NCBI GenBank assembly: GCA_910575615.1
Contig: CAJTEX010000005.1
Location: 62,001-126,000, forward strand
Direction: 5' to 3'
From: Bacteroidales bacterium
GTDB lineage: Bacteria > Bacteroidota > Bacteroidia > Bacteroidales > Muribaculaceae
Length of the DNA: 64,000 nt
Below the pieces are notes generated by a model that did no database searches, was not told the origin of the DNA, and saw only the letters and a program-made list of their open reading frames with translations. This document shows, piece after piece, positions 1 through 64,000 of the stretch (its first letter is position 1; each line of letters starts with the position of its first letter). A program made the position numbers and the translations under genes.

Positions 1-990
1 GAGGTCAGCCTGCATCGAGGCGGCCTGCTCCTCCTTCTCGGCGGCAATCCTGCGGGCTTCCGCAGCGCGCGCGTTGAGGTCATTGACCATCACACGGCTC
101 AACTCATCCTTAGCCCTGGCCTGCTCGAGGCTGTCGCGCAACAGGGCGACCTCCTTTTCGAGTTCGGCCACACGGGCGTTGTCTTCGGCGGTCGCCTGGG
201 TGACGGCGGCGGCCGTGAGTTCCGCTATTCTTTCCTCCGATAGCTTCAGGGCCTCCTGGGCTGCGGCAAGCTGCCCCTCGGCCTCGGCCACCTTGCGGTC
301 AGCCTCGGCGATGCGCTCACCGGCCTCCACATCCCCGTCAACCAGCGCGGCCATACGCAACTTGTTGGCCATCGACTTGTTTTCAAGGATGTATTGCTCA
401 TTCTCGGCCTCGATAGAGGCGAGTTGTTTCTCAAGTTCGTGAACCCTCTCGGAAAGGGCGCGTTTCTGGCGCTCGGCGCTGAGCTGGAGGTTTTTCGCGT
501 TTGAGTTGCCCTCCTCCTCCTTGCGGGCTTTCCGGCGCAGCTCCTCTATCTGTTCCTGGAGGTGGTGGCTCTCGGCCTGGTAACGGGAGTGGAGCCTGCG
601 CTCCACATTCCTCTCCATATGCTCGAAATAATCCTTCACAGACTTGTCAAGGGAGTCAAAAAGCAACTGACGCTGCTTCTCAGGGTCGACGCTCTCGCGC
701 AAGAACGCGGGCAGGGCCTCGTTGAATATTCCGACGACACCCGCGAAAATCACAGACGCGTCGGGGCGGCCCTCCACGGAAGCCCGCAGGGAGCCATCAC
801 CACTGTTGTCAGTGTCGGATTGACTGTCCCCGCCATCCGCCTCCTGGGGGTCATCTTCATTCCCGGCGGGGGCAGGGAGAGCCCGCTGGCGCAGAGGAGT
901 GACGGTGGCGTCTATCCCCTCCACCTCCAGTTCGTCATCGTCGGCGGGGGAAAACCCCATCGCCCTTTTCATAATATCGAAGAAGCCCAT
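1..990 (-). CDS. Coiled-coil protein, C-terminus outside window
   Basis: The reading frame opens with ATG at 990 and stays open for 330 codons to the window edge, so the C-terminus is missing. The protein starts MGFFDIMKRAMGFS, followed by an acidic low-complexity stretch (about residues 17-70) and then a short conserved-looking block with FAGVVGIFNEALPAFLRESV (about 80-100). From about residue 120 onward it is almost entirely heptad-like coiled coil rich in A, E, K, R and L. There is no signal peptide or membrane segment. I do not recognise a named family; a cytoplasmic scaffold or filament-like role would be a guess. It is transcribed leftward, like its right-hand neighbour, with about 160 bases between them. 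Confidence 0.8.
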   Translation of the reverse strand, partial: MGFFDIMKRAMGFSPADDDELEVEGIDATVTPLRQRALPAPAGNEDDPQEADGGDSQSDTDNSGDGSLRASVEGRPDASVIFAGVVGIFNEALPAFLRESVDPEKQRQLLFDSLDKSVKDYFEHMERNVERRLHSRYQAESHHLQEQIEELRRKARKEEEGNSNAKNLQLSAERQKRALSERVHELEKQLASIEAENEQYILENKSMANKLRMAALVDGDVEAGERIAEADRKVAEAEGQLAAAQEALKLSEERIAELTAAAVTQATAEDNARVAELEKEVALLRDSLEQARAKDELSRVMVNDLNARAAEARRIAAEKEEQAASMQADL

Positions 991-1148
991 TCAGTCTATA
1001 TTTGCAAGTGTAAGCCGGCAGACGACAGCCCGGCGCCCCAGGCGCGCGTCTCATCATCTACCAACACACAAAGTTACAAAAATAAATCTACATTGCGGGG
1101 GGCAACTCCCATATTTTTCATCCCTTAACCATCAATGGATGGAGAATT

Positions 1149-4118
1149 TCATTTCACCGTCCCCGGCTTGGCCACCACTCCTGTCCCTTTCCGGCCATTT
1201 ATGCCTATGACAAGGGACGACGGCATCCTGACGATGCGCAAGGTCTCAGACTCATATTCGGCAGGCATCGAGTTGAGATAGTCGATGTCGTAGTAGTCCT
1301 CCCCCGCGAAGGGATTGACGGTGAAATATCCGACACCGAACGAGGTCAGGTTCTGGAAGAAATGAGTGCCCTGCGACGGCTCGACCCTGTAATTGGCCAG
1401 GGAGGACTCTACGATAAGACGCGCTGCCGAGATGTCGGCCCACTTTACCGGAATCCCAAGCGCGTTGTCTGACGAACCCCAGCGTCCGGGGCCTATCAGC
1501 ACATACCCTTCCCCACAGTCCATGAATCCCTTGTTGAGCCGCGAAATCTCCTGGGCGATTTCAGGATTGCGGAACGAGGAGAAATGCTCGGGCCTGACAT
1601 ACACCACGACGCTCACCGAGTCGTTTGTCCCGTGGCCGAGGGCGGTCTGGCTCCGCAGTATCAGGTCGGAATTTCCGAGGGCCAGCACCGATTCGTCGAC
1701 ATCCTCCTTGCGGTCGATAATCGGGCGTATCTGGAGCCAGTAGATGCGTCCTTTGAGGTTGCCGTCCTTGCCGATGTTCCCGGCAAACTCAATCTCCACA
1801 GGGCGCTGCATGGCCTCCTGGCCGGTTGACAGCATCGTGTCAACCGCTTGAGCGAGAGGAAAAACATTGTCGCGCAGGATGTTGGAGAATGTGACCACCT
1901 TGCGGCCTATGCCGAGATGGGTGTCGCGCAGCATCTGGTCGTTGATGTCGAATGTGGATACGAGGTATTTCAGGGTGTCACCAATGCGGGCGAAATCCTG
2001 TACATTCTTTTTCGTGATGTTGAAGCCGTCATCCACCTTGAAATCCTCAGGGACACTGTTGAGGTCAAGGGCGTAAAGCTGTCTCTGGGTGTCGCGCAAC
2101 GCAAGGTCGAGGGTGGATGTCTGCAACACCTTGCCGGGATGTTTGGGAGAGAACCGCAGGGCCATCCCTCCGTCAACGATGTATTTGCCCAGGCCGATGG
2201 CCACCTGCGCCACGCCGTCTTCGGTCAGCTCGTCGTTTATCGGGTAATAGTTGAGCGAGCGGCCAACCCCGGAGAATGAGGGGAAGTAGCATCCGTCATG
2301 GTCGGTGCCGACTACCTCCTGGATGATGACCGCCATCTTCTCCTGGTCGATGACATTGGAGGTAGCCGACATATAGGCCTTGGACTCGGCATAGAACACC
2401 GAGGCGTAGACCCCCTTTATGGCATCGGTCAGCACCTTTCGCATCTGCTCGCCGTCGGCGATGCGCGGAATCATGTATGTGGAGTAGATTCCGGCGAACG
2501 GCTGGTAGTGGGAGTCCTCGAGGAGCGACGAGCTGCGGATGGCCAGCGGCTTGTCTACAACCTCTGTCAGGGCCAGGAGGTCTTCGCGCACACGGTCGGG
2601 AAGACGCGCCGCGAGAAACCGCGAGAGTATCTCCTCGTCTGACACGTCTGACAACGCCACGGGGTAGAGGTCGTTGTCGGCCATGAACTCGTCGAATATG
2701 TCGGTGCATATCACTACCGTGCGGGGGATGGATATCGAGACACCCTGGAAATTGTCAAACTCCGGGTGTTTCTTGATTATCGAGTCGATGAAGGCCAGGC
2801 CGCGCCCTTTGCCGCCGAGCGACCCCTGCCCGATACGGGCGAAGTTGGAGTAATAGTCGAAACGCTCCTTGCGGAACTCGGCCACCACCCCCCTGTTTTT
2901 CATCTTCCTGTACTTGACGATGAGGTCAAAAAATAGCTGTTTCACCTCCTGGGCCTCCTCGATGTTGCGGAAGCGGTGGCGCCGGATGATATCGGCGATG
3001 GGGAACATCGCGCGGGAGTAGAGCCAACGCGATATGTCGTTGCGGCAGGCGTGCCAGAGCAGGGTCTTGTCGGGAATCTGGAACATCCGCTTCTGCATCT
3101 CGTTGAGCGAATGTATGCGCATTATCTCCTCGCCAGTGTCGGGATCGCGCATCACGAAATCCCCGAAGCCGAAATTGCGCATTATCTCTTTGCCGAGGTC
3201 GACCGGGAGTTTCTTGGAGTTCTTGTCGAGGAATATCCCGTTGAACTCCTTGGCCAGGGGGGCGTTGGAGGTCTCAGTGGACTCCACGATTATCGGTAGG
3301 TATGGGTCGTTGTCCCTGACAAACCCGGCAAACCTAAGGCCGGCCTGCGAGTCCTTCTCCCCTCCACGCTTGAAGGAGACATCCGTGATGATGCCCAGCA
3401 TCTTGTCGGAATACTTGTCATAGAGCGCGACAGCCTCTTCGTAATCGCGGGCGAGCATCACTTTCGGACGGCCGCGCATGCGCAACATCTTCTCATGCTC
3501 GTTGAGAGCCTCGGTGGAGAACTCATGGCTCTGTTTGAGCAGGAACTTGTAGAGATGAGGCAATATCGAGGAGTAGAACCTCACGGAGTCCTCCACCATC
3601 AGAATCATCTGCACCCCGACCTCCAGAACGTCATTCTCGGCGTTCATCTTGTCTTCGAGCAGCTTTATGATGGCGAGTAGCAGGTCGACGTTGCCGAGCC
3701 ACGAAAACACATAGTCGATGCCGCTGAAATCCTCCGAGGCCAGACGGCGCGACACCTCTTTGGAGAAGGGGGTCAGCACCACGATGGGCACATCCGGAAA
3801 CACCAGCTTTATCTCCTTGGCCCCTATGAAGGTCTCGCTGATGTCCATGCCCGGCATGGCTATCACCAGGTCGAAATTCTTCTGGGCCATCATCGCCAGG
3901 GCCTCGCTGATATGAGACACGCGGGTAATGCGCGGAGGTGAGGAGAGGTTGAGGGCCACATACTCGTTGTAGAGCTGCTCCTCCACACGTCCGTCCTCCT
4001 CCATCATGAAAGCGTCATAGGGGGAGGCCACCAGCAACACGTTGAACACGCGCCGCTGCATCAGGTTATGAAACGCCGTATCTTTAAGATACAGCTGGCT
4101 TAAAGGCTCTTCATTCAT
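1149..4118 (-). CDS. Receiver-domain / PEP-synthase ATP-grasp fusion protein
   Basis: 989 residues from the ATG at 4118. An in-frame start at 4172 exists, but a -7 box (TAATTTTG, 4145-4152) lies inside that extension, so 4118 is preferred. Residues about 15-150 look like a response-regulator receiver fold and about 170-320 like a second one (ILMVEDS at its start). From about 410 onward it matches the PEP/pyruvate-binding ATP-grasp domain of PEP synthase and pyruvate phosphate dikinase (QGSLGGKGRGLAF, LAIRSSSLLEDS, then YWLQIRPI). The phosphohistidine swivel domain and the TIM-barrel catalytic domain of true PEP synthase are not visible, so complete PEP synthesis is unlikely from this chain alone. 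A signalling or phosphotransfer role is inference. A MITE sits just upstream of its promoter. Confidence 0.85.
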   Translation of the reverse strand: MNEEPLSQLYLKDTAFHNLMQRRVFNVLLVASPYDAFMMEEDGRVEEQLYNEYVALNLSSPPRITRVSHISEALAMMAQKNFDLVIAMPGMDISETFIGAKEIKLVFPDVPIVVLTPFSKEVSRRLASEDFSGIDYVFSWLGNVDLLLAIIKLLEDKMNAENDVLEVGVQMILMVEDSVRFYSSILPHLYKFLLKQSHEFSTEALNEHEKMLRMRGRPKVMLARDYEEAVALYDKYSDKMLGIITDVSFKRGGEKDSQAGLRFAGFVRDNDPYLPIIVESTETSNAPLAKEFNGIFLDKNSKKLPVDLGKEIMRNFGFGDFVMRDPDTGEEIMRIHSLNEMQKRMFQIPDKTLLWHACRNDISRWLYSRAMFPIADIIRRHRFRNIEEAQEVKQLFFDLIVKYRKMKNRGVVAEFRKERFDYYSNFARIGQGSLGGKGRGLAFIDSIIKKHPEFDNFQGVSISIPRTVVICTDIFDEFMADNDLYPVALSDVSDEEILSRFLAARLPDRVREDLLALTEVVDKPLAIRSSSLLEDSHYQPFAGIYSTYMIPRIADGEQMRKVLTDAIKGVYASVFYAESKAYMSATSNVIDQEKMAVIIQEVVGTDHDGCYFPSFSGVGRSLNYYPINDELTEDGVAQVAIGLGKYIVDGGMALRFSPKHPGKVLQTSTLDLALRDTQRQLYALDLNSVPEDFKVDDGFNITKKNVQDFARIGDTLKYLVSTFDINDQMLRDTHLGIGRKVVTFSNILRDNVFPLAQAVDTMLSTGQEAMQRPVEIEFAGNIGKDGNLKGRIYWLQIRPIIDRKEDVDESVLALGNSDLILRSQTALGHGTNDSVSVVVYVRPEHFSSFRNPEIAQEISRLNKGFMDCGEGYVLIGPGRWGSSDNALGIPVKWADISAARLIVESSLANYRVEPSQGTHFFQNLTSFGVGYFTVNPFAGEDYYDIDYLNSMPAEYESETLRIVRMPSSLVIGINGRKGTGVVAKPGTVK

Positions 4119-4144
4119 TCCAATGGAAACTCGAATTGTTTCCA

Positions 4145-4152
4145 CAAAATTA
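4145..4152 (-). promoter_or_regulatory. -7 box TAATTTTG before the receiver/PEP-synthase-like gene
   Basis: The minus strand reads TAATTTTG, matching the Bacteroidota -7 consensus TAnnTTTG, about 27 bases before the ATG at 4118. No clean TTTG -33 box is seen at the expected spacing. The box decides the start codon of the downstream gene. Confidence 0.5.
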
Positions 4153-4194
4153 CAACAATTTCCCAAATCCACACCATTCCTTCCAATCTAATTT

Positions 4195-4414
4195 TATTGC
4201 TGTCCGGTAAAAAAAGACAAAATCATATATTCTCTACAAATATAATAAGTTACATCTGTTTTACGAAAAAGGGCTTGTCATTTGAGGCGATGTGAAATTG
4301 GTAGCATTAAGCATCAAAAAGCCCTTAAAAGACATCTATACGAGTCTGTTTCATGCTGTATGAGATAAAAATAGTCCATTTCCTATCATGTCAAAGTTTT
4401 ACCGGACAGCAATA
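4195..4414 (+). mobile_element. MITE-220, copy 1
   Basis: A 220-bp non-coding element with perfect 18-bp terminal inverted repeats (TATTGCTGTCCGGTAAAA). It is flanked by a 9-bp target duplication ATCTAATTT (4186-4194 and 4415-4423). It contains an internal inverted pair AAGGGCTT / AAGCCCTT. Orientation is defined here as + with the MSKFYRTAI-coding end on the right. I see one base that differs from the other three copies (ACATCTG against ACACCTG near the left third). In this copy the outward ORF from the right end stops after ten codons. It lies between the receiver/PEP-synthase-like gene and the palindrome. Confidence 0.93.
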
Positions 4415-4498
4415 ATCTAATTTATCCCTCTCCCCCCGTTCCAAATTTTCCACCCGGATTCCAACGGAGTTACCCCCTTGTTCCCCTATGGATGGCAA

Positions 4499-4734
4499 CG
4501 GGTCTCACGCAGATTCAGCAGATACGCAGATTTCCCGCAGATAAAGCAGATAAAAGGATAGGCCAGATTAAAAAAGGTCTCACAGATTACACAGATTACA
4601 CAGAAGCCATCCGGATTCTTGTCTTCCGGATGGCTTCTGTGTAATCTGTGAGACCAATCTCCAATCTTCTCTAATCCTTATATCTGCTTTATCTGCGGGA
4701 AATCTGCGTATCTGCTGAATCTGCGTGAGACCCG
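4499..4734. repeat. 236-bp nested palindrome built of CAGAT-type units
   Basis: The outer arms (4499-4552 and 4681-4734) are perfect reverse complements over 54 bases. They are made of repeated GCAGAT / CAGATA words. A second inner inverted repeat (from GGTCTCACAGATTACACAG at about 4577 to about 4654) ends in CCATCCGGA arms around a short loop, with one 9-base unit duplicated on the left side. The RNA from either strand would form a very long hairpin. It directly follows the stop of the leftward GNAT gene, so it may end that transcript. A related CAGATT-rich stretch occurs at about 56325-56440. Confidence 0.85.
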
Positions 4735-4741
4735 GGGATGC

Positions 4742-5242
4742 TCAGGGGAGGAGACGGAAGGCTTTGCCGGGGATGCCGTCAAAGGTGTAATCGGCGAGGG
4801 GGCGGAAGCCACATTTCAGGGCGACGCGCTGCGAGGCGATGTTGCGGAGGTCGGTGGTTATCAGAAGGGAGGGTATATGCAGCTTGTGGAAGCAGTAGGT
4901 GGTGAGTGCTTGCAACGCTTCAATGGTCAGGCCGTGTCCCCAGTAGGGATGCCCTATCCAATAGCCGATTTCCCGTTCGGATGGGTTGATTTCATAGTGT
5001 TCGTCACCGGGAGGCACAAGGCCGATACAACCTATAGGCCCACCGGTTTCTTTCAGCACCATAGCGAATGTGTCGCGGTTGGGGATGAAGAAGTTGCGCA
5101 ACACCTCCAGGCTGAATTCGACGGAGGTGTGGCGCGGCCACAAGGCAAGCTCGCTCACACGGCCGTCTGAGGCGTATTTATAGAGCGCGGGGGCATCATC
5201 CTCGCGCCAATGGCGCAATATCAGTCGGTCGGTCTCAATCAC
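4742..5242 (-). CDS. GNAT family N-acetyltransferase (RimJ/RimL type)
   Basis: 166 residues from a GTG at 5242. The frame remains open further upstream, but that part overlaps rpe and is low-complexity, so the GTG that gives MIETDRLILRHWREDD, the usual beginning of this family, was chosen. The chain has the acceptor-side start, a central segment with PIGCIGLVPP, the acetyl-CoA pocket region IGYWIGHPYWGHGLTIEAL, and the late block N-ASQRVALKCGFRPL. Such enzymes acetylate an amino group of a protein, antibiotic or small molecule; the substrate cannot be told. It follows rpe by 37 bases on the same strand and is probably cotranscribed. Confidence 0.85.
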   Translation of the reverse strand: MIETDRLILRHWREDDAPALYKYASDGRVSELALWPRHTSVEFSLEVLRNFFIPNRDTFAMVLKETGGPIGCIGLVPPGDEHYEINPSEREIGYWIGHPYWGHGLTIEALQALTTYCFHKLHIPSLLITTDLRNIASQRVALKCGFRPLADYTFDGIPGKAFRLLP

Positions 5243-5279
5243 GGCGGAATGAGTTGGGTGTTTGTCGTGACGGGGCGGT

Positions 5280-5924
5280 TCAGAGCTGCTTGAGGGAGCG
5301 GATGGCGGCGAGGGGATCGGCGGCGTTGAAGACATAGCTGCCGGCGACGAGGATGTCGGCACCAGCCTCGGCGAGGAGCTTGCCTGTGGAGGCGTTGACT
5401 CCGCCGTCGATTTCGATAAGCGCGCCGGAACCTGTGCGGTCAATCATCTCGCGCAGGCGGCGGGTCTTGGCCACGGCGTTCGCGATGAACTTCTGGCCTC
5501 CGAAACCGGGATTTACCGACATCAGCAGCACCATGTCAAGTTCGGCGATGACATCCTCGAGCATACACACCGGTGTGGAGGGATTGAGAGTGACGGCGGC
5601 CTTCATCCCAGCCTCCTTGATGGCGTGGATGGTGCGGTCGAGATGCACACAGGCTTCCTGATGGACATTCATTATCTCCGCACCGAGGTCGCGCAGACGG
5701 TTGACCCATTTCTCCGGCTCGACAATCATCAGGTGGACATCGAGGGGTTTGTCGCAGATTTTCCTGACAGCCTCCATCACAGGGAAGCCGAAAGAAATGT
5801 TGGGGACAAACACGCCGTCCATCACATCGAGATGGAGCATGTCTGCTTCACTGCGGTTTATCATCTCTACGTCTTTCGCCAGGTTGGCGAAATCAGCCGA
5901 CAAAAGCGAGGGGGAAACAAGCAT
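5280..5924 (-). CDS. rpe: Ribulose-phosphate 3-epimerase
   Basis: 214 residues, normal length for the family. It interconverts ribulose 5-phosphate and xylulose 5-phosphate in the pentose phosphate pathway, in the cytoplasm. Visible family blocks are VSPSLLSADFANL at the start, the metal-binding LHLDVMDGVFVPNISFG, DVHLMIVEP, the VNPGFGGQKFI block, and the phosphate-binding IDGGVNAS and VAGSYVF near the end. It lies in a leftward run of genes, 36 bases after dedA-like and 37 before the GNAT gene. Confidence 0.97.
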   Translation of the reverse strand: MLVSPSLLSADFANLAKDVEMINRSEADMLHLDVMDGVFVPNISFGFPVMEAVRKICDKPLDVHLMIVEPEKWVNRLRDLGAEIMNVHQEACVHLDRTIHAIKEAGMKAAVTLNPSTPVCMLEDVIAELDMVLLMSVNPGFGGQKFIANAVAKTRRLREMIDRTGSGALIEIDGGVNASTGKLLAEAGADILVAGSYVFNAADPLAAIRSLKQL

Positions 5925-5960
5925 GGTGTTATTTATGAGGTTACGCTGGTTGGGGATTCA

Positions 5961-6656
5961 TCATTTGCCACCGTCGGTGGTCTTCTTCGACTTGCCTTTC
6001 ATAGCCTGCCATACGATGAAGAGGATGCAGACAAGCAGCAGGCAGAAACCGCCGATGGTGAAATAATGGTTGTATTTCTCGACTGACTCAAAGAGCTGTG
6101 AGTAGGGGACGGTCTTGCCGAGCCAGTAACCGAGGGCGGCAAGCACGCAGTTCCACACCCCGGCACCAAGGGCGGTGAAGATGACAAACACGCCTATGTT
6201 CATCCTTGCCAATCCGGCGGGGATGGATATTAGCTGGCGCACAGCGGGAATCAGGCGGCCTATGAATGTCGACAGCGCGCCGTGGGCATCGAAATATTTC
6301 TCGGCTTTCTCCACTTTGGCTTCATCGATGAGGCAGGCGTGGCCGAGACGGCTGTTGGCGAATGCATAGACAATCGGACGTCCGAGCCACACGGCAAGGA
6401 AATAGTTTATCAAGGCTCCGACCACAGCTCCGGCGGTAGCCACAAGCACCACCAGGATGACATTCAAGTCGCCACGGGTAACGGCGATATATGCGGCCGG
6501 AGGCACCACCACCTCTGAGGGGAACGGGAGGAATGAACTCTCGATCACCATGAACAGGAACACGAAGAGGTAGCTGGCGTTGTTATAAAAGAAATCGAGG
6601 AGAAACTGGGCTGAAAACCAGTCGCTCATCGCGCATGTTATAAGCAATTCATTCAT
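5961..6656 (-). CDS. DedA family membrane protein
   Basis: 231 residues with about five hydrophobic segments. DedA/SNARE-associated motifs are clear: ESSFLPFPSEVVVPPAAY (about residues 41-58) and FIGRLIPAVRQLISIPAG (about 136-153) with the conserved R-x-I-P. It ends in a basic tail GKSKKTTDGGK. Members of this family act at the inner membrane, where they have been linked to lipid carrier (undecaprenyl phosphate) flipping and membrane homeostasis; the exact job here is unknown. It sits between folE and rpe, all leftward. Confidence 0.93.
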   Translation of the reverse strand: MNELLITCAMSDWFSAQFLLDFFYNNASYLFVFLFMVIESSFLPFPSEVVVPPAAYIAVTRGDLNVILVVLVATAGAVVGALINYFLAVWLGRPIVYAFANSRLGHACLIDEAKVEKAEKYFDAHGALSTFIGRLIPAVRQLISIPAGLARMNIGVFVIFTALGAGVWNCVLAALGYWLGKTVPYSQLFESVEKYNHYFTIGGFCLLLVCILFIVWQAMKGKSKKTTDGGK

Positions 6657-6693
6657 ACGTTGTCGGTATGTTGTTCGATAGTATGTCTATATG

Positions 6694-7311
6694 TCAGGCT
6701 CCGGCGGTCATGCGGTGGAATTCCTCACGCAATGACGGGTCGCTCTCGAAAAGCCCGGTGTAATGGGTGGTGACGGTCGATGCCTGCTGCTTCTCCACCC
6801 CGCGCATCTGCATGCAAAGGTGAGAGGCACGGCATGTGGCAATCACTCCAAGTGGATGGAGGGCCTCCTCGACGGCCTTGCAGATTTCGGCCGTGAGACG
6901 TTCCTGCACCTGAAGCCTGCGGGCCACGGCGTTGACCACGCGGGCGAGCTTGCTGAGCCCTACTATCTGGCCATCGGGAATGTAACCGACAGAGACAGTG
7001 CCAAAAAAGGGCAATATGTGATGCTCGCACAGCGAATAAAACTCTATGTCGCGGACAACCACCATCTGCGAACCTTCATGAGAGAACAGGGCCTTGCGCA
7101 TCAGGTCGGCAGGCTGGCCCGAACGGTTGCCCGATGTGGCATACCATAAAGCGCGGGCGGCCCTCATCGGGGTTTTGCGCAATCCTTCACGTGAGGGATC
7201 GTCGCCGACAAGTTTCAAAATGGCCTCGTAATGAGAGGCAATCTCCGAAATCGCATCCCTCTCGACGGGGGTGGCACCTTCGGGAAAATCGTCTTCCTGA
7301 TATGAATTCAT
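6694..7311 (-). CDS. folE: GTP cyclohydrolase I
   Basis: 205 residues. It converts GTP to dihydroneopterin triphosphate, the first step of folate biosynthesis. The zinc and catalytic region shows SLCEHHILPF with the Cys-x-His-His ligands, and ASHLCMQMRGVEKQ carries the second Cys. The tunnel-fold core QIVGLSKLARVVNAVARRLQ is intact. The usual acidic residue before SHLCM is replaced by A. The gene lies 53 bases after the SPOR-domain gene on the same strand and is followed by dedA-like. Confidence 0.96.
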   Translation of the reverse strand: MNSYQEDDFPEGATPVERDAISEIASHYEAILKLVGDDPSREGLRKTPMRAARALWYATSGNRSGQPADLMRKALFSHEGSQMVVVRDIEFYSLCEHHILPFFGTVSVGYIPDGQIVGLSKLARVVNAVARRLQVQERLTAEICKAVEEALHPLGVIATCRASHLCMQMRGVEKQQASTVTTHYTGLFESDPSLREEFHRMTAGA

Positions 7312-7364
7312 GTCAATCGTTTATCCTTGATTAAGGCAAAGCCAACACCGACAGGTGGCACGGC

Positions 7365-7868
7365 TCAGCGGGCATTGATGCGGTCTCTGACCACTCTGAC
7401 CTCCTTTGCGTAAGACGGGAACGCGCGACGGATGTCGGCGGCGGCTTTCTCGGCCTCGGCCTGTGTGCGGAAGTCACCCACACGCAGACGCCAATAGGGC
7501 GACACATATGCGACATATGTCATCATCGACGGGAAACGGCGTCCGACGGCTCTCTCACGCTGACGAGCTTCCCCTTTGGCCACACGCTGGTTGTTGTCGG
7601 CATAGACCTGCACCCTGAAACCCACGGTTTTGCCTTTCGACCGGTGGACGGCCGGAGACTCCTTCTCCTCCTCGACACCTCCCTCGTCGGGCGCGTCTTC
7701 AGAGGATACACCATCAGGCATCCGCAGACGTTCGGCAAGAGCCTGAGGCTGCTCCACGGTCACGGTCGAGCCGGGACGGTTGAGATTTTCTACAATGTCG
7801 GCCATCGCAGTCCCGACGGCCACGGAGAGAACAAGCAGAAGGGATATAATTCGTGAAAGAGGATTCAT
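7365..7868 (-). CDS. SPOR domain protein, exported
   Basis: 167 residues from the ATG at 7868; a longer open frame upstream runs antisense to tpiA territory and is not credible. It begins with a signal peptide (MNPLSRIISLLLVLSVAVGTAMA), followed by a linker with an acidic stretch. It ends with an SPOR domain of about 80 residues (GFRVQVYADNN ... YWRLRVGDFRTQAEAEKAA). SPOR domains bind denuded septal peptidoglycan, so a periplasmic cell-wall role near division sites is likely. It stands between tpiA and folE on the same strand, an arrangement I recall from other Bacteroidales. Confidence 0.9.
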   Translation of the reverse strand: MNPLSRIISLLLVLSVAVGTAMADIVENLNRPGSTVTVEQPQALAERLRMPDGVSSEDAPDEGGVEEEKESPAVHRSKGKTVGFRVQVYADNNQRVAKGEARQRERAVGRRFPSMMTYVAYVSPYWRLRVGDFRTQAEAEKAAADIRRAFPSYAKEVRVVRDRINAR

Positions 7869-7962
7869 TTGACGGTGGTTGAAGGCTCTATGGGTAAAAA
7901 AGGCATGACGGGAAAGGACGCGCGGCGCGTCCTCTCCCTCATACCGTTGATTGAAGTCTTTA

Positions 7963-8715
7963 TCAGAAAGCGGTGACGATGCCCATGAAGGAAGCGCAGT
8001 CGAGAGCGGCGCCGCCGATGAGACCACCGTCGACATTGGGCTTCTCGAAGATTTCCTTGGCGTTGGAGGGCTTGCAGCTGCCGCCGTAAAGGATGGAACA
8101 GTTGTCGGCCACCTCCTGGCCATACTTGCCGGCGATGACGCCACGAATGTGGGCGTGCATTTCCTCAGCCTGCTCGGCGGTGGCAGTCTTGCCGGTGCCG
8201 ATGGCCCAGACGGGCTCGTAAGCGAGGATGAGCTTGCCGAATTCCTCGGCGGAGAGGTCGAAGAGGGCTTCCTCGATCTGCTTGGTGACAACATCAAGGA
8301 ATGTGCCGTTCTCGCGCTCCTCGAGCACCTCGCCGATGCAGAAGATGGGGGTCAGGTTCTCAGCCAGGGCGAGGTTGACCTTTGTCTTGAGGATTTCAGA
8401 GGTCTCGCCGTAGTACTGACGGCGCTCCGAGTGGCCGAGGATGACATATTTGGCACCGGTGGAAGCCACCATGGGAGCGGAAACCTCGCCGGTGTAAGCG
8501 CCTTTGACATGGTCTGCGCAGTTCTCTGCACCGAGACCGAGCTTGGAATCGATAACGCCGGCAACGGAAGCCAGATGGGTGAAAGGAACGCAGATCACCA
8601 CGTCACACTTCGCATCGATGCCCTTGAGGGCTTCGTTCACATCCTTGGCCAGCCCTACGCCTTCGGCGAGGGTGGTGTTCATCTTCCAGTTACCTGCTAC
8701 GATGTTTTTTCTCAT
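7963..8715 (-). CDS. tpiA: Triose-phosphate isomerase
   Basis: 250 residues, the normal length. It interconverts dihydroxyacetone phosphate and glyceraldehyde 3-phosphate in glycolysis. Visible are NWKMNTT at the start (catalytic Asn and Lys), the catalytic His in [13 protein letters not shown], the catalytic Glu in [15 protein letters not shown], and the phosphate-binding [10 protein letters not shown] and GLIGGAALD. It follows the DoxX-like membrane gene by 71 bases on the same strand. Confidence 0.98.
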
Positions 8716-8786
8716 AATTATTTTGGAGTTTGTTATGGTTGAGGTTGACAGGAATCCGCGGGAGGCCGACGGCCTTCGCCAGGGTC

Positions 8787-10184
8787 TCAGGCGGTGTCCT
8801 TTGATTTCGACTGCAAATTTACGGCTTTTTTTTGATAAAATCCCCTAATTCTTGCAGAAACAGCCAAAACGAGGCTCTGGAAGAGATAAAGTAACAGCAA
8901 CGCCACCCCGAAGAATCCGGTCAGAGCCTTGAACCAGGCCCCCGGCCTGGGCGCCATACGGGCCAGCAGATTCTTGCCAGAAGGGCCTTCATCGAGAATC
9001 TTCCCGTCAATCGAGCTAAGGGTGTATTTCGCGGCCACGCAGCCATCCTCCAACTCGACAATCGACATGGTGCCGCGCACAAGCTCCTTGAGTTTTGTGT
9101 CTTCGGCGGAATACACGTCATAGGCCGCCATCGAGACATCTTTCCAATAGTCGATGCCCCTCTTGTCGGCGGCTATCACGCAGGCCATCCTGACATCCGA
9201 CGTGTCGGCCCACTGTTTCAGTTCGTTCAGGAAGTAGGTGTATGATATGTCTATGCGCTGCGGTTCGGGAATCACCACCAGCAGCTCGGAGCCTACTCCG
9301 GAGACCGCCTCGGAGGTGACATCCTCCCCGTCGACATCATACACCACGAAGTCAGCGCCGGCATTCCCGGCGGCAGGCGCGCCGCTCTCAACACGCTCGA
9401 CAAAAGTCCAGGTGGAATCAGGCAGGTCGTCGATGGTGAACTCGCGCCGCTGGCCGTCACGCTCATATATGAATGTCATCTCGCCGGCCCACTCCTCCTC
9501 GCCGTCGGCCTCGTCGTCATAGGCTACCGGCGACTCATCTTCATCACCATCCTCCACGAGCGGGGATCCTACCGGATAAGGGCGGAAGTCGGCCATCGGC
9601 TGCACGTTGTAGCCATAAAGGGCCACCAGTATGAAATACAGCGAGACCCATGCGCCTGCAATCCACTGTATCGCGGGCTGGAACATACCAGCCTTCAGCC
9701 GGTGGTTGAATATCAGCAGAAACAGCAGGGCGGCGGTCAGCAGTATGTTCTTTATGAAAGTCCAGGTATTGGAAATCACCCAGAAATCGCCAAAACACCC
9801 GCAGTCGCTGACAGGATTGGCGATGGCGATATAGGCTGTCAGGGGTAGCATAAACCCCATCATAGCGGTCAAGGCCCACACCGACACACGCTTATAGCAG
9901 CCTGCGGCCAGCATGCAGCCGAAGACAAACTCATATCCTGAGATAAGCAACGCGGCCATCAGAACCAGCGACCTTGGCTGGGAGAGGCCCCATACGGCGA
10001 GGTAGTCCTCTATCTTGAAGATGAATCCCCAGAGGTCAATCCCCTTGACAAGGCCTGACATTATGAACAGCGAACCTGTCAAGACCCTCAGCGTCCAGAC
10101 CGCAGCAGGCATCCAGCGGCTGCCGGCCACCCGCGCGATCCATCCTTGTCCCGCGTCTTTGTTCCGTCCAGGCATATCAGTCAT
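8787..10184 (-). CDS. BT_3928-type DoxX/MauE-like membrane protein
   Basis: 465 residues. The N-terminal half (about 20-190) has four to five membrane segments with the DoxX-type start [21 protein letters not shown] and a Cys pair in [11 protein letters not shown]. An acidic soluble part follows (about 200-250), then a domain of about 170 residues of unassigned fold, and a last membrane segment near residue 430 with a basic tail. In Bacteroidota this family is described only as a DoxX family protein; a link to redox or cell-envelope chemistry is inference from the Cys pair and MauE similarity. Its start overlaps the end of the DUF1599 gene by 8 bases, so the two are translationally coupled. 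Confidence 0.85.
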
Positions 10185-10776
10185 TGGTACGTGCCGCTTC
10201 GGCGAGCTTTATAAGGCCGAAAACAGCATAATTGATCATATCCTGGTAATTCGCGTCAATGCCCTCCGACACCTCGGTATGGCCCATGTTGTCCTCGATT
10301 TCCTTGGTGCGCATAAGCTTCATCAGTATGAGGTCAGTGTATGAGCTGACGCGCATCTTGCGCCACGCCTCATTGTAATCGTGGTTCTTTGCCAGCATCA
10401 CATCACGGGTGGCCGACATATGGCTGTCGTAGAGGGCCAACGCCTCCTCGGGGGAAACATCCTTGCGGTCGGCATAACCGAGCTGGAGCTGTATCAGGCC
10501 TATTATCCCATAGTTGACTATCGCGCGGAACGCGTCGTCGACCGGCTCGTCCACCCGGCTCTCCCCTTTCGTCTCAAGCGAGCGGATGCGGTCGGCCTTG
10601 ATGAGAATCTGGTCGGTGACGGCTGTCGGACGCATCAGCCGCCATGACGCGCCATAGTCGCGGAGTTTTGAAGCGAACACCTCTCGGCACTCCCCTATCA
10701 CCTGGTCGAACTGGCGCTCGGTACGGGGGAAATCCGGGGTCGCCTCCCCGGCGGTATGGATAGCTGGCTTTGTCAT
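10177..10776 (-). CDS. DUF1599 protein with two tandem repeats
   Basis: 199 residues with two similar units: FASKLRDYGASWRLMRP (about residue 34) and LAKNHDYNEAWRKMR (about 133), each followed by a helix and a closing INYGIIGLIQLQL / INYAVFGLIKL motif. This is the DUF1599 (nucleotide modification associated) duplication. Function is not known experimentally to me; a nucleotide-binding role is inference from the family name. It heads the leftward cluster, has its own -7 box at 10796-10803, and is divergent from menD. Confidence 0.9.
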   Translation of the reverse strand: MTKPAIHTAGEATPDFPRTERQFDQVIGECREVFASKLRDYGASWRLMRPTAVTDQILIKADRIRSLETKGESRVDEPVDDAFRAIVNYGIIGLIQLQLGYADRKDVSPEEALALYDSHMSATRDVMLAKNHDYNEAWRKMRVSSYTDLILMKLMRTKEIEDNMGHTEVSEGIDANYQDMINYAVFGLIKLAEAARTND

Positions 10777-10795
10777 GTCGTCGAATTTTTCTCCG

Positions 10796-10803
10796 CAAAG
10801 TTA
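10796..10803 (-). promoter_or_regulatory. -7 box TAACTTTG for the DUF1599-led cluster
   Basis: The minus strand reads TAACTTTG, matching TAnnTTTG, 19 bases before the ATG at 10776. It is back to back with the menD -7 box, 23 bases away. Confidence 0.6.
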
Positions 10804-10826
10804 CGAAATTTTTCCTCCATTTTTTC

Positions 10827-10834
10827 TAATTTTG
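10827..10834 (+). promoter_or_regulatory. -7 box TAATTTTG for the men operon
   Basis: TAATTTTG fits TAnnTTTG and ends 7 bases before the menD start, giving a very short leader. No exact TTTG -33 box is seen. Confidence 0.55.
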
Positions 10835-10841
10835 TATTGAA

Positions 10842-12515
10842 ATGGTCAACTGTGTAAAAGAAACCGCCCATAGCCTCGCCAGCGCGCTGGCGGCCTATGG
10901 GGTCACCGACATTTTCTCATCGCCGGGGTCGCGCAACGCTCCCCTCATCATCGCTTTCGCCCGCCACCAGGAGCTGACCGTGCGCCCGGTGGTCGACGAA
11001 CGGTCGGCGGCGTTCATCGCCCTGGGCCACGCCCTTGTGTCGCGGCGCCCGGCGGCACTTGTATGCACCTCCGGCACGGCGTTGCTCAACTATGCCCCGG
11101 CCATCGCCGAGGCATATTACCGCAAAGTGGCGCTTATCGTCATATCCGCCGACCGCCCGGCGGAATGGATCGGGCAGGATGACAGCCAGACGATGGCGCA
11201 GCCTGGCGCGCTGGGCAACATCGTCAAAGCGTCATACACCCTCAGGGGGGAAATCTCGGGCGACAGGGACAGGTGGATGGCCAACCGCGTCCTGAACGAG
11301 GCGTTGCAGACAGCCCTGACCAGGCGGCCAGGCCCGGTGCATATCAATGTGTCGTTCGATGAGCCGTTGACATCAGAGACCGTGGAACTGCCGCGGCCAG
11401 GTTTCAGGAAAATCGACCTGATGCTTCCGCCGCGCAGGCTCGCCGTGGAGGATGCGCGCAGGCTGGCCTCCGAGGCAACAAACCGCGAAGTCCTCGTCGT
11501 CGGAGGATTCTGCCCTCCGTCATCGGCCCTTAACCGCGCGTTCTCCAAAATCGCCCCGTTGCCCGGGGTCGTGGTGGTCGCCGACGCTCTCGCCAACCTG
11601 AATGTGCTCGGAATCCTGTCTCGTCCCGACCTGATGCTCGACTCCGAACTGCTGAGGAAACCATCGTCGCGGCCATCCCTGCTGATAACCTTCGGGGGCG
11701 GTCTCCTGTCGAAGAAACTTAAGGAATACCTGCGGCGCGCAGAGATTGCCGAACACTGGCATGTGGGGGAGAATGATTCGCTCATCGACTCATATTTCTC
11801 GCTGACACGCCGAATCGAGATAAGCGAGGATGAGTTTTTCCCACGCTTCGCCAACGCGATGGAATATCTCGCCCGTGGCCGCGAGCCGGGGATGGGAGAA
11901 TTCAAGTCGTTATGGCATGAGGCGGCATTCCGCTGCGAGGAGTCGCAGGCCGCCCGGCAACTGACAGGCGACAGCGCCAAATGGTCTGACCGCTCGGCCA
12001 TCCTGACCCTGCTGTCCTCGCTCCCGCGCGAATGGAACCTGCAGCTCAGCAACGGGCTGACACCACGCTACGCGGTAATCGGCGACGCGTGCCGGTTTCA
12101 CCGCCGCGACTGCAACCGTGGGGTCAGCGGCATAGACGGGTCGGTCTCGACCGCCCTCGGAGCGTCACTGGCATACAAGGGCACCACCGTGTTGCTGACC
12201 GGCGACACCTCTATGCAATATGACATCGCCGCGCTCTCTTCCGACCTCCTCTCCCCGCGACTCAAAATCGTGGTGATAAACAACGGCGGAGGCGGCATTT
12301 TCCGGAAAATCGCCTCCACCCGGGCGTTGCCAGAGCTTGAGCGGTATTTCGCTTGCGACCTGCGCCTGCCGCTCGCATCCCTGGCCGAGGCCTACGGGCT
12401 GGCCTATTTCAAGGCGTCATCCGCCGATGAGCTGGCCCGGTCGCTGACCGGATTCATATCCACCGCAGACCGACCCGCGCTGCTTGAAATCCAGACCGCC
12501 ACAACCAAAGGATAA
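10842..12515 (+). CDS. menD: 2-succinyl-5-enolpyruvyl-6-hydroxy-3-cyclohexene-1-carboxylate synthase
   Basis: 557 residues. A thiamine-diphosphate enzyme that joins isochorismate and 2-oxoglutarate in menaquinone synthesis. Seen are the N-terminal ThDP domain with [15 protein letters not shown], the catalytic-region Glu in [30 protein letters not shown], and the C-terminal cofactor domain with [13 protein letters not shown] and [11 protein letters not shown] followed by NNGGGGIF. It is the first gene of a menD-menB-menC-menE run. menF, which I would expect directly upstream in Bacteroides, is absent here; the upstream side is a divergent promoter. Confidence 0.97.
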
Positions 12516-12544
12516 ATCAAAAAAACAACTGCATATTTCCCAAA

Positions 12545-13366
12545 ATGAAACACGACTGGAAAACCATAAAGAAGTATGAAGACATCCTCTTCGAGCAATC
12601 AGGAGGAATCGCCAAGATAACCATCAACCGCCCGGAGGTCTACAACGCTTTCCGCCCGCAGACCAACTTCGAGATGCTTGACGCGATGAACTATTGCCGC
12701 TCGACACCTGAAATCGGCGTGATCATCCTGACCGGGGCGGGCGACAAGGCATTCTGCTCGGGAGGGGACCAGCATTACAAGGGGCTGGGCGGATATGTCG
12801 ACTCAGACGGCACTCCGCGCCTCAATGTGCTTGAGCTTCACAAGGCCATCCGCTCCATTCCGAAGCCTGTAATCGCCATGGTCAACGGATACGCCATAGG
12901 CGGCGGCAATGTGCTGAATGTGGTCTGCGACCTGTCAATCGCGTCTGAAAACGCCCGGTTTGGCCAGACCGGCCCGAAAGTCGGCAGCTTCGACGCCGGA
13001 TTCGGCTCATCCTACCTCGCCAGGTGCGTGGGCCAGAAGAAAGCACGCGAGATTTGGTATCTCTGCCGCCAGTACACCGCCCAGGAGGCCCTTGACATGG
13101 GTATGGTCAATGCCGTCGTGCCCCTCGAACGCCTGGAGGAGGAGACCCTTGAATGGTGTGACACCATCCTGCAACGCTCCCCGATGGCAATCCGAATGAT
13201 CAAACGCGCGCTTAACGCCGAACTTGACGGGCAGGCCGGCCTCATGGAGTTTGCCGGAGACGCCACGTTACTTTACTACCTTATGCCTGAGGCGCAGGAG
13301 GGGAAAAACGCTTTCCTTGAAAAACGCGACCCCGACTTCGGGCAGTTCCCCAAATTCCCCGGCTGA
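12545..13366 (+). CDS. menB: 1,4-dihydroxy-2-naphthoyl-CoA synthase
   Basis: 273 residues, crotonase superfamily. It cyclises o-succinylbenzoyl-CoA to the naphthoate ring of menaquinone. It shows the oxyanion-hole regions [13 protein letters not shown] and [22 protein letters not shown], the MenB block [20 protein letters not shown], and the C-terminal [17 protein letters not shown]. It follows menD by 29 bases and precedes menC by 8 bases, so it is part of one operon. Confidence 0.97.
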
Positions 13367-13374
13367 CCCCGCTG

Positions 13375-14418
13375 ATGAAAGTTTCCTGGCAAAGACACAC
13401 CCTCCGTTTCCGCGAGAGGGCAATAACCTCGCGCGACTCGATGACCGAGAAACCGACATGGTTTGTGAGAATCGAGTCACACCAGTTCCCCGGCGGTTGC
13501 TCCGTCGGGGAGGCCGCCATGTTCAAGGGGCTAAGCAGCGAGGACACCCCCGACTTTGAGGAGCGGCTCGACACCGCCTGCCGCATGGCATCCGAATGCG
13601 CCACACTCGAGGAGGCGATGCAGTCGCTCCCGGAGATTTCCTCAATCCGATTCGGATTCGAGTCGGCACTGCTGCGCGGCGGCCTCTACCCCACCTCCGG
13701 TAAGGAGGCCGGATGGCTCGGCGGCAAGGAGGGCATCACCACAAACGGGCTGGTGTGGATGGGAGACAAGGCGACGATGCGCCGCCGCATACGCGAGAAA
13801 CTCGACAGCGGGTTTCATTGCGTGAAGTTGAAAATCGGAGGGATAGACTTCGAGGATGAGATGGAACTGCTTGCCGGCATCCGCCGGGAGTTCTCCCAGT
13901 CTGACATAGAGTTGCGGCTCGACGCAAACGGAGGATTCACTCCAGCCAACGCCCTTGAGCGGCTGGGTCGATTGTCGGAATTCAGCATACACTCCCTCGA
14001 ACAGCCCATTAAATCCGGGCAATGGGATGACATGAGGCGCATATGCGCCCTCTCCCCCATCGACATCGCCCTTGACGAGGAGTTGATCGGGTTCACCTCA
14101 ACCGAGGAGAAAATCCATATGCTTGAAGCCGTCTCCCCTCGCTACATCATCCTGAAACCATCGCTATGCGGAGGATTCAGGGAAGCGGAGAAATGGATTT
14201 CGCTTGCCGTGGAGCGCGGCATAGGCTGGTGGGCGACATCAGCCCTTGAGTCTAACATCGGCCTGGAGGCTCTTGGCAGGTGGACCGCCTCCATGCAGCC
14301 TTCGATGCCACAGGGGCTCGGGACAGGCAACCTCTACACCAACAACACTCCGTCGCGCCTTGAGATGAGGGGCGAACGCCTATGGCTGGCCAGCCCGGCG
14401 GAAGACAATCACCAGTGA
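13375..14418 (+). CDS. menC: o-Succinylbenzoate synthase (enolase superfamily)
   Basis: 347 residues. It dehydrates SHCHC to o-succinylbenzoate. The enolase-superfamily layout is visible: an N-terminal capping part, the Lys pair region CVKLKIGG (about residue 145), then the metal-ligand segments LRLDANGGF, SLEQPI and ALDEELIG, and ILKPSLCGGF with the second catalytic Lys. The assignment as MenC rather than another enolase-type enzyme rests on position between menB and menE. Only one base separates its stop from the menE start. Confidence 0.92.
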   Translation: MKVSWQRHTLRFRERAITSRDSMTEKPTWFVRIESHQFPGGCSVGEAAMFKGLSSEDTPDFEERLDTACRMASECATLEEAMQSLPEISSIRFGFESALLRGGLYPTSGKEAGWLGGKEGITTNGLVWMGDKATMRRRIREKLDSGFHCVKLKIGGIDFEDEMELLAGIRREFSQSDIELRLDANGGFTPANALERLGRLSEFSIHSLEQPIKSGQWDDMRRICALSPIDIALDEELIGFTSTEEKIHMLEAVSPRYIILKPSLCGGFREAEKWISLAVERGIGWWATSALESNIGLEALGRWTASMQPSMPQGLGTGNLYTNNTPSRLEMRGERLWLASPAEDNHQ

Positions 14419-14419
14419 C

Positions 14420-15430
14420 ATGTTCAGAATCGTTTACCTGACCGAAGACCCAGGATGCCGCGCGGAGGTGGAGGGTTTCCTGCGCCAATGGGGGTCGGAT
14501 GAGGCTCATATCGCAGCCCACACTTCCGGCTCGACCGGCGCGCCCAAGGAAATCAGGCTGCCGAAATCCGACATACTGGTTTCGGCACGCGCCACCAACA
14601 GGCGGTTTGGAATCAACTCCGGCTCACGGTTGCTTTGTCCGTTGTCGGCAAATTACATCGCGGGAAAGATGATGATAGCGAGAGCCATCGCCGCCGACTG
14701 CGAGGTCGCTTTCTGCCGCCCTTCAAACAGATTCCTGCAATCACAGGATACTACCGGGTATCTCGCCGGGGGTGTCGACCTGCTGCCGATAGTGCCATCC
14801 CAATGCCTGTCGTTGCTGGAATCGCTCAAAAGCTATCCTTCAGCCATCAGGAATGTGATAATCGGCGGGGCTGCCCTGCCACACGACGCCGAGGAGGCCC
14901 TGCTCGCAGCCCGTCAACCCGGGATGGGCATTTTCGCCACCTACGGCATGACTGAGACCTGCAGCCATGTCGCGTTGCGCGGCCTCGGAGAGGAGCATTT
15001 CACGGCTATGCCTGGAGTCTCTTTCTCTCTCGACAACAGGGACTGCCTGAGGATAACCGCACCGGGATACAGTTTCACCGTGCTGCAGACCAACGATATC
15101 GCCAGACTTGTGAATGACTCGGGATTCATCTGGCGCGAGCGTTTTGACAATGTCATAAACACAGGAGGCATCAAGATATTTCCGGAAGAGACCGAGAGAA
15201 AACTACGCGGCAAGCTGCCGTGCCGTTTCTACCTCAAAGGCGTGGCCGACCCGAAATGGGGAGAGGCTGTCACACTGGTCATCGAGGATGCCCCCACATC
15301 CCCCCGCGTCTCCGACGAAAGCATTATGGAAATATGCCGGGAACGCCTGTCGCCGTTTGAACAGCCAAAAAGCATCATACGCGTCGAAAACCTCCCTGTC
15401 ACATCCACCGGGAAGCTCAGACGCGTCTGA
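14420..15430 (+). CDS. menE: o-Succinylbenzoate-CoA ligase, short form
   Basis: 336 residues. An AMP-forming ligase that activates o-succinylbenzoate with CoA. Motifs are the P-loop AHTSGSTGAPKEIRLPKS (about residue 34), ATYGMTETCSH, and the C-terminal ENLPVTSTGKLRRV with the catalytic Lys. It is clearly shorter than the roughly 450-490 residues of enterobacterial or Bacillus MenE because the N-terminal region before the P-loop is only about 35 residues; I recall Bacteroidales versions as similarly short. It is the last gene of the men run; the next gene is convergent. Confidence 0.93.
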   Translation: MFRIVYLTEDPGCRAEVEGFLRQWGSDEAHIAAHTSGSTGAPKEIRLPKSDILVSARATNRRFGINSGSRLLCPLSANYIAGKMMIARAIAADCEVAFCRPSNRFLQSQDTTGYLAGGVDLLPIVPSQCLSLLESLKSYPSAIRNVIIGGAALPHDAEEALLAARQPGMGIFATYGMTETCSHVALRGLGEEHFTAMPGVSFSLDNRDCLRITAPGYSFTVLQTNDIARLVNDSGFIWRERFDNVINTGGIKIFPEETERKLRGKLPCRFYLKGVADPKWGEAVTLVIEDAPTSPRVSDESIMEICRERLSPFEQPKSIIRVENLPVTSTGKLRRV

Positions 15431-15569
15431 GACGAGACGCGCCGGAGACCACAGCCGGTGATTAAATGGAATTCCCGGCCCCGACAAATCTCGCCAGGAC
15501 CGGGAACCGTGTGGATTAAAGACTATGATCAGTGGGGACGGCACAGCAGCCGTCATTCAGTTGCTTTTC

Positions 15570-16709
15570 TCACCCGGCGCATACGGGAGCCTCCTTTGGA
15601 GAACACACGGTGCGCATACCGGTGCCGAGATGAAAGGTCTGGATGGCCAGGTCACCATTGAGCGCGCCGAGGGCGTTGAGCGCCAGAGCCTCCAGCTCAT
15701 CCTCGCCGGGATACACATATACCGGGGCAAGGAATCCGACGCGTTTTTTCAGGCGGCTCATGACGTAGTCTGAATGAGCGATTCCGCCGGTGATGAGTAT
15801 TGCGTCGATGTCGCCATAGAAGACAGGCGAGAGGGCGGCGATTGACTTGGCGATTGAATACACCATGGCGTCAAGCACGAGACGAGCATGCTCGTCACCG
15901 TCGGCGATGCGCTGCTCTACCTCAGGGACGGAGACTGTGCCGAGATGGGCAGCCAGTCCGGCCTTGCCGCTGATACGCTTTTTCAGTTCCTCCTTGGTGT
16001 AGCGGCCTGAGTAGCACAGGTCGATGAGCAAACCTGAGGGGAGCGAACCCGCGCGCTCGGGCGAGAAGGGGCCTTCGCCATCAAAGGCGTTGTTGACATC
16101 GACACATTTGCCATGTTTGTGGGCACCTACCGAGATGCCGCCTCCGAGATGGCAGATGATGAGATTCATCTCATCGTATTTCTTGGGGGCCTCGGGATGC
16201 TCGGCAGAGTAATCCCGGGCAAACCGGCGGCCGATGGCGCGCTGATTGAGCGCATGCCAGGTGGTGATGCGGGGCATGATGGGCGAACCGGTGACACGCG
16301 CGATCTCATCCATCTCGTCCACGATTCCGGGGTCGGCGATGAACGCCTTGCAGCTGTCGATCTCCATTGCGATGTCATGGGCGATGAGGCTTCCGAGGTT
16401 GCAGGCATGGTCGCGCGGAGACTCATACATCGCCTGCACCATCTCGTCATTCACCTCATATACACCACCGGGAATCGGATGGGTGAGACCACCGCGTCCG
16501 ATCACAGCGTCGAACTCAAAGGGGATGGCGTTGTCGGCGAGAGCCTTGATCACCAGTTCACGACGATAGTCGAGCTGGTCGATAACACGACGGAACCGGG
16601 AAAGTTCCTCCACGGAATGACGAATGGTATGCGTCATAATCGGCGTGGCATCCTCGAAAACGGCGATTTTCGTGGAAGTGGAACCGGGGTTAATGGCTAA
16701 TATCTTCAT
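15570..16709 (-). CDS. buk: Butyrate kinase
   Basis: 379 residues from the ATG at 16709 (one codon inside a TTG-started frame). An ASKHA-fold acyl kinase that makes ATP from butyryl (or branched-chain acyl) phosphate. The start LAINPGSTSTKIAVFED is diagnostic, with VIGRGGLTHPIPGG, NLIICHLGGGISVGAHKHG and ILITGGIAHSDYV further on. The C-terminal tail of about 20 residues ending in APVCAG is an extension. It follows ptb by 50 bases on the same strand; the pair is the phosphotransbutyrylase-butyrate kinase route. No butyryl-CoA synthesis genes are in this window. Confidence 0.95.
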   Translation of the reverse strand: MKILAINPGSTSTKIAVFEDATPIMTHTIRHSVEELSRFRRVIDQLDYRRELVIKALADNAIPFEFDAVIGRGGLTHPIPGGVYEVNDEMVQAMYESPRDHACNLGSLIAHDIAMEIDSCKAFIADPGIVDEMDEIARVTGSPIMPRITTWHALNQRAIGRRFARDYSAEHPEAPKKYDEMNLIICHLGGGISVGAHKHGKCVDVNNAFDGEGPFSPERAGSLPSGLLIDLCYSGRYTKEELKKRISGKAGLAAHLGTVSVPEVEQRIADGDEHARLVLDAMVYSIAKSIAALSPVFYGDIDAILITGGIAHSDYVMSRLKKRVGFLAPVYVYPGEDELEALALNALGALNGDLAIQTFHLGTGMRTVCSPKEAPVCAG

Positions 16710-16759
16710 CAATTGCAGTTGTTATTACGCGTTAATTATGTAGGGAATGACTGACTCTG

Positions 16760-17671
16760 TCAATGGTCTGACGCAATGGCTGCCAGGGCGAGGGAGTTGT
16801 ATTTGCTGTCGGCGGAGTCGCTGCGCGAAGGCAGCACGACCGGAGCTGACGGGCCGAGCAAGATGCCAGCCATCTTAGCTTTGGTAAAATAAGACAACGT
16901 CTTGTAGAATGTGTTGCCCGACTCGATGTTCGGGAAAATCAGCAGGTCGGCGTTGCCACACACTTCCGACTCGATGCCCTTGACCTGGGCGGAATGCAGG
17001 TCGACAGCGGTCTTGACATCCATCGGGCCGGCGGCAACCATCTCGCCGTATGCGCCCTGCGACGCTCTCTCGACGATTGTCTGGTAGTCGACCGAGTTCG
17101 GGAATTTGGGGTTCACTTTCTCGGTGAAATGAATCAGCGCCACCTTTGGGCGGCTGACACCAAACTTCCTCACAATGGTGAGATCAAGCTCTATCATACG
17201 CTCGCGCTGCTCGAGGGTCGGGTAAGGAATCACGGCGACATCTGAGAAAAACAGCAGATGGTCCATCTCGGGAATCTCGCTGACGGTGATATGTGTCAGC
17301 AGTGTGCCTGCGGGGAGAATGCCGTCCTCCTTGTTCAGCACCGCACGTAGCAGATCGTCGGTGTTGACCAGCCCCTTCATCAATATCGAAGCTTCGCCTG
17401 CCTTGACCAGGGCCACGGCCTTCGCGGCGGCGTCGCGACTGTCTGACGCATCAACAGAGGTCACCAGTCCGGGGAAGCGCTTTTCCAACCCCGAAGCGGC
17501 GGTCTTGTCTTTCTCGCCTACCAGCACTGCTTTTATGAGGCCGTCGGCAAGAGCCCTCGACACCGCCTCGCAGGTCTCCTCGTCATACGGGCACGCGACT
17601 GCGACTGTAGGACATTCTTTCATTGAAGACAGATGGGATGTCAGTTCCTTGAAATTTTTGATCTGGCTCAT
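16760..17671 (-). CDS. ptb: Phosphate butyryltransferase / acyltransferase
   Basis: 303 residues. It exchanges CoA for phosphate on butyryl-CoA or a branched-chain acyl-CoA, feeding buk directly downstream. Family blocks are SILMKGLVNTDDLLRAVLNKE (in part), HITVSEIPEMDHLLFFSDVA, and the C-terminal DLLIFPNIESGNTFYKTLSYF and LLGPSAPVVLPSRSDS. Length is normal. The promoter is not obvious; a very A+T-rich stretch of several hundred bases lies upstream. Confidence 0.94.
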   Translation of the reverse strand: MSQIKNFKELTSHLSSMKECPTVAVACPYDEETCEAVSRALADGLIKAVLVGEKDKTAASGLEKRFPGLVTSVDASDSRDAAAKAVALVKAGEASILMKGLVNTDDLLRAVLNKEDGILPAGTLLTHITVSEIPEMDHLLFFSDVAVIPYPTLEQRERMIELDLTIVRKFGVSRPKVALIHFTEKVNPKFPNSVDYQTIVERASQGAYGEMVAAGPMDVKTAVDLHSAQVKGIESEVCGNADLLIFPNIESGNTFYKTLSYFTKAKMAGILLGPSAPVVLPSRSDSADSKYNSLALAAIASDH

Positions 17672-18112
17672 AATGGTGGCAATTGAGAAAGACTAAAAAT
17701 ATGTTCTTTAACATAATTCCGGGATGTGGGTTTCTCCTTCAAAAAGACGCTCAAACGAGTTAAATATACCCAACATTTGTCGCCTCTTCATCCACAACGG
17801 AATTGAATTTCTGCAAATTTCGTAAAAATTTTGGATATTCCGACAAACTTCAAAGATTTTTTTGGGTTAAAATTGAATTATTTTGCACACATATTTTCAA
17901 TATTTGGTTATCATTTTTGGAATATGTAATTGATTTTTCACACATTTAACTTCAATTTACCCTTATCTTTCAACTTTCCAAACAGAATCCATTGCACATT
18001 TGGCCAATCAATGTGCAATTTGCTTTAAAACGTTCAAAGCATGCTCAAAAACACAAAGAGGAAAAATATGTTTTATAACACAAAAAATTACCACCTGAAT
18101 TTACCGCTGTCA
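17672..18112. other. A+T-rich gene-free stretch upstream of ptb
   Basis: About 440 bases of strongly A+T-rich sequence with runs of A and T. I see no credible gene. It separates ptb (leftward) from the small-RNA locus and probably holds the ptb-buk promoter, but no clear TAnnTTTG box at a good distance could be chosen. Confidence 0.5.
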
Positions 18113-18280
18113 CAACAAAAAACCGGAGCGGTCATCACGACCACTCCGGCGGGAATATTAAATCAGATGAAGAGAATATTTGGTTACCTGTCAAGGTCGA
18201 TAGCAAAAGCCCAACGACCATAGAGAATTTACTTGATTTCCTACTTTAATTCCATCCAAGCGTGGTAGGAATGTATCAAC
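18113..18280 (-). ncRNA. Candidate structured small RNA with own promoter and terminator
   Basis: On the minus strand a near-ideal Bacteroidota promoter (TTTG at 18317-18314, 20 bases, TACCTTTG at 18293-18286) is followed by about 165 bases with no ORF and ends in a strong intrinsic terminator. Two further stems can be drawn: CCTAC/GTAGG near the 5' end, and TCAAG...GGTCG/CGACC...CTTGA with an asymmetric bulge in the middle. Boundaries are estimates from promoter and terminator. I do not recognise an Rfam family; a 6S-type regulator or a trans-acting sRNA are both possible. Confidence 0.6.
18116..18149 (-). terminator. Intrinsic terminator of the candidate small RNA
   Basis: Minus strand: an 11-bp stem CCGGAGTGGTC / GACCGCTCCGG (one G-T style mismatch) around a 5-base loop, followed by TTTTTTGTTG. 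No annotated leftward gene ends here, so the terminator implies an unannotated transcript. Confidence 0.75.
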
Positions 18281-18285
18281 AGTGA

Positions 18286-18317
18286 CAAAGGTAAGATAAT
18301 TCGCCCAATTTTCCAAA
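18286..18317 (-). promoter_or_regulatory. Promoter of the candidate small RNA (-33 TTTG, -7 TACCTTTG)
   Basis: Minus strand TTTG and TACCTTTG are separated by exactly 20 bases, the spacing expected for the Bacteroidota primary sigma factor. A start near 18279 is predicted. Confidence 0.65.
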
Positions 18318-18507
18318 CATTTTGCCACATTTTTTAATTAAATTTCATCCTTAATGACAATAAGCAGTTGTTTTTCACGACACAAAGACAGCACACAGCG
18401 CCTTTTTAACTTCTTTTTATAAATCTGACCAAACCTCTTTGCTCCCTGATATTTAGCACTTGGTTCAAAACCACCTTGAATAAGGAAGATTATTCCCTCT
18501 TTTTTTG

Positions 18508-18515
18508 TAACTTTG
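18508..18515 (+). promoter_or_regulatory. -7 box TAACTTTG before tsaD
   Basis: TAACTTTG lies 5 bases before the ATG at 18521, so the transcript has almost no leader. It supports the start at 18521 over the in-frame ATG at 18476. Confidence 0.6.
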
Positions 18516-18520
18516 CAACC

Positions 18521-19546
18521 ATGAACAAACAGACCGTTACAATCCTCGGAATCGAGTCGTCATGTGACGACACATCGGCAGCTGTCATACGCGACGGCCT
18601 CCTCCTCTCAAACGTGATTGCCTCACAAAGCGTCCACGAGGAATACGGAGGTGTGGTGCCAGAACTCGCGTCCCGCGCCCATCAGCAAAACATCGTCCCG
18701 GTGGTAGACGCAGCCATCAAAAGGGCCGGCATAAGCCGCCACGACCTCGACGCCATCGCGTTCACCAGAGGCCCGGGCCTGCTCGGCTCGCTGCTCGTAG
18801 GCACATCATTCGCCAAAGGCATGTCGCTGGGACTCAGAATCCCCATAATAGAGGTGAACCACCTCCACGGCCATGTGCTGAGCCATTTCGTCAAGCAGCA
18901 GCCCGACGACAAGGTGCCGCAATTCCCGTTCCTGACGCTGCTCGTATCTGGAGGTAATTCCCAGATAGTCCTTGTCAAGGACTACAACAAAATGGAAATC
19001 ATCGGCCAGACAATCGACGACGCGGCCGGAGAGGCATTCGACAAATGCGCCAAAGTGATGGGTCTCCCCTATCCCGGCGGCCCCCACATCGACCGGCTCG
19101 CGGCGGAGGGGAACCCCGACCGGTTCAAATTTGCCAAACCGCATATCCCCGGACTTGATTACAGTTTCAGCGGCCTGAAGACATCATTCCTCTACACCCT
19201 GCGCGACAATATAAAGACCAACCCGCGTTTCATAGAGGAGAACAAGGCCGACCTGGCCGCATCCCTGCAGAAGACCATCATCGACATACTCATCGACAAG
19301 CTCGACAAGGCCGCCCGGCAGACGATGGTGAAGACCATAGCCATCGGCGGCGGCGTGTCGGCCAACTCCGGAGTGCGCAAGGCCGTGGCTGACTATTGCG
19401 AGGCCCGCGGCATAGAGGCGTTCATTCCACAGCGCGCGTTCACCACCGACAACGCCGCGATGATTGCCATCGCCGGACAATTCAAATACCTTGACCGGGA
19501 CTTCTGCCGATACGACGCGGCCCCCTACGCAAGGGTGACAATGTAA
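18521..19546 (+). CDS. tsaD: tRNA N6-threonylcarbamoyladenosine transferase
   Basis: 341 residues from the ATG at 18521. It transfers the threonylcarbamoyl group to A37 of ANN-decoding tRNAs together with TsaB and TsaE. Motifs: LGIESSCDDTSAAVI at the start, the metal-binding HLHGHVLSH, TLLVSGGNSQIVLV, and IAIGGGVSANSGVR, ending FTTDNAAMIAIAG. Length and order match the family. cinA-like follows 10 bases later and is likely cotranscribed. Confidence 0.98.
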   Translation: MNKQTVTILGIESSCDDTSAAVIRDGLLLSNVIASQSVHEEYGGVVPELASRAHQQNIVPVVDAAIKRAGISRHDLDAIAFTRGPGLLGSLLVGTSFAKGMSLGLRIPIIEVNHLHGHVLSHFVKQQPDDKVPQFPFLTLLVSGGNSQIVLVKDYNKMEIIGQTIDDAAGEAFDKCAKVMGLPYPGGPHIDRLAAEGNPDRFKFAKPHIPGLDYSFSGLKTSFLYTLRDNIKTNPRFIEENKADLAASLQKTIIDILIDKLDKAARQTMVKTIAIGGGVSANSGVRKAVADYCEARGIEAFIPQRAFTTDNAAMIAIAGQFKYLDRDFCRYDAAPYARVTM

Positions 19547-19556
19547 CAGACCACAT

Positions 19557-20048
19557 ATGGATCCATATATTCTGAGAGACCTCGAGGAAATCGCTCCCGA
19601 CCTGATTGACATGCTCCGCGAGAAAGGGCTCACGCTATCGACCGCCGAAAGCTGCACCGGCGGCAACATCGCCCACCATATGACCCTCGTCGCAGGCTGC
19701 TCGGATGTCTACAACGGAGGCGCCGTAACCTACTCCAACACGGCAAAGGCCGACATCCTCGGAGTGAATCCGGAGGTGATTGCAGCCAAGGGGGCCGTCT
19801 CAGAGGAGGTTGTCAGGGCGATGGCCGAGGGCGCATGCAAGGCGTTCCACACCGATTGCGCCGTGGCCACCTCGGGCATAGCCGGCCCTGGAGGAGGCAG
19901 CGATGACAAACCGGTGGGCACAGTCTGGACCGCCGTCACGACTCCTCACGGAACATTCTCAGAACTGTATCATCTTGCCGGCCCACGCTCTGAAATCATC
20001 GACAAAGCCACCCTGCTCGTCTTACGACTTCTCATAAACCATCTATAA
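19557..20048 (+). CDS. CinA C-terminal domain protein (nicotinamide-nucleotide amidase)
   Basis: 163 residues, only the amidohydrolase half of CinA; the N-terminal MoaB-like domain of full-length CinA is absent. It would deamidate NMN to nicotinic acid mononucleotide, recycling pyridine nucleotides. The signature STAESCTGGNIAHH (catalytic Ser-Lys type region) and ATSGIAGPGGGSDDKPVGTV are intact. It follows tsaD closely. Confidence 0.95.
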   Translation: MDPYILRDLEEIAPDLIDMLREKGLTLSTAESCTGGNIAHHMTLVAGCSDVYNGGAVTYSNTAKADILGVNPEVIAAKGAVSEEVVRAMAEGACKAFHTDCAVATSGIAGPGGGSDDKPVGTVWTAVTTPHGTFSELYHLAGPRSEIIDKATLLVLRLLINHL

Positions 20049-20096
20049 GCCGCCCGACAGCAGCCATCACAATCAACATAACAACCAGACACAGAA

Positions 20097-20133
20097 ACCG
20101 GGGATTAGCAGCCATATGCCGCTAATCCCCGGT
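20097..20133. terminator. Bidirectional terminator between cinA-like and alpha-amylase
   Basis: Perfect 13-bp stem ACCGGGGATTAGC / GCTAATCCCCGGT with an 11-base loop between two convergent genes. The T-tracts are weak on both sides. Confidence 0.6.
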
Positions 20134-20176
20134 CAGTCAATAGTCTCGATTGAGTGCTATGGTAAGGGGGCTGTTG

Positions 20177-23100
20177 TCAACGGACAACCTCTTTCCTCAC
20201 CACATTGCCGCGACGGACGATGTAGATGCCGTTGGAAGGCTCCATCACGCGCACACCCTGCAGGTTGTAATATTCAGGAACCACATCCTCCGATGCCTCG
20301 ACAGCCACAGTCACGGTCTCCACCCCGGATGTCTGGGCAAGCTTGCCAACACGGGCATGGGCATAAGTGAAGCAGTCGGTGTCCTCCTTCTCGGCGCTTG
20401 AAGACTCATCCTTGGAATAGGGGGTCTTGGCGTTGTCAAAGCAGGTGGGGTCATAGGGGGTGGAGCCGATAGCTCCCTGGCCATAAGTGTCAACCACCAT
20501 CACACCGATACCGGTGTTCTTGATGTAATCCTCGGTGATGCCGAGCTTAGACAGGGGGAACTTCCACTCATAGAATGTGTGCTGATCCTTGGGAATCTCA
20601 TTGATGAGGTCGACAAAATTGTCGTTGCCAAGCAGCATCTCAGGCTCATACTCGAAATCCTTCTGGCCCCATATATGGGTAATCGAGGGGAGAAGACCAT
20701 CCTGGCAGCCATAGAAAGGAGCATCCAGCCCCACGCAATATGGCGCGTCATAGCTGGTCTTTCCGTCATTCATCGGGAAGAAGAGTCCGGGCACACCGAC
20801 GGTCGACTTCGTGCTGCCGATCCAGATGCAGTCTGTGCCGTTGTCAAAGGTGTTGTACTGGCCGTCAGCATCCCAGATGGTGTTGCCGCTGGTCAACACA
20901 CCGCTCATCTCCTTGTAGGGGTCAAGGTCGAAGGCAATCATCAGGCGGCCATCCATGTTGTAAGGCTTCGCCGCCCCGTTGGTGAGCTTGCCGTCTCCAT
21001 AGATGTCCCATACGGTGTAGACATACTGCACACCCAGGTAAAGGTTCTGGCTGTCGTAAGCCGCGTAGATGGCATAGGAGTCAACCACCGGATACTCATG
21101 TTTGCCACGGAAGGCACTGGCCACATCGCGGGCCACGCCCTGGGCGATAAGCTCGTTCTCGGTCCAGTTAGAGAGCGCGTTGTCGGCCACACACATGCGG
21201 TTGTCGTTGTTGACCTTGGTGAAGGTCATGTTGATGGTCTTGTTGGTGCCGACCTTCCCGTCGGGATTGACCTTGTAGTAGTCGGTGTTGAGGCTGTTGC
21301 CCGGCTGGGGAACAGGGCCGCTGTTCTTGGTGTAGGTGAATGTCTGCACATTCTCTCCGGCCTCATTCTTGACATATGTCTTGAGAGTCGTGGTCTCGGT
21401 GAAAGTCAGCGGAGCGGAATAACGGCTTGAGGAAGCGTTGGGGGTGGAACCGTCAACAGTGTAGTATATCGTGGTGGCGGGAGCCACAGACAAGGTGACC
21501 TTGACAGACTCCGAGAAGCGGCTGCCGCTGGCGGGAGAGGCGTTCACCACAGGCTTCTGGGGGCCGGTCTGATATAGACCCTCGTCGGAGACAGCCCCTT
21601 TGGAGCCGCCAGCACCCTTGTAAAGGTGGCCGTTGACGGGCGCACCCGCATGGTCTGCGGTCTGGTTGTTGTCGCCTGAGCCACTGCCGTCGCAGAAGAG
21701 GAAGCCGTCAAGGGCAGACGGATCGGAGGGGAAAGTGTATTTCCAGATGTTACCCTCGACCTTGGTCATAGATGTACCGGGCCATGCAGTTGCGGGGGAG
21801 CTCCAGTAGTGGATGCTCACATTGCTCCAGGAGGTGTTGGTGTTGTCGTAATATATGGTGAACTCTCCCGGCGTGGGGTCGGGGCCAGGTGTGGGGTCGG
21901 GATTGGGATTCACATCCCCATCATATATCACGGCGATTCCGGTCGACCCGATGTTTCCGGTGATTGTCGAGGCGGTGACAGTGAATTTCGCGCCGCTCAC
22001 TCGGTCGGTGTAGGTGCCCGCCGGGCAGTATCCCCCGCCGTTGACAACCGACACGTTGCCGCTGCCTTTTGAGACAATCACAGCACCGCCACCCTTGCGG
22101 GTAACGCAGAATGTGTTGCCCCCGGCTTCACACCAGTCGGCTTTCCCGACCATGGCGTTGCGGAATTTGTTGACCTCGGTTATCGCTTTGCTCTTGAAGG
22201 CCGTGCTGCCCTTGCCAACCATGATGTTGCCGAATCCCTTGACATTGGGACGGGCGAGATAGAGGGCGGTCGCGCCGTTGCGGCAGGCGAAAGAGGCATA
22301 TGCGCGGTCTATGACGCTCTGGTCTACATTCTGCGACCACTCGTCATTGGCGTATGTGTCATGGCTCTCGCCCCAGTAGACCATCTTGGTGTCGGAGCAA
22401 CCATAATCCACTACATGCGCGCCGCCATAGCCATAAGGTATGCCGCCGTTCTCGCGGGCGGCCCCGTTGCTGTACTTGTTGTCGGTCACCGACATATAGT
22501 TGGTGTACTCCTTGATAATCGAGGCGTTGGGGCCTGGAGCGTCAAGAATCTCACCATAATGGTACATCCCTGCCACCGAGGTCACCGAGGTCCAGAATCC
22601 GCAGCCTTCAGAGGGGAGCCCAATATGCTTTGCCGCGTCCCAGCGTATGCCTTTGACCCCAAGGTCATGGAGTTTCTGGACGTAAGCCTTCCCTCGGGCG
22701 CAGACTTCGGCATCCTCCGAATTGATGTCTCCGTAGTCGCCGAGCTGGCCGTGGGTGATCGAGTAACGGTCGCCGTAATTGATGCCACCGTTCCAGCGCA
22801 CACGGCCATTTGAGTCCCACCATGTGTCGTGGTATCCGGCAGTCTTGTCGACATGGTTGGCCACAACGTCGACTATGATTTTTATGCCATATGACCCGGC
22901 CTCGTCACAGAGGCTCTTGAGATCCTGCTCGCTGCCCATCCCGCTCGACTTGAACGCCAGGTCATACGGACGGTAGAGATCGTGCCATGCCGACCCGGTC
23001 TTGATGTCGGGACGCTGGAGCGGAGACAGCTGCACGGAGCCAAAACCTGCGGCTGCGATTTCCGGGAGGGAAGCCTTCACTTCGGCCATCGTCCAGTTGA

Positions 23101-23221
23101 AACAATGGAGGATGTTGCCGTCCTGGATGGCTGACGGCAGCCCGTAGTCGGCGGCCATACTCATTCCCACCGAGCCCATCGCAAGCATCAGCGCAAGGAA
23201 ATTCCTTTTGATTGATTTCAT
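20177..23221 (-). CDS. Secreted multidomain alpha-amylase (GH13)
   Basis: 1014 residues from the ATG at 23221, which starts a signal peptide (MKSIKRNFLALMLAMGSVG...). Domains in order: GH13 barrel (about 30-360) with nucleophile in GIRWDAAKH (about D195), acid in YHYGEILD and the late GESHDTYAND; an amylase C-terminal sheet; a P/D/G linker; a CBM26-like starch-binding module (about 450-550); a chitobiase-type C-terminal domain (about 570-645); and a large DOMON/CBM9-like sugar-binding part. The end YNLQGVRVMEP...GIYIVRRGN resembles a Bacteroidales type IX secretion sorting tail, so surface attachment or release is likely. It digests starch or related glucans outside the cell. No susC/susD pair is next to it. 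Confidence 0.93.
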   Translation of the reverse strand: MKSIKRNFLALMLAMGSVGMSMAADYGLPSAIQDGNILHCFNWTMAEVKASLPEIAAAGFGSVQLSPLQRPDIKTGSAWHDLYRPYDLAFKSSGMGSEQDLKSLCDEAGSYGIKIIVDVVANHVDKTAGYHDTWWDSNGRVRWNGGINYGDRYSITHGQLGDYGDINSEDAEVCARGKAYVQKLHDLGVKGIRWDAAKHIGLPSEGCGFWTSVTSVAGMYHYGEILDAPGPNASIIKEYTNYMSVTDNKYSNGAARENGGIPYGYGGAHVVDYGCSDTKMVYWGESHDTYANDEWSQNVDQSVIDRAYASFACRNGATALYLARPNVKGFGNIMVGKGSTAFKSKAITEVNKFRNAMVGKADWCEAGGNTFCVTRKGGGAVIVSKGSGNVSVVNGGGYCPAGTYTDRVSGAKFTVTASTITGNIGSTGIAVIYDGDVNPNPDPTPGPDPTPGEFTIYYDNTNTSWSNVSIHYWSSPATAWPGTSMTKVEGNIWKYTFPSDPSALDGFLFCDGSGSGDNNQTADHAGAPVNGHLYKGAGGSKGAVSDEGLYQTGPQKPVVNASPASGSRFSESVKVTLSVAPATTIYYTVDGSTPNASSSRYSAPLTFTETTTLKTYVKNEAGENVQTFTYTKNSGPVPQPGNSLNTDYYKVNPDGKVGTNKTINMTFTKVNNDNRMCVADNALSNWTENELIAQGVARDVASAFRGKHEYPVVDSYAIYAAYDSQNLYLGVQYVYTVWDIYGDGKLTNGAAKPYNMDGRLMIAFDLDPYKEMSGVLTSGNTIWDADGQYNTFDNGTDCIWIGSTKSTVGVPGLFFPMNDGKTSYDAPYCVGLDAPFYGCQDGLLPSITHIWGQKDFEYEPEMLLGNDNFVDLINEIPKDQHTFYEWKFPLSKLGITEDYIKNTGIGVMVVDTYGQGAIGSTPYDPTCFDNAKTPYSKDESSSAEKEDTDCFTYAHARVGKLAQTSGVETVTVAVEASEDVVPEYYNLQGVRVMEPSNGIYIVRRGNVVRKEVVR

Positions 23222-23393
23222 GATGAAAAGGGTGTAAGTAAGATAGATTAAAAACTTCAGGCATCCTGCCTGATTCAATGACAGCCTGTCAATAAAAATC
23301 TTTCATGGCGTATTGACAGCTTCCACGGTATTTTGAAACACTCCGCAAATTTAATCAATTTTATCCGTTTTTTCAAACTCCAGCCATCTGATG

Positions 23394-23441
23394 ACAGCCC
23401 TAATTTTTCATCAGCCCAAAACGTTTTAGTGGACAGTAATA
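23394..23441. mobile_element. Relic of an IS4-family end
   Basis: AGCCCTAATTTTTCA followed about 20 bases later by GTTTTAGTGGACAGTAATA parallels the right end of the IS at 56973-58396 (AGCCCTAATTTTTCA, GTTTAGCGGACAGTAATA). No matching opposite end is seen nearby, so only one end survives. Confidence 0.6.
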
Positions 23442-23519
23442 AATCTTTTAGATAGATAACCTCGTTTAAAGGCAACACTTATAAAAGATTCTTTCAGAAT
23501 CTCACGCCTAGTGTATTTA

Positions 23520-23555
23520 CCGGGGGGTACCGGCCTGTCGGCCGCCACCCCCCGG
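23520..23555. repeat. GC-rich nested hairpin
   Basis: CCGGGGGGT pairs with ACCCCCCGG, with an inner CGGCC/GGCCG stem. A GAATCC/GGATTC mini-hairpin follows at about 23569. The function is unknown; it is not placed directly after a gene. Confidence 0.5.
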
Positions 23556-23707
23556 CTAATAGTTAATGAATCCTACGGATTCGAGGGCTAACCACACATA
23601 GAAATCTTACCCTAAAACCTTTCAAAACAGTCTATTAAACATTTTTTGCCGTACACTGATAATTTGTCATGGAATAGTCTTGCGCGAACTACGCCTGGCT
23701 AAACAGA

Positions 23708-23740
23708 CAGCGGTCACATCGCCGGGCGATGTGACCGCTG
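23708..23740 (-). terminator. Terminator of the M16 peptidase gene
   Basis: 14-bp stem CAGCGGTCACATCG / CGATGTGACCGCTG 28 bases after the leftward stop at 23768. The following T-tract is weak (TCTGTTTAG). Confidence 0.6.
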
Positions 23741-23767
23741 TGGTATCAAAAGGTGGTAAGGTCGGGA

Positions 23768-26605
23768 TTATTCAGCAGCGGCAGCCTCGGGGTCGAGGAT
23801 TACGATGCGGTAAGTGCCGTTGGCGTTAATACGCTTCATGAAATCCTGCACATCGGCGGGGGTCAGAGACTGGAGAAGCTCCACGTTGCCGTTGAAGACA
23901 TCAACGCCGTTGAGGGCGGTGGCAGCCATAGTGCTGAGCCATGCGTTGTTCTTCTCCTTGGCCTCGGTGGCCTCCTTGACCTCGAACTCGACGGCCTTTG
24001 CAAGCTCCTCGGCAGTCACGTCAGACTCCATGTTCTTGAACTCCTGGGCGATGATGTCGAGCACCTGCTCTTTCATCTCTGGCTTCATCGGGAACACCGA
24101 CTGGATCACCGTGTTGGGAACACTCTGGCGACTCATGGCGCCTGAGGCCCAGATGGAGTATACGGCGCCCATGTCTTCGCGCACCTTCTTGAGGAGGCGT
24201 TCGGTCATAACCTGGCCGGCGATGTCTGACAGCGCACGGTCTTTGGCGGTATAAGGCATATCTGCAAACTCAAGCACAGCGACAAATGTCTGCGGGGTCT
24301 GCATCTGGGTGGTGAACGAGGTCATCTTGTCACCATCCTTCTTGAGGCCGAGCGAGCCATCGATTGCGGGAGCCTTGGAGGCGGCGGCGGCATCGCCGGG
24401 GAGGGTTGCGATGTACTGCTCGCAGAGGGTCTTGAGCTCGTCCATGTCGACATTGCCGACGAAGAAGAAGGTGTAGTCTGCGGCGTTGGCGGTCATGTCC
24501 TTGACGATCTGGTTCACCTGGTCAAGTGAAGCGGCCTCGACAGCCTCAACGGTGAGGGCAGCCTTGCGGGGATTGTCATAGAGGGCCTTGCGAAGGTCAC
24601 GCGAGAAGATATACTGGGGGTTGGTCTCCTGGTTGTGGAGGAAACCGGTCAGCATGTTCTTTGTGGCCTGGAACTCGTCGGCAGACATGTTGAACTGAGT
24701 GAAGTGGCTGTAAAGCAGCTCCATCATGGTCTTCAGGTCTTTGGGAGTAGTGGAGCCTGAGATGTCGCGGCAGTAGTCGTCAAACTGGAAGTAGACGTGG
24801 CACTGTTTGCCCTGGAGGTATTTCTGGATGTCCTTGTAGGTGTAGGTGCCCAGACCATACTGGCCGAGACCCTCGGGGAGGAAGATGAGGGTGTTGGCGT
24901 ATGTGTCGGGGTAAACTGATGTTCCGCCGAGGGCCTGGGCATCGAGCAGGATTTCGTCAGCCTTGAAGTCGGTCTTCTTAACTACAACTTTGGCGCCGTT
25001 GGAGAGGGTCCACTCGGTAGCGCCCCACTGGGGAAGCTCCTGTGTGGCCACAACCTTGCCGGGGGCGGGAAGGTTGGCGATAAGGGGCTCATCCTTGACC
25101 TCGTCGACAAAAGCGGGAATATCCTCGGTGTCGACAGCCGCCATCATCTGGCGCACGGCCTCCTCGGTGGGGACCTTGATGCCATCTTTCTCGGGAAGCA
25201 TCACGGTGACAACGCGGTTGTTGTCTGAGATAAGTTCCTTGATGGTGGCGTTGACCAGATCAACCGGCAGCTGGGGAAGGAGCATGTTGAGGGTCTGGTA
25301 TTTCATCTCGATACCGGTAGCGGGGGTGTTGTCGATGAAGTTGCGCACATAGGTGTTGACATAGCTCGAAGACTCGGCCTTCTCACGGTTGTTGTAGGCC
25401 TTCTCGAGCCTTGAGAGATATTCGCTGCGGGCACGGTCATATTCAGACACTGTGAAGCCGCCACGCTCGGCGCGGAGCAGCTCACGGTAAACCGAAGCCA
25501 GACCGGGGAGGATGTCGTCACCCTTGCCGATGGCCGCGAGGGTCAACGCGTCCTTTGTGTCAGAGAGGAAATAGTTGCCATAGTAAGAACCTGCGGCGGC
25601 GAAGGGGGAATCGGGAGTCGATGAGATTTCCCCAAGACGGTTGTTGAGCATGGCGGTGAGCATATCGCAGATATAATCCTGGAGCCAGTATGCCATGGTG
25701 CCGCGGAGCTCGCGGGGAAGCACATCGTTCTTGAAGTATATGGTGGCACGCGAGTTGGGCATCTCGGGGTCTGTGCCGATGGCTATGATGGTGCCTTCAG
25801 TGTCGGGGACAGGCTCATAGACGCGTTCGGGGGCGTTCTCAGGCATCTTGATGGGCGAGAACAGCTCCTTGATTTTGTTTTCGATGCGGTCAACGTCGAT
25901 GTCTCCGACAACCACGATACCCTGCTGGTCAGGACGGTACCAGGCCTCGTAATAGTCGCGGAGGACCTGGGGAGCGAAGTTGTCTACCACCTCCATGGTG
26001 CCGATCGGCAGACGGTAGCCATACTTGGAGCCGGGATACATCGCGGGAGCCATCTGCTCCATAAGACGCTGCTGGCCGACATTGCGCGAACGCCACTCCT
26101 CATGGATCACACCGCGCTCCTTGTCGATTTCCTCGGGAAGGAGCAGCAGGCCGTCGGCCCAGTCGTGGAGAATCAGCAGGCAGGAGTCCTGCACGGCGAT
26201 GCTCGCGGTGGGCACATTCGAGATGTTGTAGACGGTCTCGTCGATGGAGGTGTAGGCGTTGAGGTTCTGGCCGAACTTCACACCCTTGGTCTCAAGCCAT
26301 GTCACCAGCTCGTTGCCGGGGAAATTCTCTGTGCCGTTGAAGCACATGTGCTCCAGGAAGTGGGCAAGACCTCTCTGCTCGTCGTTCTCGAGAATCGAGC
26401 CTACTTTCTGGGCGATGTAGAAGTCGGCCTGTCCCTTAGGGGTCTCGTTGTGACGGATGTAGTAGGTAAGGCCGTTGGGAAGCACACCCTTTCTCACCTG
26501 CGGATCGAGGGGCAGGGGATCTGTCGGCATCTGGGCGCGTACCTGCGTCGAGAATGCGATGACTCCGATCAGCACGAACAGGAGCCGGGAAAAGATTTTT
26601 TTCAT
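23768..26605 (-). CDS. M16 family zinc metallopeptidase, exported
   Basis: 945 residues from the ATG at 26605, which gives a signal peptide (MKKIFSRLLFVLIGVIAFSTQVRA). The N-terminal half carries the inverted zinc motif in HFLEHMCFNGTENFPGNEL (H-x-x-E-H, about residue 85) with the distant Glu region EEIDKERGVIHEEW. The second half is the inactive partner domain usual for pitrilysin-like proteins. It is expected in the periplasm or outer envelope, degrading peptides. It stands alone, with an own terminator at 23708-23740. Confidence 0.95.
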   Translation of the reverse strand: MKKIFSRLLFVLIGVIAFSTQVRAQMPTDPLPLDPQVRKGVLPNGLTYYIRHNETPKGQADFYIAQKVGSILENDEQRGLAHFLEHMCFNGTENFPGNELVTWLETKGVKFGQNLNAYTSIDETVYNISNVPTASIAVQDSCLLILHDWADGLLLLPEEIDKERGVIHEEWRSRNVGQQRLMEQMAPAMYPGSKYGYRLPIGTMEVVDNFAPQVLRDYYEAWYRPDQQGIVVVGDIDVDRIENKIKELFSPIKMPENAPERVYEPVPDTEGTIIAIGTDPEMPNSRATIYFKNDVLPRELRGTMAYWLQDYICDMLTAMLNNRLGEISSTPDSPFAAAGSYYGNYFLSDTKDALTLAAIGKGDDILPGLASVYRELLRAERGGFTVSEYDRARSEYLSRLEKAYNNREKAESSSYVNTYVRNFIDNTPATGIEMKYQTLNMLLPQLPVDLVNATIKELISDNNRVVTVMLPEKDGIKVPTEEAVRQMMAAVDTEDIPAFVDEVKDEPLIANLPAPGKVVATQELPQWGATEWTLSNGAKVVVKKTDFKADEILLDAQALGGTSVYPDTYANTLIFLPEGLGQYGLGTYTYKDIQKYLQGKQCHVYFQFDDYCRDISGSTTPKDLKTMMELLYSHFTQFNMSADEFQATKNMLTGFLHNQETNPQYIFSRDLRKALYDNPRKAALTVEAVEAASLDQVNQIVKDMTANAADYTFFFVGNVDMDELKTLCEQYIATLPGDAAAASKAPAIDGSLGLKKDGDKMTSFTTQMQTPQTFVAVLEFADMPYTAKDRALSDIAGQVMTERLLKKVREDMGAVYSIWASGAMSRQSVPNTVIQSVFPMKPEMKEQVLDIIAQEFKNMESDVTAEELAKAVEFEVKEATEAKEKNNAWLSTMAATALNGVDVFNGNVELLQSLTPADVQDFMKRINANGTYRIVILDPEAAAAE

Positions 26606-26766
26606 TGTCAAGAAATCTGTATGATGAATATATTTCTTTGCTTTGTCAATTACTGGGGCCTGGGCCTTGCGCCCTGACGGCACCTGTCTGTTTAGACGCG
26701 TTTTTCATCCAGATGGTTGCATTCGGATGATATTTTTTTCATCCTTATTGCAGACCGGGGGTGAAA

Positions 26767-28143
26767 TCACGCGAAAAGACGGCGGAAAGCCTCCTCAACC
26801 TTGGCCACCTCCACCACCTCTATGGCCAGGCGCGACGTGTCGACCCCCTTGAGCGAGCCACGGGGAATCAGGATGGTCTTCATACCGAGTTTCTCGGCCT
26901 CGCGGACCCGCTGCTCCATACGTGTGACAGGGCGAATCTCTCCGCTCAGGCCCACCTCGCCGCTGAGGCAGACACCCTGGGGGACCGCCATGTCGACATT
27001 AGAGGAAAGTATGGCGGCGATGACAGCCAGGTCAAGGGCTGGATCGGCGACTTTCAGGCCTCCGGCGATGTTGAGGAACACATCTTTTTGGGCGAGCTTG
27101 AAGCCGACCCGCTTCTCAAGGACGGCCAGCAGCATGTTCATCCGCTTGGAATCGAAGCCGGTCACCGACCGCTGCGGGGTACCGTAGGCGGCGGTGCTGA
27201 CCAGCGCCTGCGCCTCAATCAGGAAAGGGCGTATCCCCTCGAGGGTCACGCCGATGGCACATCCCGACAGTTGCTCTCCGTCATGCTGGGAAATCAGCAT
27301 CTCTGACGGGTTGGTCACCTCTCGCAGACCGCGCTGGCACATCTCATATATGCCAAGCTCGGAGGTGTTGCCGAAACGGTTCTTGACTGCGCGGAGGATG
27401 CGGTACATATATTGGCGGTCACCCTCAAACTGCAGCACCGCGTCGACGATATGCTCCAGCACCTTGGGCCCGGCCAGCGAGCCCTCTTTGTTGATATGCC
27501 CGATGAGCATCACCGGCACACCCGACTGTTTGGCGTAACGCAGCAGCCTGGAAGCACACTCCCTGACCTGGCTCACGCTCCCTGCCGACGACTCTATCTC
27601 ATCCGACGCGATGGTCTGTATGGAGTCGACAATAAGCAGCTGGGGCTGTATCTGGTCGATGTGGGTGAAGATTGACTCAAGCGAGGTCTCGGTGACCACA
27701 TAGCAGTTGTCGCTCATGCGGCCTATGCGATCGGCCCGCAGTTTTATCTGCGTTGCGCTCTCCTCACCTGAGACATACAGCATGCGCCGCGACTTGATCG
27801 ACAGTATGTTCTGCAAGACAAGCGTAGACTTGCCGATTCCCGGCTCGCCGCCAATCAGCACCATCGAGCCGGGGACGAGTCCTCCGCCAAGCACCCGGTT
27901 GAGCTCCTCGCTGGGCATATGTATGCGCGGCTCGTCGGCGGTCTCTATCTCAGACACCCTCTTCGGGGAGGATTTCGGTGTGACTCCCAACGGGGCTTTC
28001 AGGCTACCTTTCGAGGTGGTCTTCACCTTCTCCTCGACAAGTGTGCCCCACGCGCCACACGATGGGCAACGCCCCTCCCATTTGGGGAAGTCATTGCCGC
28101 ATTCCGAGCAGAACCACAGGGTCTTTTCTTTGAGTTTTGCCAT
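26767..28143 (-). CDS. radA: DNA repair protein RadA
   Basis: 458 residues. A RecA-like ATPase that extends D-loops in recombination. It shows the N-terminal zinc ribbon FCSECGNDFPKWEGRCPSCG, Walker A GGEPGIGKSTL, the RadA-specific KNRFGNTSE, and a C-terminal Lon-like domain (AGGLKVADPALDLAVIAAI). Length is normal. It starts 13 bases after the stop of the SpoU-type methyltransferase and is in one operon with it. Confidence 0.98.
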   Translation of the reverse strand: MAKLKEKTLWFCSECGNDFPKWEGRCPSCGAWGTLVEEKVKTTSKGSLKAPLGVTPKSSPKRVSEIETADEPRIHMPSEELNRVLGGGLVPGSMVLIGGEPGIGKSTLVLQNILSIKSRRMLYVSGEESATQIKLRADRIGRMSDNCYVVTETSLESIFTHIDQIQPQLLIVDSIQTIASDEIESSAGSVSQVRECASRLLRYAKQSGVPVMLIGHINKEGSLAGPKVLEHIVDAVLQFEGDRQYMYRILRAVKNRFGNTSELGIYEMCQRGLREVTNPSEMLISQHDGEQLSGCAIGVTLEGIRPFLIEAQALVSTAAYGTPQRSVTGFDSKRMNMLLAVLEKRVGFKLAQKDVFLNIAGGLKVADPALDLAVIAAILSSNVDMAVPQGVCLSGEVGLSGEIRPVTRMEQRVREAEKLGMKTILIPRGSLKGVDTSRLAIEVVEVAKVEEAFRRLFA

Positions 28144-28156
28144 ATTTCACCGGGGA

Positions 28157-28960
28157 TTAGGATTGTCTGCATGATTCCTGCCGGCGGAATTCGGCGACGG
28201 TCACGGCTGTGGCGGCGGCCACATTCAATGACTCCACCGTGTCGCACCCTGCAGGATAGGAGGGTATCTTTATCCGATTCGTTATGGCATCGGCGACTTC
28301 GGGCGAGATTCCGTTGCCTTCGTTGCCCATCACCACTACCCCGCCCCGGCTGAGGTCGGCAGCATATATGTTGCCGCCGTCAAGGAATGTGCCGTAGACA
28401 GGAACTCCTTTTGCTGTGATGCCGCGAAGGGCATCCACAAGGTCGCAATAGCAGACATTGACCCGCGCAAGGGCCCCCATCGTGGATTGCAGCACCTTGG
28501 GGTTGAACGCGTCGACAGTCTCCCGTGAGGCGAGTATCGTCTTCACGCCAAACCAGTCGGCGACGCGGATTATGGTGCCAAGATTGCCAGGATCCTGGAT
28601 GCGGTCGAGCGCAATCACAAGCTCGTTTTCCCCGACCTGGGGCACACCGTCGGGACGCACCGGCATCTCGAAGACCGCCAGCACACCCTGGGGGGTGGCC
28701 ATCGACGACATCCTTTCCATCTCGTCATTGCGGGCCACCAGCAACAGACTGTCGGGAGTTTTTCCTCCGAGGAGCATGTCAAGCGCTCCGGAGTGGCTTT
28801 CGAGCCATTCCGACGTGGCCACGATATGGCGCGGGCGGAACGCCGGCAGCAACTCACTGAGGCACCGTATTCCCTCGGCCACAAAAAGCCGCTCTTCACG
28901 GCGGCATCGCGCCGAGGATAGAGAGGCAATCATTTTTCGCTGCGAAGCGGTAATTCTCAT
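28157..28960 (-). CDS. TrmH/SpoU family RNA 2'-O-methyltransferase
   Basis: 267 residues. An N-terminal substrate-binding part (about 1-95) and a knotted SPOUT domain. The three SpoU motifs are visible: DRIQDPGNLGTIIRVADWFG, VVMGNEGNGIS, and IPSYPAGCDTVESLNVAAA. It methylates rRNA or tRNA ribose; the exact site is unknown. A -7 box TATATTTG (28972-28965) ends four bases before the ATG. It heads the operon with radA and is divergent from rnpB. Confidence 0.94.
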   Translation of the reverse strand: MRITASQRKMIASLSSARCRREERLFVAEGIRCLSELLPAFRPRHIVATSEWLESHSGALDMLLGGKTPDSLLLVARNDEMERMSSMATPQGVLAVFEMPVRPDGVPQVGENELVIALDRIQDPGNLGTIIRVADWFGVKTILASRETVDAFNPKVLQSTMGALARVNVCYCDLVDALRGITAKGVPVYGTFLDGGNIYAADLSRGGVVVMGNEGNGISPEVADAITNRIKIPSYPAGCDTVESLNVAAATAVTVAEFRRQESCRQS

Positions 28961-28964
28961 ATTG

Positions 28965-28972
28965 CAAATATA
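28965..28972 (-). promoter_or_regulatory. -7 box TATATTTG for the methyltransferase-radA operon
   Basis: TATATTTG on the minus strand, four bases before the ATG at 28960; the leader would be nearly absent. Confidence 0.5.
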
Positions 28973-29014
28973 GTAAAATTCCGTGACAACGCGCTGTTTT
29001 CCGACAAAAATTCG

Positions 29015-29022
29015 TAAATTTG
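29015..29022 (+). promoter_or_regulatory. -7 box TAAATTTG for rnpB
   Basis: TAAATTTG lies 10 bases before the first base of the P1 helix of rnpB, the expected distance to a transcription start. Confidence 0.6.
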
Positions 29023-29032
29023 CAGAAATTTA

Positions 29033-29469
29033 GAGGCAGCCGGATGGTCCGTCGCCGGCGGGTTACACACATAACGCCGCCTGAGGAAAGTCCGGGCAAC
29101 ACAGAGCGCCATACTTCCTAACGGGAAGCCGCGGGTGACCGTGGAGGAAACGTGACAGAAAACAACCGCCTGACGGCTCTGGCCGCCAGGTAAGGGTGAA
29201 AAGGCGGGGTAAGAGCCCACCGGGCGTCACCGCGAGATGACGCGCCGCACGTCTTATGGGTTGCAAGGTCAAGTAAACCGGCATTCAAGGGTTGCTCGCC
29301 CGTTGCCGGAGGGTAGACTGCTACTGGAGATGTCTCAGACAACTCCGAATAGCCGCGATGGAGACATCAGGCACAGATAAATGACGGACCGGACGCGTCA
29401 GGTCGGAAATCCTCCGGGATTGCCGAAACCCACGATCCGACAAAACCCGGCTTACAGTCCGACTGCCTC
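29033..29469 (+). ncRNA. rnpB: RNase P RNA (class A)
   Basis: The catalytic RNA that trims tRNA 5' leaders. The 5' GAGGCAG pairs with 3' CTGCCTC as helix P1. The hallmark GAGGAAAGTCCGGGC (29092-29106) is present, with ACAGAAAACAACCGCC, AAGGGTGAAAAGGCGGGGT followed by AAGAGCCCACCG, and the 3' universal part GACAAAACCCGGCTTACAG. Several ORFs overlap it and are not genes. Ends are set by P1. A -7 box and a strong terminator flank it. Confidence 0.95.
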
Positions 29470-29480
29470 TTCCCAAAACA

Positions 29481-29524
29481 GGCGGGCGCCATGGTGGAAA
29501 ACCACCGCGGCGCCCGCCTCGTTT
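29481..29524. terminator. Terminator shared by rnpB and mscS-like
   Basis: 10-bp stem GGCGGGCGCC / GGCGCCCGCC with an inner GGTGG/CCACC stem, TCGTTT on the right and TGTTTTGGG on the opposite strand. It lies between the convergent rnpB and the mechanosensitive channel gene. Confidence 0.75.
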
Positions 29525-29544
29525 ATCTCCAAGGCCCGTCACAG

Positions 29545-30729
29545 TCACTTGTCGAGATGCACATCCATCTGCGGGAAGGGGAAGTGGATACCGTGGGCCG
29601 GAAGCTCGTTGTAGAATTTCTCGTTGTAATAATAATAGACATTCCAGTATTCGCCGGTCTTGGTCCATGCCCTAACCTGCAGGTCGACACTCGACTCGCC
29701 GAGGTTGTCGACCACCACCTTCGGGGAATGGTCGGGCTTGGGAATCAACAGCTTCAGCGCCTCTTCCTGGCGGCGTTCGCGCGTCTGCAGGGCCGCCTTG
29801 GCCGCGCGGTGGCGATGGAGTATGCGGTCAAGCCAGCTCCTGTGTTCAGGCTCTGCGGGAAGCTCGCCTGAAACCACCTCATAATCCACATCATCATCCT
29901 GAGACTGCACTGCGACGGTGTCACCGACATCTGTGTGCCGCCCCGACTTCAAGGAGTCTGCGGTCTCCCCCACCACCTCCATGCCGTCGCCGGATGCCGC
30001 CGCTGTCTCCTCGATACGCTCGTCTGCCGCGAACATGTCAAGGATGGCCTTGCGCGCGTCATCGACATTGTCGCCGTAGCTTATGGAGACGGTCCAGGTG
30101 ACGCGCCGGTATGCCTCACGCGACCAGTTGTTGACGCTTCCGGTTGAGAGCCCCCCGTTGGGTATTGAAATCGACTTGTTGTCGTAGGTCGTGATTATGG
30201 TGTGGAAAATCTGAATCTCACGGACAGTGCCGGCATATCCCTGCACCTCTATGTAGTCTCCGATTTTGTATGGTTTAAGCAGCAGAATCAAGACCCCTCC
30301 GGCGAAATTCTGGAGAGTGCCGCTAAGGGCCATACCGACAGCGACACCGGCCGAGGCGAATATCGCGAGGAACGATGTGGTCTCTATCCCCAGAATGCCG
30401 ATTACCGTCACTATGAGAATGAAATACAACACTATGTTGACAAGCGACAAGACGAATGTCGCCAGCGACTTGTCGATCTTGCGCCTGACGAATATGGTGG
30501 ATATGAGCCTGTATATCTTGCGGATAATGAAACGCCCGGCATAGAAGACGGCGATGGCTATCGCCAGGTTGATGGCGAAGTTGACCGCCGACTGGGCGAG
30601 CCTCTCGACAAGGTCGTCAAACGACAGCGTCTTCAGCTCGGCAATCTCATTGGCGGCGTTGACAAGCGTTGAGTCGGCCGGGGCCTCCGGGGCCAGCCCG
30701 GGGATGAAATCGGCCTGTAGTCTGATCAT
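29545..30729 (-). CDS. MscS-type mechanosensitive ion channel
   Basis: 394 residues. After an N-terminal soluble stretch with a SPGLAPEAP-like region there are three membrane segments; the last, SAGVAVGMALSGTLQNFAGGVLILLLKPYKIGD, is the glycine/alanine-rich pore helix and entry to the MscS beta domain. The C-terminal vestibule is expanded by an acidic insertion (about 250-310) between the beta and final alpha/beta parts. It releases solutes on hypo-osmotic shock at the inner membrane. Its stop faces the rnpB terminator. Confidence 0.93.
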   Translation of the reverse strand: MIRLQADFIPGLAPEAPADSTLVNAANEIAELKTLSFDDLVERLAQSAVNFAINLAIAIAVFYAGRFIIRKIYRLISTIFVRRKIDKSLATFVLSLVNIVLYFILIVTVIGILGIETTSFLAIFASAGVAVGMALSGTLQNFAGGVLILLLKPYKIGDYIEVQGYAGTVREIQIFHTIITTYDNKSISIPNGGLSTGSVNNWSREAYRRVTWTVSISYGDNVDDARKAILDMFAADERIEETAAASGDGMEVVGETADSLKSGRHTDVGDTVAVQSQDDDVDYEVVSGELPAEPEHRSWLDRILHRHRAAKAALQTRERRQEEALKLLIPKPDHSPKVVVDNLGESSVDLQVRAWTKTGEYWNVYYYYNEKFYNELPAHGIHFPFPQMDVHLDK

Positions 30730-30792
30730 ATGGAATCGATAGGATTAATCATTGATGGATTTCGCGGTAATCAAACAACCGGGGAGGTGGCG

Positions 30793-32028
30793 TCATTGTT
30801 CGTCGGCGACATCAAACAGGGCCGACGCCACGTCGGTGTACCAGGCGAGCTGGCGGTAGCCGTTGATGTCGGCGTCAGACTCGTCGCGCAGGATGTAAGT
30901 CGACAGTCCGCAATGGTAATCTATCCGTATGGTGTTGAATATCCACGGCGTGCTGGCCTGATAAGTCACACAGCCATCCAGCGCGAGCAACCACTCGGCG
31001 TAAGCCTTGCGCATCTCGCTGCTTGCCGGCGAAGAGGAATACAGGGCCGTGACGTAATGGTCGAAATCAAACATGTAACATGGCACGCCCCCATATTTAG
31101 GACGTTCGTAGGGCTGCCCCGTGTAGCCCGTCGGCAGCTGGGGCCGGAGCGAGTAAATCGCCTTGGTGGCTTCGGCGAGCCGGTCGAGCCCCGAGGCATC
31201 TATCACACTCATGGTTGATGTGCGGTTAACACCCTCCATCGCGTCATACATGGCGAAAGTGGCCTCGGCTGCGCCCTCAAGGTCTGCGTCATAGGCCATA
31301 AGCGATGGAAGCGTATCGTAATAAGGCATTCCGGCGGCAGGCAGCTCCGCGCAACTGCCAACGAATTTCCGGGCCACGCCGCGCAACTCATACAGCGCCT
31401 CTACCGATGCCATATGGCAACAGTCGAAATAGACATAGTCGAATCCCTTGCCGTCAAGGACGCGGGCGAGGGTTGTGACATTCATGTATTTGCCTTTGTC
31501 CTCTCCGACCCACATCGGGGTGGCGCCACCCTGTGGCTCGGCTACTCCGGTCTGCAGCCACCCTGTGGCATGGCTCCACACCACCAGTCCGTAACGTTCG
31601 GCCGGGGCATACGATTTGAAGTCGGCAATGGCCTGTTCCATCCTCTCCGAGCTGACCGACGAGACGGAGTTGTCGTAGCTCTTCAGGATTCTGAGGCCGA
31701 GCGGTGTCACCTCCTTCAGGGCCGGAGACTCCGCGTCGAAGTCGTCATGATAGACCAGCAGGCGGTTGCCGCCGAGACGGCCGGCCTTGGCCGCTTCTAT
31801 CATGTCAGAAAGATTGTCGCGGTCATATCCCCCTTTGCCAAGGGAGTTGTCTGAAAGCAGATAGACAAACACCGCCCTTTTCACCTCAGACGAAGGTTGG
31901 GGAATCACAGGGTCAGACGGCACAAGCTCAGGGCTTTCGCTGTCACAACCTGTCAGCAGAACCGCGCTGACGGCCAGCACCGGGAGAAAAAACAGCCTGC
32001 TTGCGAGATTTACAAGTCGTTTTACCAT
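30793..32028 (-). CDS. Clostripain-type (C11) cysteine peptidase lipoprotein
   Basis: 411 residues. A lipoprotein signal with lipobox LLTGC (about Cys 28) anchors it in an outer leaflet of the envelope. The C11 catalytic pair is visible as His in LVVWSHATGWLQ and Cys in YFDCCHMASVEALYELRG. Such peptidases cleave after Arg or Lys; the target is unknown. It is transcribed leftward, 63 bases before mscS, and preceded by a GC-rich inverted repeat. Confidence 0.93.
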   Translation of the reverse strand: MVKRLVNLASRLFFLPVLAVSAVLLTGCDSESPELVPSDPVIPQPSSEVKRAVFVYLLSDNSLGKGGYDRDNLSDMIEAAKAGRLGGNRLLVYHDDFDAESPALKEVTPLGLRILKSYDNSVSSVSSERMEQAIADFKSYAPAERYGLVVWSHATGWLQTGVAEPQGGATPMWVGEDKGKYMNVTTLARVLDGKGFDYVYFDCCHMASVEALYELRGVARKFVGSCAELPAAGMPYYDTLPSLMAYDADLEGAAEATFAMYDAMEGVNRTSTMSVIDASGLDRLAEATKAIYSLRPQLPTGYTGQPYERPKYGGVPCYMFDFDHYVTALYSSSPASSEMRKAYAEWLLALDGCVTYQASTPWIFNTIRIDYHCGLSTYILRDESDADINGYRQLAWYTDVASALFDVADEQ

Positions 32029-32089
32029 ATAGATTTAACTGGGGATGAGTGAGAGGTTGGATTGGTTGGCATTAATTAGGAAACCGCAG

Positions 32090-32161
32090 GGACGCGCCGG
32101 AGGCGTCCGCGTCGGCCGGAAGATGTCCGGTAGCGAACGCGCCTCGGCGCGTCCCTGCAAT
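32090..32161. repeat. GC-rich inverted repeat (REP-like)
   Basis: GCAGGGACGCGCC on the left pairs with GGCGCGTCCCTGC on the right, with further GAGGCG/CGCCTC pairing, around a loop of about 30 bases that itself contains GGCCGGAAG/ATGTCCGG-like words. It lies 42 bases after the fcl stop and before the clostripain gene. It may end the gmd-fcl transcript or be a dispersed REP-type element. Confidence 0.55.
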
Positions 32162-32203
32162 TCGGGGATAACCCATAATATGGGGTGCGGGGAAGCTGAC
32201 GGG

Positions 32204-33148
32204 TTACCGCTCTGCCCTCATAGGATTATTGAGGAAATCCTCGTAAGAAAGGCGCAGGCCCTCCTCAAGCTCGGTGGAGTAAGACCATCCGAGGGCACGG
32301 CTCTTCGAGACATCGAGGAGCTTGCGGGGAGTGCCGTTGGGGCGGCTGGTGTCCCAGAGAATCTTGCCCTGGTAACCGACAACCTTGGCGACAAGTTCGG
32401 TCAGATCCTTGATTGTCAATTCCTTGCCGGTGCCGGCGTTGACCGTCTCGTTGCCCGAGTAGTTGTTCATCAGGAACACACAGAGGTTGGCCAGGTCGTC
32501 GACATAGAGGAATTCACGCAGCGGACTGCCGTCACCCCAGCATGTCACCTCCTGGAGTCCCTGCTCCTTAGCCTCGTGGAAACGGCGGATAAGTGCGGGC
32601 ACCACATGTGAATGCTCGGGATGGTAATTGTCGTTGGGCCCATAGAGGTTGGTGGGCATCACCGAGATATAGTCGGTGCCATACTGGCGGTTTAGATACT
32701 CGCAGTATTTCAGGCCCGAGATCTTCGCCAGGGCATAAGCCTCATTGGTCTGCTCCAGCTCGGAGGTCAGCAGGCAGCTTTCCTTCATCGGCTGGGGGGC
32801 CAGACGGGGATAGATACAGGATGAGCCGAGGAATTCGAGCTTCTTGCAGCCGTTCTTCCAGGCTGAATGGATGACATTCATCTCCAGTATCATGTTGTCA
32901 TACATGAAATCGGCGAGCGCCGATGAGTTGGCGATGATGCCCCCCACTTTCGCGGCGGCCAGGAAGACATATTCCGGCTTTTCCTCGGCGAAAAAACGCT
33001 CCACTTGGTCCTGACGGCAGAGGTCAAGATCCTTGTGGGTGCGGGTGATGATATTTGTGTAACCCTGCCGCTGGAGTTCGCGGATGATGGCTGAGCCGAC
33101 CATACCGCGGTGGCCTGCGACATAGATCTTAGAATCTTTCTGCATCAT
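32204..33148 (-). CDS. fcl: GDP-L-fucose synthase
   Basis: 314 residues. An NADPH-dependent epimerase-reductase that turns GDP-4-keto-6-deoxymannose into GDP-L-fucose, used for surface glycans. The Rossmann start [14 protein letters not shown], the [10 protein letters not shown] block, and the SDR catalytic Tyr-x-x-x-Lys in [15 protein letters not shown] are intact. It overlaps gmd by 4 bases (33145-33148), so the two are coupled. Confidence 0.97.
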
Positions 33149-34236
33149 TTCACGATTCCTTTCTCAAGATATTCGGCGAGGTTCATGCGCACCTTCTCGC
33201 CAGCCTCTTCAGCGGCGACCTTGGCCATGTCGGCATCGGTCATGATCTTGACAAGCTGCTCGAAGGATGTCTTGGCGGGATTCCATCCCAGGAGTCCCTT
33301 GGCCTTTGTGGGATCGCCCCAGAGGTTGACCACATCGGTCGGACGGTAGAAGTCGGGCGACACCTCGACCAGCACCTTGCCGGTGGCGATGTCGATACCC
33401 TTCTCATCCAGGCCCTCTCCTTCCCACTTGAGGTTGATGCCTACATTGCGGAAAGCCAGCGTGGCGAAATCGCGCACTGAGTGCTGCTCGCCGGTGGCAA
33501 TCACGAAGTCTTCGGGCTTCTCGTTCTGGAGAATCAGCCACATGCACTCGACATAGTCTTTGGCGTAACCCCAGTCGCGGAGCGACGAAAGGTTGCCGAG
33601 ATAGAGTTTTTCCTGCTTTCCCTGGGCGATACGGGCGGCCGCCAGGGTGATTTTGCGGGTCACGAAGGTCTCGCCACGACGCTCTGACTCGTGGTTGAAC
33701 AGGATGCCGGAGCAGCAGAACATGTCATAAGCCTCGCGGTATTCCTTTATGATCCAGAAGCCGTAGAGCTTTGCCACGGCGTAGGGGCTGTAGGGGTGGA
33801 AGGGGGTGTTTTCGTTCTGCGGCACCTCCTCCACTTTTCCGTAAAGCTCTGAGGTCGAGGCCTGGTAGATGCGGCAGGTCTTCTCCAGACCACACATCCT
33901 GACTGCCTCAAGTATGCGCAGCACACCGATGGCATCCACGTCGGCGGTGAACTCAGGAGAGTCGAAAGACACCTGGACATGGCTCTGGGCGGCCAGGTTG
34001 TAAATTTCAGTGGGCTGCACCTTCTTGACAACCTGCACGACGCTCATGGAGTCGCCCAGGTCGGCATAATGGAGGTGGAAACGTTCGTGCCCCTCAAGGT
34101 GCGCGATTCGTTCACGGTAGTCTACTGACGAACGGCGGATCACTCCGTGTACGTCATAACCCTTGTCGAGAAGGAACTCAGACAAGAAAGAACCGTCTTG
34201 GCCGGTCACGCCGGTAATCAAGGCAATATTCTTCAT
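33145..34236 (-). CDS. gmd: GDP-mannose 4,6-dehydratase
   Basis: 363 residues from the ATG at 34236; the open frame upstream is not conserved-looking. It makes GDP-4-keto-6-deoxymannose for fcl. Seen are the NADP-binding [39 protein letters not shown], the catalytic [11 protein letters not shown], and [18 protein letters not shown]. It forms a two-gene unit with fcl. Confidence 0.97.
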
Positions 34237-34298
34237 CGTTGTGTATGTTTTAGAAAAATTGGGTTTCGGTATGTAAAGTATCAGAGGAAATCGATCTG

Positions 34299-36926
34299 TC
34301 AAAAGTGGGAAAGAAGGCTCTGGCAGGCCACGGCTATGCCGTCGGCATCCTTTCCGCCAGCCTGGGCGAAGCCGGGCTGGCCACCGCCACCACCCTTGAT
34401 GGCCTTGGCTGCCTCGCGCACCATGGCTGAGGCGTTCATTCCGGCCTCCACAAGGTCGTTGGTGAGCATCACAGTCAGCAGGGGCTTGCCTGAGACATCC
34501 ACCGTCGCACCGACAAACGCGGTCTTCTCGGGATTGGCTGCCCTGACCTGGAACGCGACGTTCTTCACCACATCAGGGATGCGGATGCCGGTCATAAGGG
34601 CCACCTTGACCCCGTTTCGGTCTTCGGCCTGCTCCATCACCTGCTTGGCCATCAGGGCAATGCGCTCTTTCATAAACTCCTCGGCCTGCTGACGCAGCTC
34701 TGCGTTCTCTTCAATCGACTTGCGCAGGGCGGCGACCACGTCGGGGGCGTTATGGAGCATCTGGCCAATCTCGCGCAGGGTATGCTGTATCTCGCTGACA
34801 GCATTCTCCACCTTCTCGCCGGTGATGGCTTCTATACGGCGTATGCCGGCCGCGATGCTGCTCTCGGATATGATTTTGATCATACCGATATTGCCGGTGT
34901 TGTCGACATGTGTGCCTCCGCAAAGCTCTACGGAATCGCCATAACGTATCACACGCACCTCATCACCATATTTCTCGCCGAAGAGAGCCATCGCCCCCAT
35001 CTCGCGGGCCTTCTCGATAGGCACATTGCGGTGTTCGTCGCGGGCCATCGCCTTGCGGACATAGCTGTTGGCCAGACGCTCTACCTTCTCCAGTTCCTCG
35101 GGGGTAACTTTCTGGAAGTGGGAGAAGTCGAAACGGAGAAGTTCGGGTGACACAAACGAGCCTTTCTGCTCGACATGTGTGCCGAGCACTTCGCGCAGGG
35201 CCTGATGGAGCAGGTGGGTGGCGGAGTGGTTGGCGGATGTGGCCATGCGGGCGTCAAAGTCGATGCGGGCCTCGAAAACCGCCTCGAGGTTGGAGGGGAG
35301 CTTGTAGGCAAGATGCACACCGATGCCGTTCTCACGCTTGGTGTCGAAAATCTCGATGGTCTCGTCGCCGTCGGAGAGAGTGCCACGGTCGCCGACCTGA
35401 CCACCCATCTCGGCGTAGAAAGGTGTCTGGCTGAGTATTATCTGGTAGAACTCTTTGTTTTTCTGCTTCACCTTGCGGTAACGAAGGATGTGGGCCGGGG
35501 CCGAAGTCTCGTCGTATCCAACAAACTCCTGCTCGCCTTCGCGCAGCACCACCCAGTCGGATGTCTCGACGGCGGCGGCGTTGCGGGCGCGCTGTTTCTG
35601 CTGCTCCATCTCGGCGTCGAATCCGGCCTGGTCGAGAGTCATGCCATTCTCTTTGAGAATCAACTGGGTAAGGTCGAGGGGGAATCCGTAGGTGTCATAC
35701 AGGACGAAAGCCTCCTTGCCGGAGATTTCGGTCTTGCCATCCTTACGGGCTGTGGCGATTGCCTTCTCAAGCATCGCGATGCCGTTGTCGAGGGTGCGGA
35801 GGAAAGAATCCTCCTCCTCCTTGGTCACCTTTATTATGAGGTCGCGCTGCTGGGCGATTTCAGGATAGGCCCCGCCCATCAGCTCGATGAGGGTGTCGAC
35901 CAGGCGATACAGGAATGCCTCCTTCTGGTCGAGGAACGTGTAGGCGTAACGGACGGCCCGGCGCAGGATGCGCCGGATGACATATCCGGCCTTGGCGTTG
36001 GAGGGGAGCTGGCTGTCGGCGATGGAGAACGCGATTGTGCGGATATGGTCGGCAATCACGCGCATCGCGATGTCAACCTTGGGGTCTTCGCCATATTTCT
36101 TTCCGGAGAGCTGGGCGATTTTTGAAATCATCGGGGTGAAGACATCGGTGTCGTAGTTTGAGGTCTTCCCCTGGATGGCCATGCAAAGGCGCTCGAAGCC
36201 CATGCCGGTGTCGATTACCTTGGCGGGGAGCGGCTCAAGCGAATGGTCGGCCTTGCGGTTGAACTGCATGAACACGAGGTTCCAAATTTCAATCACCTGT
36301 GGATGGTCTTTGTTTACCATCTCCGCGCCGCTGACTTTGGCGCGTTCCTCCTCGCTGCGGAGGTCGATATGTATTTCCGAGCAGGGACCGCAGGGACCTG
36401 TCTCTCCCATCTCCCAGAAGTTGTCATGCTTGTTGCCGTTGATGATGTGTGAGACGGGCAGATGCTTCTCCCAGAAAGAGGCAGCCTCGTCATCGCGGCC
36501 GAGGCCTTCAGCCTCCGAGCCTTCAAACACTGTGGCATAGAGACGTTCGGGGTCAAGACCGAGGACATCCACAAGGAATTCCCACGCCCAGTCGATTGCT
36601 TCCTTCTTGAAGTAGTCGCCAAACGACCAGTTGCCGAGCATCTCGAACATGGTGTGGTGATATGTGTCGAGGCCCACCTCCTCAAGGTCGTTGTGTTTTC
36701 CGCTGACACGCAGACACTTCTGGCTGTCGGTGACGCGGGTCCACTTCGGGGCCTTGTTGCCGAGTATGATGTCCTTGAACTGGTTCATGCCGGCGTTGGT
36801 GAACATAAGCGTGGGGTCATCCTTGATCACCATCGGGGCCGAGGGGACAATCTGATGGCCTTTGCTCTGGAAGAACTGCTTGAAAGATTCGCGTATCTCG
36901 TTGGCAGTCTTAACGTTGGAATTCAT
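34299..36926 (-). CDS. alaS: Alanyl-tRNA synthetase
   Basis: 875 residues from the ATG at 36926 (the frame is open for 105 more codons, but these cover the promoter). Class II motifs are in the N-terminal catalytic domain ([36 protein letters not shown]), then the editing domain with zinc-binding [12 protein letters not shown] and [12 protein letters not shown], and the C-Ala oligomerisation domain ending with [14 protein letters not shown]. All domains are complete. A -7 box TAATTTTG is at 36993-36986. Confidence 0.98.
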
Positions 36927-37215
36927 CTCTATATTGTGGTTTTTGTTTTCGTTGAAAATTCGGTACAATGGGGGAATTACGAGCGCAAAATTACGAATTT
37001 TTCGCCAAATTAGATGCAGCGACAATGTAAAAATTTGGTTAAAGCTGTCCGTTCCTGAAAGAGGTTGACTCGTTTTTGGATGTTTATTGTTTGATGTTTC
37101 CTCTTTGTCTGTGTAGGATTGACTGGTGGGGGGGCTATCCCTGTGCGGAGTTGACTGAGGGCGTAGCCCGAAGGCAACGTAGCCCAGGGATAGGGACAAA
37201 GTTACAAAAAAATTT
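36927..37215. other. Intergenic region with alaS promoter and a hairpin
   Basis: The minus strand carries TAATTTTG (36993-36986) about 60 bases before alaS. On the right side CTATCCCTG (37135-37143) and CAGGGATAG (37185-37193) form a hairpin near the IS3 fragment end, which may be its boundary structure. No gene is seen. Confidence 0.5.
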
Positions 37216-37690
37216 TTAGCCCGTCGCTTTTGCCTTGTCAACTCCTTCCTCAGCGTTGGCCATCATAGCGTCAATGGCCCGCTCGCGGTAACTGATCCAT
37301 TGCCTTTTGAGACGACCGGTTTCGGCGGCAGCTTCGGCCGGAGTCCGCATTTCGAGGCTTAGATGGGGGCGCTCGTGGTTATAGAACATGACTGCTTTCC
37401 GCAGGGCTTCCTTGACTTGGCCTATTTCAGTGAAAACCATATTCTTGAACAACTCATTTTTAAGTGTGTTGTTTATGCGCTCGGCCTCGGCGTTGTCCTT
37501 GGGGTTGCCGCTTTCGGTCATGCTTATCATCACTTTGTTCTTGTGCAGCTCCGTGACATAGTCGGCACATGTATATTGTACGCCTCTGTTGCTGTGATGG
37601 ATTGTCTTTGATAAATCAACCTCGTGTGCGGCAAGAAGCTCCATTGCCTCCGACAAAGCCTCCATAGGGCAAGACACTACCGTAATCCCG
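37216..37690 (-). pseudogene. IS3-family transposase, C-terminal fragment
   Basis: About 155 residues of an IS3-type integrase core (rve) remain: HHSNRGVQYTCADYV, the catalytic-Glu segment NPKDNAEAERINNTLKNEL, and HERPHLSLEMRTPAEAA near the C-terminus. The first part of the DDE domain and the whole OrfA are missing. To the right, the open frame continues only as an antisense copy of a phosphoribosyltransferase gene, so the junction near 37690 marks where the IS was cut. The element cannot move by itself. Confidence 0.88.
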
Positions 37691-38121
37691 CTTTCGGTAT
37701 CATCTCGCTCTGGAAAAAGTCGCTCTATGGCCGGACGCTGGCCGACATCAAGAGCGACCCCGATATGGTCGAGTTTTTCGCTGCCAACGTCGCAAAACTC
37801 GTCGGTCAGATACTCGGCAGCTCGCTCGCTAATGGCGACTGGTGCATCGTTACCTCCCCCAAGCGTCGCCACAAAGAGCGCAACTTCGCCTCGCTCATTT
37901 CCGCCCGGCTCGCTGAATTGCTCGGCATACCTTTCTACGAAGATGTTGCCGAGTGCCACTCGAAACATCGTGTAGGAGCAGTGTTCACCTTTGGCAAACA
38001 ACCGCCCACTGAGCGTAACATAATCGTGTTAGACGATTTTGTTACAACCGGGGCCACGATGTGCTCGATGCGAGAACTCCTTATGCCCCTCGGCAAAAAC
38101 CTCGTTTTTTCACGGGAATAA
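37690..38121 (+). pseudogene. Phosphoribosyltransferase, 5'-truncated
   Basis: About 140 residues of a type I PRTase. The PRPP-binding loop is visible as NIIVLDDFVTTGATMCSM, preceded by DWCIVTSPKRRH and NFASLISARLAELLG. The N-terminal part is lost at the junction with the IS3 fragment. The end may also be damaged: in a run of six T (38105-38110), one extra base would restore eight more codons to a TAG at 38133-38135. I recall such PRTases next to phage or mobile genes in Bacteroidales. Its real start codon is absent, so expression is doubtful. Confidence 0.7.
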
Positions 38122-38131
38122 ACAACAAGGC

Positions 38132-38821
38132 TTAGCCAAATATCGTATTTCTATAGAATAAACTATGAATCTTCCCGATAATTCTTCTTTTCTTTCTTGC
38201 AATTTCTGCGCTTAATATAGAATAATTTTCTGGGGAGATTTCAAACCAATCTGCTCCTTTATACATCACTCCAGTACAATACAACCAATTTCCATAGGTC
38301 ACGCGAGGTGTAAGAAAATATTCTTCTTTCTCCTGTTTGTAGTACGCTAAAAATGTTTTGGCTTTGGATGTGCCGTGCGAAATATCATAATCTATGCCAT
38401 TCGGTTTAACTGTTATTAGAAGAGCATTATACCTGCTATTAAAATATCGCCTATCTTCTGATTTGCCTTCATAGCCTTTCATATTAGTAGCCATTGAATC
38501 TATTTCTTTTTGAAACTCTTCAAATTCCGAATGTATAGCTTCCCATCGTTCCTGGGGTATAACAACTGCTTTTAATATATCAGAGAATTTAAGGCTACTG
38601 GAATTATTTGATATTTCAATTTGTTCGTGTTTCTCAACGGCTATGTCAGAACCGTATAATCTATTACTCTCAGCTATATAACGCAACTTGTATAATATAA
38701 GTTTATCATCCGCGAGATGAAAGATAAAGCATATACCATTTACTGTTTCATTTTTTGCGTATTTCTCAAAAACATGGACATATTCTGAGAAATCAAAATA
38801 TTTAGGTAATTCAGATAACAT
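38132..38821 (-). CDS. Hypothetical protein, A+T-rich orphan
   Basis: 229 residues that I do not recognise. It has no signal peptide, no membrane segment and no catalytic motif that I can name. Base composition is much richer in A+T than the flanking core genes, which suggests recent transfer. It ends convergently with the truncated PRTase. A -7 box TAACTTTG (38833-38826) lies four bases before the ATG, so it is probably expressed from its own promoter. It may be a phage-carried cargo gene. Confidence 0.75.
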   Translation of the reverse strand: MLSELPKYFDFSEYVHVFEKYAKNETVNGICFIFHLADDKLILYKLRYIAESNRLYGSDIAVEKHEQIEISNNSSSLKFSDILKAVVIPQERWEAIHSEFEEFQKEIDSMATNMKGYEGKSEDRRYFNSRYNALLITVKPNGIDYDISHGTSKAKTFLAYYKQEKEEYFLTPRVTYGNWLYCTGVMYKGADWFEISPENYSILSAEIARKKRRIIGKIHSLFYRNTIFG

Positions 38822-38825
38822 AAAG

Positions 38826-38833
38826 CAAAGTTA
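38826..38833 (-). promoter_or_regulatory. -7 box TAACTTTG for the orphan at 38132-38821
   Basis: Minus-strand TAACTTTG, four bases before the ATG. Confidence 0.55.
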
Positions 38834-38870
38834 CGCATTTTCCGTCTTTTAGCCATCATATAAGAGGCGG

Positions 38871-38878
38871 TAAATTTG
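38871..38878 (+). promoter_or_regulatory. -7 box TAAATTTG for the phage-like genes
   Basis: TAAATTTG lies 22 bases before the ATG at 38901 and faces right, back to back with the promoter of the orphan gene. Confidence 0.5.
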
Positions 38879-38900
38879 TGGAAACCATTCATTAACAATC

Positions 38901-39476
38901 ATGGACCACAAATTCACCGAACAGATACGCCAGTGGCTTGAAACGCATGAAGACGAGCGCGACTATGCAGTCGGCGCTCTATATCTTTTGAAGTTGTCAG
39001 GCAATCAAATTCTTTACAAGAATATTGTTGCCACCCTCGACCGTCGCCACGACGTTATCGAGTATCAACTTCAAAAATATTATAACTTCCGCGTTCAAGA
39101 CCTGACACACGCACAGGTCGAAGAAATGTCGGCACAGGTCGAAGCCATTGTTGCCGAACATATTCCTCTCGCCGCTGCCGCTGATGAACAGCCGCAGAAA
39201 GGTAAACGCTCCGACCACGACCTGCTCCCTGATGAAATCAAGGCGAAATATGTTGAGAACCTTTCGATTCTCCAACGTATGCGCGAGCTTCATCTGCGCC
39301 TCCGCTCGCTTTCGCTCGACAAGAAATTGCACTCTAACTGGGAGGCTTACGACCACTATGTAGCACCCGGTCCCGATGCCGTCCCCTCGCGATTGGCAAA
39401 AGCCTCATCGGCTTTGCCGCTTGGCTCTGCCAAGAAACGCTCCGCTGCCGGAAGCAAATCCAAGAAGTCATCGTGA
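38901..39476 (+). CDS. Phage-like protein, unknown function
   Basis: 191 residues. The first 120 are mainly helical (LETHEDERDYAVGALYLLKLSGNQ; QLQKYYNFRVQDLTHAQVEEMSAQVE), and the end is a basic, Ala/Ser-rich tail (KKRSAAGSKSKKSS). I do not recognise a named family. Its place before a PLD-like gene and two small helix-turn-helix genes suggests a phage packaging or early module. The base composition is moderate. Confidence 0.7.
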   Translation: MDHKFTEQIRQWLETHEDERDYAVGALYLLKLSGNQILYKNIVATLDRRHDVIEYQLQKYYNFRVQDLTHAQVEEMSAQVEAIVAEHIPLAAAADEQPQKGKRSDHDLLPDEIKAKYVENLSILQRMRELHLRLRSLSLDKKLHSNWEAYDHYVAPGPDAVPSRLAKASSALPLGSAKKRSAAGSKSKKSS

Positions 39477-39495
39477 AACGCTTTCGTAGAAAGAA

Positions 39496-40017
39496 ATGAA
39501 ACGCTCCGCTTCAATCTCCGAAATTCTCCGACCGCTTGCCGATAATCCTTTTCAGGCTTATTTGAGCAATGCGGTGCAAGTCGCCGACATTCTCGAATGG
39601 ATTCTCGAACAGGTCGGTATTGCCGAGATTTGGCAAACTTCGTTTTCAATCTCGGAGGAATTTCTTCGGCGACTATTTTTTATCACCAAGTATAAAAAAG
39701 TCAGTCGCATCAATCTTGTACTCGACCACAAGGCTACCAACAAGACCCTCAAACTTTGGGCGTTCATTACCCAAGTTATCGAGCGCACCTATCTTGCTGA
39801 CAATCACAGTAAGGTTTTGTTGGTAAAATCCGAAGCCGGAGATACTGTTTCGGTCATTACCTCACAGAACTTGACCCGTGGCAACCGCTACGAATCTGCG
39901 TTTATCTCCACCGACAAAGCAATCTTCGGCCGGCTCCACGAGCAGGTCAACGATTTAATAACCAATCATTCCGTACCCCTCCATGACCTATTCAGAGAAC
40001 GAATTGCAGCAGATTGA
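39496..40017 (+). CDS. Phospholipase D-like domain protein, phage-associated
   Basis: 173 residues. The C-terminal part has a PLD-like half motif: NHSKVLLVKSEAGDTVSVIT followed by SQNLTRGNRYESAFI. The usual H-x-K is present as HSK but the family's D is not obvious, so catalytic activity is uncertain. One such motif per chain would need a dimer. It overlaps the next gene by 35 bases, and follows the 191-residue gene by 19. Confidence 0.7.
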   Translation: MKRSASISEILRPLADNPFQAYLSNAVQVADILEWILEQVGIAEIWQTSFSISEEFLRRLFFITKYKKVSRINLVLDHKATNKTLKLWAFITQVIERTYLADNHSKVLLVKSEAGDTVSVITSQNLTRGNRYESAFISTDKAIFGRLHEQVNDLITNHSVPLHDLFRERIAAD

Positions 40018-40258
40018 GAAATTTGCCTCAATCTACTTGAAGATTTCGGACATGGCCGTAATACTCGATATTCCAGCTGATGTGCTTCGCGAAGACATCG
40101 CCGACCGAAGTAGCGAGGTGTCGAAAGCCTACCGACGCGGCAAAGCCACCTCAAAGGTCAAGCTACATTCCCAAGAAATGATGCTTGCACAGGTAGGCTC
40201 GCCGCTCGCTATCGAGAACGCGCATCGCAATTTATTGGATATGGAAGATGATGAATAG
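39983..40258 (+). CDS. Small helix-turn-helix phage protein
   Basis: 91 residues. The pattern ISDMAVILDIPADVLREDI looks like a helix-turn-helix as in small terminase subunits. It overlaps the PLD-like gene, an arrangement typical of phage operons. The assignment as terminase small subunit is only a suggestion. Confidence 0.65.
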   Translation: MTYSENELQQIEKFASIYLKISDMAVILDIPADVLREDIADRSSEVSKAYRRGKATSKVKLHSQEMMLAQVGSPLAIENAHRNLLDMEDDE

Positions 40259-40270
40259 CAGAATTTTTGC

Positions 40271-40278
40271 TAACTTTG
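40271..40278 (+). promoter_or_regulatory. -7 box TAACTTTG for the 40283 gene
   Basis: TAACTTTG ends five bases before the ATG at 40283, giving an almost leaderless transcript and suggesting this gene is expressed separately from the phage operon. Confidence 0.5.
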
Positions 40279-40282
40279 TGAT

Positions 40283-40981
40283 ATGACAAGCAAAGAATTT
40301 GATAAATGTGTAAATACCTCTCGCAAATCTGTCGGGAGTGAATATGGCTGGAAGAAAAGCGGATACGTTAGCTATAAAATAGTTAATGGCTATTTCTTTT
40401 ATCTATTACACCTTGTAAATGCCAGTATAGATTTACATGTTAAGCCATTTTACGCAGATGATTTGTGGTGTGATATTTTCCAAATACCGGAAGCCAAGAA
40501 ACCGATAAGTTTGCGTGGCAATGGTGCATTTGCCTTGCCTGGAGAGTCCATTGCGTCTTATGATACTTTCCCCGGCAACAGTAAAACTTATTCCGAGTCA
40601 ATTATTGGGGATATTTGGGAATCCGTATTTAATGAAATTGAATCGGATATACGTAATTTTATATCTAAAAATCCGTCTGCGGACCTGTATATGCCTCCCT
40701 CTACCAACGCTCGTGGTGATATCTCTTTATCATATCTTGTAGCACTGTTGCATAATAATAAAGTATCAGAGGTAATCAATCTCGTTTATATGGCTCGTCA
40801 AGAGGGTCAATGCTCTGGAATGGTCAAAGTCAAATTGTTTGAGGATGAAGAAAAAGACGGTTATTCTTTTATTTTAGATTTATTGCTGTCCGGTAAAAAA
40901 AGACAAAATCATATATTCTCTACAAATATAATAAGTTACACCTGTTTTACGAAAAAGGGCTTGTCATTTGAGGCGATGTGA
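40283..40981 (+). CDS. Hypothetical A+T-rich protein, C-terminus rewritten by MITE
   Basis: The frame now encodes 232 residues, but the last 33 (from LLLSGKKRQNH) come from MITE copy 2. If the element and one 9-base target copy are removed, the gene reads FILDYANSLS and stops at 41129, giving 205 residues. The beginning MTSKEFDKCVNTSRKSVG and WKKSGYVSYK weakly recall DUF4304-type proteins; I am not sure. It is A+T rich and lies inside a phage-like operon with its own -7 box, so it may be cargo. Confidence 0.75.
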   Translation: MTSKEFDKCVNTSRKSVGSEYGWKKSGYVSYKIVNGYFFYLLHLVNASIDLHVKPFYADDLWCDIFQIPEAKKPISLRGNGAFALPGESIASYDTFPGNSKTYSESIIGDIWESVFNEIESDIRNFISKNPSADLYMPPSTNARGDISLSYLVALLHNNKVSEVINLVYMARQEGQCSGMVKVKLFEDEEKDGYSFILDLLLSGKKRQNHIFSTNIISYTCFTKKGLSFEAM

Positions 40982-41100
40982 AATTGGTAGCATTAAGCAT
41001 CAAAAAGCCCTTAAAAGACATCTATACGAGTCTGTTTCATGCTGTATGAGATAAAAATAGTCCATTTCCTATCATGTCAAAGTTTTACCGGACAGCAATA
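40881..41100 (+). mobile_element. MITE-220, copy 2
   Basis: 220 bp with 18-bp perfect terminal repeats, flanked by the 9-bp duplication TTTTAGATT (40872-40880 and 41101-41109). It has the same orientation as copy 1. It lies in the last codons of the gene starting at 40283. Removing it restores an intact reading frame. Confidence 0.95.
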
Positions 41101-41151
41101 TTTTAGATTATGCTAATTCTTTAAGTTAAACGCTTGTCTTTTACAGCATAG

Positions 41152-41186
41152 AACGGCTTATGTATCTTCGCGGTACATAAGCCGTT
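41152..41186. promoter_or_regulatory. 13-bp inverted repeat abutting the 41191 start
   Basis: AACGGCTTATGTA / TACATAAGCCGTT with a 9-base loop, followed by TTCT and then the ATG at 41191. It could end the upstream transcript. The loop and left arm also hold TATCTTCG, one base away from a -7 box, so it may be an operator or promoter as well. Confidence 0.6.
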
Positions 41187-41190
41187 TTCT

Positions 41191-41847
41191 ATGTCATATC
41201 CCAACGCTATCGAAGTATGCCGCGCCGAACTCTTTACAAAAGAGGTCGAACTACGCGAACACTATCCACAAGCTCTTGTGGATAAGGTGCTTCGTGTGCG
41301 CGAAATGTATAACTGGTTCATCGCCAACCCCGACGGCACCGACCGCGAGTTTGTCGCCGAGGTCTGCCAACGCCACGGAATACACCGCACAACTGCGTAT
41401 TCAGACCTTGCCGTGGTGAAGTCGCTGCTGCCGATGCTCGGCTCTGCCTCTCGCGACTTCCACCGTTGGCGCACCAACGAAATGCTTATCGCCACATACA
41501 AGATGGCCGAGAAGCGCAAGGACAGCAAGACTATGGAGCGGGCGGCAACTGCCTACGGCAAGCTCAACCGCGTTGATCTTGAAGATGAACAGGCTATACC
41601 GCTCGACCAAATTCTCGTTCAGCCTTTCATGGCTACCGATGATCCTCGTGTCCTCGGCATCGAGCCTATTCCCAACATAGCCGAGAAAATCTCTGCTATG
41701 ATTGAGAAATACCGAAAGGAAACTATCGACATTGAAGATGTCGAGTTTGAGGAATACGACCTCGAATTTGACACTCTGTTCCCTGACGAAGATAAAAAAA
41801 GCGAATGGAGTGCCGAGGCTGAACACTCTGCTACTTCGAGCCAGTAG
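41191..41847 (+). CDS. Phage helix-turn-helix protein, terminase small-subunit-like
   Basis: 218 residues. A central helix-turn-helix is visible (FVAEVCQRHGIHRTTAYSDL, about residues 47-66), followed by a helical region and an acidic C-terminal tail (EDVEFEEYDLEFDTLFPDEDKK). Such a layout fits a small terminase subunit that recognises phage DNA; this is inference. Downstream lies a very short ORF (42014) that could be the start of a lost large subunit. Confidence 0.7.
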   Translation: MSYPNAIEVCRAELFTKEVELREHYPQALVDKVLRVREMYNWFIANPDGTDREFVAEVCQRHGIHRTTAYSDLAVVKSLLPMLGSASRDFHRWRTNEMLIATYKMAEKRKDSKTMERAATAYGKLNRVDLEDEQAIPLDQILVQPFMATDDPRVLGIEPIPNIAEKISAMIEKYRKETIDIEDVEFEEYDLEFDTLFPDEDKKSEWSAEAEHSATSSQ

Positions 41848-42013
41848 CAAGACTTACTAACATATATCTCTACAGCTCGGATATATGTTAGCGGGGAGCC
41901 TCTTGTCTCATTCGCTAAAATGCCCCACACGCTTACGTCCGAAACGATATCAGGTTATAAATCTGACGCCATGTTGCTGCATTTTCATCGCAAAGTTAAT
42001 CATTATTTCCCAT

Positions 42014-42112
42014 ATGAACACCGCTGAACGTAAACAGGTTTACTTTAACAAGCCGCAACGCCTTTTAAAGACCGATTCAACTGAAAACCCGCCAAGGCAT
42101 ATGAGGCTGTAA
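42014..42112 (+). pseudogene. Possible remnant of a phage large terminase start
   Basis: 32 codons from an ATG at 42014: MNTAERKQVYFNKPQRLLKT and a short end. The YFNKPQ motif followed by K recalls the N-terminus of phage terminase large subunits, but the reading stops after 12 more residues. Only a guess; no other part of a terminase is seen. Confidence 0.3.
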
Positions 42113-42158
42113 AAAACAAAATCCGCGCTCATGACCTGATGAAAGGCCATAAGCGCGG
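42108..42158 (-). terminator. Terminator of katA
   Basis: On the minus strand, CCGCGCTTATG and CATGAGCGCGG form a stem followed by ATTTTGTTTTTT, 29 bases after the katA stop. Confidence 0.8.
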
Positions 42159-42186
42159 TGTTGACATATCTTACTGAGCCTCGCGG

Positions 42187-43692
42187 TCATTTGCGCGACC
42201 GGCGCTTGTCCCACTCGGGATGGGCCGGGTCTTCGGCCTCGAGGGCCTCCGCGAGGTCAATGCCGAGAGCCTCGGCAAGCATCTTGCCGTAACCGGCATC
42301 GGCATTGTGGCAGGCGCGGACATGGCGTTGCTTTATGAACAGCGGCACACCCTCCATCTGGGCGGCGGTGTTGTCGCATGTCGCCTTCTGGTCTTCCTGG
42401 CTCATAAGCCGCCAGAGCTTGCCGGGCTGGGTGTAGTAATCGTCGTCATACTCCCGTTCGTCATAATCATACACCTCTCCTTCGATTTTCATCGGGGGCT
42501 CTTTCAGGGATGGATTGTCATGCCATTCGCCGAAACTGTTGGGTTCATAGCCCACGGTGGCCCCGTAATTGTCGTCGGTGCGCATCTGTCCGTCGCGGTG
42601 GTAGGAATGGAAGGGGCATCTCGGACGGTTGACCGGAATGAGATTATTGTTCACCCCGAGTCTGTAACGCTGTGCGTCGCCATAAGAGAAGAGCCGCCCC
42701 TGGAGCATCTTGTCAGGAGAGAATCCTATGCCCTCTACAATGTTGGCCGGATTGAAAGCCGCCTGCTCGATTTCTGCGAAGAAGTTTTCGGGGTTGCGGT
42801 TCAGCTCGAGGATGCCGACATCGCGTAGGGGGAAATCCTTGTGATACCACACTTTGGTCAGGTCGAAGGGATTGATGTGGTACTTCCTTGCCTCATCCTC
42901 GGTCATCAGTTGCACCTGTAGTTTCCATCGGGGGAAATCGCCGCGCTCGATGGCCTCGAAAAGGTCGCGTTGATGAGACTCGCGATCTTTGGCGATAATC
43001 GCCTCAGCCTCCTGGTCTGTTAGGTTCTTTATACCCTGCAGGGTGCGGAAATGGAACTTCACCCATGTGCGTCGGTTGTTTTTGTCGATGAAGCTGTAGG
43101 TGTGGCTTCCAAAGCCGTGCATATGCCTGAACGACGCGGGTATGCCGCGGGGCGACATGGTGATGGTGACCTGGTGGAGCGCCTCGGGCAGAAGCGTCCA
43201 GAAGTCCCAATTGCTTGTCGGGCTGCGCATTCCGGTGCGGGGGTCGCGCTTGATGGCATGGTTGAGGTCGGGGAACTTCAAGGGGTCACGCAGGAAAAAC
43301 ACCGGGGTGTTGTTTCCCACCAAGTCCCAGTTGCCCTGATCGGTGTAAAACTTAATGGCGAAACCTCGTATGTCTCGCTCGGCATCGGCGGCCCCGCGTT
43401 CACCGGCTACGGTGGAAAACCTCACAAGGCACGGGGTCTGCTTGCCCGCTTCCGAGAAAATCGAGGCACGGGTGAATTCCGACAGGTCGTCGGTCACGGT
43501 GAAGGTGCCGAAAGCACCAGAGCCTTTGGCATGCATTCGCCTCTCGGGAATCACCTCACGGTCGAAGTGGGCTATTTTTTCAAAATACCACGGATTCTGC
43601 AAAGTAGCGGGGCCACGCATCCCTGTGGTCTGAACATTCTGGTTGTCAGCGATCGGGCGCCCGTTTTCAGCGGTCAGTCTTTTCTTATCCAT
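42187..43692 (-). CDS. katA: Catalase, heme-containing small-subunit type
   Basis: 501 residues. It breaks down hydrogen peroxide in the cytoplasm. The catalytic His is in [15 protein letters not shown], the Asn in [15 protein letters not shown], and the heme-ligand Tyr in [16 protein letters not shown]. Length fits clade 3 catalases. It lies between the two foreign regions, divergent from a MerR-type regulator gene. No OxyR site was confirmed. Confidence 0.97.
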
Positions 43693-43887
43693 ACAATCAC
43701 AATGGGGGTTAGGGTCAAAAAGTACTAATCAGAACACCCGGTTGGCTGAAAATGTTTCCGCGGCCTGGCTAATCAGCGACAAAATCAGGTCGACAGACAT
43801 TGCGGACAGGAATAAAATCATTATTTTTGCAGGCAGAAAAGGCCAGTCCTGGCAAATATTCCCTCCTCTGCATTCCAGCCCGAGACA

Positions 43888-44223
43888 TTGGAAAAATTCG
43901 ACAAAAAATATTACAAGATTTCCGAAGTGGCCGAGATGATAGGCCTCCCCTGCTCCACTTTGCGATTCTGGGAGAGCCGGTTCACCATCATCTCGCCCCG
44001 GCGCAACCGTGCCGGGACCCGGTTCTACACACCATCCGACGTGGAGAAACTGCGGATGGTGGCTTTCCTCGTGAAAGAGAAAGGGTTAAGGCTTGAGGCA
44101 GCGCAAGAGGAACTGCGTAACAACCACACCGGGGTGTCGCGACGCGCCATGGCCCTCAACCGTCTGCATGATGTGAGGGACAAGCTGCAGGAACTGCTCG
44201 ACTCGCTTAACTCCCTGCGCTGA
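43888..44223 (+). CDS. MerR-family transcriptional regulator
   Basis: 111 residues from a TTG at 43888 (no ATG is available before the helix-turn-helix). The DNA-binding part is YKISEVAEMIGLPCSTLRFWE, then FYTPSDVEKLRMVAFLVKEKG. The C-terminal half is short and coiled, with no cysteines, so no metal or redox sensing is evident. A -7 box TATTTTTG is at 43822-43829. It is divergent from katA; whether it regulates katA is unknown. Confidence 0.88.
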   Translation: MEKFDKKYYKISEVAEMIGLPCSTLRFWESRFTIISPRRNRAGTRFYTPSDVEKLRMVAFLVKEKGLRLEAAQEELRNNHTGVSRRAMALNRLHDVRDKLQELLDSLNSLR

Positions 44224-44260
44224 CCCCGAAAACGCATCCCTGAAGATGCAAACAGACACA

Positions 44261-44328
44261 AGTCGCGCGGCCCGTCACGGATGACACCCATTGTCAATGG
44301 GCTAACATCCGTGACGGGCCGCGCGACT
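44261..44328. terminator. Perfect 23-bp hairpin between convergent genes
   Basis: AGTCGCGCGGCCCGTCACGG and three further bases pair perfectly with the strand ending at 44328. An inner CCCATTG/CAATGGG stem stands within the loop. It separates the MerR gene from the head-GIN gene, and can terminate both. Confidence 0.85.
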
Positions 44329-44344
44329 AATACCCTTTATATCG

Positions 44345-45316
44345 TCAGCGGGTCTTGTAAGTGTTTACCGTGGAGGCTCCTTTATGAGAGGTGTTACGGG
44401 CGCAATAGACCACCTTGCCGCCTGTGTCAGACCCGACAGTGGCGGTTTCGGCTTTCAGTTCGCCGGCTTTGATGGAACCAGATGTGTCGGCATAGAAGTC
44501 AACGGAGGCTGCCTCCCCTTTCAGCGCCAATCGACCGGAGGTATCGGCTCTCCCGACCACATTGCCGCCACGGACATCATCCACCTCGATGCTGCCCGAG
44601 GTGTCGGCATCTGCGGTCAGGTCAAACGCCGACAAGACACCTGCCCGCACACGGCCCGAGGTGTCGGCTTTGAGAACCGCGCTCGATGCCTGCCCCTTGT
44701 TCAGCCGGATAAGGCCGGATGTGTCGGAATCCGCCTTTATCTTGGTGGCGGTGGCCGACCCAATCTCGATAGAGCCTGAAGTATCGGCGCTCAACGACAG
44801 CTCAGCGCAATCAATCGTCTGTATCTCAACCTTGCCGGAGGTGTCGACATCGATGTCCACCTTGCCCTCCTGCCTGAGACTGCCAGCCATCAACCTGGCA
44901 GAAAGCGACATCTCAATCGAGCGCACTGACGGGGCTGAAAGCTTAACCACAGCAGGGTTGCCGCGCTTTTTGCTCTTGCCTTGGGTCTGCTCATAATAAG
45001 CCTTGTCATATTCAATTTCAAGTTTGGAGCCGCTAACCTCGACTTTGAGATGCTCCATCTCAAACTGAGGGGCTGTCACGGTCATCGTTTTATGGGCTCC
45101 CTGCACAAACTCCACCTTGATGTTGCCCTCCACCTCGATTTCATCAAACTTTCCGAGGTTGTACTCACGGGTGACCATGCCGGAGGAATCAGTCATTGTG
45201 GTTTCCTTTTTGACCTTCGCCTTGGCCTTAACATCCAACGCGGTATAAAGGCCGAAGAGGCCGACACACCCGACGAGTGTGACAGCAGCAATCAACAGAG
45301 CGACACTTTTCTTCAT
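44345..45316 (-). CDS. Head-GIN (DUF2807) beta-helix protein
   Basis: 323 residues from the ATG at 45316. The N-terminus is a hydrophobic segment (KKSVALLIAAVTLVGCVGLFGLYTAL) that could be a membrane anchor or a lipoprotein signal with LVGC. A DUF2807 beta-helix follows. From about residue 155 there are at least seven repeats of about 20-23 residues with the core DTSG (for example KADTSGRVRAG, DADTSGSIEVD, YADTSGSIKAG). An exported structural role in the envelope is inferred. The gene is single, ends in the 44261-44328 hairpin. Confidence 0.88.
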   Translation of the reverse strand: MKKSVALLIAAVTLVGCVGLFGLYTALDVKAKAKVKKETTMTDSSGMVTREYNLGKFDEIEVEGNIKVEFVQGAHKTMTVTAPQFEMEHLKVEVSGSKLEIEYDKAYYEQTQGKSKKRGNPAVVKLSAPSVRSIEMSLSARLMAGSLRQEGKVDIDVDTSGKVEIQTIDCAELSLSADTSGSIEIGSATATKIKADSDTSGLIRLNKGQASSAVLKADTSGRVRAGVLSAFDLTADADTSGSIEVDDVRGGNVVGRADTSGRLALKGEAASVDFYADTSGSIKAGELKAETATVGSDTGGKVVYCARNTSHKGASTVNTYKTR

Positions 45317-45456
45317 AATCTTTAGAATGTTTGTTTTCCTATTAGACGCACATACACCCCAAAACGTTGCACTCCACAAAACAAAAAATTTATTTTGCAA
45401 TTAGAAAAAAAAGCGGTAACTTTGCACCGCTTTCCATCAAAACACGGAAAGCATCT

Positions 45457-45530
45457 CGGGGCGTAGCGCAGTCCGGTAGCGCACCTGGTTTGGGACCAGG
45501 TGGTCGCTGGTTCGAATCCAGTCACCCCGA
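45457..45530 (+). tRNA. tRNA-Pro (TGG)
   Basis: 74 bases with a cloverleaf. The anticodon arm is CCTGG-TTTGGGA-CCAGG, giving anticodon TGG (Pro). The T arm is GCTGG-TTCGAAT-CCAGT. The acceptor CGGGGCG / CACCCCG has one C-A mismatch at pair 6-67. CCA is not encoded. The 3' end abuts the integrase region, so this tRNA is likely the attachment site of the integrated element. Confidence 0.95.
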
Positions 45531-45547
45531 CAAAATCACAGCAAACG

Positions 45548-45585
45548 CCTGCGGCCCAAAGGATTGCAGGCGATTCCTGTTTTTA
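45548..45585 (+). terminator. Terminator after tRNA-Pro
   Basis: CGCCTGC / GCAGGCG stem with a short loop, followed by ATTCCTGTTTTT. It overlaps the open frame before the integrase, which argues for a downstream integrase start. Confidence 0.55.
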
Positions 45586-45662
45586 GCCGGAACAGAAACG
45601 TGACAGAGGCCGCGTCGGCTGTGACGGCGACAGAAACGGATGTCAACCCCTTGGTGTTCCTG

Positions 45663-46889
45663 ATGAAACGCCATAAAAAAATGCGTCCAAAAAAGACCGA
45701 CACGTCCGGAGAAAGAGCCGGAAACAGTACGAGAACCGCCTACGCCCACGCCGCTCCGGCGAGGCAGCACACCCCTCCGGTGTTCAAGCAGAACAAGGCC
45801 GGGGCCTACATCGAGTTCCACGCGTTCGACCCCGAAAGGGGGACGATGCGTCGCAAATTGATAAAGGTCAACCGTGTCAAAGGAGCCAAGAACCGCCGCG
45901 CGTATGCACAAGGAGTCATCATCCGGCTCAACGAAATGTTGACACACGGATGGAATCCGTGGATCCAACAGGACATCGAGAACCTCCACACGCTGGAGGA
46001 TGGACTCACGTGCTACGAGATCTACGTGGAGAAGATGCATGCCGACGGGCTTTACCGCCGCGAGACCTATGCCGGCTACAAGTCAAACATCAAGATGCTC
46101 CGGCTGTATGTCAAGGATGTCAAGCCGTGCCATTACATGTACCAGTTCAACCGGGCGTTCTGCTGCGACTTCCTCGACTGGATTTTCATCGAGAGGAACA
46201 ACACACCCCAGACACGCAACAACTACCTTAACTTTCTCAGGGTGCTAAGCGGGTACTTCGTCGAGAAAGGCTACCTGCAGCAGCGCCCCACCGACAGCAT
46301 CAAAACCATCAGCAAGCGTCTTTGGACGAAAGGACGCACAGAGATTCCTCCTGAAATCGTGCAGAAGATAGCCGATGACTGCCGCGACAACGACCCCCAT
46401 TTCCTGCTGGCATGCCACCTGCTGTATTATTGCTTCATCCGCCCGGTGGAGATGACCCGCCTGCGCGTCCGTGACTTCAACCTCCAGACCGGCGTGATCG
46501 TCATCTCGGCCGAGAATGCCAAGAACAGGAAGACCGAGCCGGTGACCCTCCCCAGGCACGTCATCCACCACGCGCTCGACCTGGGGATATTCAGCGCCCC
46601 GCTCGACCACTTCATATTCTCCACCAAGCTGCGTCCGGGCAAGGAGCAGATCGCCCCGAAGATATTCCGGGATCACTGGGAGAAGCTCCGCAGCCGGTTG
46701 AGACTCGACCGGAAGTGGAAGTTTTACTCCCTCAAGGACACCGGCATATCGGAGATGTGCCACAACAAGATCGCCACCATAGCCGTCCGCGACCAGGCGC
46801 GCCACAGCTCGTTGTCGATAACAGAGCTGTATGCCAGCCACGCCGACAAAGTCAACCCCGAGTTGACAGGCTACCGAGGCTCACTGTGA
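45663..46889 (+). CDS. Tyrosine recombinase (integrase)
   Basis: 408 residues from the ATG at 45663; upstream in-frame starts (TTG 45564, GTG 45600) lie on or near the tRNA terminator. An N-terminal arm and SAM-like domain is followed by the catalytic domain. Visible catalytic residues: Arg259 in CFIRPVEMTRL, Arg380-His381 in QARHSSLSI, and Tyr390 in ITELYASH. The usual H-x-x-R box is replaced by FYSLKDTGI (Lys358), as I recall for several Bacteroidales integrases. It is next to the tRNA-Pro 3' end, the classic site for such elements. Confidence 0.93.
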   Translation: MKRHKKMRPKKTDTSGERAGNSTRTAYAHAAPARQHTPPVFKQNKAGAYIEFHAFDPERGTMRRKLIKVNRVKGAKNRRAYAQGVIIRLNEMLTHGWNPWIQQDIENLHTLEDGLTCYEIYVEKMHADGLYRRETYAGYKSNIKMLRLYVKDVKPCHYMYQFNRAFCCDFLDWIFIERNNTPQTRNNYLNFLRVLSGYFVEKGYLQQRPTDSIKTISKRLWTKGRTEIPPEIVQKIADDCRDNDPHFLLACHLLYYCFIRPVEMTRLRVRDFNLQTGVIVISAENAKNRKTEPVTLPRHVIHHALDLGIFSAPLDHFIFSTKLRPGKEQIAPKIFRDHWEKLRSRLRLDRKWKFYSLKDTGISEMCHNKIATIAVRDQARHSSLSITELYASHADKVNPELTGYRGSL

Positions 46890-46906
46890 GCGGCAATGAA
46901 ACGACC

Positions 46907-46939
46907 GGGCCACCCCACGCGTCTCGCGCCGGGTGGCCC
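46907..46939. terminator. Shared terminator of the integrase and the 46972 gene
   Basis: GGGCCACCC / GGGTGGCCC with a 15-base loop, followed by TTAAAATG. It lies between the convergent integrase and a small phage gene. A similar hairpin with similar trailing sequence is at about 56920-56972. Confidence 0.65.
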
Positions 46940-46971
46940 TTAAAATGCTAAGAAAAAATGCGTGTATCTTG

Positions 46972-47175
46972 TCATTGGCCGCCTTCGGGCCTAATCCCGT
47001 TGGCGTTGATGTACTCGTCGAGCTTGTCACGGAGCAGACACAGGTCTTGTGGCTCGTCCACGACGAAGAACCCCGAGCTGTAGCCGTCAATCTTCAGCTC
47101 CACGACGTGCGCGCCCATCACCTCCCGGGTGATGGTGACCTCTGTCCTCGGCAGGGCTTCCTCATGGCGGCTCAT
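46972..47175 (-). CDS. Small phage protein, unknown
   Basis: 67 residues from the ATG at 47175. Composition and length are typical of phage accessory genes (GYSSGFFVVDEPQDLCLLRDKLDEY). Its start overlaps the stop of the upstream 87-residue gene by 4 bases. No function is assigned. Confidence 0.6.
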   Translation of the reverse strand: MSRHEEALPRTEVTITREVMGAHVVELKIDGYSSGFFVVDEPQDLCLLRDKLDEYINANGIRPEGGQ

Positions 47176-47435
47176 CTGTCCCCCCCTTTCCGGCTTGCGG
47201 TTGACGAGGGGCGGAGGAATGCGGCCGCCATCAGGCTGGCCGACGCGCCCAGTATCACGGACAGCGACGGAGTCCCGGCGGCGCATTGCAGGTAGGCCAC
47301 CGGCGCGAGGATGACAGAGGCGGTCACGCTGATGGCGCGGAGGGCCGGGATGATGGTTGTGGAGATCGCGCCCGGCTGAATGCGGGCCGACGCGCCCTGG
47401 CTCAGGGCGATGGTGTTGGTTGTTTTGGATTCCAT
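47172..47435 (-). CDS. Small membrane protein of the integrated element
   Basis: 87 residues with two hydrophobic stretches (ISVTASVILAPVAYLQCA and SLSVILGASASLMAAAFL) and a basic end. Such small two-helix proteins in tail-region operons may be holins, but nothing proves that. It is coupled to the 67-residue gene by a 4-base overlap. A -7 box TACGTTTG (47505-47498) and an AGTGTTTCGC motif lie upstream. Confidence 0.6.
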   Translation of the reverse strand: MESKTTNTIALSQGASARIQPGAISTTIIPALRAISVTASVILAPVAYLQCAAGTPSLSVILGASASLMAAAFLRPSSTASRKGGDR

Positions 47436-47443
47436 TCGTTTGC

Positions 47444-47646
47444 AGTGTTTCGCGTTCAGACAGAGAAACGGCTGTCATATCCCGTCGCGAAACACTACAA
47501 ACGTAAGCTCCCGAAGAGCCTGTATGTATGGATATGGCAGCCGTAGCTGGTATGTGGGGGCATAAAAAATGCCCGATAAAATGTCGAGCCTTTAACCGAG
47601 GCAGCCGGGAGCGCATACGCTCATAGTGTTTCGCATTGCAAAGGTA
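47444..47646. promoter_or_regulatory. Promoter region with three AGTGTTTCGC operator-like motifs
   Basis: The word AGTGTTTCGCG is at 47444-47454, its reverse complement at 47486-47496, and AGTGTTTCGCA at 47625-47635. Two minus-strand -7 boxes are beside them: TACGTTTG (47505-47498) and TACCTTTG (47646-47639). This is the layout of a repressor-controlled promoter. Confidence 0.45.
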
Positions 47647-47698
47647 GCAACAATTCCGGAACCGACAAAGGATTTCCACAAAAATCAGAGCAAAAATA

Positions 47699-47876
47699 CA
47701 CGGCTCTTTCATTTAAAAATGCTTGGAATTTTCAAAGTGCATGACTGATAGTTAGTTAAAAGCCATTAACCCTTTTATCCAAAATGAGATTAACACAGCC
47801 ATTGCGTAACTGCCACATATAACTACTTGATTAACAGTGGCGCATTGTAGCATCAAAGTTAAATGAAAGAGCCGTG
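47699..47876. mobile_element. MITE-178, second MITE family
   Basis: 178 bp with perfect 18-bp terminal repeats (CACGGCTCTTTCATTTAA), flanked by the 9-bp duplication GCAAAAATA (47690-47698 and 47877-47885). It is non-coding and A+T rich. Only one copy is seen here. Its ends are unrelated to MITE-220. Confidence 0.9.
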
Positions 47877-47897
47877 GCAAAAATATGCGGATATGAA

Positions 47898-47931
47898 GAA
47901 AGCCCTCCCGCAATGAGCGGTTAGGGCTTTC
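47898..47931. terminator. Terminator of hicBA
   Basis: AAAGCCCT / AGGGCTTT stem with an inner CCGC/GCGG pairing, 31 bases after the hicB stop at 47962. Confidence 0.65.
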
Positions 47932-47952
47932 GGGGTCTTTAGACCTGTGTTT

Positions 47953-47966
47953 AGTGTCCAATTAAA
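47953..47966. repeat. Left arm of a 14-bp inverted repeat around hicBA
   Basis: AGTGTCCAATTAAA overlaps the hicB stop codon. Its exact reverse complement is at 48716-48729, just before hicA. A third, unrelated site was not found. Confidence 0.6.
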
Positions 47967-48372
47967 CAGAGAGCGAGACCAATTCCTTTCCGAGGCGGTT
48001 CAACGCCCCGACGATTTTTTCCGCCTGTCTCGGACGGGGCTTGGAACGTCCGGCGGCGTAGTGCCACAACTGGCGTTGGTTGACCCCGGTGATATACTGG
48101 AGGGCGGCGAAAGAGAAGATGTTCTGATAATGCGCGAGCAGGCTCTGGACATCAAATTTGTAAGACAGCACAAGGTCATCGGCCGCGAGGATTTCCGGAA
48201 AAAACTCCCCGTCAGCCTTGGCGCAGTCGACATAAAAGCGGATGCTTTCAAGGACATAATCCTCGAAACCTGGGAAATCGCCTTCGTAAGCGACCACCCA
48301 CCCGGGTATGAGGTCGCACGACGCGCAATATCCTTTAGGTGTCTTTGACGTGTTGATGGTCAATTGTCGCAT
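47962..48372 (-). CDS. hicB: HicB-type antitoxin
   Basis: 136 residues from the ATG at 48372. The N-terminal HicB fold (GYCASCDLIPGWVVAYEGDFPGFEDYV) is followed by a C-terminal helix-turn-helix (FSFAALQYITGVNQRQLWHYAAG), the part that binds its own promoter. It lies downstream of hicA, in the toxin-first order. It neutralises the HicA RNase and represses the operon. The module may stabilise the integrated element. Confidence 0.87.
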   Translation of the reverse strand: MRQLTINTSKTPKGYCASCDLIPGWVVAYEGDFPGFEDYVLESIRFYVDCAKADGEFFPEILAADDLVLSYKFDVQSLLAHYQNIFSFAALQYITGVNQRQLWHYAAGRSKPRPRQAEKIVGALNRLGKELVSLSV

Positions 48373-48504
48373 ATATGATATATAACAAATAATCGGTTGA
48401 AATAGCGCGGGCGCGAAACCCGCGCTATTGTGTCCAAACCAAAAAAGAACAGGAGGATGAAAGATTAAAGAGGGGGGAGCGGGAACCACTCCCCCACTCT
48501 ATCG

Positions 48505-48702
48505 TCAGAACTTCAGGCCTGACTGTCTCTCCACACTGGCAAGCTCTTTCCCGTAGATGTCGGAGGATGGTTTCCCGTTCAGGGTCACTTTTCCCGTCTT
48601 CAGGGGGTGTTTGAGCTGTCTGTGGCTTCCTTGGATGGCTAAGATTCGCCACCCATCGGCAAGCAGCGCTTTCAGCACCGCTCCAGTCTTTAAAACTTTC
48701 AT
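48505..48702 (-). CDS. hicA: HicA-type mRNA interferase toxin
   Basis: 65 residues with the double-stranded-RNA-binding-like HicA fold. The catalytic His is in IQGSHRQLKHP, and GKELASVERQSGLKF is the typical end. The promoter is a textbook Bacteroidota one (TTTG 48762-48759, 20 bases, TATCTTTG 48738-48731). hicB follows after 132 bases, a wider gap than usual. Confidence 0.9.
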   Translation of the reverse strand: MKVLKTGAVLKALLADGWRILAIQGSHRQLKHPLKTGKVTLNGKPSSDIYGKELASVERQSGLKF

Positions 48703-48715
48703 ATCAATGTTCTCT

Positions 48716-48729
48716 TTTAATTGGACACT
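48716..48729. promoter_or_regulatory. Right arm of the hicBA inverted repeat / possible operator
   Basis: TTTAATTGGACACT lies between the hicA -7 box and its start, where a HicB repressor could act. It is the reverse complement of 47953-47966. Confidence 0.5.
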
Positions 48730-48730
48730 G

Positions 48731-48762
48731 CAAAGATAGTAATTTTACTATTAATTGCCAAA
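48731..48762 (-). promoter_or_regulatory. hicBA promoter (-33 TTTG, -7 TATCTTTG)
   Basis: Spacing between boxes is 20 bases on the minus strand; start expected about 48724, inside the inverted repeat. Confidence 0.65.
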
Positions 48763-48799
48763 TTTTCCGACAGGAAAAATATGAGGACAAGACAATTTT

Positions 48800-49009
48800 T
48801 CAGGATTTCTCATCGTGAGGGAGGAGCGCATCCATCCAGTCAGCCGAGGCCGTTCCCGGCCGCAAATTGTCGGAAGCCTCACAGATGGAAGTCACCGGGT
48901 CAAGGCCGAGGCGCGGCAACATGTCGGATGGCCGGATGCCCGGGCGGTGATAGCGAAAGGTTTGTGTCGTCGTGTTTCCATAACGCAAATGTCGCGAGAA
49001 AAGTGACAC
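48800..49009 (-). CDS. Possible small phage ORF
   Basis: 69 codons from a GTG at 49009, ending in a plausible acidic tail (NLRPGTASADWMDALLPHDEKS). It follows the tail-associated gene by 78 bases on the same strand. Composition fits the element, but I cannot match it to a family, and two other frames overlap it. Confidence 0.3.
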   Translation of the reverse strand: MSLFSRHLRYGNTTTQTFRYHRPGIRPSDMLPRLGLDPVTSICEASDNLRPGTASADWMDALLPHDEKS

Positions 49010-49086
49010 GGCGCAACATCCGGAAGCTGAATGTTTGCAATCTTTTCCAATCTCGCCAACACTGGAATAGATCGCAATGTTGGCGA

Positions 49087-50313
49087 CTACTCGGCCACGC
49101 GGTAGAAATCCCCCTTAAGCAGCTGCGACATCCCGTCCTCCGTGAACGTAGCTGTTATCTGTGCGCAGACATATTTCTTCCCCCTGATGAAGAACATCGC
49201 GCGGGGATTCGGAATCCCCCTGACTGGCCCGGAGGCGTTGGCCGCCGACCCGGCGAGGAAACTGAAAGTGAACTTCTGGGTCGGGTCAATCCGCGTGACC
49301 TTCTCCTTGCTGAACGCGTTACGGTCGTTGAGCCGGAGGGAGAACCGGGGCAGGTAATAAGATCGCCAGTCGGAGGCGACCACCACATTCTCCACGAACG
49401 GGAACGGCAGCAGGCCGTCCATCTGGAGTGCCCCGTCCCAGTAGGCGATGTGGATCCGGTCGAAATACTGGGCCGCCGCCACCTCCCCCCTCTCGAGGAC
49501 ATACTGGTACTGAGTGAGCTGGAACAGGTTCTCGAAATACGACTTCATATCGGATGACGAGCTTGGCGGCAGCTCCACGTCCGCGCCGGAGTCGACAGAG
49601 CCGTCACCCACGTCGACGAACAGGCACCGCCCGTATTTCGGCTCCGTGAAGTCGACACGCGCCGGGATGAAATCAATCTCCTCAGCCTCCGCGTCGTCTG
49701 ACTCGTCCATTATCCGCGCGCCGAAGATGTTGACCGGCTGCAGCACACAGGCGTAACGGTTGTAATACCTGCCCTTGTCATCGACAAGCTCCTTTGACAC
49801 CGGACGGCATATGAAATACATGTCAACGTCGGCGGCGTACATAAGGCGCTGGCGGTTTGACTGCCGGTCGGCCCCGCCAGTCCATTCCCTGAGCCTCCAG
49901 TTGTCATCGAGCAGCTGCTGGAGTGTGTCGTAGGCCGTCGCCGCGATTTTCCCGGCAGGCCACACGAAATTAACCGACGGGACGTGGGCCACGCGCTCCA
50001 TCAGCCAGTCGCACGAGTAGTAGTTCCACAGCTTGTAGCCGCCGTCGGCATACCTGAGGTTCCTGGCGTAGAGATAGTCGCAATCTGGCGACTCGACCTG
50101 CACGGCCACCGTGTGCTGGTCGACCACATCCTCGAGGCACACATCCTCGATGGTGGCCAGCACGTCGCGCGAGAAACGGAACGTGACCGACCTCGCGCGG
50201 TGGTCGATGTCGAACTCCCCCTCAAGCAGCAGCTCCAGACGCTCGAAGAACTCCGCCACCGTCCAGTGGGGCAACGCCTTCGAGAATATTGCTGTCCGGT
50301 AAAACTTTGACAT
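49087..50313 (-). pseudogene. Tail-associated protein, C-terminal part with MITE-derived start
   Basis: 408 codons. The first nine (MSKFYRTAI) are coded by MITE copy 3, then three by the target duplication (FSK), and the rest (from ALPHWTVAEFFERLELLLE) is phage sequence. It is the C-terminal 396 residues of a gene whose N-terminal part is at 50507-51283. The uninterrupted protein would be 655 residues. It lies directly downstream of the tape measure gene, so it probably belongs to the tail tip. Confidence 0.8.
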
Positions 50314-50506
50314 GATAGGAAATGGACTATTTTTATCTCATACAGCATGAAACAGACTCGTATAGATGTCTTTTAAGGGCTTTTTGATGCTTAATGCTAC
50401 CAATTTCACATCGCCTCAAATGACAAGCCCTTTTTCGTAAAACAGGTGTAACTTATTATATTTGTAGAGAATATATGATTTTGTCTTTTTTTACCGGACA
50501 GCAATA
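50287..50506 (-). mobile_element. MITE-220, copy 3
   Basis: 220 bp, reverse orientation, flanked by the 9-bp duplication CTTCGAGAA (50278-50286 and 50507-50515). It splits one phage gene in two. I see no base difference from copies 2 and 4. Confidence 0.95.
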
Positions 50507-51283
50507 CTTCGAGAACTCAAACTGCCCCAGCACCGCCGGGAGGACGTTGCACACCAGCAGGTATGCCTTTGACTCATCCTCCTCCCAGGGGCGGAAGTCG
50601 CAGGCGTAGCCCACCGCGCCGCAGATCCTCCTGGCGATGAATATCAGGTAAGGCTGCCACGAGAGGGAGACCACGCCGTCGGACCAGTGGTAATCCCGGC
50701 CGTCCCACTCGGCGAAGTTCTGCGGCGCGCCGTTGGTGTCGTTGACCCAGGGGAGCGCCACGCAGGTCAGATCGGCCACTCCCCTGGTCCATGCCTGCAC
50801 CGGGGAGAGCACCGAGCCGGCCCCGGAACCACCCCCGGGGCGCAGCGAGTCGCCGGAGCCGAACGAGAAGCTGTCATCCTCCGGGTCGTGGCCTCCGTCG
50901 ACAACCTGGCCGAGGCTGTTGGCGCGCCCCAGGTCGAGCTCGTCGACATAGGTGTTGTCGAACGTCTGCGAGAAGTTCTGCTCAGACCTCCCCTCGAGAA
51001 ACTGCGCCTCGACCTCGGTCTCGGAGATTGAGGTTATGGCCAGCGACCCGAAGCGGTGGAATGCCGCGTCTCGCACCTCGCAGTCAAACACCACCTTGCC
51101 GGCGGCCACGTCTGGCCGGTGGATGTTGCCGAAGACCGCGAGGTTCTCCGGACACCCCCGCAGGGGGAACGTTATAGCCAGCGAGTAACCGTCGCTTCCG
51201 GAGAACAGGCGGTTCTCGGCCACGAAATCAAAAGATGTGCCGGACTTCAAGGCCACCGGCTTGCCATTGACGAAAACATCCAT
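50456..51283 (-). pseudogene. Tail-associated protein, N-terminal part ending in MITE
   Basis: 275 codons, of which the first 259 (MDVFVNGKPVALKSG to FSK) are phage and the last 16 (YCCPVKKDKIIYSLQI) come from MITE copy 3. It follows the tape measure gene after 6 bases. The beginning, with a short beta-rich domain (SLAITFPLRGCPENLAVFG), is a familiar type in Bacteroidales prophages but I cannot name its fold. Confidence 0.8.
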
Positions 51284-51289
51284 CTCGAA

Positions 51290-54200
51290 TCATTTACGAA
51301 GTTTTGGCCTCTTGTTCCTCATAAGCCGGTCGTAATCATCCTGGGCCTTCTTCATGCCCTTGTCGCCCGTGACGGTGTTGACCGTCACGAAAGGCTCGTC
51401 GAGCCTCCTGGCCAGGCGGCCCAGCACCTCCGCGGCGCGCGAATCGCCGCGCTCCGGAGCCGGGGCCGGGGCAGGGACGTTGACCACCACCGGCTCCTGG
51501 CGCTGGGCGGCCAGCACCATCGGGGCCGCCACCGACCTGGAGACATCGGCCTGGGTGATGGAGCCGATGGTGTTGGCGCGCTGGGCGCGGTCAAGAGCCT
51601 CCAGGAGCGGGCGTACGCGGGGATTGTTGACGAGCTTCTGCAAGGCCACCCACTCCCCGGCGTGAACCACGCCCACCTCCCGGTCTTTAGGGCCGGCCGG
51701 GGTGAAACCGCCCTCCGAATATCCGGAGGCAGCGGTGGCCTGCTGCTGCTTCTTGATCAACGCCACCTGCACCAAGCCGCTCGCCGTGGCCAGCCCGGCA
51801 AGCACCGCCGGCATCACCGTGTTGGCCGGGAAAGGGAACTTGAAACCCACCCCATAAGCGGCAATCGCATTGGACGCGGTCTGCGCCACAGCCTCCACGA
51901 CCTTCAACTTGAACTCCTCATTGACAGCCTTCGCCTTCAACCTCTCAAGTTCCGCCTCCTTCTCCTTCTCAAGCTTGCGGGTCATGTAGGAGTTGCCCTC
52001 GGCCGCCTTGAGCATCGCGTCATACTTCTTCTCGGCGTTGGCGATGTCGATTTTTGACTGCGCCGCCGCGAACTGGCTGTAAGTCTGGAGGCCGGCCGTC
52101 ATCGCCGCCACCGAGGACTCCGCCGCCTCTGAGATGTCATCCCAGGAAAGTTCTCCGGTCTCAGCCATGTTGCGGAACACGTCACAGACGGCCACGCCCA
52201 TGTTCACGATCGAGGAGAAATCCTTTCCGATCAGAGGCTCAAGGAACTCATTCAACGCTTCCCGGAGATTCTTGCGTGCTGGCGACAACCCCTCCTGGAA
52301 CTGCTCCAACGAGAGAGACCCGGCCTCGAAATCCTGGCGCAGCTTCTTGATCTGCACATTGGCCTCCTCATAAGCACCGTGGAGCTTGCCGTATGCCTTG
52401 CTGCTGGATGAACGCAGGTCAATACCTTTGGTCTCCACCGTGCCATCCTGATTTATCCCGGTCTCCACCTCCAGATTCTTCAAAGCATTCTTGGACGCGC
52501 GCTTGCCACGCTCGGCCTCGATGCCGTCGAGAAACTTGTTGTAAGTCTTGTCAAACGCCTCGAAGTACTCCTCGTCAGAGAGCTTTCGCTGGTCATTCAG
52601 CTCATTTATCAGGCCAAGCTCATAAGTGAGCCGCCGTTGCGCCTGCCCCTCCCAGTCGTCGGAACCGTTCCCCGCACGGTACCGCTCAAGGTATTCCGCA
52701 AGCTCCTTCTGACGCTTGGCCATATCCTCGTGCAGCTCCTCCTCGAGCTGCTCGTTGTACTTCACCCACTCCTTGGAATACTCCTTGTAGGTGTCGCGGT
52801 ATTTCCTGAGGTAGGAGACCTTGAGCTGGGACAGCCCCTGCTCAAGGGCGCGAGAGTCAGTCACGCGCCGTTTCAGGTCGCGCTGCCGCATCTTGTACTC
52901 CTTCTCCAGCGACTTGACAGACCGCGCCGACTGTTTCTCCATGGCCGCGCGCTCTGCCTGCGCCCTTTCCAGGAGCAGTTTGCGGTAAGTCTCGTCATAA
53001 TTCAGCAGCAGCTTCCGGGCTTGCGGGGTCTCGTCTTCGTAAAGCCCCTCGTAAATCCGGATTCGGGCATCTATGTATTCCCGGTCAAGCCTCTCCTTCT
53101 CATCGAGGAAATCCTGGTAAGTCTTCAATCCCTGGGCGTACTCCACCTCGTTGTCGGCCGCCCCGGTCTCCCAGTCACCCTTTGCCTTCTCCATGGCAGC
53201 CTTGAAGGAGGCCTTGGCCTTGGCGAGCTCGCGCTTGGCCTCAAGCTCCGACTTCTTCGCCTCCTTGGCGGCCTGCACAGTCGACACATACCCTTTTCCG
53301 GAATCGGCCTCAGGCTCCGGCTCAACCGTCGTGCCGAAGTAACGCTGGTTAAGGCCGAAGATGCCGTCATTGTAAGCCTTGTTGGCCTTTGCCTCCGACA
53401 TCGTCTCGCGGTCACGTTTAAGCTTCTCCTTCCACTTGTCGACCTCCTTGCGGTATTCCTCGTTGCCCGCGTACAGCTCCCGGTTGATTTTCAGCATCAT
53501 CGCGTTCTCCTTCTCGCGCCGGGCCTTGTCATCCTCCAGCTCCTTCTCCCGTTCCCCGGCGATAAGGCCCTCGAGGGCCTCCGTCTTCCGCCGGATCCCG
53601 AGCAGCTTGGCCTCATTCACGCCACGGGCCACACCCGACTGCGCGGTGTATTGGGCCGCCGCCATCACCGGGTTGCCGGTGCCCCCGAGAATCGCCCAGG
53701 CCCCGCGCTCGTAGTTGAAGTCCTTGTCAGCTTCCATATCTGTCTCGATGTCGAGCCTCTCCTTCTCCAGCTCGACCAGCTTGGCCTTGGCCGCTTCCGC
53801 GCGGGCCGCCTTCCGGAGCGACTCGACATAGTCGTCGATCGCCTTGGTGTTCTCGTTGATGATCTCACCCTCGCGGGTCAGCCATGCGTGGTAGCCGGGG
53901 ATGATGCGCTCCAGTTCCTTGATGGCCTTTATGCGCTCGGCGTATGACAGGTTCTGGTCGTTCATCGCCCGCCTGAGGTCATCAATCTTCCCTTTCTGCT
54001 CGGCGACAGTCTTGTTTGCCTCCTTGTTCACATCCGACAGCAGCTTGCTCACCGAGAAAGTGTCTGTCATCACCTTGCAGAGGTAAGCCACGGCGGCAGC
54101 GACCCCAAGCACACCGGCGGCCCAGAGCTTCCAGTTCATCGCGGCCATGGCCTTGCTCCACCGCTCCTGCATGGTGTAGGTGACCTCAAGGCCGTTGCGC

Positions 54201-55876
54201 AGGTAATCCACCGAATTGCGGAAAGCGGCTGCGGCCACAGCCCCCAGACGAGTCACGACCGACCACGCCGACTGGGCCTTCGCGCCCACCAGCAGCAGCG
54301 CGTTGTAGGCCTTGACCCTCACGGAAACAGCCAGCACCGCGGCGGAGTAGGCAGCCACCGCCGCCGCGGCCATCGTGATGCCCGTCCTGTTCTTGAGGAA
54401 ATAATCGACCATGACGGAAAGCACCTTCAAGGCCACCGTCGATGACGAATAGAAAAGCTTCATCACCGGGCAGAGCTTCTCGCCAAGCTCCACGGCATAC
54501 TCGTTGACACGCTTGCGCGCCTTCTCGAGGCCGGCCATCACGGTATTGTTCTGCACGTCGAACTCATTGCCGATCGACGTGGCCTCGGCGAAAGCCTTGT
54601 TGGCCTCGGCCTGCTGCGCCTTGACCTCCTCGACATGGCCCGCCAGTGTCGACAAGGCCGCTATGGCCCGCGCGCCCGTCTCCCCCATGTCCTTGAACAT
54701 CGGGGAGAGGGTGTCCATCCTCCCCGCCGACTTGAGCGCCGTGAGGAACTCGAGCAGGGCCGCGTTCATGTCCTCATTCACCAGCTTGGAGAACCGCTTC
54801 ACATCCAGGCCGGCCACCTTGGCGTACTTCGCCGGTTCCTGGTATATGCGCACGATCACCTGTGACAATGCCGTCGAAGACGCTTCAACCTTCTGGTTGT
54901 TGCTGTCGAGAACCGCCGCGAAGCCCATGATCTGCTGCACGGTCATATTCGCCTGCTTGCCGACACCTCCCACACGCGAGGCGAACTCGGCCAGGTACGG
55001 GGCCGAGGCCGAGCAGTTCTGCGACAGCTCGTTGATGACCGAGCCGACCGAGAGCAGGGCCTTCTCGGTGCCGAGACGCTTCTCGTCGCCGAAAATCCCC
55101 GTCAGCTTCGACAGCGTCAGGGTCGCTCCCTTTCCGAGGTCATCGAGGGCCACGTTGACCTTGTCAGCCGCCTTCACATATCCCAGGACATCCTCCTGTG
55201 TCTGCTTTCCCAGGCGGCCTGCCTCCTGGGCGTATTGGTTGAGCTGCTCGCGGGACGAGCGCGTGTCCATCTTCTTGAACTCCTCGTTGAGCGCCCCGAC
55301 CTCCCGGGCCGCCATCCCGGTGTATTTCCAGACATTGGCCTCCTCCTGTTCCATCTCGGCATAAGCATCGACAGACTTGCGGCCTGCCATGATCAGCCCG
55401 GTAACAGCGGCGGCTGCCGCCATCACCGCCATTTGGAAACGTTCCACCCAGCCGTTCAGGCGTTCACCCAACGACTGTTGAGTCCGCATCGCCGCGTTCA
55501 CCCGGCCCAGCTCCTCGCGCACAGCGCGTATCTTGGCCGTGTGCGCGTCCCAGGCCGCGCTGCCGCGCTGGATCCCGTTGAGCTGCTGCTCGAGCTGCTT
55601 AAGAGTCCGGCGCAACTCCTTGGGTGTGGCCTGGTCGAGCCGCCGCAACACCGTGTCGACCCCGGCCGCCTGGTTTCGCAGCTGCTCCATCATCCGGTTG
55701 GTTGAGTTCAGCTCGCGCTGCAACTTCTTCATCGTGGCCTTGTCGCCCGCGCGGGCCGCCGCGGCGATTCCTGTCTCGAGCCTCTTGGCATCCTTCTCGA
55801 GCGTCGACATCATCTGCCGGGCCTGCTTGCCATTGACAGACAAGACGACCGTGGCCGTTGTATTGTATCCTGCCAT
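51290..55876 (-). CDS. Phage tail tape measure protein
   Basis: 1528 residues from the ATG at 55876. The N-terminal coiled part (MAGYNTTATVVLSVNGKQA, EKDAKRLETGIAAA) leads to a TP901-type core (about 130-480: KYTGMAAREVGALNEEFKK, EFASRVGGVGKQANMTVQQI, FKDMGETGARAIAALSTLAG). Membrane-like helices lie at about 520-640. Long coiled coils with many Lys/Glu repeats follow, and a hydrophobic stretch near 1400 (AAYGVGFKFPFPANTVMPAVL). Such proteins set the length of long tails. The gene is intact, though its neighbours are not. Confidence 0.93.
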   Translation of the reverse strand: MAGYNTTATVVLSVNGKQARQMMSTLEKDAKRLETGIAAAARAGDKATMKKLQRELNSTNRMMEQLRNQAAGVDTVLRRLDQATPKELRRTLKQLEQQLNGIQRGSAAWDAHTAKIRAVREELGRVNAAMRTQQSLGERLNGWVERFQMAVMAAAAAVTGLIMAGRKSVDAYAEMEQEEANVWKYTGMAAREVGALNEEFKKMDTRSSREQLNQYAQEAGRLGKQTQEDVLGYVKAADKVNVALDDLGKGATLTLSKLTGIFGDEKRLGTEKALLSVGSVINELSQNCSASAPYLAEFASRVGGVGKQANMTVQQIMGFAAVLDSNNQKVEASSTALSQVIVRIYQEPAKYAKVAGLDVKRFSKLVNEDMNAALLEFLTALKSAGRMDTLSPMFKDMGETGARAIAALSTLAGHVEEVKAQQAEANKAFAEATSIGNEFDVQNNTVMAGLEKARKRVNEYAVELGEKLCPVMKLFYSSSTVALKVLSVMVDYFLKNRTGITMAAAAVAAYSAAVLAVSVRVKAYNALLLVGAKAQSAWSVVTRLGAVAAAAFRNSVDYLRNGLEVTYTMQERWSKAMAAMNWKLWAAGVLGVAAAVAYLCKVMTDTFSVSKLLSDVNKEANKTVAEQKGKIDDLRRAMNDQNLSYAERIKAIKELERIIPGYHAWLTREGEIINENTKAIDDYVESLRKAARAEAAKAKLVELEKERLDIETDMEADKDFNYERGAWAILGGTGNPVMAAAQYTAQSGVARGVNEAKLLGIRRKTEALEGLIAGEREKELEDDKARREKENAMMLKINRELYAGNEEYRKEVDKWKEKLKRDRETMSEAKANKAYNDGIFGLNQRYFGTTVEPEPEADSGKGYVSTVQAAKEAKKSELEAKRELAKAKASFKAAMEKAKGDWETGAADNEVEYAQGLKTYQDFLDEKERLDREYIDARIRIYEGLYEDETPQARKLLLNYDETYRKLLLERAQAERAAMEKQSARSVKSLEKEYKMRQRDLKRRVTDSRALEQGLSQLKVSYLRKYRDTYKEYSKEWVKYNEQLEEELHEDMAKRQKELAEYLERYRAGNGSDDWEGQAQRRLTYELGLINELNDQRKLSDEEYFEAFDKTYNKFLDGIEAERGKRASKNALKNLEVETGINQDGTVETKGIDLRSSSSKAYGKLHGAYEEANVQIKKLRQDFEAGSLSLEQFQEGLSPARKNLREALNEFLEPLIGKDFSSIVNMGVAVCDVFRNMAETGELSWDDISEAAESSVAAMTAGLQTYSQFAAAQSKIDIANAEKKYDAMLKAAEGNSYMTRKLEKEKEAELERLKAKAVNEEFKLKVVEAVAQTASNAIAAYGVGFKFPFPANTVMPAVLAGLATASGLVQVALIKKQQQATAASGYSEGGFTPAGPKDREVGVVHAGEWVALQKLVNNPRVRPLLEALDRAQRANTIGSITQADVSRSVAAPMVLAAQRQEPVVVNVPAPAPAPERGDSRAAEVLGRLARRLDEPFVTVNTVTGDKGMKKAQDDYDRLMRNKRPKLRK

Positions 55877-56137
55877 AAAAAACAAAAGTGGAAGTAACGC
55901 CACAAATGTCCGACAACTCCCGGATGCCGGAAAAGACACCCCGAGGCATCCGTCAACGACCACCCGGCGCGTCCGATGCTGACGCGCCGACCGCTTTCCA
56001 AAAGAAAACCGCCGGATTCCAAATGCCCTTGGAATCCGGCGTGGACTCCCGGCAAGGCGCTGGTTGGAAGCGGCTTGCTTCCTATTTCCCGCCCGCCGTT
56101 AAAGACATTTTAACGGCAATCCCCAAGAAAATTTTTC

Positions 56138-56277
56138 ATTGGTGTCCGGCAAAAGACTCTCAGGCTCCACTTGGCTTTGTGTTACCCCTCTGACAGCTGA
56201 CATATTCACTTAAGCATAAGGCTTAATACATAAAGCCCCTCAAAACAGCCAATTAAGCACATTCGCCGGACACCAAT
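56138..56277. mobile_element. MITE-140, copy A
   Basis: About 140 bp with ends ATTGGTGTCCGGCAAAAG and (reverse complement) ATTGGTGTCCGGCGAATG. It is clearly similar to copy B over its full length, with scattered differences. No clean target duplication can be drawn, so the insertion is older than MITE-220. Confidence 0.75.
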
Positions 56278-56324
56278 AATAAATTTTCATCCCTGGAATC
56301 CCCTCGGGAGCGAAGCGACCAAAA

Positions 56325-56440
56325 CTGTGGAATCTGTGGAATCTATGAAATCTGTGGAATCCGCGAACCTATCCGGGAGCGAAGCGACCTTTAATCCACG
56401 AGAAATCTGCGTATCTGCGCAATCTGCGTGAGACCCTTTT
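56325..56440. repeat. CAGATT/GTGGAATCT-rich repeat stretch
   Basis: CTGTGGAATCTGTGGAATCTATGAAATCTGTGG-type words (reported in pieces: GTGGAATCT three times) and CGAGAAATCTGCGTATCTGCG followed by CAATCTGCGTGAGACCC. The last part matches the outer arm of the palindrome at 4499-4734. Confidence 0.6.
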
Positions 56441-56542
56441 TACAAATTAGCAAGAGGCCCTTATGCTCATAAAAACTCACACATATTACGCAGATTCCCT
56501 CCGGGTTGTGTTATGCCAGACTGCATCTATGGAATAAATTTT

Positions 56543-56682
56543 AGTGGTATCCGGGGAAAAACGCTCAGGTTCCACTTGGCTTTGTGTTACCCCACTGACA
56601 GCTGACAGATTCACTTAAGCAGAATACTTAGCACATAAAACCCATCAAAACAGCCAATTAAACACATTCGCCGGACACCAAT
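56543..56682. mobile_element. MITE-140, copy B
   Basis: 140 bp, same family as copy A (shared CTCAGG-TCCACTTGGCTTTGTG and CAAAACAGCCAATTAA words). The left end has drifted (GTGGTATCCGGGG); the right end is intact (CGCCGGACACCAAT). Confidence 0.75.
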
Positions 56683-56750
56683 AAAAATTTTTCAATCTCC
56701 CTGAGTTGAAAAATTCAATCCGCTGCCACTGAGCGGATTGAGGGGGTAAA

Positions 56751-56773
56751 GGGGGCGATTTCGCCCCCTTTTT
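56751..56773 (+). terminator. Hairpin with T-tract in the repeat-rich region
   Basis: GGGGGCGATTTCGCCCCC followed by TTTTT. No gene on the plus strand ends directly before it. Confidence 0.5.
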
Positions 56774-56972
56774 GCGTCTCTGCACCCCCCACCGCCCTGC
56801 CGCTTAAGACCGCCGGACCCCTCTCCGGACGAGGCGGAATATGCGACGGACCTCCTGCCGGACGGGCCGTCCGCCTCCGGGAAAAATTTCCTCCGGAAGC
56901 GAAAGCTTCCACACAAAGCCGCCCGACACATCACGCGCCGGGCGGCTTTCCGTAAAAATGCTCAAAAAAATG

Positions 56973-58396
56973 TATTACTGTCCGCTAAACCATATAAGAG
57001 TGAGTCCAACTTCCTGAACGGCAGAAGTTGGGCTTACTTTTTGTATTTGACAAGCCCCCTCAGCAGTTTTCAGGAACTTCGGGAGGGGATTCCGATGCTT
57101 CGGCGAGCATGATTTTCAGGTCTGCATCGGGCTGATTGAGGAACTTTTCGAGATTCAGGTAATACATCAGCACAATTCTGACGATTGTAGCCAGCCCGGA
57201 GAAGCTCCAACGTCTTTCGAGTTTGCTTTGAAGTACTGACAGCAGCAGATTTGCGATGAGTGTAACCCATATCTGGATTTTGATGGCGTTGGCGCTCTCT
57301 CCATAGAAGTATCTCAAGGGGAAGTTCTTTTTGATCTGCTTGAAAAGAGACTCTATCTGCCATCGGCGGCGGTATATCGCCACGATTGTCTCTGGCGGCA
57401 TGTCGAAGTCGTTGGTCAGAAGCGATATGAGTTTTGGCTTCCCGTTCTTCTTGATGTCAACGTATGTAATTATTCTGGCGATGTGGTTTATGCCGTCTTT
57501 ACGGAACACCACGACCTGTTCACGGTATTCCATCAGTCCCTGCGGGTTCTGATGCATACAGTCTACAAGTACCTCATAACTGAGGTTTTTCTTCATTTTG
57601 GTGACATATACAACGCCACGGTCCGTCAGTTCCTCGAATTTGGCATAATTGATATAGGCGCGGTCAAGAGCGACTATCTCGTTGTGGCTGTAATGGCTCG
57701 GAGCAAGCATGAAAGAGTCATTGGTGGCCGCCGAAGTGAACTGCACATCGCAGGGAACCCCCTCGTTGGCGTGTATGACAGAGTGTACCTTTATGCCGCC
57801 TTTCTTCTTTCCCGTCTTGGGGTGTCGGCCAACACCCTTGAAAATAGCGTTGGAGAACAATGTGATTGTAGTGGAATCGATAATCCTAAGCTGCTTTATC
57901 CACTCTTCCGTGCCGGTGCGTCTGCTGTCCGATGAAAGAATGTCTTTGTTGGCTGCATACAGGTCGCGATAGACATCCTCAAAGAACTTCTCTGACCGTC
58001 GGGCATTTGCATCCGACATGGTGCTGCGCTTTGCTACAGTATCAATTCCGACATGGTGCAGTTTGCGAACCTCCGCTGTCATAGATGTCTCTATCTCACG
58101 CAATGAGTCGAAGCGCTGGATCACGGCATAGAGCATCGTAAGCAGATGCGTATAGCCGTCAAAGCTCTTTACATACTTCTCTCCGCCGTGTTTTCGGCTG
58201 AATTCAACAATTTTTTCACGATTGAGTGATTTTATCAGCTGTCCATATATCGGCTGTCCGAAGAAATTACTACTTTTACTCATGGTTATTCATGGATTGT
58301 TTGGCGACACCAAAATAACCATTTAGGGCTGACTCCTGCAATAGGTGTTAGCCCTAATTTTTCAATCGCTCAAAAAAAGTTTAGCGGACAGTAATA
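56973..58396 (-). mobile_element. IS4-family insertion sequence with intact transposase
   Basis: 1424 bp with perfect 18-bp terminal repeats (TATTACTGTCCGCTAAAC). These match the MITE-220 ends at 15 of 18 positions. The transposase gene at 57060-58283 is complete. Flanking 9-mers differ (AAAAAAATG on the left, ATAAAATTA on the right), so there is no target duplication, pointing to a rearrangement after insertion. Confidence 0.93.
57060..58283 (-). CDS. IS4-family transposase (DUF4372 type)
   Basis: 407 residues. The N-terminal DUF4372 domain ([21 protein letters not shown]) is followed by an RNase H-like DDE core. The first Asp is in [14 protein letters not shown], the second in [17 protein letters not shown], and the Glu in the YREK-like box [18 protein letters not shown]. 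All three catalytic residues are present, so it may be active. It could also act on MITE-220, whose ends are similar; that is inference. Confidence 0.94.
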
Positions 58397-58503
58397 ATAA
58401 AATTACTAAGAATTATGACTTCGGATATGCTGGATTCAAAGAATTTTGCCAACATATATCATCGTTGACTCAAAGCAACCGTTACTTATCACACATAATT
58501 TTG

Positions 58504-58797
58504 ATGCGGTTGCCCTGGGAGGCCGGCGCATACCTGCGGCATGCCATATCCCGGCGCAAACGCCCCGACCTGGACGTGAAAAACATCCTTGAGGAAACAA
58601 CCGAGATATTGAACCTTTCGTACATCGCAAAACGTTATTTCAGCAAAGACCGGACATGGCTCTACCAAAGGCTCAACCGTTCGGTCGTAAACGGGAAACC
58701 CTCCGCTTTCACGGAGGCAGAGTTGCAGAAACTATCCGATTCTCTCAACGAGATAAGTCATATCATCCAACAAACCTCAATTAAATTAACTCATTGA
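58504..58797 (+). CDS. DUF5053 phage protein, possibly 5'-truncated
   Basis: 97 residues from the ATG at 58504; the frame is open back into the IS end, so part of the original N-terminus may have been lost when the region was rearranged. The DUF5053 core is clear: ILNLSYIAKRYFSKDRTWLY and NRSVVNGKPSAFTEAELQKL. This family is common in Bacteroidales phages and its role is unknown. It is the rightmost recognisable phage gene. Confidence 0.8.
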   Translation: MRLPWEAGAYLRHAISRRKRPDLDVKNILEETTEILNLSYIAKRYFSKDRTWLYQRLNRSVVNGKPSAFTEAELQKLSDSLNEISHIIQQTSIKLTH

Positions 58798-58811
58798 TTT
58801 CTTAAGACAGA

Positions 58812-58848
58812 TGGGGCTGTGTCAAAATAGGCGCAGCCTCTTTTTTCC
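58812..58848 (+). terminator. Terminator after the DUF5053 gene
   Basis: GGGCTGTG and CGCAGCC arms around a loop, followed by TCTTTTTTCC, 14 bases after the stop. Confidence 0.7.
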
Positions 58849-58896
58849 ATTACTGTGTCCCAAAGATGGCCGGAGGTGGTATCGCTTAGGATATGA

Positions 58897-59226
58897 TTAT
58901 GGGGTCATAAGGTCGACAAAGACATTCCCCATATTGAGGAGAACCACAAGGAGCATTACCAGACCGATGGCGAATTCTCCCCAGCATTTTTGCCGTATGG
59001 CTGCAATGGAGTAGCCCGAGGAGACTATGAGCAGAGAGACAATTAGGGCGGGTTTGCACCATGTCAGCACATCGACATCAATGCCGAACCAATCAAGCAG
59101 AAGGTTGACTCCTGAAAACAGGTAGACCATCAGCCACACGCAAACCACTGCCATCGGTATGAACAACCAATACAATTTCCTTTCTGTTGATTTTTCTATT
59201 ATTGCTGTCCGGTAAAACTTTGACAT
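58897..59226 (-). CDS. Small membrane protein whose start is supplied by MITE
   Basis: 109 residues. The first nine codons (MSKFYRTAI) lie in MITE copy 4. Removing the element restores a native start at 59437 (MKRIEKSTERKLYW) and a 103-residue protein. There are three hydrophobic segments (LFIPMAVVCVWLMVYLFSG, ALIVSLLIVSSGYSI, FAIGLVMLLVVLLNMGNVFV). No family recognised. With the MITE in place, the hybrid start may or may not be used. Confidence 0.7.
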   Translation of the reverse strand: MSKFYRTAIIEKSTERKLYWLFIPMAVVCVWLMVYLFSGVNLLLDWFGIDVDVLTWCKPALIVSLLIVSSGYSIAAIRQKCWGEFAIGLVMLLVVLLNMGNVFVDLMTP

Positions 59227-59419
59227 GATAGGAAATGGACTATTTTTATCTCATACAGCATGAAACAGACTCGTATAGATGTCTTTTAAGGGCTTTTTGA
59301 TGCTTAATGCTACCAATTTCACATCGCCTCAAATGACAAGCCCTTTTTCGTAAAACAGGTGTAACTTATTATATTTGTAGAGAATATATGATTTTGTCTT
59401 TTTTTACCGGACAGCAATA
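59200..59419 (-). mobile_element. MITE-220, copy 4
   Basis: 220 bp, reverse orientation, flanked by the 9-bp duplication TTTTTCTAT (59191-59199 and 59420-59428). It sits after the fourth to sixth codon of a small membrane-protein gene. Confidence 0.95.
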
Positions 59420-59593
59420 TTTTTCTATACGCTTCATCTTCGGTTTGATTGCTATGTGATTGCCGTCAATCGGGGTGTGTCACTCATCCCACACAAAGTT
59501 ACTAAAAAAAATGGCATTCCTGAATGGAACACCATTTTTCTTGTATATCGACTATATCGACGGATATTGCAAGTATCCGTTTGTGGCGCGTGG

Positions 59594-60490
59594 TTAGTTC
59601 TTCTTTTTCGACACGCCGTTTTTAGCGTTCTCCAGCTCTTCGGCGAATTTGCCGGGATAACTGATTTTCAGCTTCGGGGCCATCATGGAATATATGACAA
59701 AGCCGATGCCCATAAGTATGAACGGGACTGACAGCCATTGGCCCATGTTGAGCGTCATCCCCACCTCAAACTCCTCCTGCGGATTCTTTATGAACTCTAT
59801 CAGGAAACGTGAGCCGAAAAGCACGATGAAGAACACTCCGAAAATCAATCCGGGACGTTCGCCGGCGTTCTTCTTCCAGTACATCCACATCAGCAGGCCG
59901 AACAGCCCGAGGTAACACAGCGCCTCATATATCTGTGTCGGATGCGAGGGGAGGGAATATACCGGCGGCTGCATGCCTGCCATCCAAGGCCCGAGGTTGG
60001 TGACAAACCTGAATCCCCATGGCAAATCGGTCGGATGACCATAGATTTCATGGTTCATCAGATTGCCGAGCCTTATGAGCGCGCCTACCAGGGCGATGGC
60101 GATGACCAGGCGGTCATACGTCCAAAAGGGCGTGCGCTTCGTGGTGAATATCGAGAACAGGATGACAGCGATGAGCAGGCCGATGGTGCCGCCATGGCTG
60201 GCAAGCCCTCCCTCCCAGGTGTAGAGTATTTCGATGGGATGCTGGGAGTAGTAATCCCACGCGTAAAAGAACACGTGGCCCAGGCGCGCGCCGACGATTG
60301 TGGCGACGATGACATATATCAGCAATATGCCGAGCCAGCTTTCAGGAGCGCCCTCCCTGCGGAACATCTTCTCGACAATCTTGTAGCCGAGGATGAAGCC
60401 GATGACAAACATCATCCCGTACCATCTCACAGTCAGCGGACCGAGATGAAACAGCACCGGGTCGACATTCCAGGTGATGAAATCGAGCAT
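59594..60490 (-). CDS. lgt: Prolipoprotein diacylglyceryl transferase
   Basis: 298 residues with about seven membrane segments. It adds diacylglycerol to the lipobox Cys of prolipoproteins at the inner membrane. Seen are the start VRWYGMMFVIGFILGY, RLGHVFFYAWDYYSQHP, the signature GGLASHGGTIG with the essential His, and RLGNLMNHEIYGHPTDLPWG. The end is a basic tail. It starts 9 bases after ackA and is the last gene of the pta-ackA-lgt operon. Confidence 0.97.
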   Translation of the reverse strand: MLDFITWNVDPVLFHLGPLTVRWYGMMFVIGFILGYKIVEKMFRREGAPESWLGILLIYVIVATIVGARLGHVFFYAWDYYSQHPIEILYTWEGGLASHGGTIGLLIAVILFSIFTTKRTPFWTYDRLVIAIALVGALIRLGNLMNHEIYGHPTDLPWGFRFVTNLGPWMAGMQPPVYSLPSHPTQIYEALCYLGLFGLLMWMYWKKNAGERPGLIFGVFFIVLFGSRFLIEFIKNPQEEFEVGMTLNMGQWLSVPFILMGIGFVIYSMMAPKLKISYPGKFAEELENAKNGVSKKKN

Positions 60491-60499
60491 AATCGACGG

Positions 60500-61705
60500 T
60501 TATTTGGAAGCGTTCACGATTGCCTCTGTGTCGCGGGCGATCATCAGCTCCTCGTCGGTTGGCACGACCACCACCTTCACTTTCGAGCCGGGAGTGGAGA
60601 TCACAGTCTCGGTGCCTCTTGTGCGCGCGTTGAGTTCCTCGTCAATCTCGACACCCATGAAGGCGAGAGGACGGCATACATTGCTGCGCACGCCGGTCTG
60701 GTTCTCGCCCACACCGCCGGTGAAAACGATGATGTCTACACCGCCCATCTCGGCGGCATACGCGCCAATATATTTGATGATACGCTGCTCATACATCTCC
60801 AGCGCGAGGTGGGCACGCTCATCGCCGTTCTTGTCGGCAGACTCGATTTCGCGCATGTCTGACGAAAGCTCGGTTATGCCCATCACGCCGCTCTCCTTGT
60901 TGATCAGCTTCTGCAGGTCGTCGGCCGAGAGGTTGTGTTTCTTCATGATGTAGACCAGCGCGCCGGGATCGACGTCGCCCACGCGTGTGCCCATCATCAG
61001 GCCCTCGGTCGGGGTCAGTCCCATGGAGGTGTCAACGCTCTTGCCGTTTAACACGGCTGTCACCGACCCACCGTTACCGACATGGCATGTGATGATTTTC
61101 TTATCGTTGATGTCCACCCCGAGAATCTCGCAGACGCGCTGGGAGACATAGCGGTGGCTGGTGCCGTGGAAGCCATAACGCCTCACCCCGTCCTCTTTGT
61201 AATATTTGTAAGGGAGGGCGTACATGAATGACTTGGCGGGCATAGTCTGGTGGAAGGCGGTGTCGAACACGCCTACCTGCTTGATACCGGGAAGGATTTC
61301 CTCCACAGCCTCGATACCGGTGACATTGGCGGGATTATGCAGCGGAGCGAGGTCATAGCAATCCTTGACCTGCTGTATCACCTCGTCGGTAAGCAGCACG
61401 CTCTTGGAGAATTTCTCGGCGCCGTGTACCACCCTGTGGCCGACAGCATCGATTTCCGAATAGCTTTTGATGCAACCCAGCTCGGGGTCGGTCAGTATGT
61501 CAAGGACAGCCTTGACAGCCCCCTTGTGGTCTACCATCCCAAGCTCGCGGATGGCCTTGGAGCCATCGGCCAGACGGTATTTGAGGAATCCGTCGGGCAG
61601 ACCGATTTTCTCCACACCACCCTCGGCGAGGACTGCCTCGTCGGCGGTGTCGATGAGTTTGTATTTCACAGAACTGCTTCCGCAGTTGAGCACGAGTATC
61701 TTCAT
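60500..61705 (-). CDS. ackA: Acetate kinase
   Basis: 401 residues. It makes ATP and acetate from acetyl phosphate. It shows the start VLNCGSSSVKYKLID, the PROSITE-type box YGFHGTSHRYVSQR, CHVGNGGSVTAVLNGKSVDTSMG, and VFTGGVGENQTGVR. Length is standard. It starts 10 bases after pta. Confidence 0.98.
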   Translation of the reverse strand: MKILVLNCGSSSVKYKLIDTADEAVLAEGGVEKIGLPDGFLKYRLADGSKAIRELGMVDHKGAVKAVLDILTDPELGCIKSYSEIDAVGHRVVHGAEKFSKSVLLTDEVIQQVKDCYDLAPLHNPANVTGIEAVEEILPGIKQVGVFDTAFHQTMPAKSFMYALPYKYYKEDGVRRYGFHGTSHRYVSQRVCEILGVDINDKKIITCHVGNGGSVTAVLNGKSVDTSMGLTPTEGLMMGTRVGDVDPGALVYIMKKHNLSADDLQKLINKESGVMGITELSSDMREIESADKNGDERAHLALEMYEQRIIKYIGAYAAEMGGVDIIVFTGGVGENQTGVRSNVCRPLAFMGVEIDEELNARTRGTETVISTPGSKVKVVVVPTDEELMIARDTEAIVNASK

Positions 61706-61715
61706 TGGAGTCGTT

Positions 61716-62717
61716 TTATTTTATGGATTGATTGGCGGTCATGATGATTGTCTTGTATATGTCTTCGGCGGAGCATCCGCGGGAGAGGTCGCTCACGGGA
61801 GCGGCGAGACCCTGCAGAAGCGGGCCCACGGCTTCCACGCCGGCAAGACGCTGCACGAGCTTGTAAGCTATGTTGCCCACCTCGAGGGAGGGGAACACCA
61901 GCACGTCGGCCTTTCCGGCAATCGCGCTTTCGGGGGCTTTCAACTCACCTACCGAGGGCACCATGGCCGCGTCGGCCTGGAGCTCGCCGTCAAGCTTCAG
62001 GTCGGGAGCCATCTCATGGGCTATGCGGGTCGCCTCGATCACTTTGTCGACACGCTCGTGGCGGGCGCTTCCCTTGGTGGAGAAGGAGAGAATGGCCACT
62101 CGCGGCTCGATTCCGGCCACACGCTCGGCTGTCTGGGCTGCGCTGACGGCAATCTGGGCCAGCTGGCGCGCATCGGGATCAGGCACGACGGCGCAATCGG
62201 CAAAGACCAGTATGCCGTTTTCGCCATAGGGAGAGTCTTTAGGCAGAAGCATCAGGAAAGCACCCGAGACTGTGTCTATGCTGGGGGCGGTCTTGATTAC
62301 CTGGAAAGCCGCGCGCAGCACGTCGCCGGTGGAATGCACCGCGCCGGACACCATGCCGTCGGCATCGCCCGCCTTGACCAGCAGGGCTCCAAGGTAAAGA
62401 ATGTCGGTGGTCTTCTTGCGGGCCTCCTCCATTGTCATCCCCTTCTTCTTCCTGAGTTCGAAAAGCAGCGGAGCGTATTTGTCAATGACAGCTTCGTCGG
62501 CGGGATTCACGATTGTGGCCTTGGAGATGTTTTTCAGTCCAAGCTCGGCGGCCTTGGCCATAATGGCCTCGGGCTCACCCAGAAGGATTATTTCCGCCAC
62601 ATTGTCGGCGAGAATCTGGTCAGCGGCAGTCAGATTCCTGGTCTCGTCTCCCTCAGGGAGCACGATTTTGCGAAGGTTGTCTTTCGCCCTCGCTGTCAAT
62701 CTTGCAAAAAGACTCAT
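61716..62717 (-). CDS. pta: Phosphate acetyltransferase
   Basis: 333 residues from the ATG at 62717; the open frame upstream covers the promoter. It converts acetyl-CoA to acetyl phosphate for ackA. This is the short form without the N-terminal DRTGG domain. Seen are RKIVLPEGDETRNLTAA, DGMVSGAVHSTGDVLRAAFQ, and the C-terminal VLVFPSLEVGNIAYKLVQRL. A -7 box TAATTTTG on the minus strand is at 62808-62801. Confidence 0.97.
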   Translation of the reverse strand: MSLFARLTARAKDNLRKIVLPEGDETRNLTAADQILADNVAEIILLGEPEAIMAKAAELGLKNISKATIVNPADEAVIDKYAPLLFELRKKKGMTMEEARKKTTDILYLGALLVKAGDADGMVSGAVHSTGDVLRAAFQVIKTAPSIDTVSGAFLMLLPKDSPYGENGILVFADCAVVPDPDARQLAQIAVSAAQTAERVAGIEPRVAILSFSTKGSARHERVDKVIEATRIAHEMAPDLKLDGELQADAAMVPSVGELKAPESAIAGKADVLVFPSLEVGNIAYKLVQRLAGVEAVGPLLQGLAAPVSDLSRGCSAEDIYKTIIMTANQSIK

Positions 62718-62800
62718 AAATGAAACGTATGTTAGTCTGTTGTTATCAAAGTTTAAGCTCCGTCGCGGGTAAAGAGCGCCCGTGCATGGCAATCGCATTG

Positions 62801-62808
62801 CAAAATTA
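62801..62808 (-). promoter_or_regulatory. -7 box TAATTTTG for pta-ackA-lgt
   Basis: About 84 bases before the pta ATG on the minus strand, divergent from the U32 gene promoter. Confidence 0.5.
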
Positions 62809-62892
62809 GCAATAAAGTCGGTTACGGCGGTCACGATTTCTTCACAAATTTCTTTAAAAGCCGTTTTTATTGCCAGACTTGCCGCTTTTTTG

Positions 62893-62900
62893 TAATTTTG
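62893..62900 (+). promoter_or_regulatory. -7 box TAATTTTG for the U32 peptidase gene
   Basis: It ends 8 bases before the ATG at 62909. Confidence 0.5.
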
Positions 62901-62908
62901 AACCCGCA

Positions 62909-64000
62909 ATGACAGACACCAAGACAGTAGTTAAACCAACAGAAATAGAGTTGCTCGCCCCGGCCCGCGACGCGGCCACAGCCATCGCCGCAATCGACCA
63001 TGGCGCAGACGCGGTCTACATGGGAGCCGCCTCATTCGGGGCGAGGGCCCAGGCCGGCAATCCGGTGGAAGAAATCGCCGCAGTGGCCCGCCATGCCCAC
63101 CGTTTCGGGGCACGGGTTTATGTGACCGTCAACACCATCATCTATGACCATGAGCTCGAAGAGGCCCGCAGGCTCATATGGGACTTGTGGAGGGCCGATG
63201 TCGATGCTGTAATCGTGCAGGATCTCGCGCTGACAAGGATGGAGGGATTGCCCCCCATTGCGCTCCACGCCTCCACCCAATGCGACACCCGCGACCCGGA
63301 GAAAGCCCGCTTCCTCGCGCAATGCGGGTTCACCCGTCTTGTCCTTGCCCGCGAACTCACTTTGGATGAAATCCGCCGCATCCGTGAAGCGGTCGACACC
63401 GACCTCGAGGTGTTTGTCCACGGAGCTTTGTGTGTCAGCTACAGCGGCGACTGCCAGGCGAGCCTCGCCATCACCGGGCGCAGCGCCAACAGAGGAGAAT
63501 GCTGCCAGGTGTGCCGTTTCAAGTTCAACCTTGAGGACAACGCGGGAAACACCCTTGTCAAAGGTAAACACCTACTGTCACTACGCGACATGAACCGCCT
63601 CGACAATCTTGAGGCACTGCTCGATGCCGGGGCAACCTCGCTCAAAATCGAGGGAAGGCTGAAAGATGAGGCGTATGTCAAGAATGTGGTCGGCGCATAC
63701 CGCCGGAAACTCGACAGCATCATAGCTGCGCACCCCGACCGTTACCGTCGGGCATCATACGGACGCACCGAACTGACCTTCACTCCTGACCCTGCACTCA
63801 GTTTCAACCGTGGGTTCACAAATTATTTCCTCACATCCCCCTCTCCAGCAGCCGGCTCGCTCGCCACATTCGACTCGCCAAAATGGATCGGCACAAAGGT
63901 AGGCAAGGTGACCGGGCGCGCACAAGGAGGAAAAGCCATCAACGCCACACTTTACAAGCCGCTTAACAACGGCGACGGGCTTGGATTCTACACCCGCGAC
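62909..64000 (+). CDS. U32 family peptidase / RNA-modification protein, cut by window edge
   Basis: 364 codons from the ATG at 62909 to the window end, open throughout. The N-terminal part is a barrel-like domain (ELLAPARDAATAIAAIDHGADAVYMGA). The U32 signature with Cys residues is clear: EVFVHGALCVSYSGDCQAS and SANRGECCQVCRF. The four-Cys set suggests an iron-sulphur cluster. Members such as RlhA and TrhP hydroxylate rRNA or tRNA; others are called collagenase-like peptidases. Which one applies cannot be told. Confidence 0.92.
   Translation, partial: MTDTKTVVKPTEIELLAPARDAATAIAAIDHGADAVYMGAASFGARAQAGNPVEEIAAVARHAHRFGARVYVTVNTIIYDHELEEARRLIWDLWRADVDAVIVQDLALTRMEGLPPIALHASTQCDTRDPEKARFLAQCGFTRLVLARELTLDEIRRIREAVDTDLEVFVHGALCVSYSGDCQASLAITGRSANRGECCQVCRFKFNLEDNAGNTLVKGKHLLSLRDMNRLDNLEALLDAGATSLKIEGRLKDEAYVKNVVGAYRRKLDSIIAAHPDRYRRASYGRTELTFTPDPALSFNRGFTNYFLTSPSPAAGSLATFDSPKWIGTKVGKVTGRAQGGKAINATLYKPLNNGDGLGFYTRD

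Follow-up and report, generated by a model that had tools for sequence, protein, structure and literature searches.

The four 220-bp repeats in the window (i.e., the whole stretch of 64,000 nucleotides analysed here) are, with a probability that we put at roughly 90%, copies of a MITE that is moved in trans by an IS4-family (DUF4372-type) transposase and that arrived by recent horizontal transfer and then amplified locally. The copies, together with a related insertion sequence (IS) in the window, are located as follows.

4195..4414, + strand: MITE copy 1, in which position 61 of the element is T; duplication ATCTAATTT at 4186-4194 and 4415-4423
40881..41100, + strand: MITE copy 2, with the consensus sequence; duplication TTTTAGATT at 40872-40880 and 41101-41109
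50287..50506, - strand: MITE copy 3, which splits the gene adjoining a tape-measure gene; duplication CTTCGAGAA at 50278-50286 and 50507-50515
59200..59419, - strand: MITE copy 4; duplication TTTTTCTAT at 59191-59199 and 59420-59428
56973..58396, - strand: related IS4-family IS with a transposase ORF at 57060-58283; it has 15 of 18 end bases in common with the MITE and is not claimed as the driver

All four copies measure exactly 220 bp, are bounded by a perfect 18-bp terminal inverted repeat (TIR) and have four different perfect 9-bp flanking duplications, with two copies in each orientation. This confirms, from the window sequence, the original prediction of four near-identical copies with their own duplications, and the one base difference that it reported among them is indeed the only one (at position 61 of the element, the copy at 4195 has T instead of C). 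Six-frame translation revealed no long frame and, thus, no transposase gene. The element is, therefore, a MITE by its make-up: short, A/T-rich (by reading), multicopy, with TIRs and duplications but no transposase gene; the size range for MITEs given in PMC4596501 is 50-1000 bp. Beside copy 1 a large palindromic repeat is present (window 4499-4734; 61-nt arms, 98% complementary, with inner hairpins), to which congeners G011 and G005 have dozens of matches. The region at 49087-55963 contains phage-tail-like genes, of which the tape measure (51290-55963) was identified by PHROGs, the one match among eight tested proteins; the gene next to it is the one split by copy 3.

The draft assembly searched (3,131,019 bases in 89 contigs) contains 40 matches to the element, i.e., 38 full-length copies (including one of 219 bp and one whose match spans 2-220) and two that are limited to 49-220. 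The terminal repeat, with at most one mismatch, has 89 matches in this genome vs. 0 for a reversed control and is, therefore, more than a chance occurrence. Six further sites, recognised from unpaired ends and interrupted or cut at contig ends, bring the total to ca. 44 (38 + 6); among these six are two IS-interrupted composites (C7:133780-135374 and one split over the contig ends of C6 and C19). The end of C14 and that of C17 each hold part of a further copy, and at C7, C19 (interrupted) and C29 a copy is cut off by the contig start; split copies were paired via their identical outer 9-mers ATTCCATAT and AAATATTAT. The MITE load helps to account for contig breaks in this genome. At ca. 44 sites in 3.13 Mb, or one per 71 kb, the four copies in 64 kb are denser than the genome average; the high load that had been predicted if the window were typical is thus real genome-wide, but the window density is not typical, the genome average being about one third of it. 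Two copies (L021:1501-1720, i.e., C7:3432-3651, and C4:106516-106735) were inserted directly at a related IS end or only a few bases away from it.

Perfect 9-bp duplications flank 36 of the 38 full copies (35 of 37 in one set, plus the copy on C46), the exceptions being those on C48 (no match) and C51 (poly-A with one mismatch). The consensus sequence is found unchanged in 29 of the 38, and the remainder differ by a total of 10 substitutions and one deletion, which amounts to a divergence of ca. 0.12% over all 38. At positions 61, 152 and 158, the same change is found in two full copies each, which suggests that more than one copy may have served as donor, although an identical change may also have arisen twice.

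By their sequence, the ends of the MITE are recognisably those of IS4-family (DUF4372) insertion sequences. The transposase of the window IS has DUF4372 and DDE domains, and it passes the IS4 model NF033592, as does the transposase on contig C15 (189 and 206 bits, respectively; cut-off 115). The visible end of the C15 IS matches that of the MITE at 17 of 18 bases, with position 13 as the one difference, and this IS probably represents the best resident candidate transposase. The DUF4372 ISs of C21 and C7 in the same genome are flanked by 9-bp duplications (AGAGGGAGA; TAATCTTAT), so that the MITE resembles IS4-family ISs in its ends and these two in the length of its duplications; the flanks of the window IS hold no matching duplication. 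ISs with exact ends are located in congener G007 and in genera g15 and g23; the 18/18 IS ends are in genomes G007, G115 and G106, where the frames start like DUF4372 transposases (likeness by eye). Exact ends also occur in G013, in small repeats without such a transposase frame. Inside the MITE no match to an IS is recognised and no parent interior was found, so that its descent from an IS by internal deletion would be no more than a possibility; few bases match beyond the ends, with 22-base matches in G007, G115, G078 and G106.

The MITE family is, on this likeness, most likely driven by IS4-type transposases, and we infer an IS4-family enzyme as its mover from the shared ends. The 18-bp ends of the element, which lacks a transposase gene of its own, would be recognised in trans by a DDE transposase of this type, which would insert the MITE at A/T-rich sites and so produce the 9-bp target duplications. 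It is possible, although less likely than not, that the driver was a different one, namely an IS4-type IS with exact ends that was present during the burst and has since been lost or remained unassembled, and that the resident IS with the 17/18 end is not the driver. Searches of the own assembly with the TIR (at most one mismatch), the DUF4372 family and the window transposase yielded no IS that combines exact ends with a transposase, and the last of these searches listed no match on C6 or C19; apart from a lone exact end at C6:141447 that is not part of a MITE copy, all exact ends in this genome belong to the MITE. Such a driver would be in keeping with the exact-end ISs of G007 and the two other genera and with the poor assembly of multicopy ISs in such drafts, where many IS ends lie less than ca. 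200 bases from contig ends. However, the TIR matches listed for five further carriers likewise include no exact-end IS with a transposase: the exact-end matches there belong to MITE copies, whereas 17/18-end matches are present in four of these carriers (G001, G099, G148 and G297; not in G132, which has no further TIR within one mismatch).

Other small elements with related ends were also observed. Two 142-bp relatives in the window (56137-56278 and 56542-56683), with 18 differences between them and with ends similar to the above IS4-type ones, are a second, older mini-element, and the outer flanks of the pair have the 9-mer AAAATTTTT in common, as if it had moved as a composite. At the starts of contigs C21 and C15 (L048:447-479 and L046:104-121), the left end of a 17/18-end IS is interrupted by another DUF4372-type IS, with the 9-mer TGAGGCAAA common to both (by eye). 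Small elements that have an IS end on one side and a site where the transposase frame starts on the other occur in G115 (L154:1501-1649 and L159:1501-1644) and in P. intestinale (L138:1501-1646); the DNA at that site resembles the inverted end, no matching 9-bp duplications were seen by eye, and these are possibly newborn mini-elements.

The MITE has a pronounced preference for A/T-rich targets. The left flanking 9-mer holds at most two G/C in 31 of 37 copies, as against 6.6% of the 9-mers in the window, and the bias is weaker at the middle three flank positions than at the outer six. Only five of 37 copies lie inside frames that are open for at least 100 codons on both sides, compared to 50% of 2000 random window positions and 20% of 2000 A/T-rich positions. 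The site preference thus explains most of the apparent avoidance of genes, and selection for such avoidance is not claimed since the A/T-rich controls are also low.

Another idea is that the MITE is kept for a function, as an RNA structure, promoter or terminator, and that its copies are regulatory and not selfish. Both strands fold better than shuffles (z of -5.8 and -5.6), and the interior aligns with that of a 77% identical Phocaeicola relative with a single one-base gap. However, pairing of the terminal repeats contributes to the folding gain, no Rfam family matches the copies, and these are scattered over A/T-rich sites, also within open frames, so that we give this idea little chance of being correct. 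A coding origin was considered and dropped: one frame stays open throughout the Phocaeicola copy, but the differences of this copy from the window element show no third-position excess (by eye).

Empty sites were found in congener G011, where two of the four window sites (4195 and 50287) are without the element. The G011 sequence aligns to the window up to 4194 and again from 4417, and both pieces meet on its contig C3, where it has CACCTAATTTATCCC in place of AATCTAATTT, the element and ATCTAATTTATCCC, i.e., one target with one base changed; the other ten genomes compared at this site have homology on the gene side only or too little to judge. For the copy at 50287, separate searches with each part of the interrupted gene led to a single frame on contig C31 of G011, with matches of 40% over 408 aligned positions and of 53% over 83. 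The two matches are 21 bases apart, which are the seven codons that remain once the three duplicated codons are counted once; the homologue of the gene is thus uninterrupted there. The sites at 40881 and 59200 gave no two-sided alignment in G011. These two empty sites, the different flanks, the perfect duplications and the low divergence all support the predicted recent activity of the MITE, where "recent" would refer to near-identity and to empty sites at the species level.

The occurrence of the element in other species lies outside the original prediction, as does the IS source of its ends. Within the genus, three of 14 genomes match: the own genome, G001 (two full copies) and G007 (22 bases of an IS end). 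In the family, 12 of 297 genomes match (two candidates scored per genome), with full copies in four (the own genome, G001, G099 and G148), 48 bases at a contig end in G132 and only short matches in the other seven; in the order, the own genome is the single match among 393 (again two candidates per genome). A scan of GTDB genome contigs for an exact 36-mer, which finds exact cores only and from which the own record was excluded, yielded eight stretches.

Duncaniella muris DSM 103720: 1 stretch with the exact 36-mer; corresponds to G099 by its flanks
Paramuribaculum intestinale DSM 100749: 1 stretch with the exact 36-mer; corresponds to G148 by its flanks
Muribaculaceae bacterium Isolate-013: 2 stretches with the exact 36-mer; corresponds to G001 by its flanks
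Bacteroides acidifaciens DSM 15896: 4 stretches with the exact 36-mer

These carriers are, presumably, all mouse-gut bacteria. All eight copies have 9-bp duplications, and insertion sites differ between carrier species. The four copies in the three other Muribaculaceae do not differ from the consensus over 220 bp, and all four full copies of B. acidifaciens share 219 of 220 bases with it and carry a C at position 21 that is absent from the 37 own-genome copies compared; two further B. acidifaciens sites lie at contig ends, and one of these was paired through its 9-mer. An assembly artefact or contamination is very unlikely as the source of the copies, the least probable of the explanations considered, since, although several contigs end within the MITE, flanks and duplications differ per copy, G011 has empty sites and the B. 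acidifaciens copies have their private base.

Near-identity between families at separate sites implies recent horizontal transfer between them, probably followed by separate amplification, and we infer that the MITE arrived in this genome in this way and was then amplified locally. With regard to a vehicle, the exact 36-mer gave 0 stretches in viral contigs, phages gave no match, and among plasmids only a 76.8% identical relative (in Phocaeicola massiliensis) was matched. Comparison of carrier loci with own loci revealed no shared vehicle among the best eight non-element matches per query; the longest of those listed are 89.5% over 638 bp (D. muris) and 84% over 584 bp (Isolate-013), and the left flank of the Isolate-013 site has no convincing alignment in the own genome. 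Window 47694-47876 is 97% identical over 183 bp to Isolate-013 L116:64-246, much closer than other shared DNA seen there, and this piece does not adjoin a MITE copy in either. The MITE marks recent DNA exchange among gut Bacteroidales and provides a clean case of the spread of a non-autonomous element, being identical across Muribaculaceae genera and 219/220 in Bacteroides, at separate sites. Cross-family spread with local bursts, with no exact-end parent found in the assembly, goes beyond the routine.

In both composites, that of C7 and that of C6/C19, another IS is present at the same internal point of the MITE, and the outer duplications are different. Its best NCBIfam match is IS701, at 116 bits below the cut-off of 170. 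The simplest reading would be that the 1,595-bp composite transposed as one unit, so that the ends suffice, although separate insertions of the inner IS at the same point in two MITE copies may also have occurred. Such natural composites are informative about the part of the element that is required. We tentatively propose, as a scenario that we consider doubtful as a whole, that the MITE lineage travels between gut Bacteroidales families, bursts where a compatible IS4-type transposase with non-identical ends resides, survives its parent IS with the help of related transposases that it borrows, and can move even with a whole 1.4-kb insertion inside.

Among known systems, IS4-family ISs (NF033592, PF14294, PF01609) have ends like those of the MITE (15-18 of 18 bases) and, in the two resident examples, 9-bp duplications, but the MITE differs from them by its lack of a transposase gene and of recognised IS sequence in its interior. 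A 219-bp element on the Phocaeicola massiliensis plasmid OY725999 is homologous to the MITE throughout, with the same ends and, if its first base is counted as lost, a 9-bp duplication ATAGCAAAA (by eye); it is, however, only 76.8% identical, has a mutated left end and was found as one copy. This relative shows that the family itself is older. BrickBuilt and other MITEs of Porphyromonas gingivalis, as described in PMC4596501 and PMC5771137, likewise belong to the Bacteroidales, have ends that resemble resident ISs and contain no internal transposase remnant, but their ends are ISPg1/ISPg9-like, they have internal 23-nt tandem repeats, both ends are present in only four of 19 copies, and their duplications vary in length. 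The IS982-derived MITE of Cardinium, as reported in PMC9769881, is likewise a lineage-specific burst in a Bacteroidota genome, but it derives from another IS family, has intact parental copies in the same genome and occurs only in that strain. Among the papers covered by the literature search, none on the 220-bp element was listed; the element is a new MITE family of a kind that is already known.
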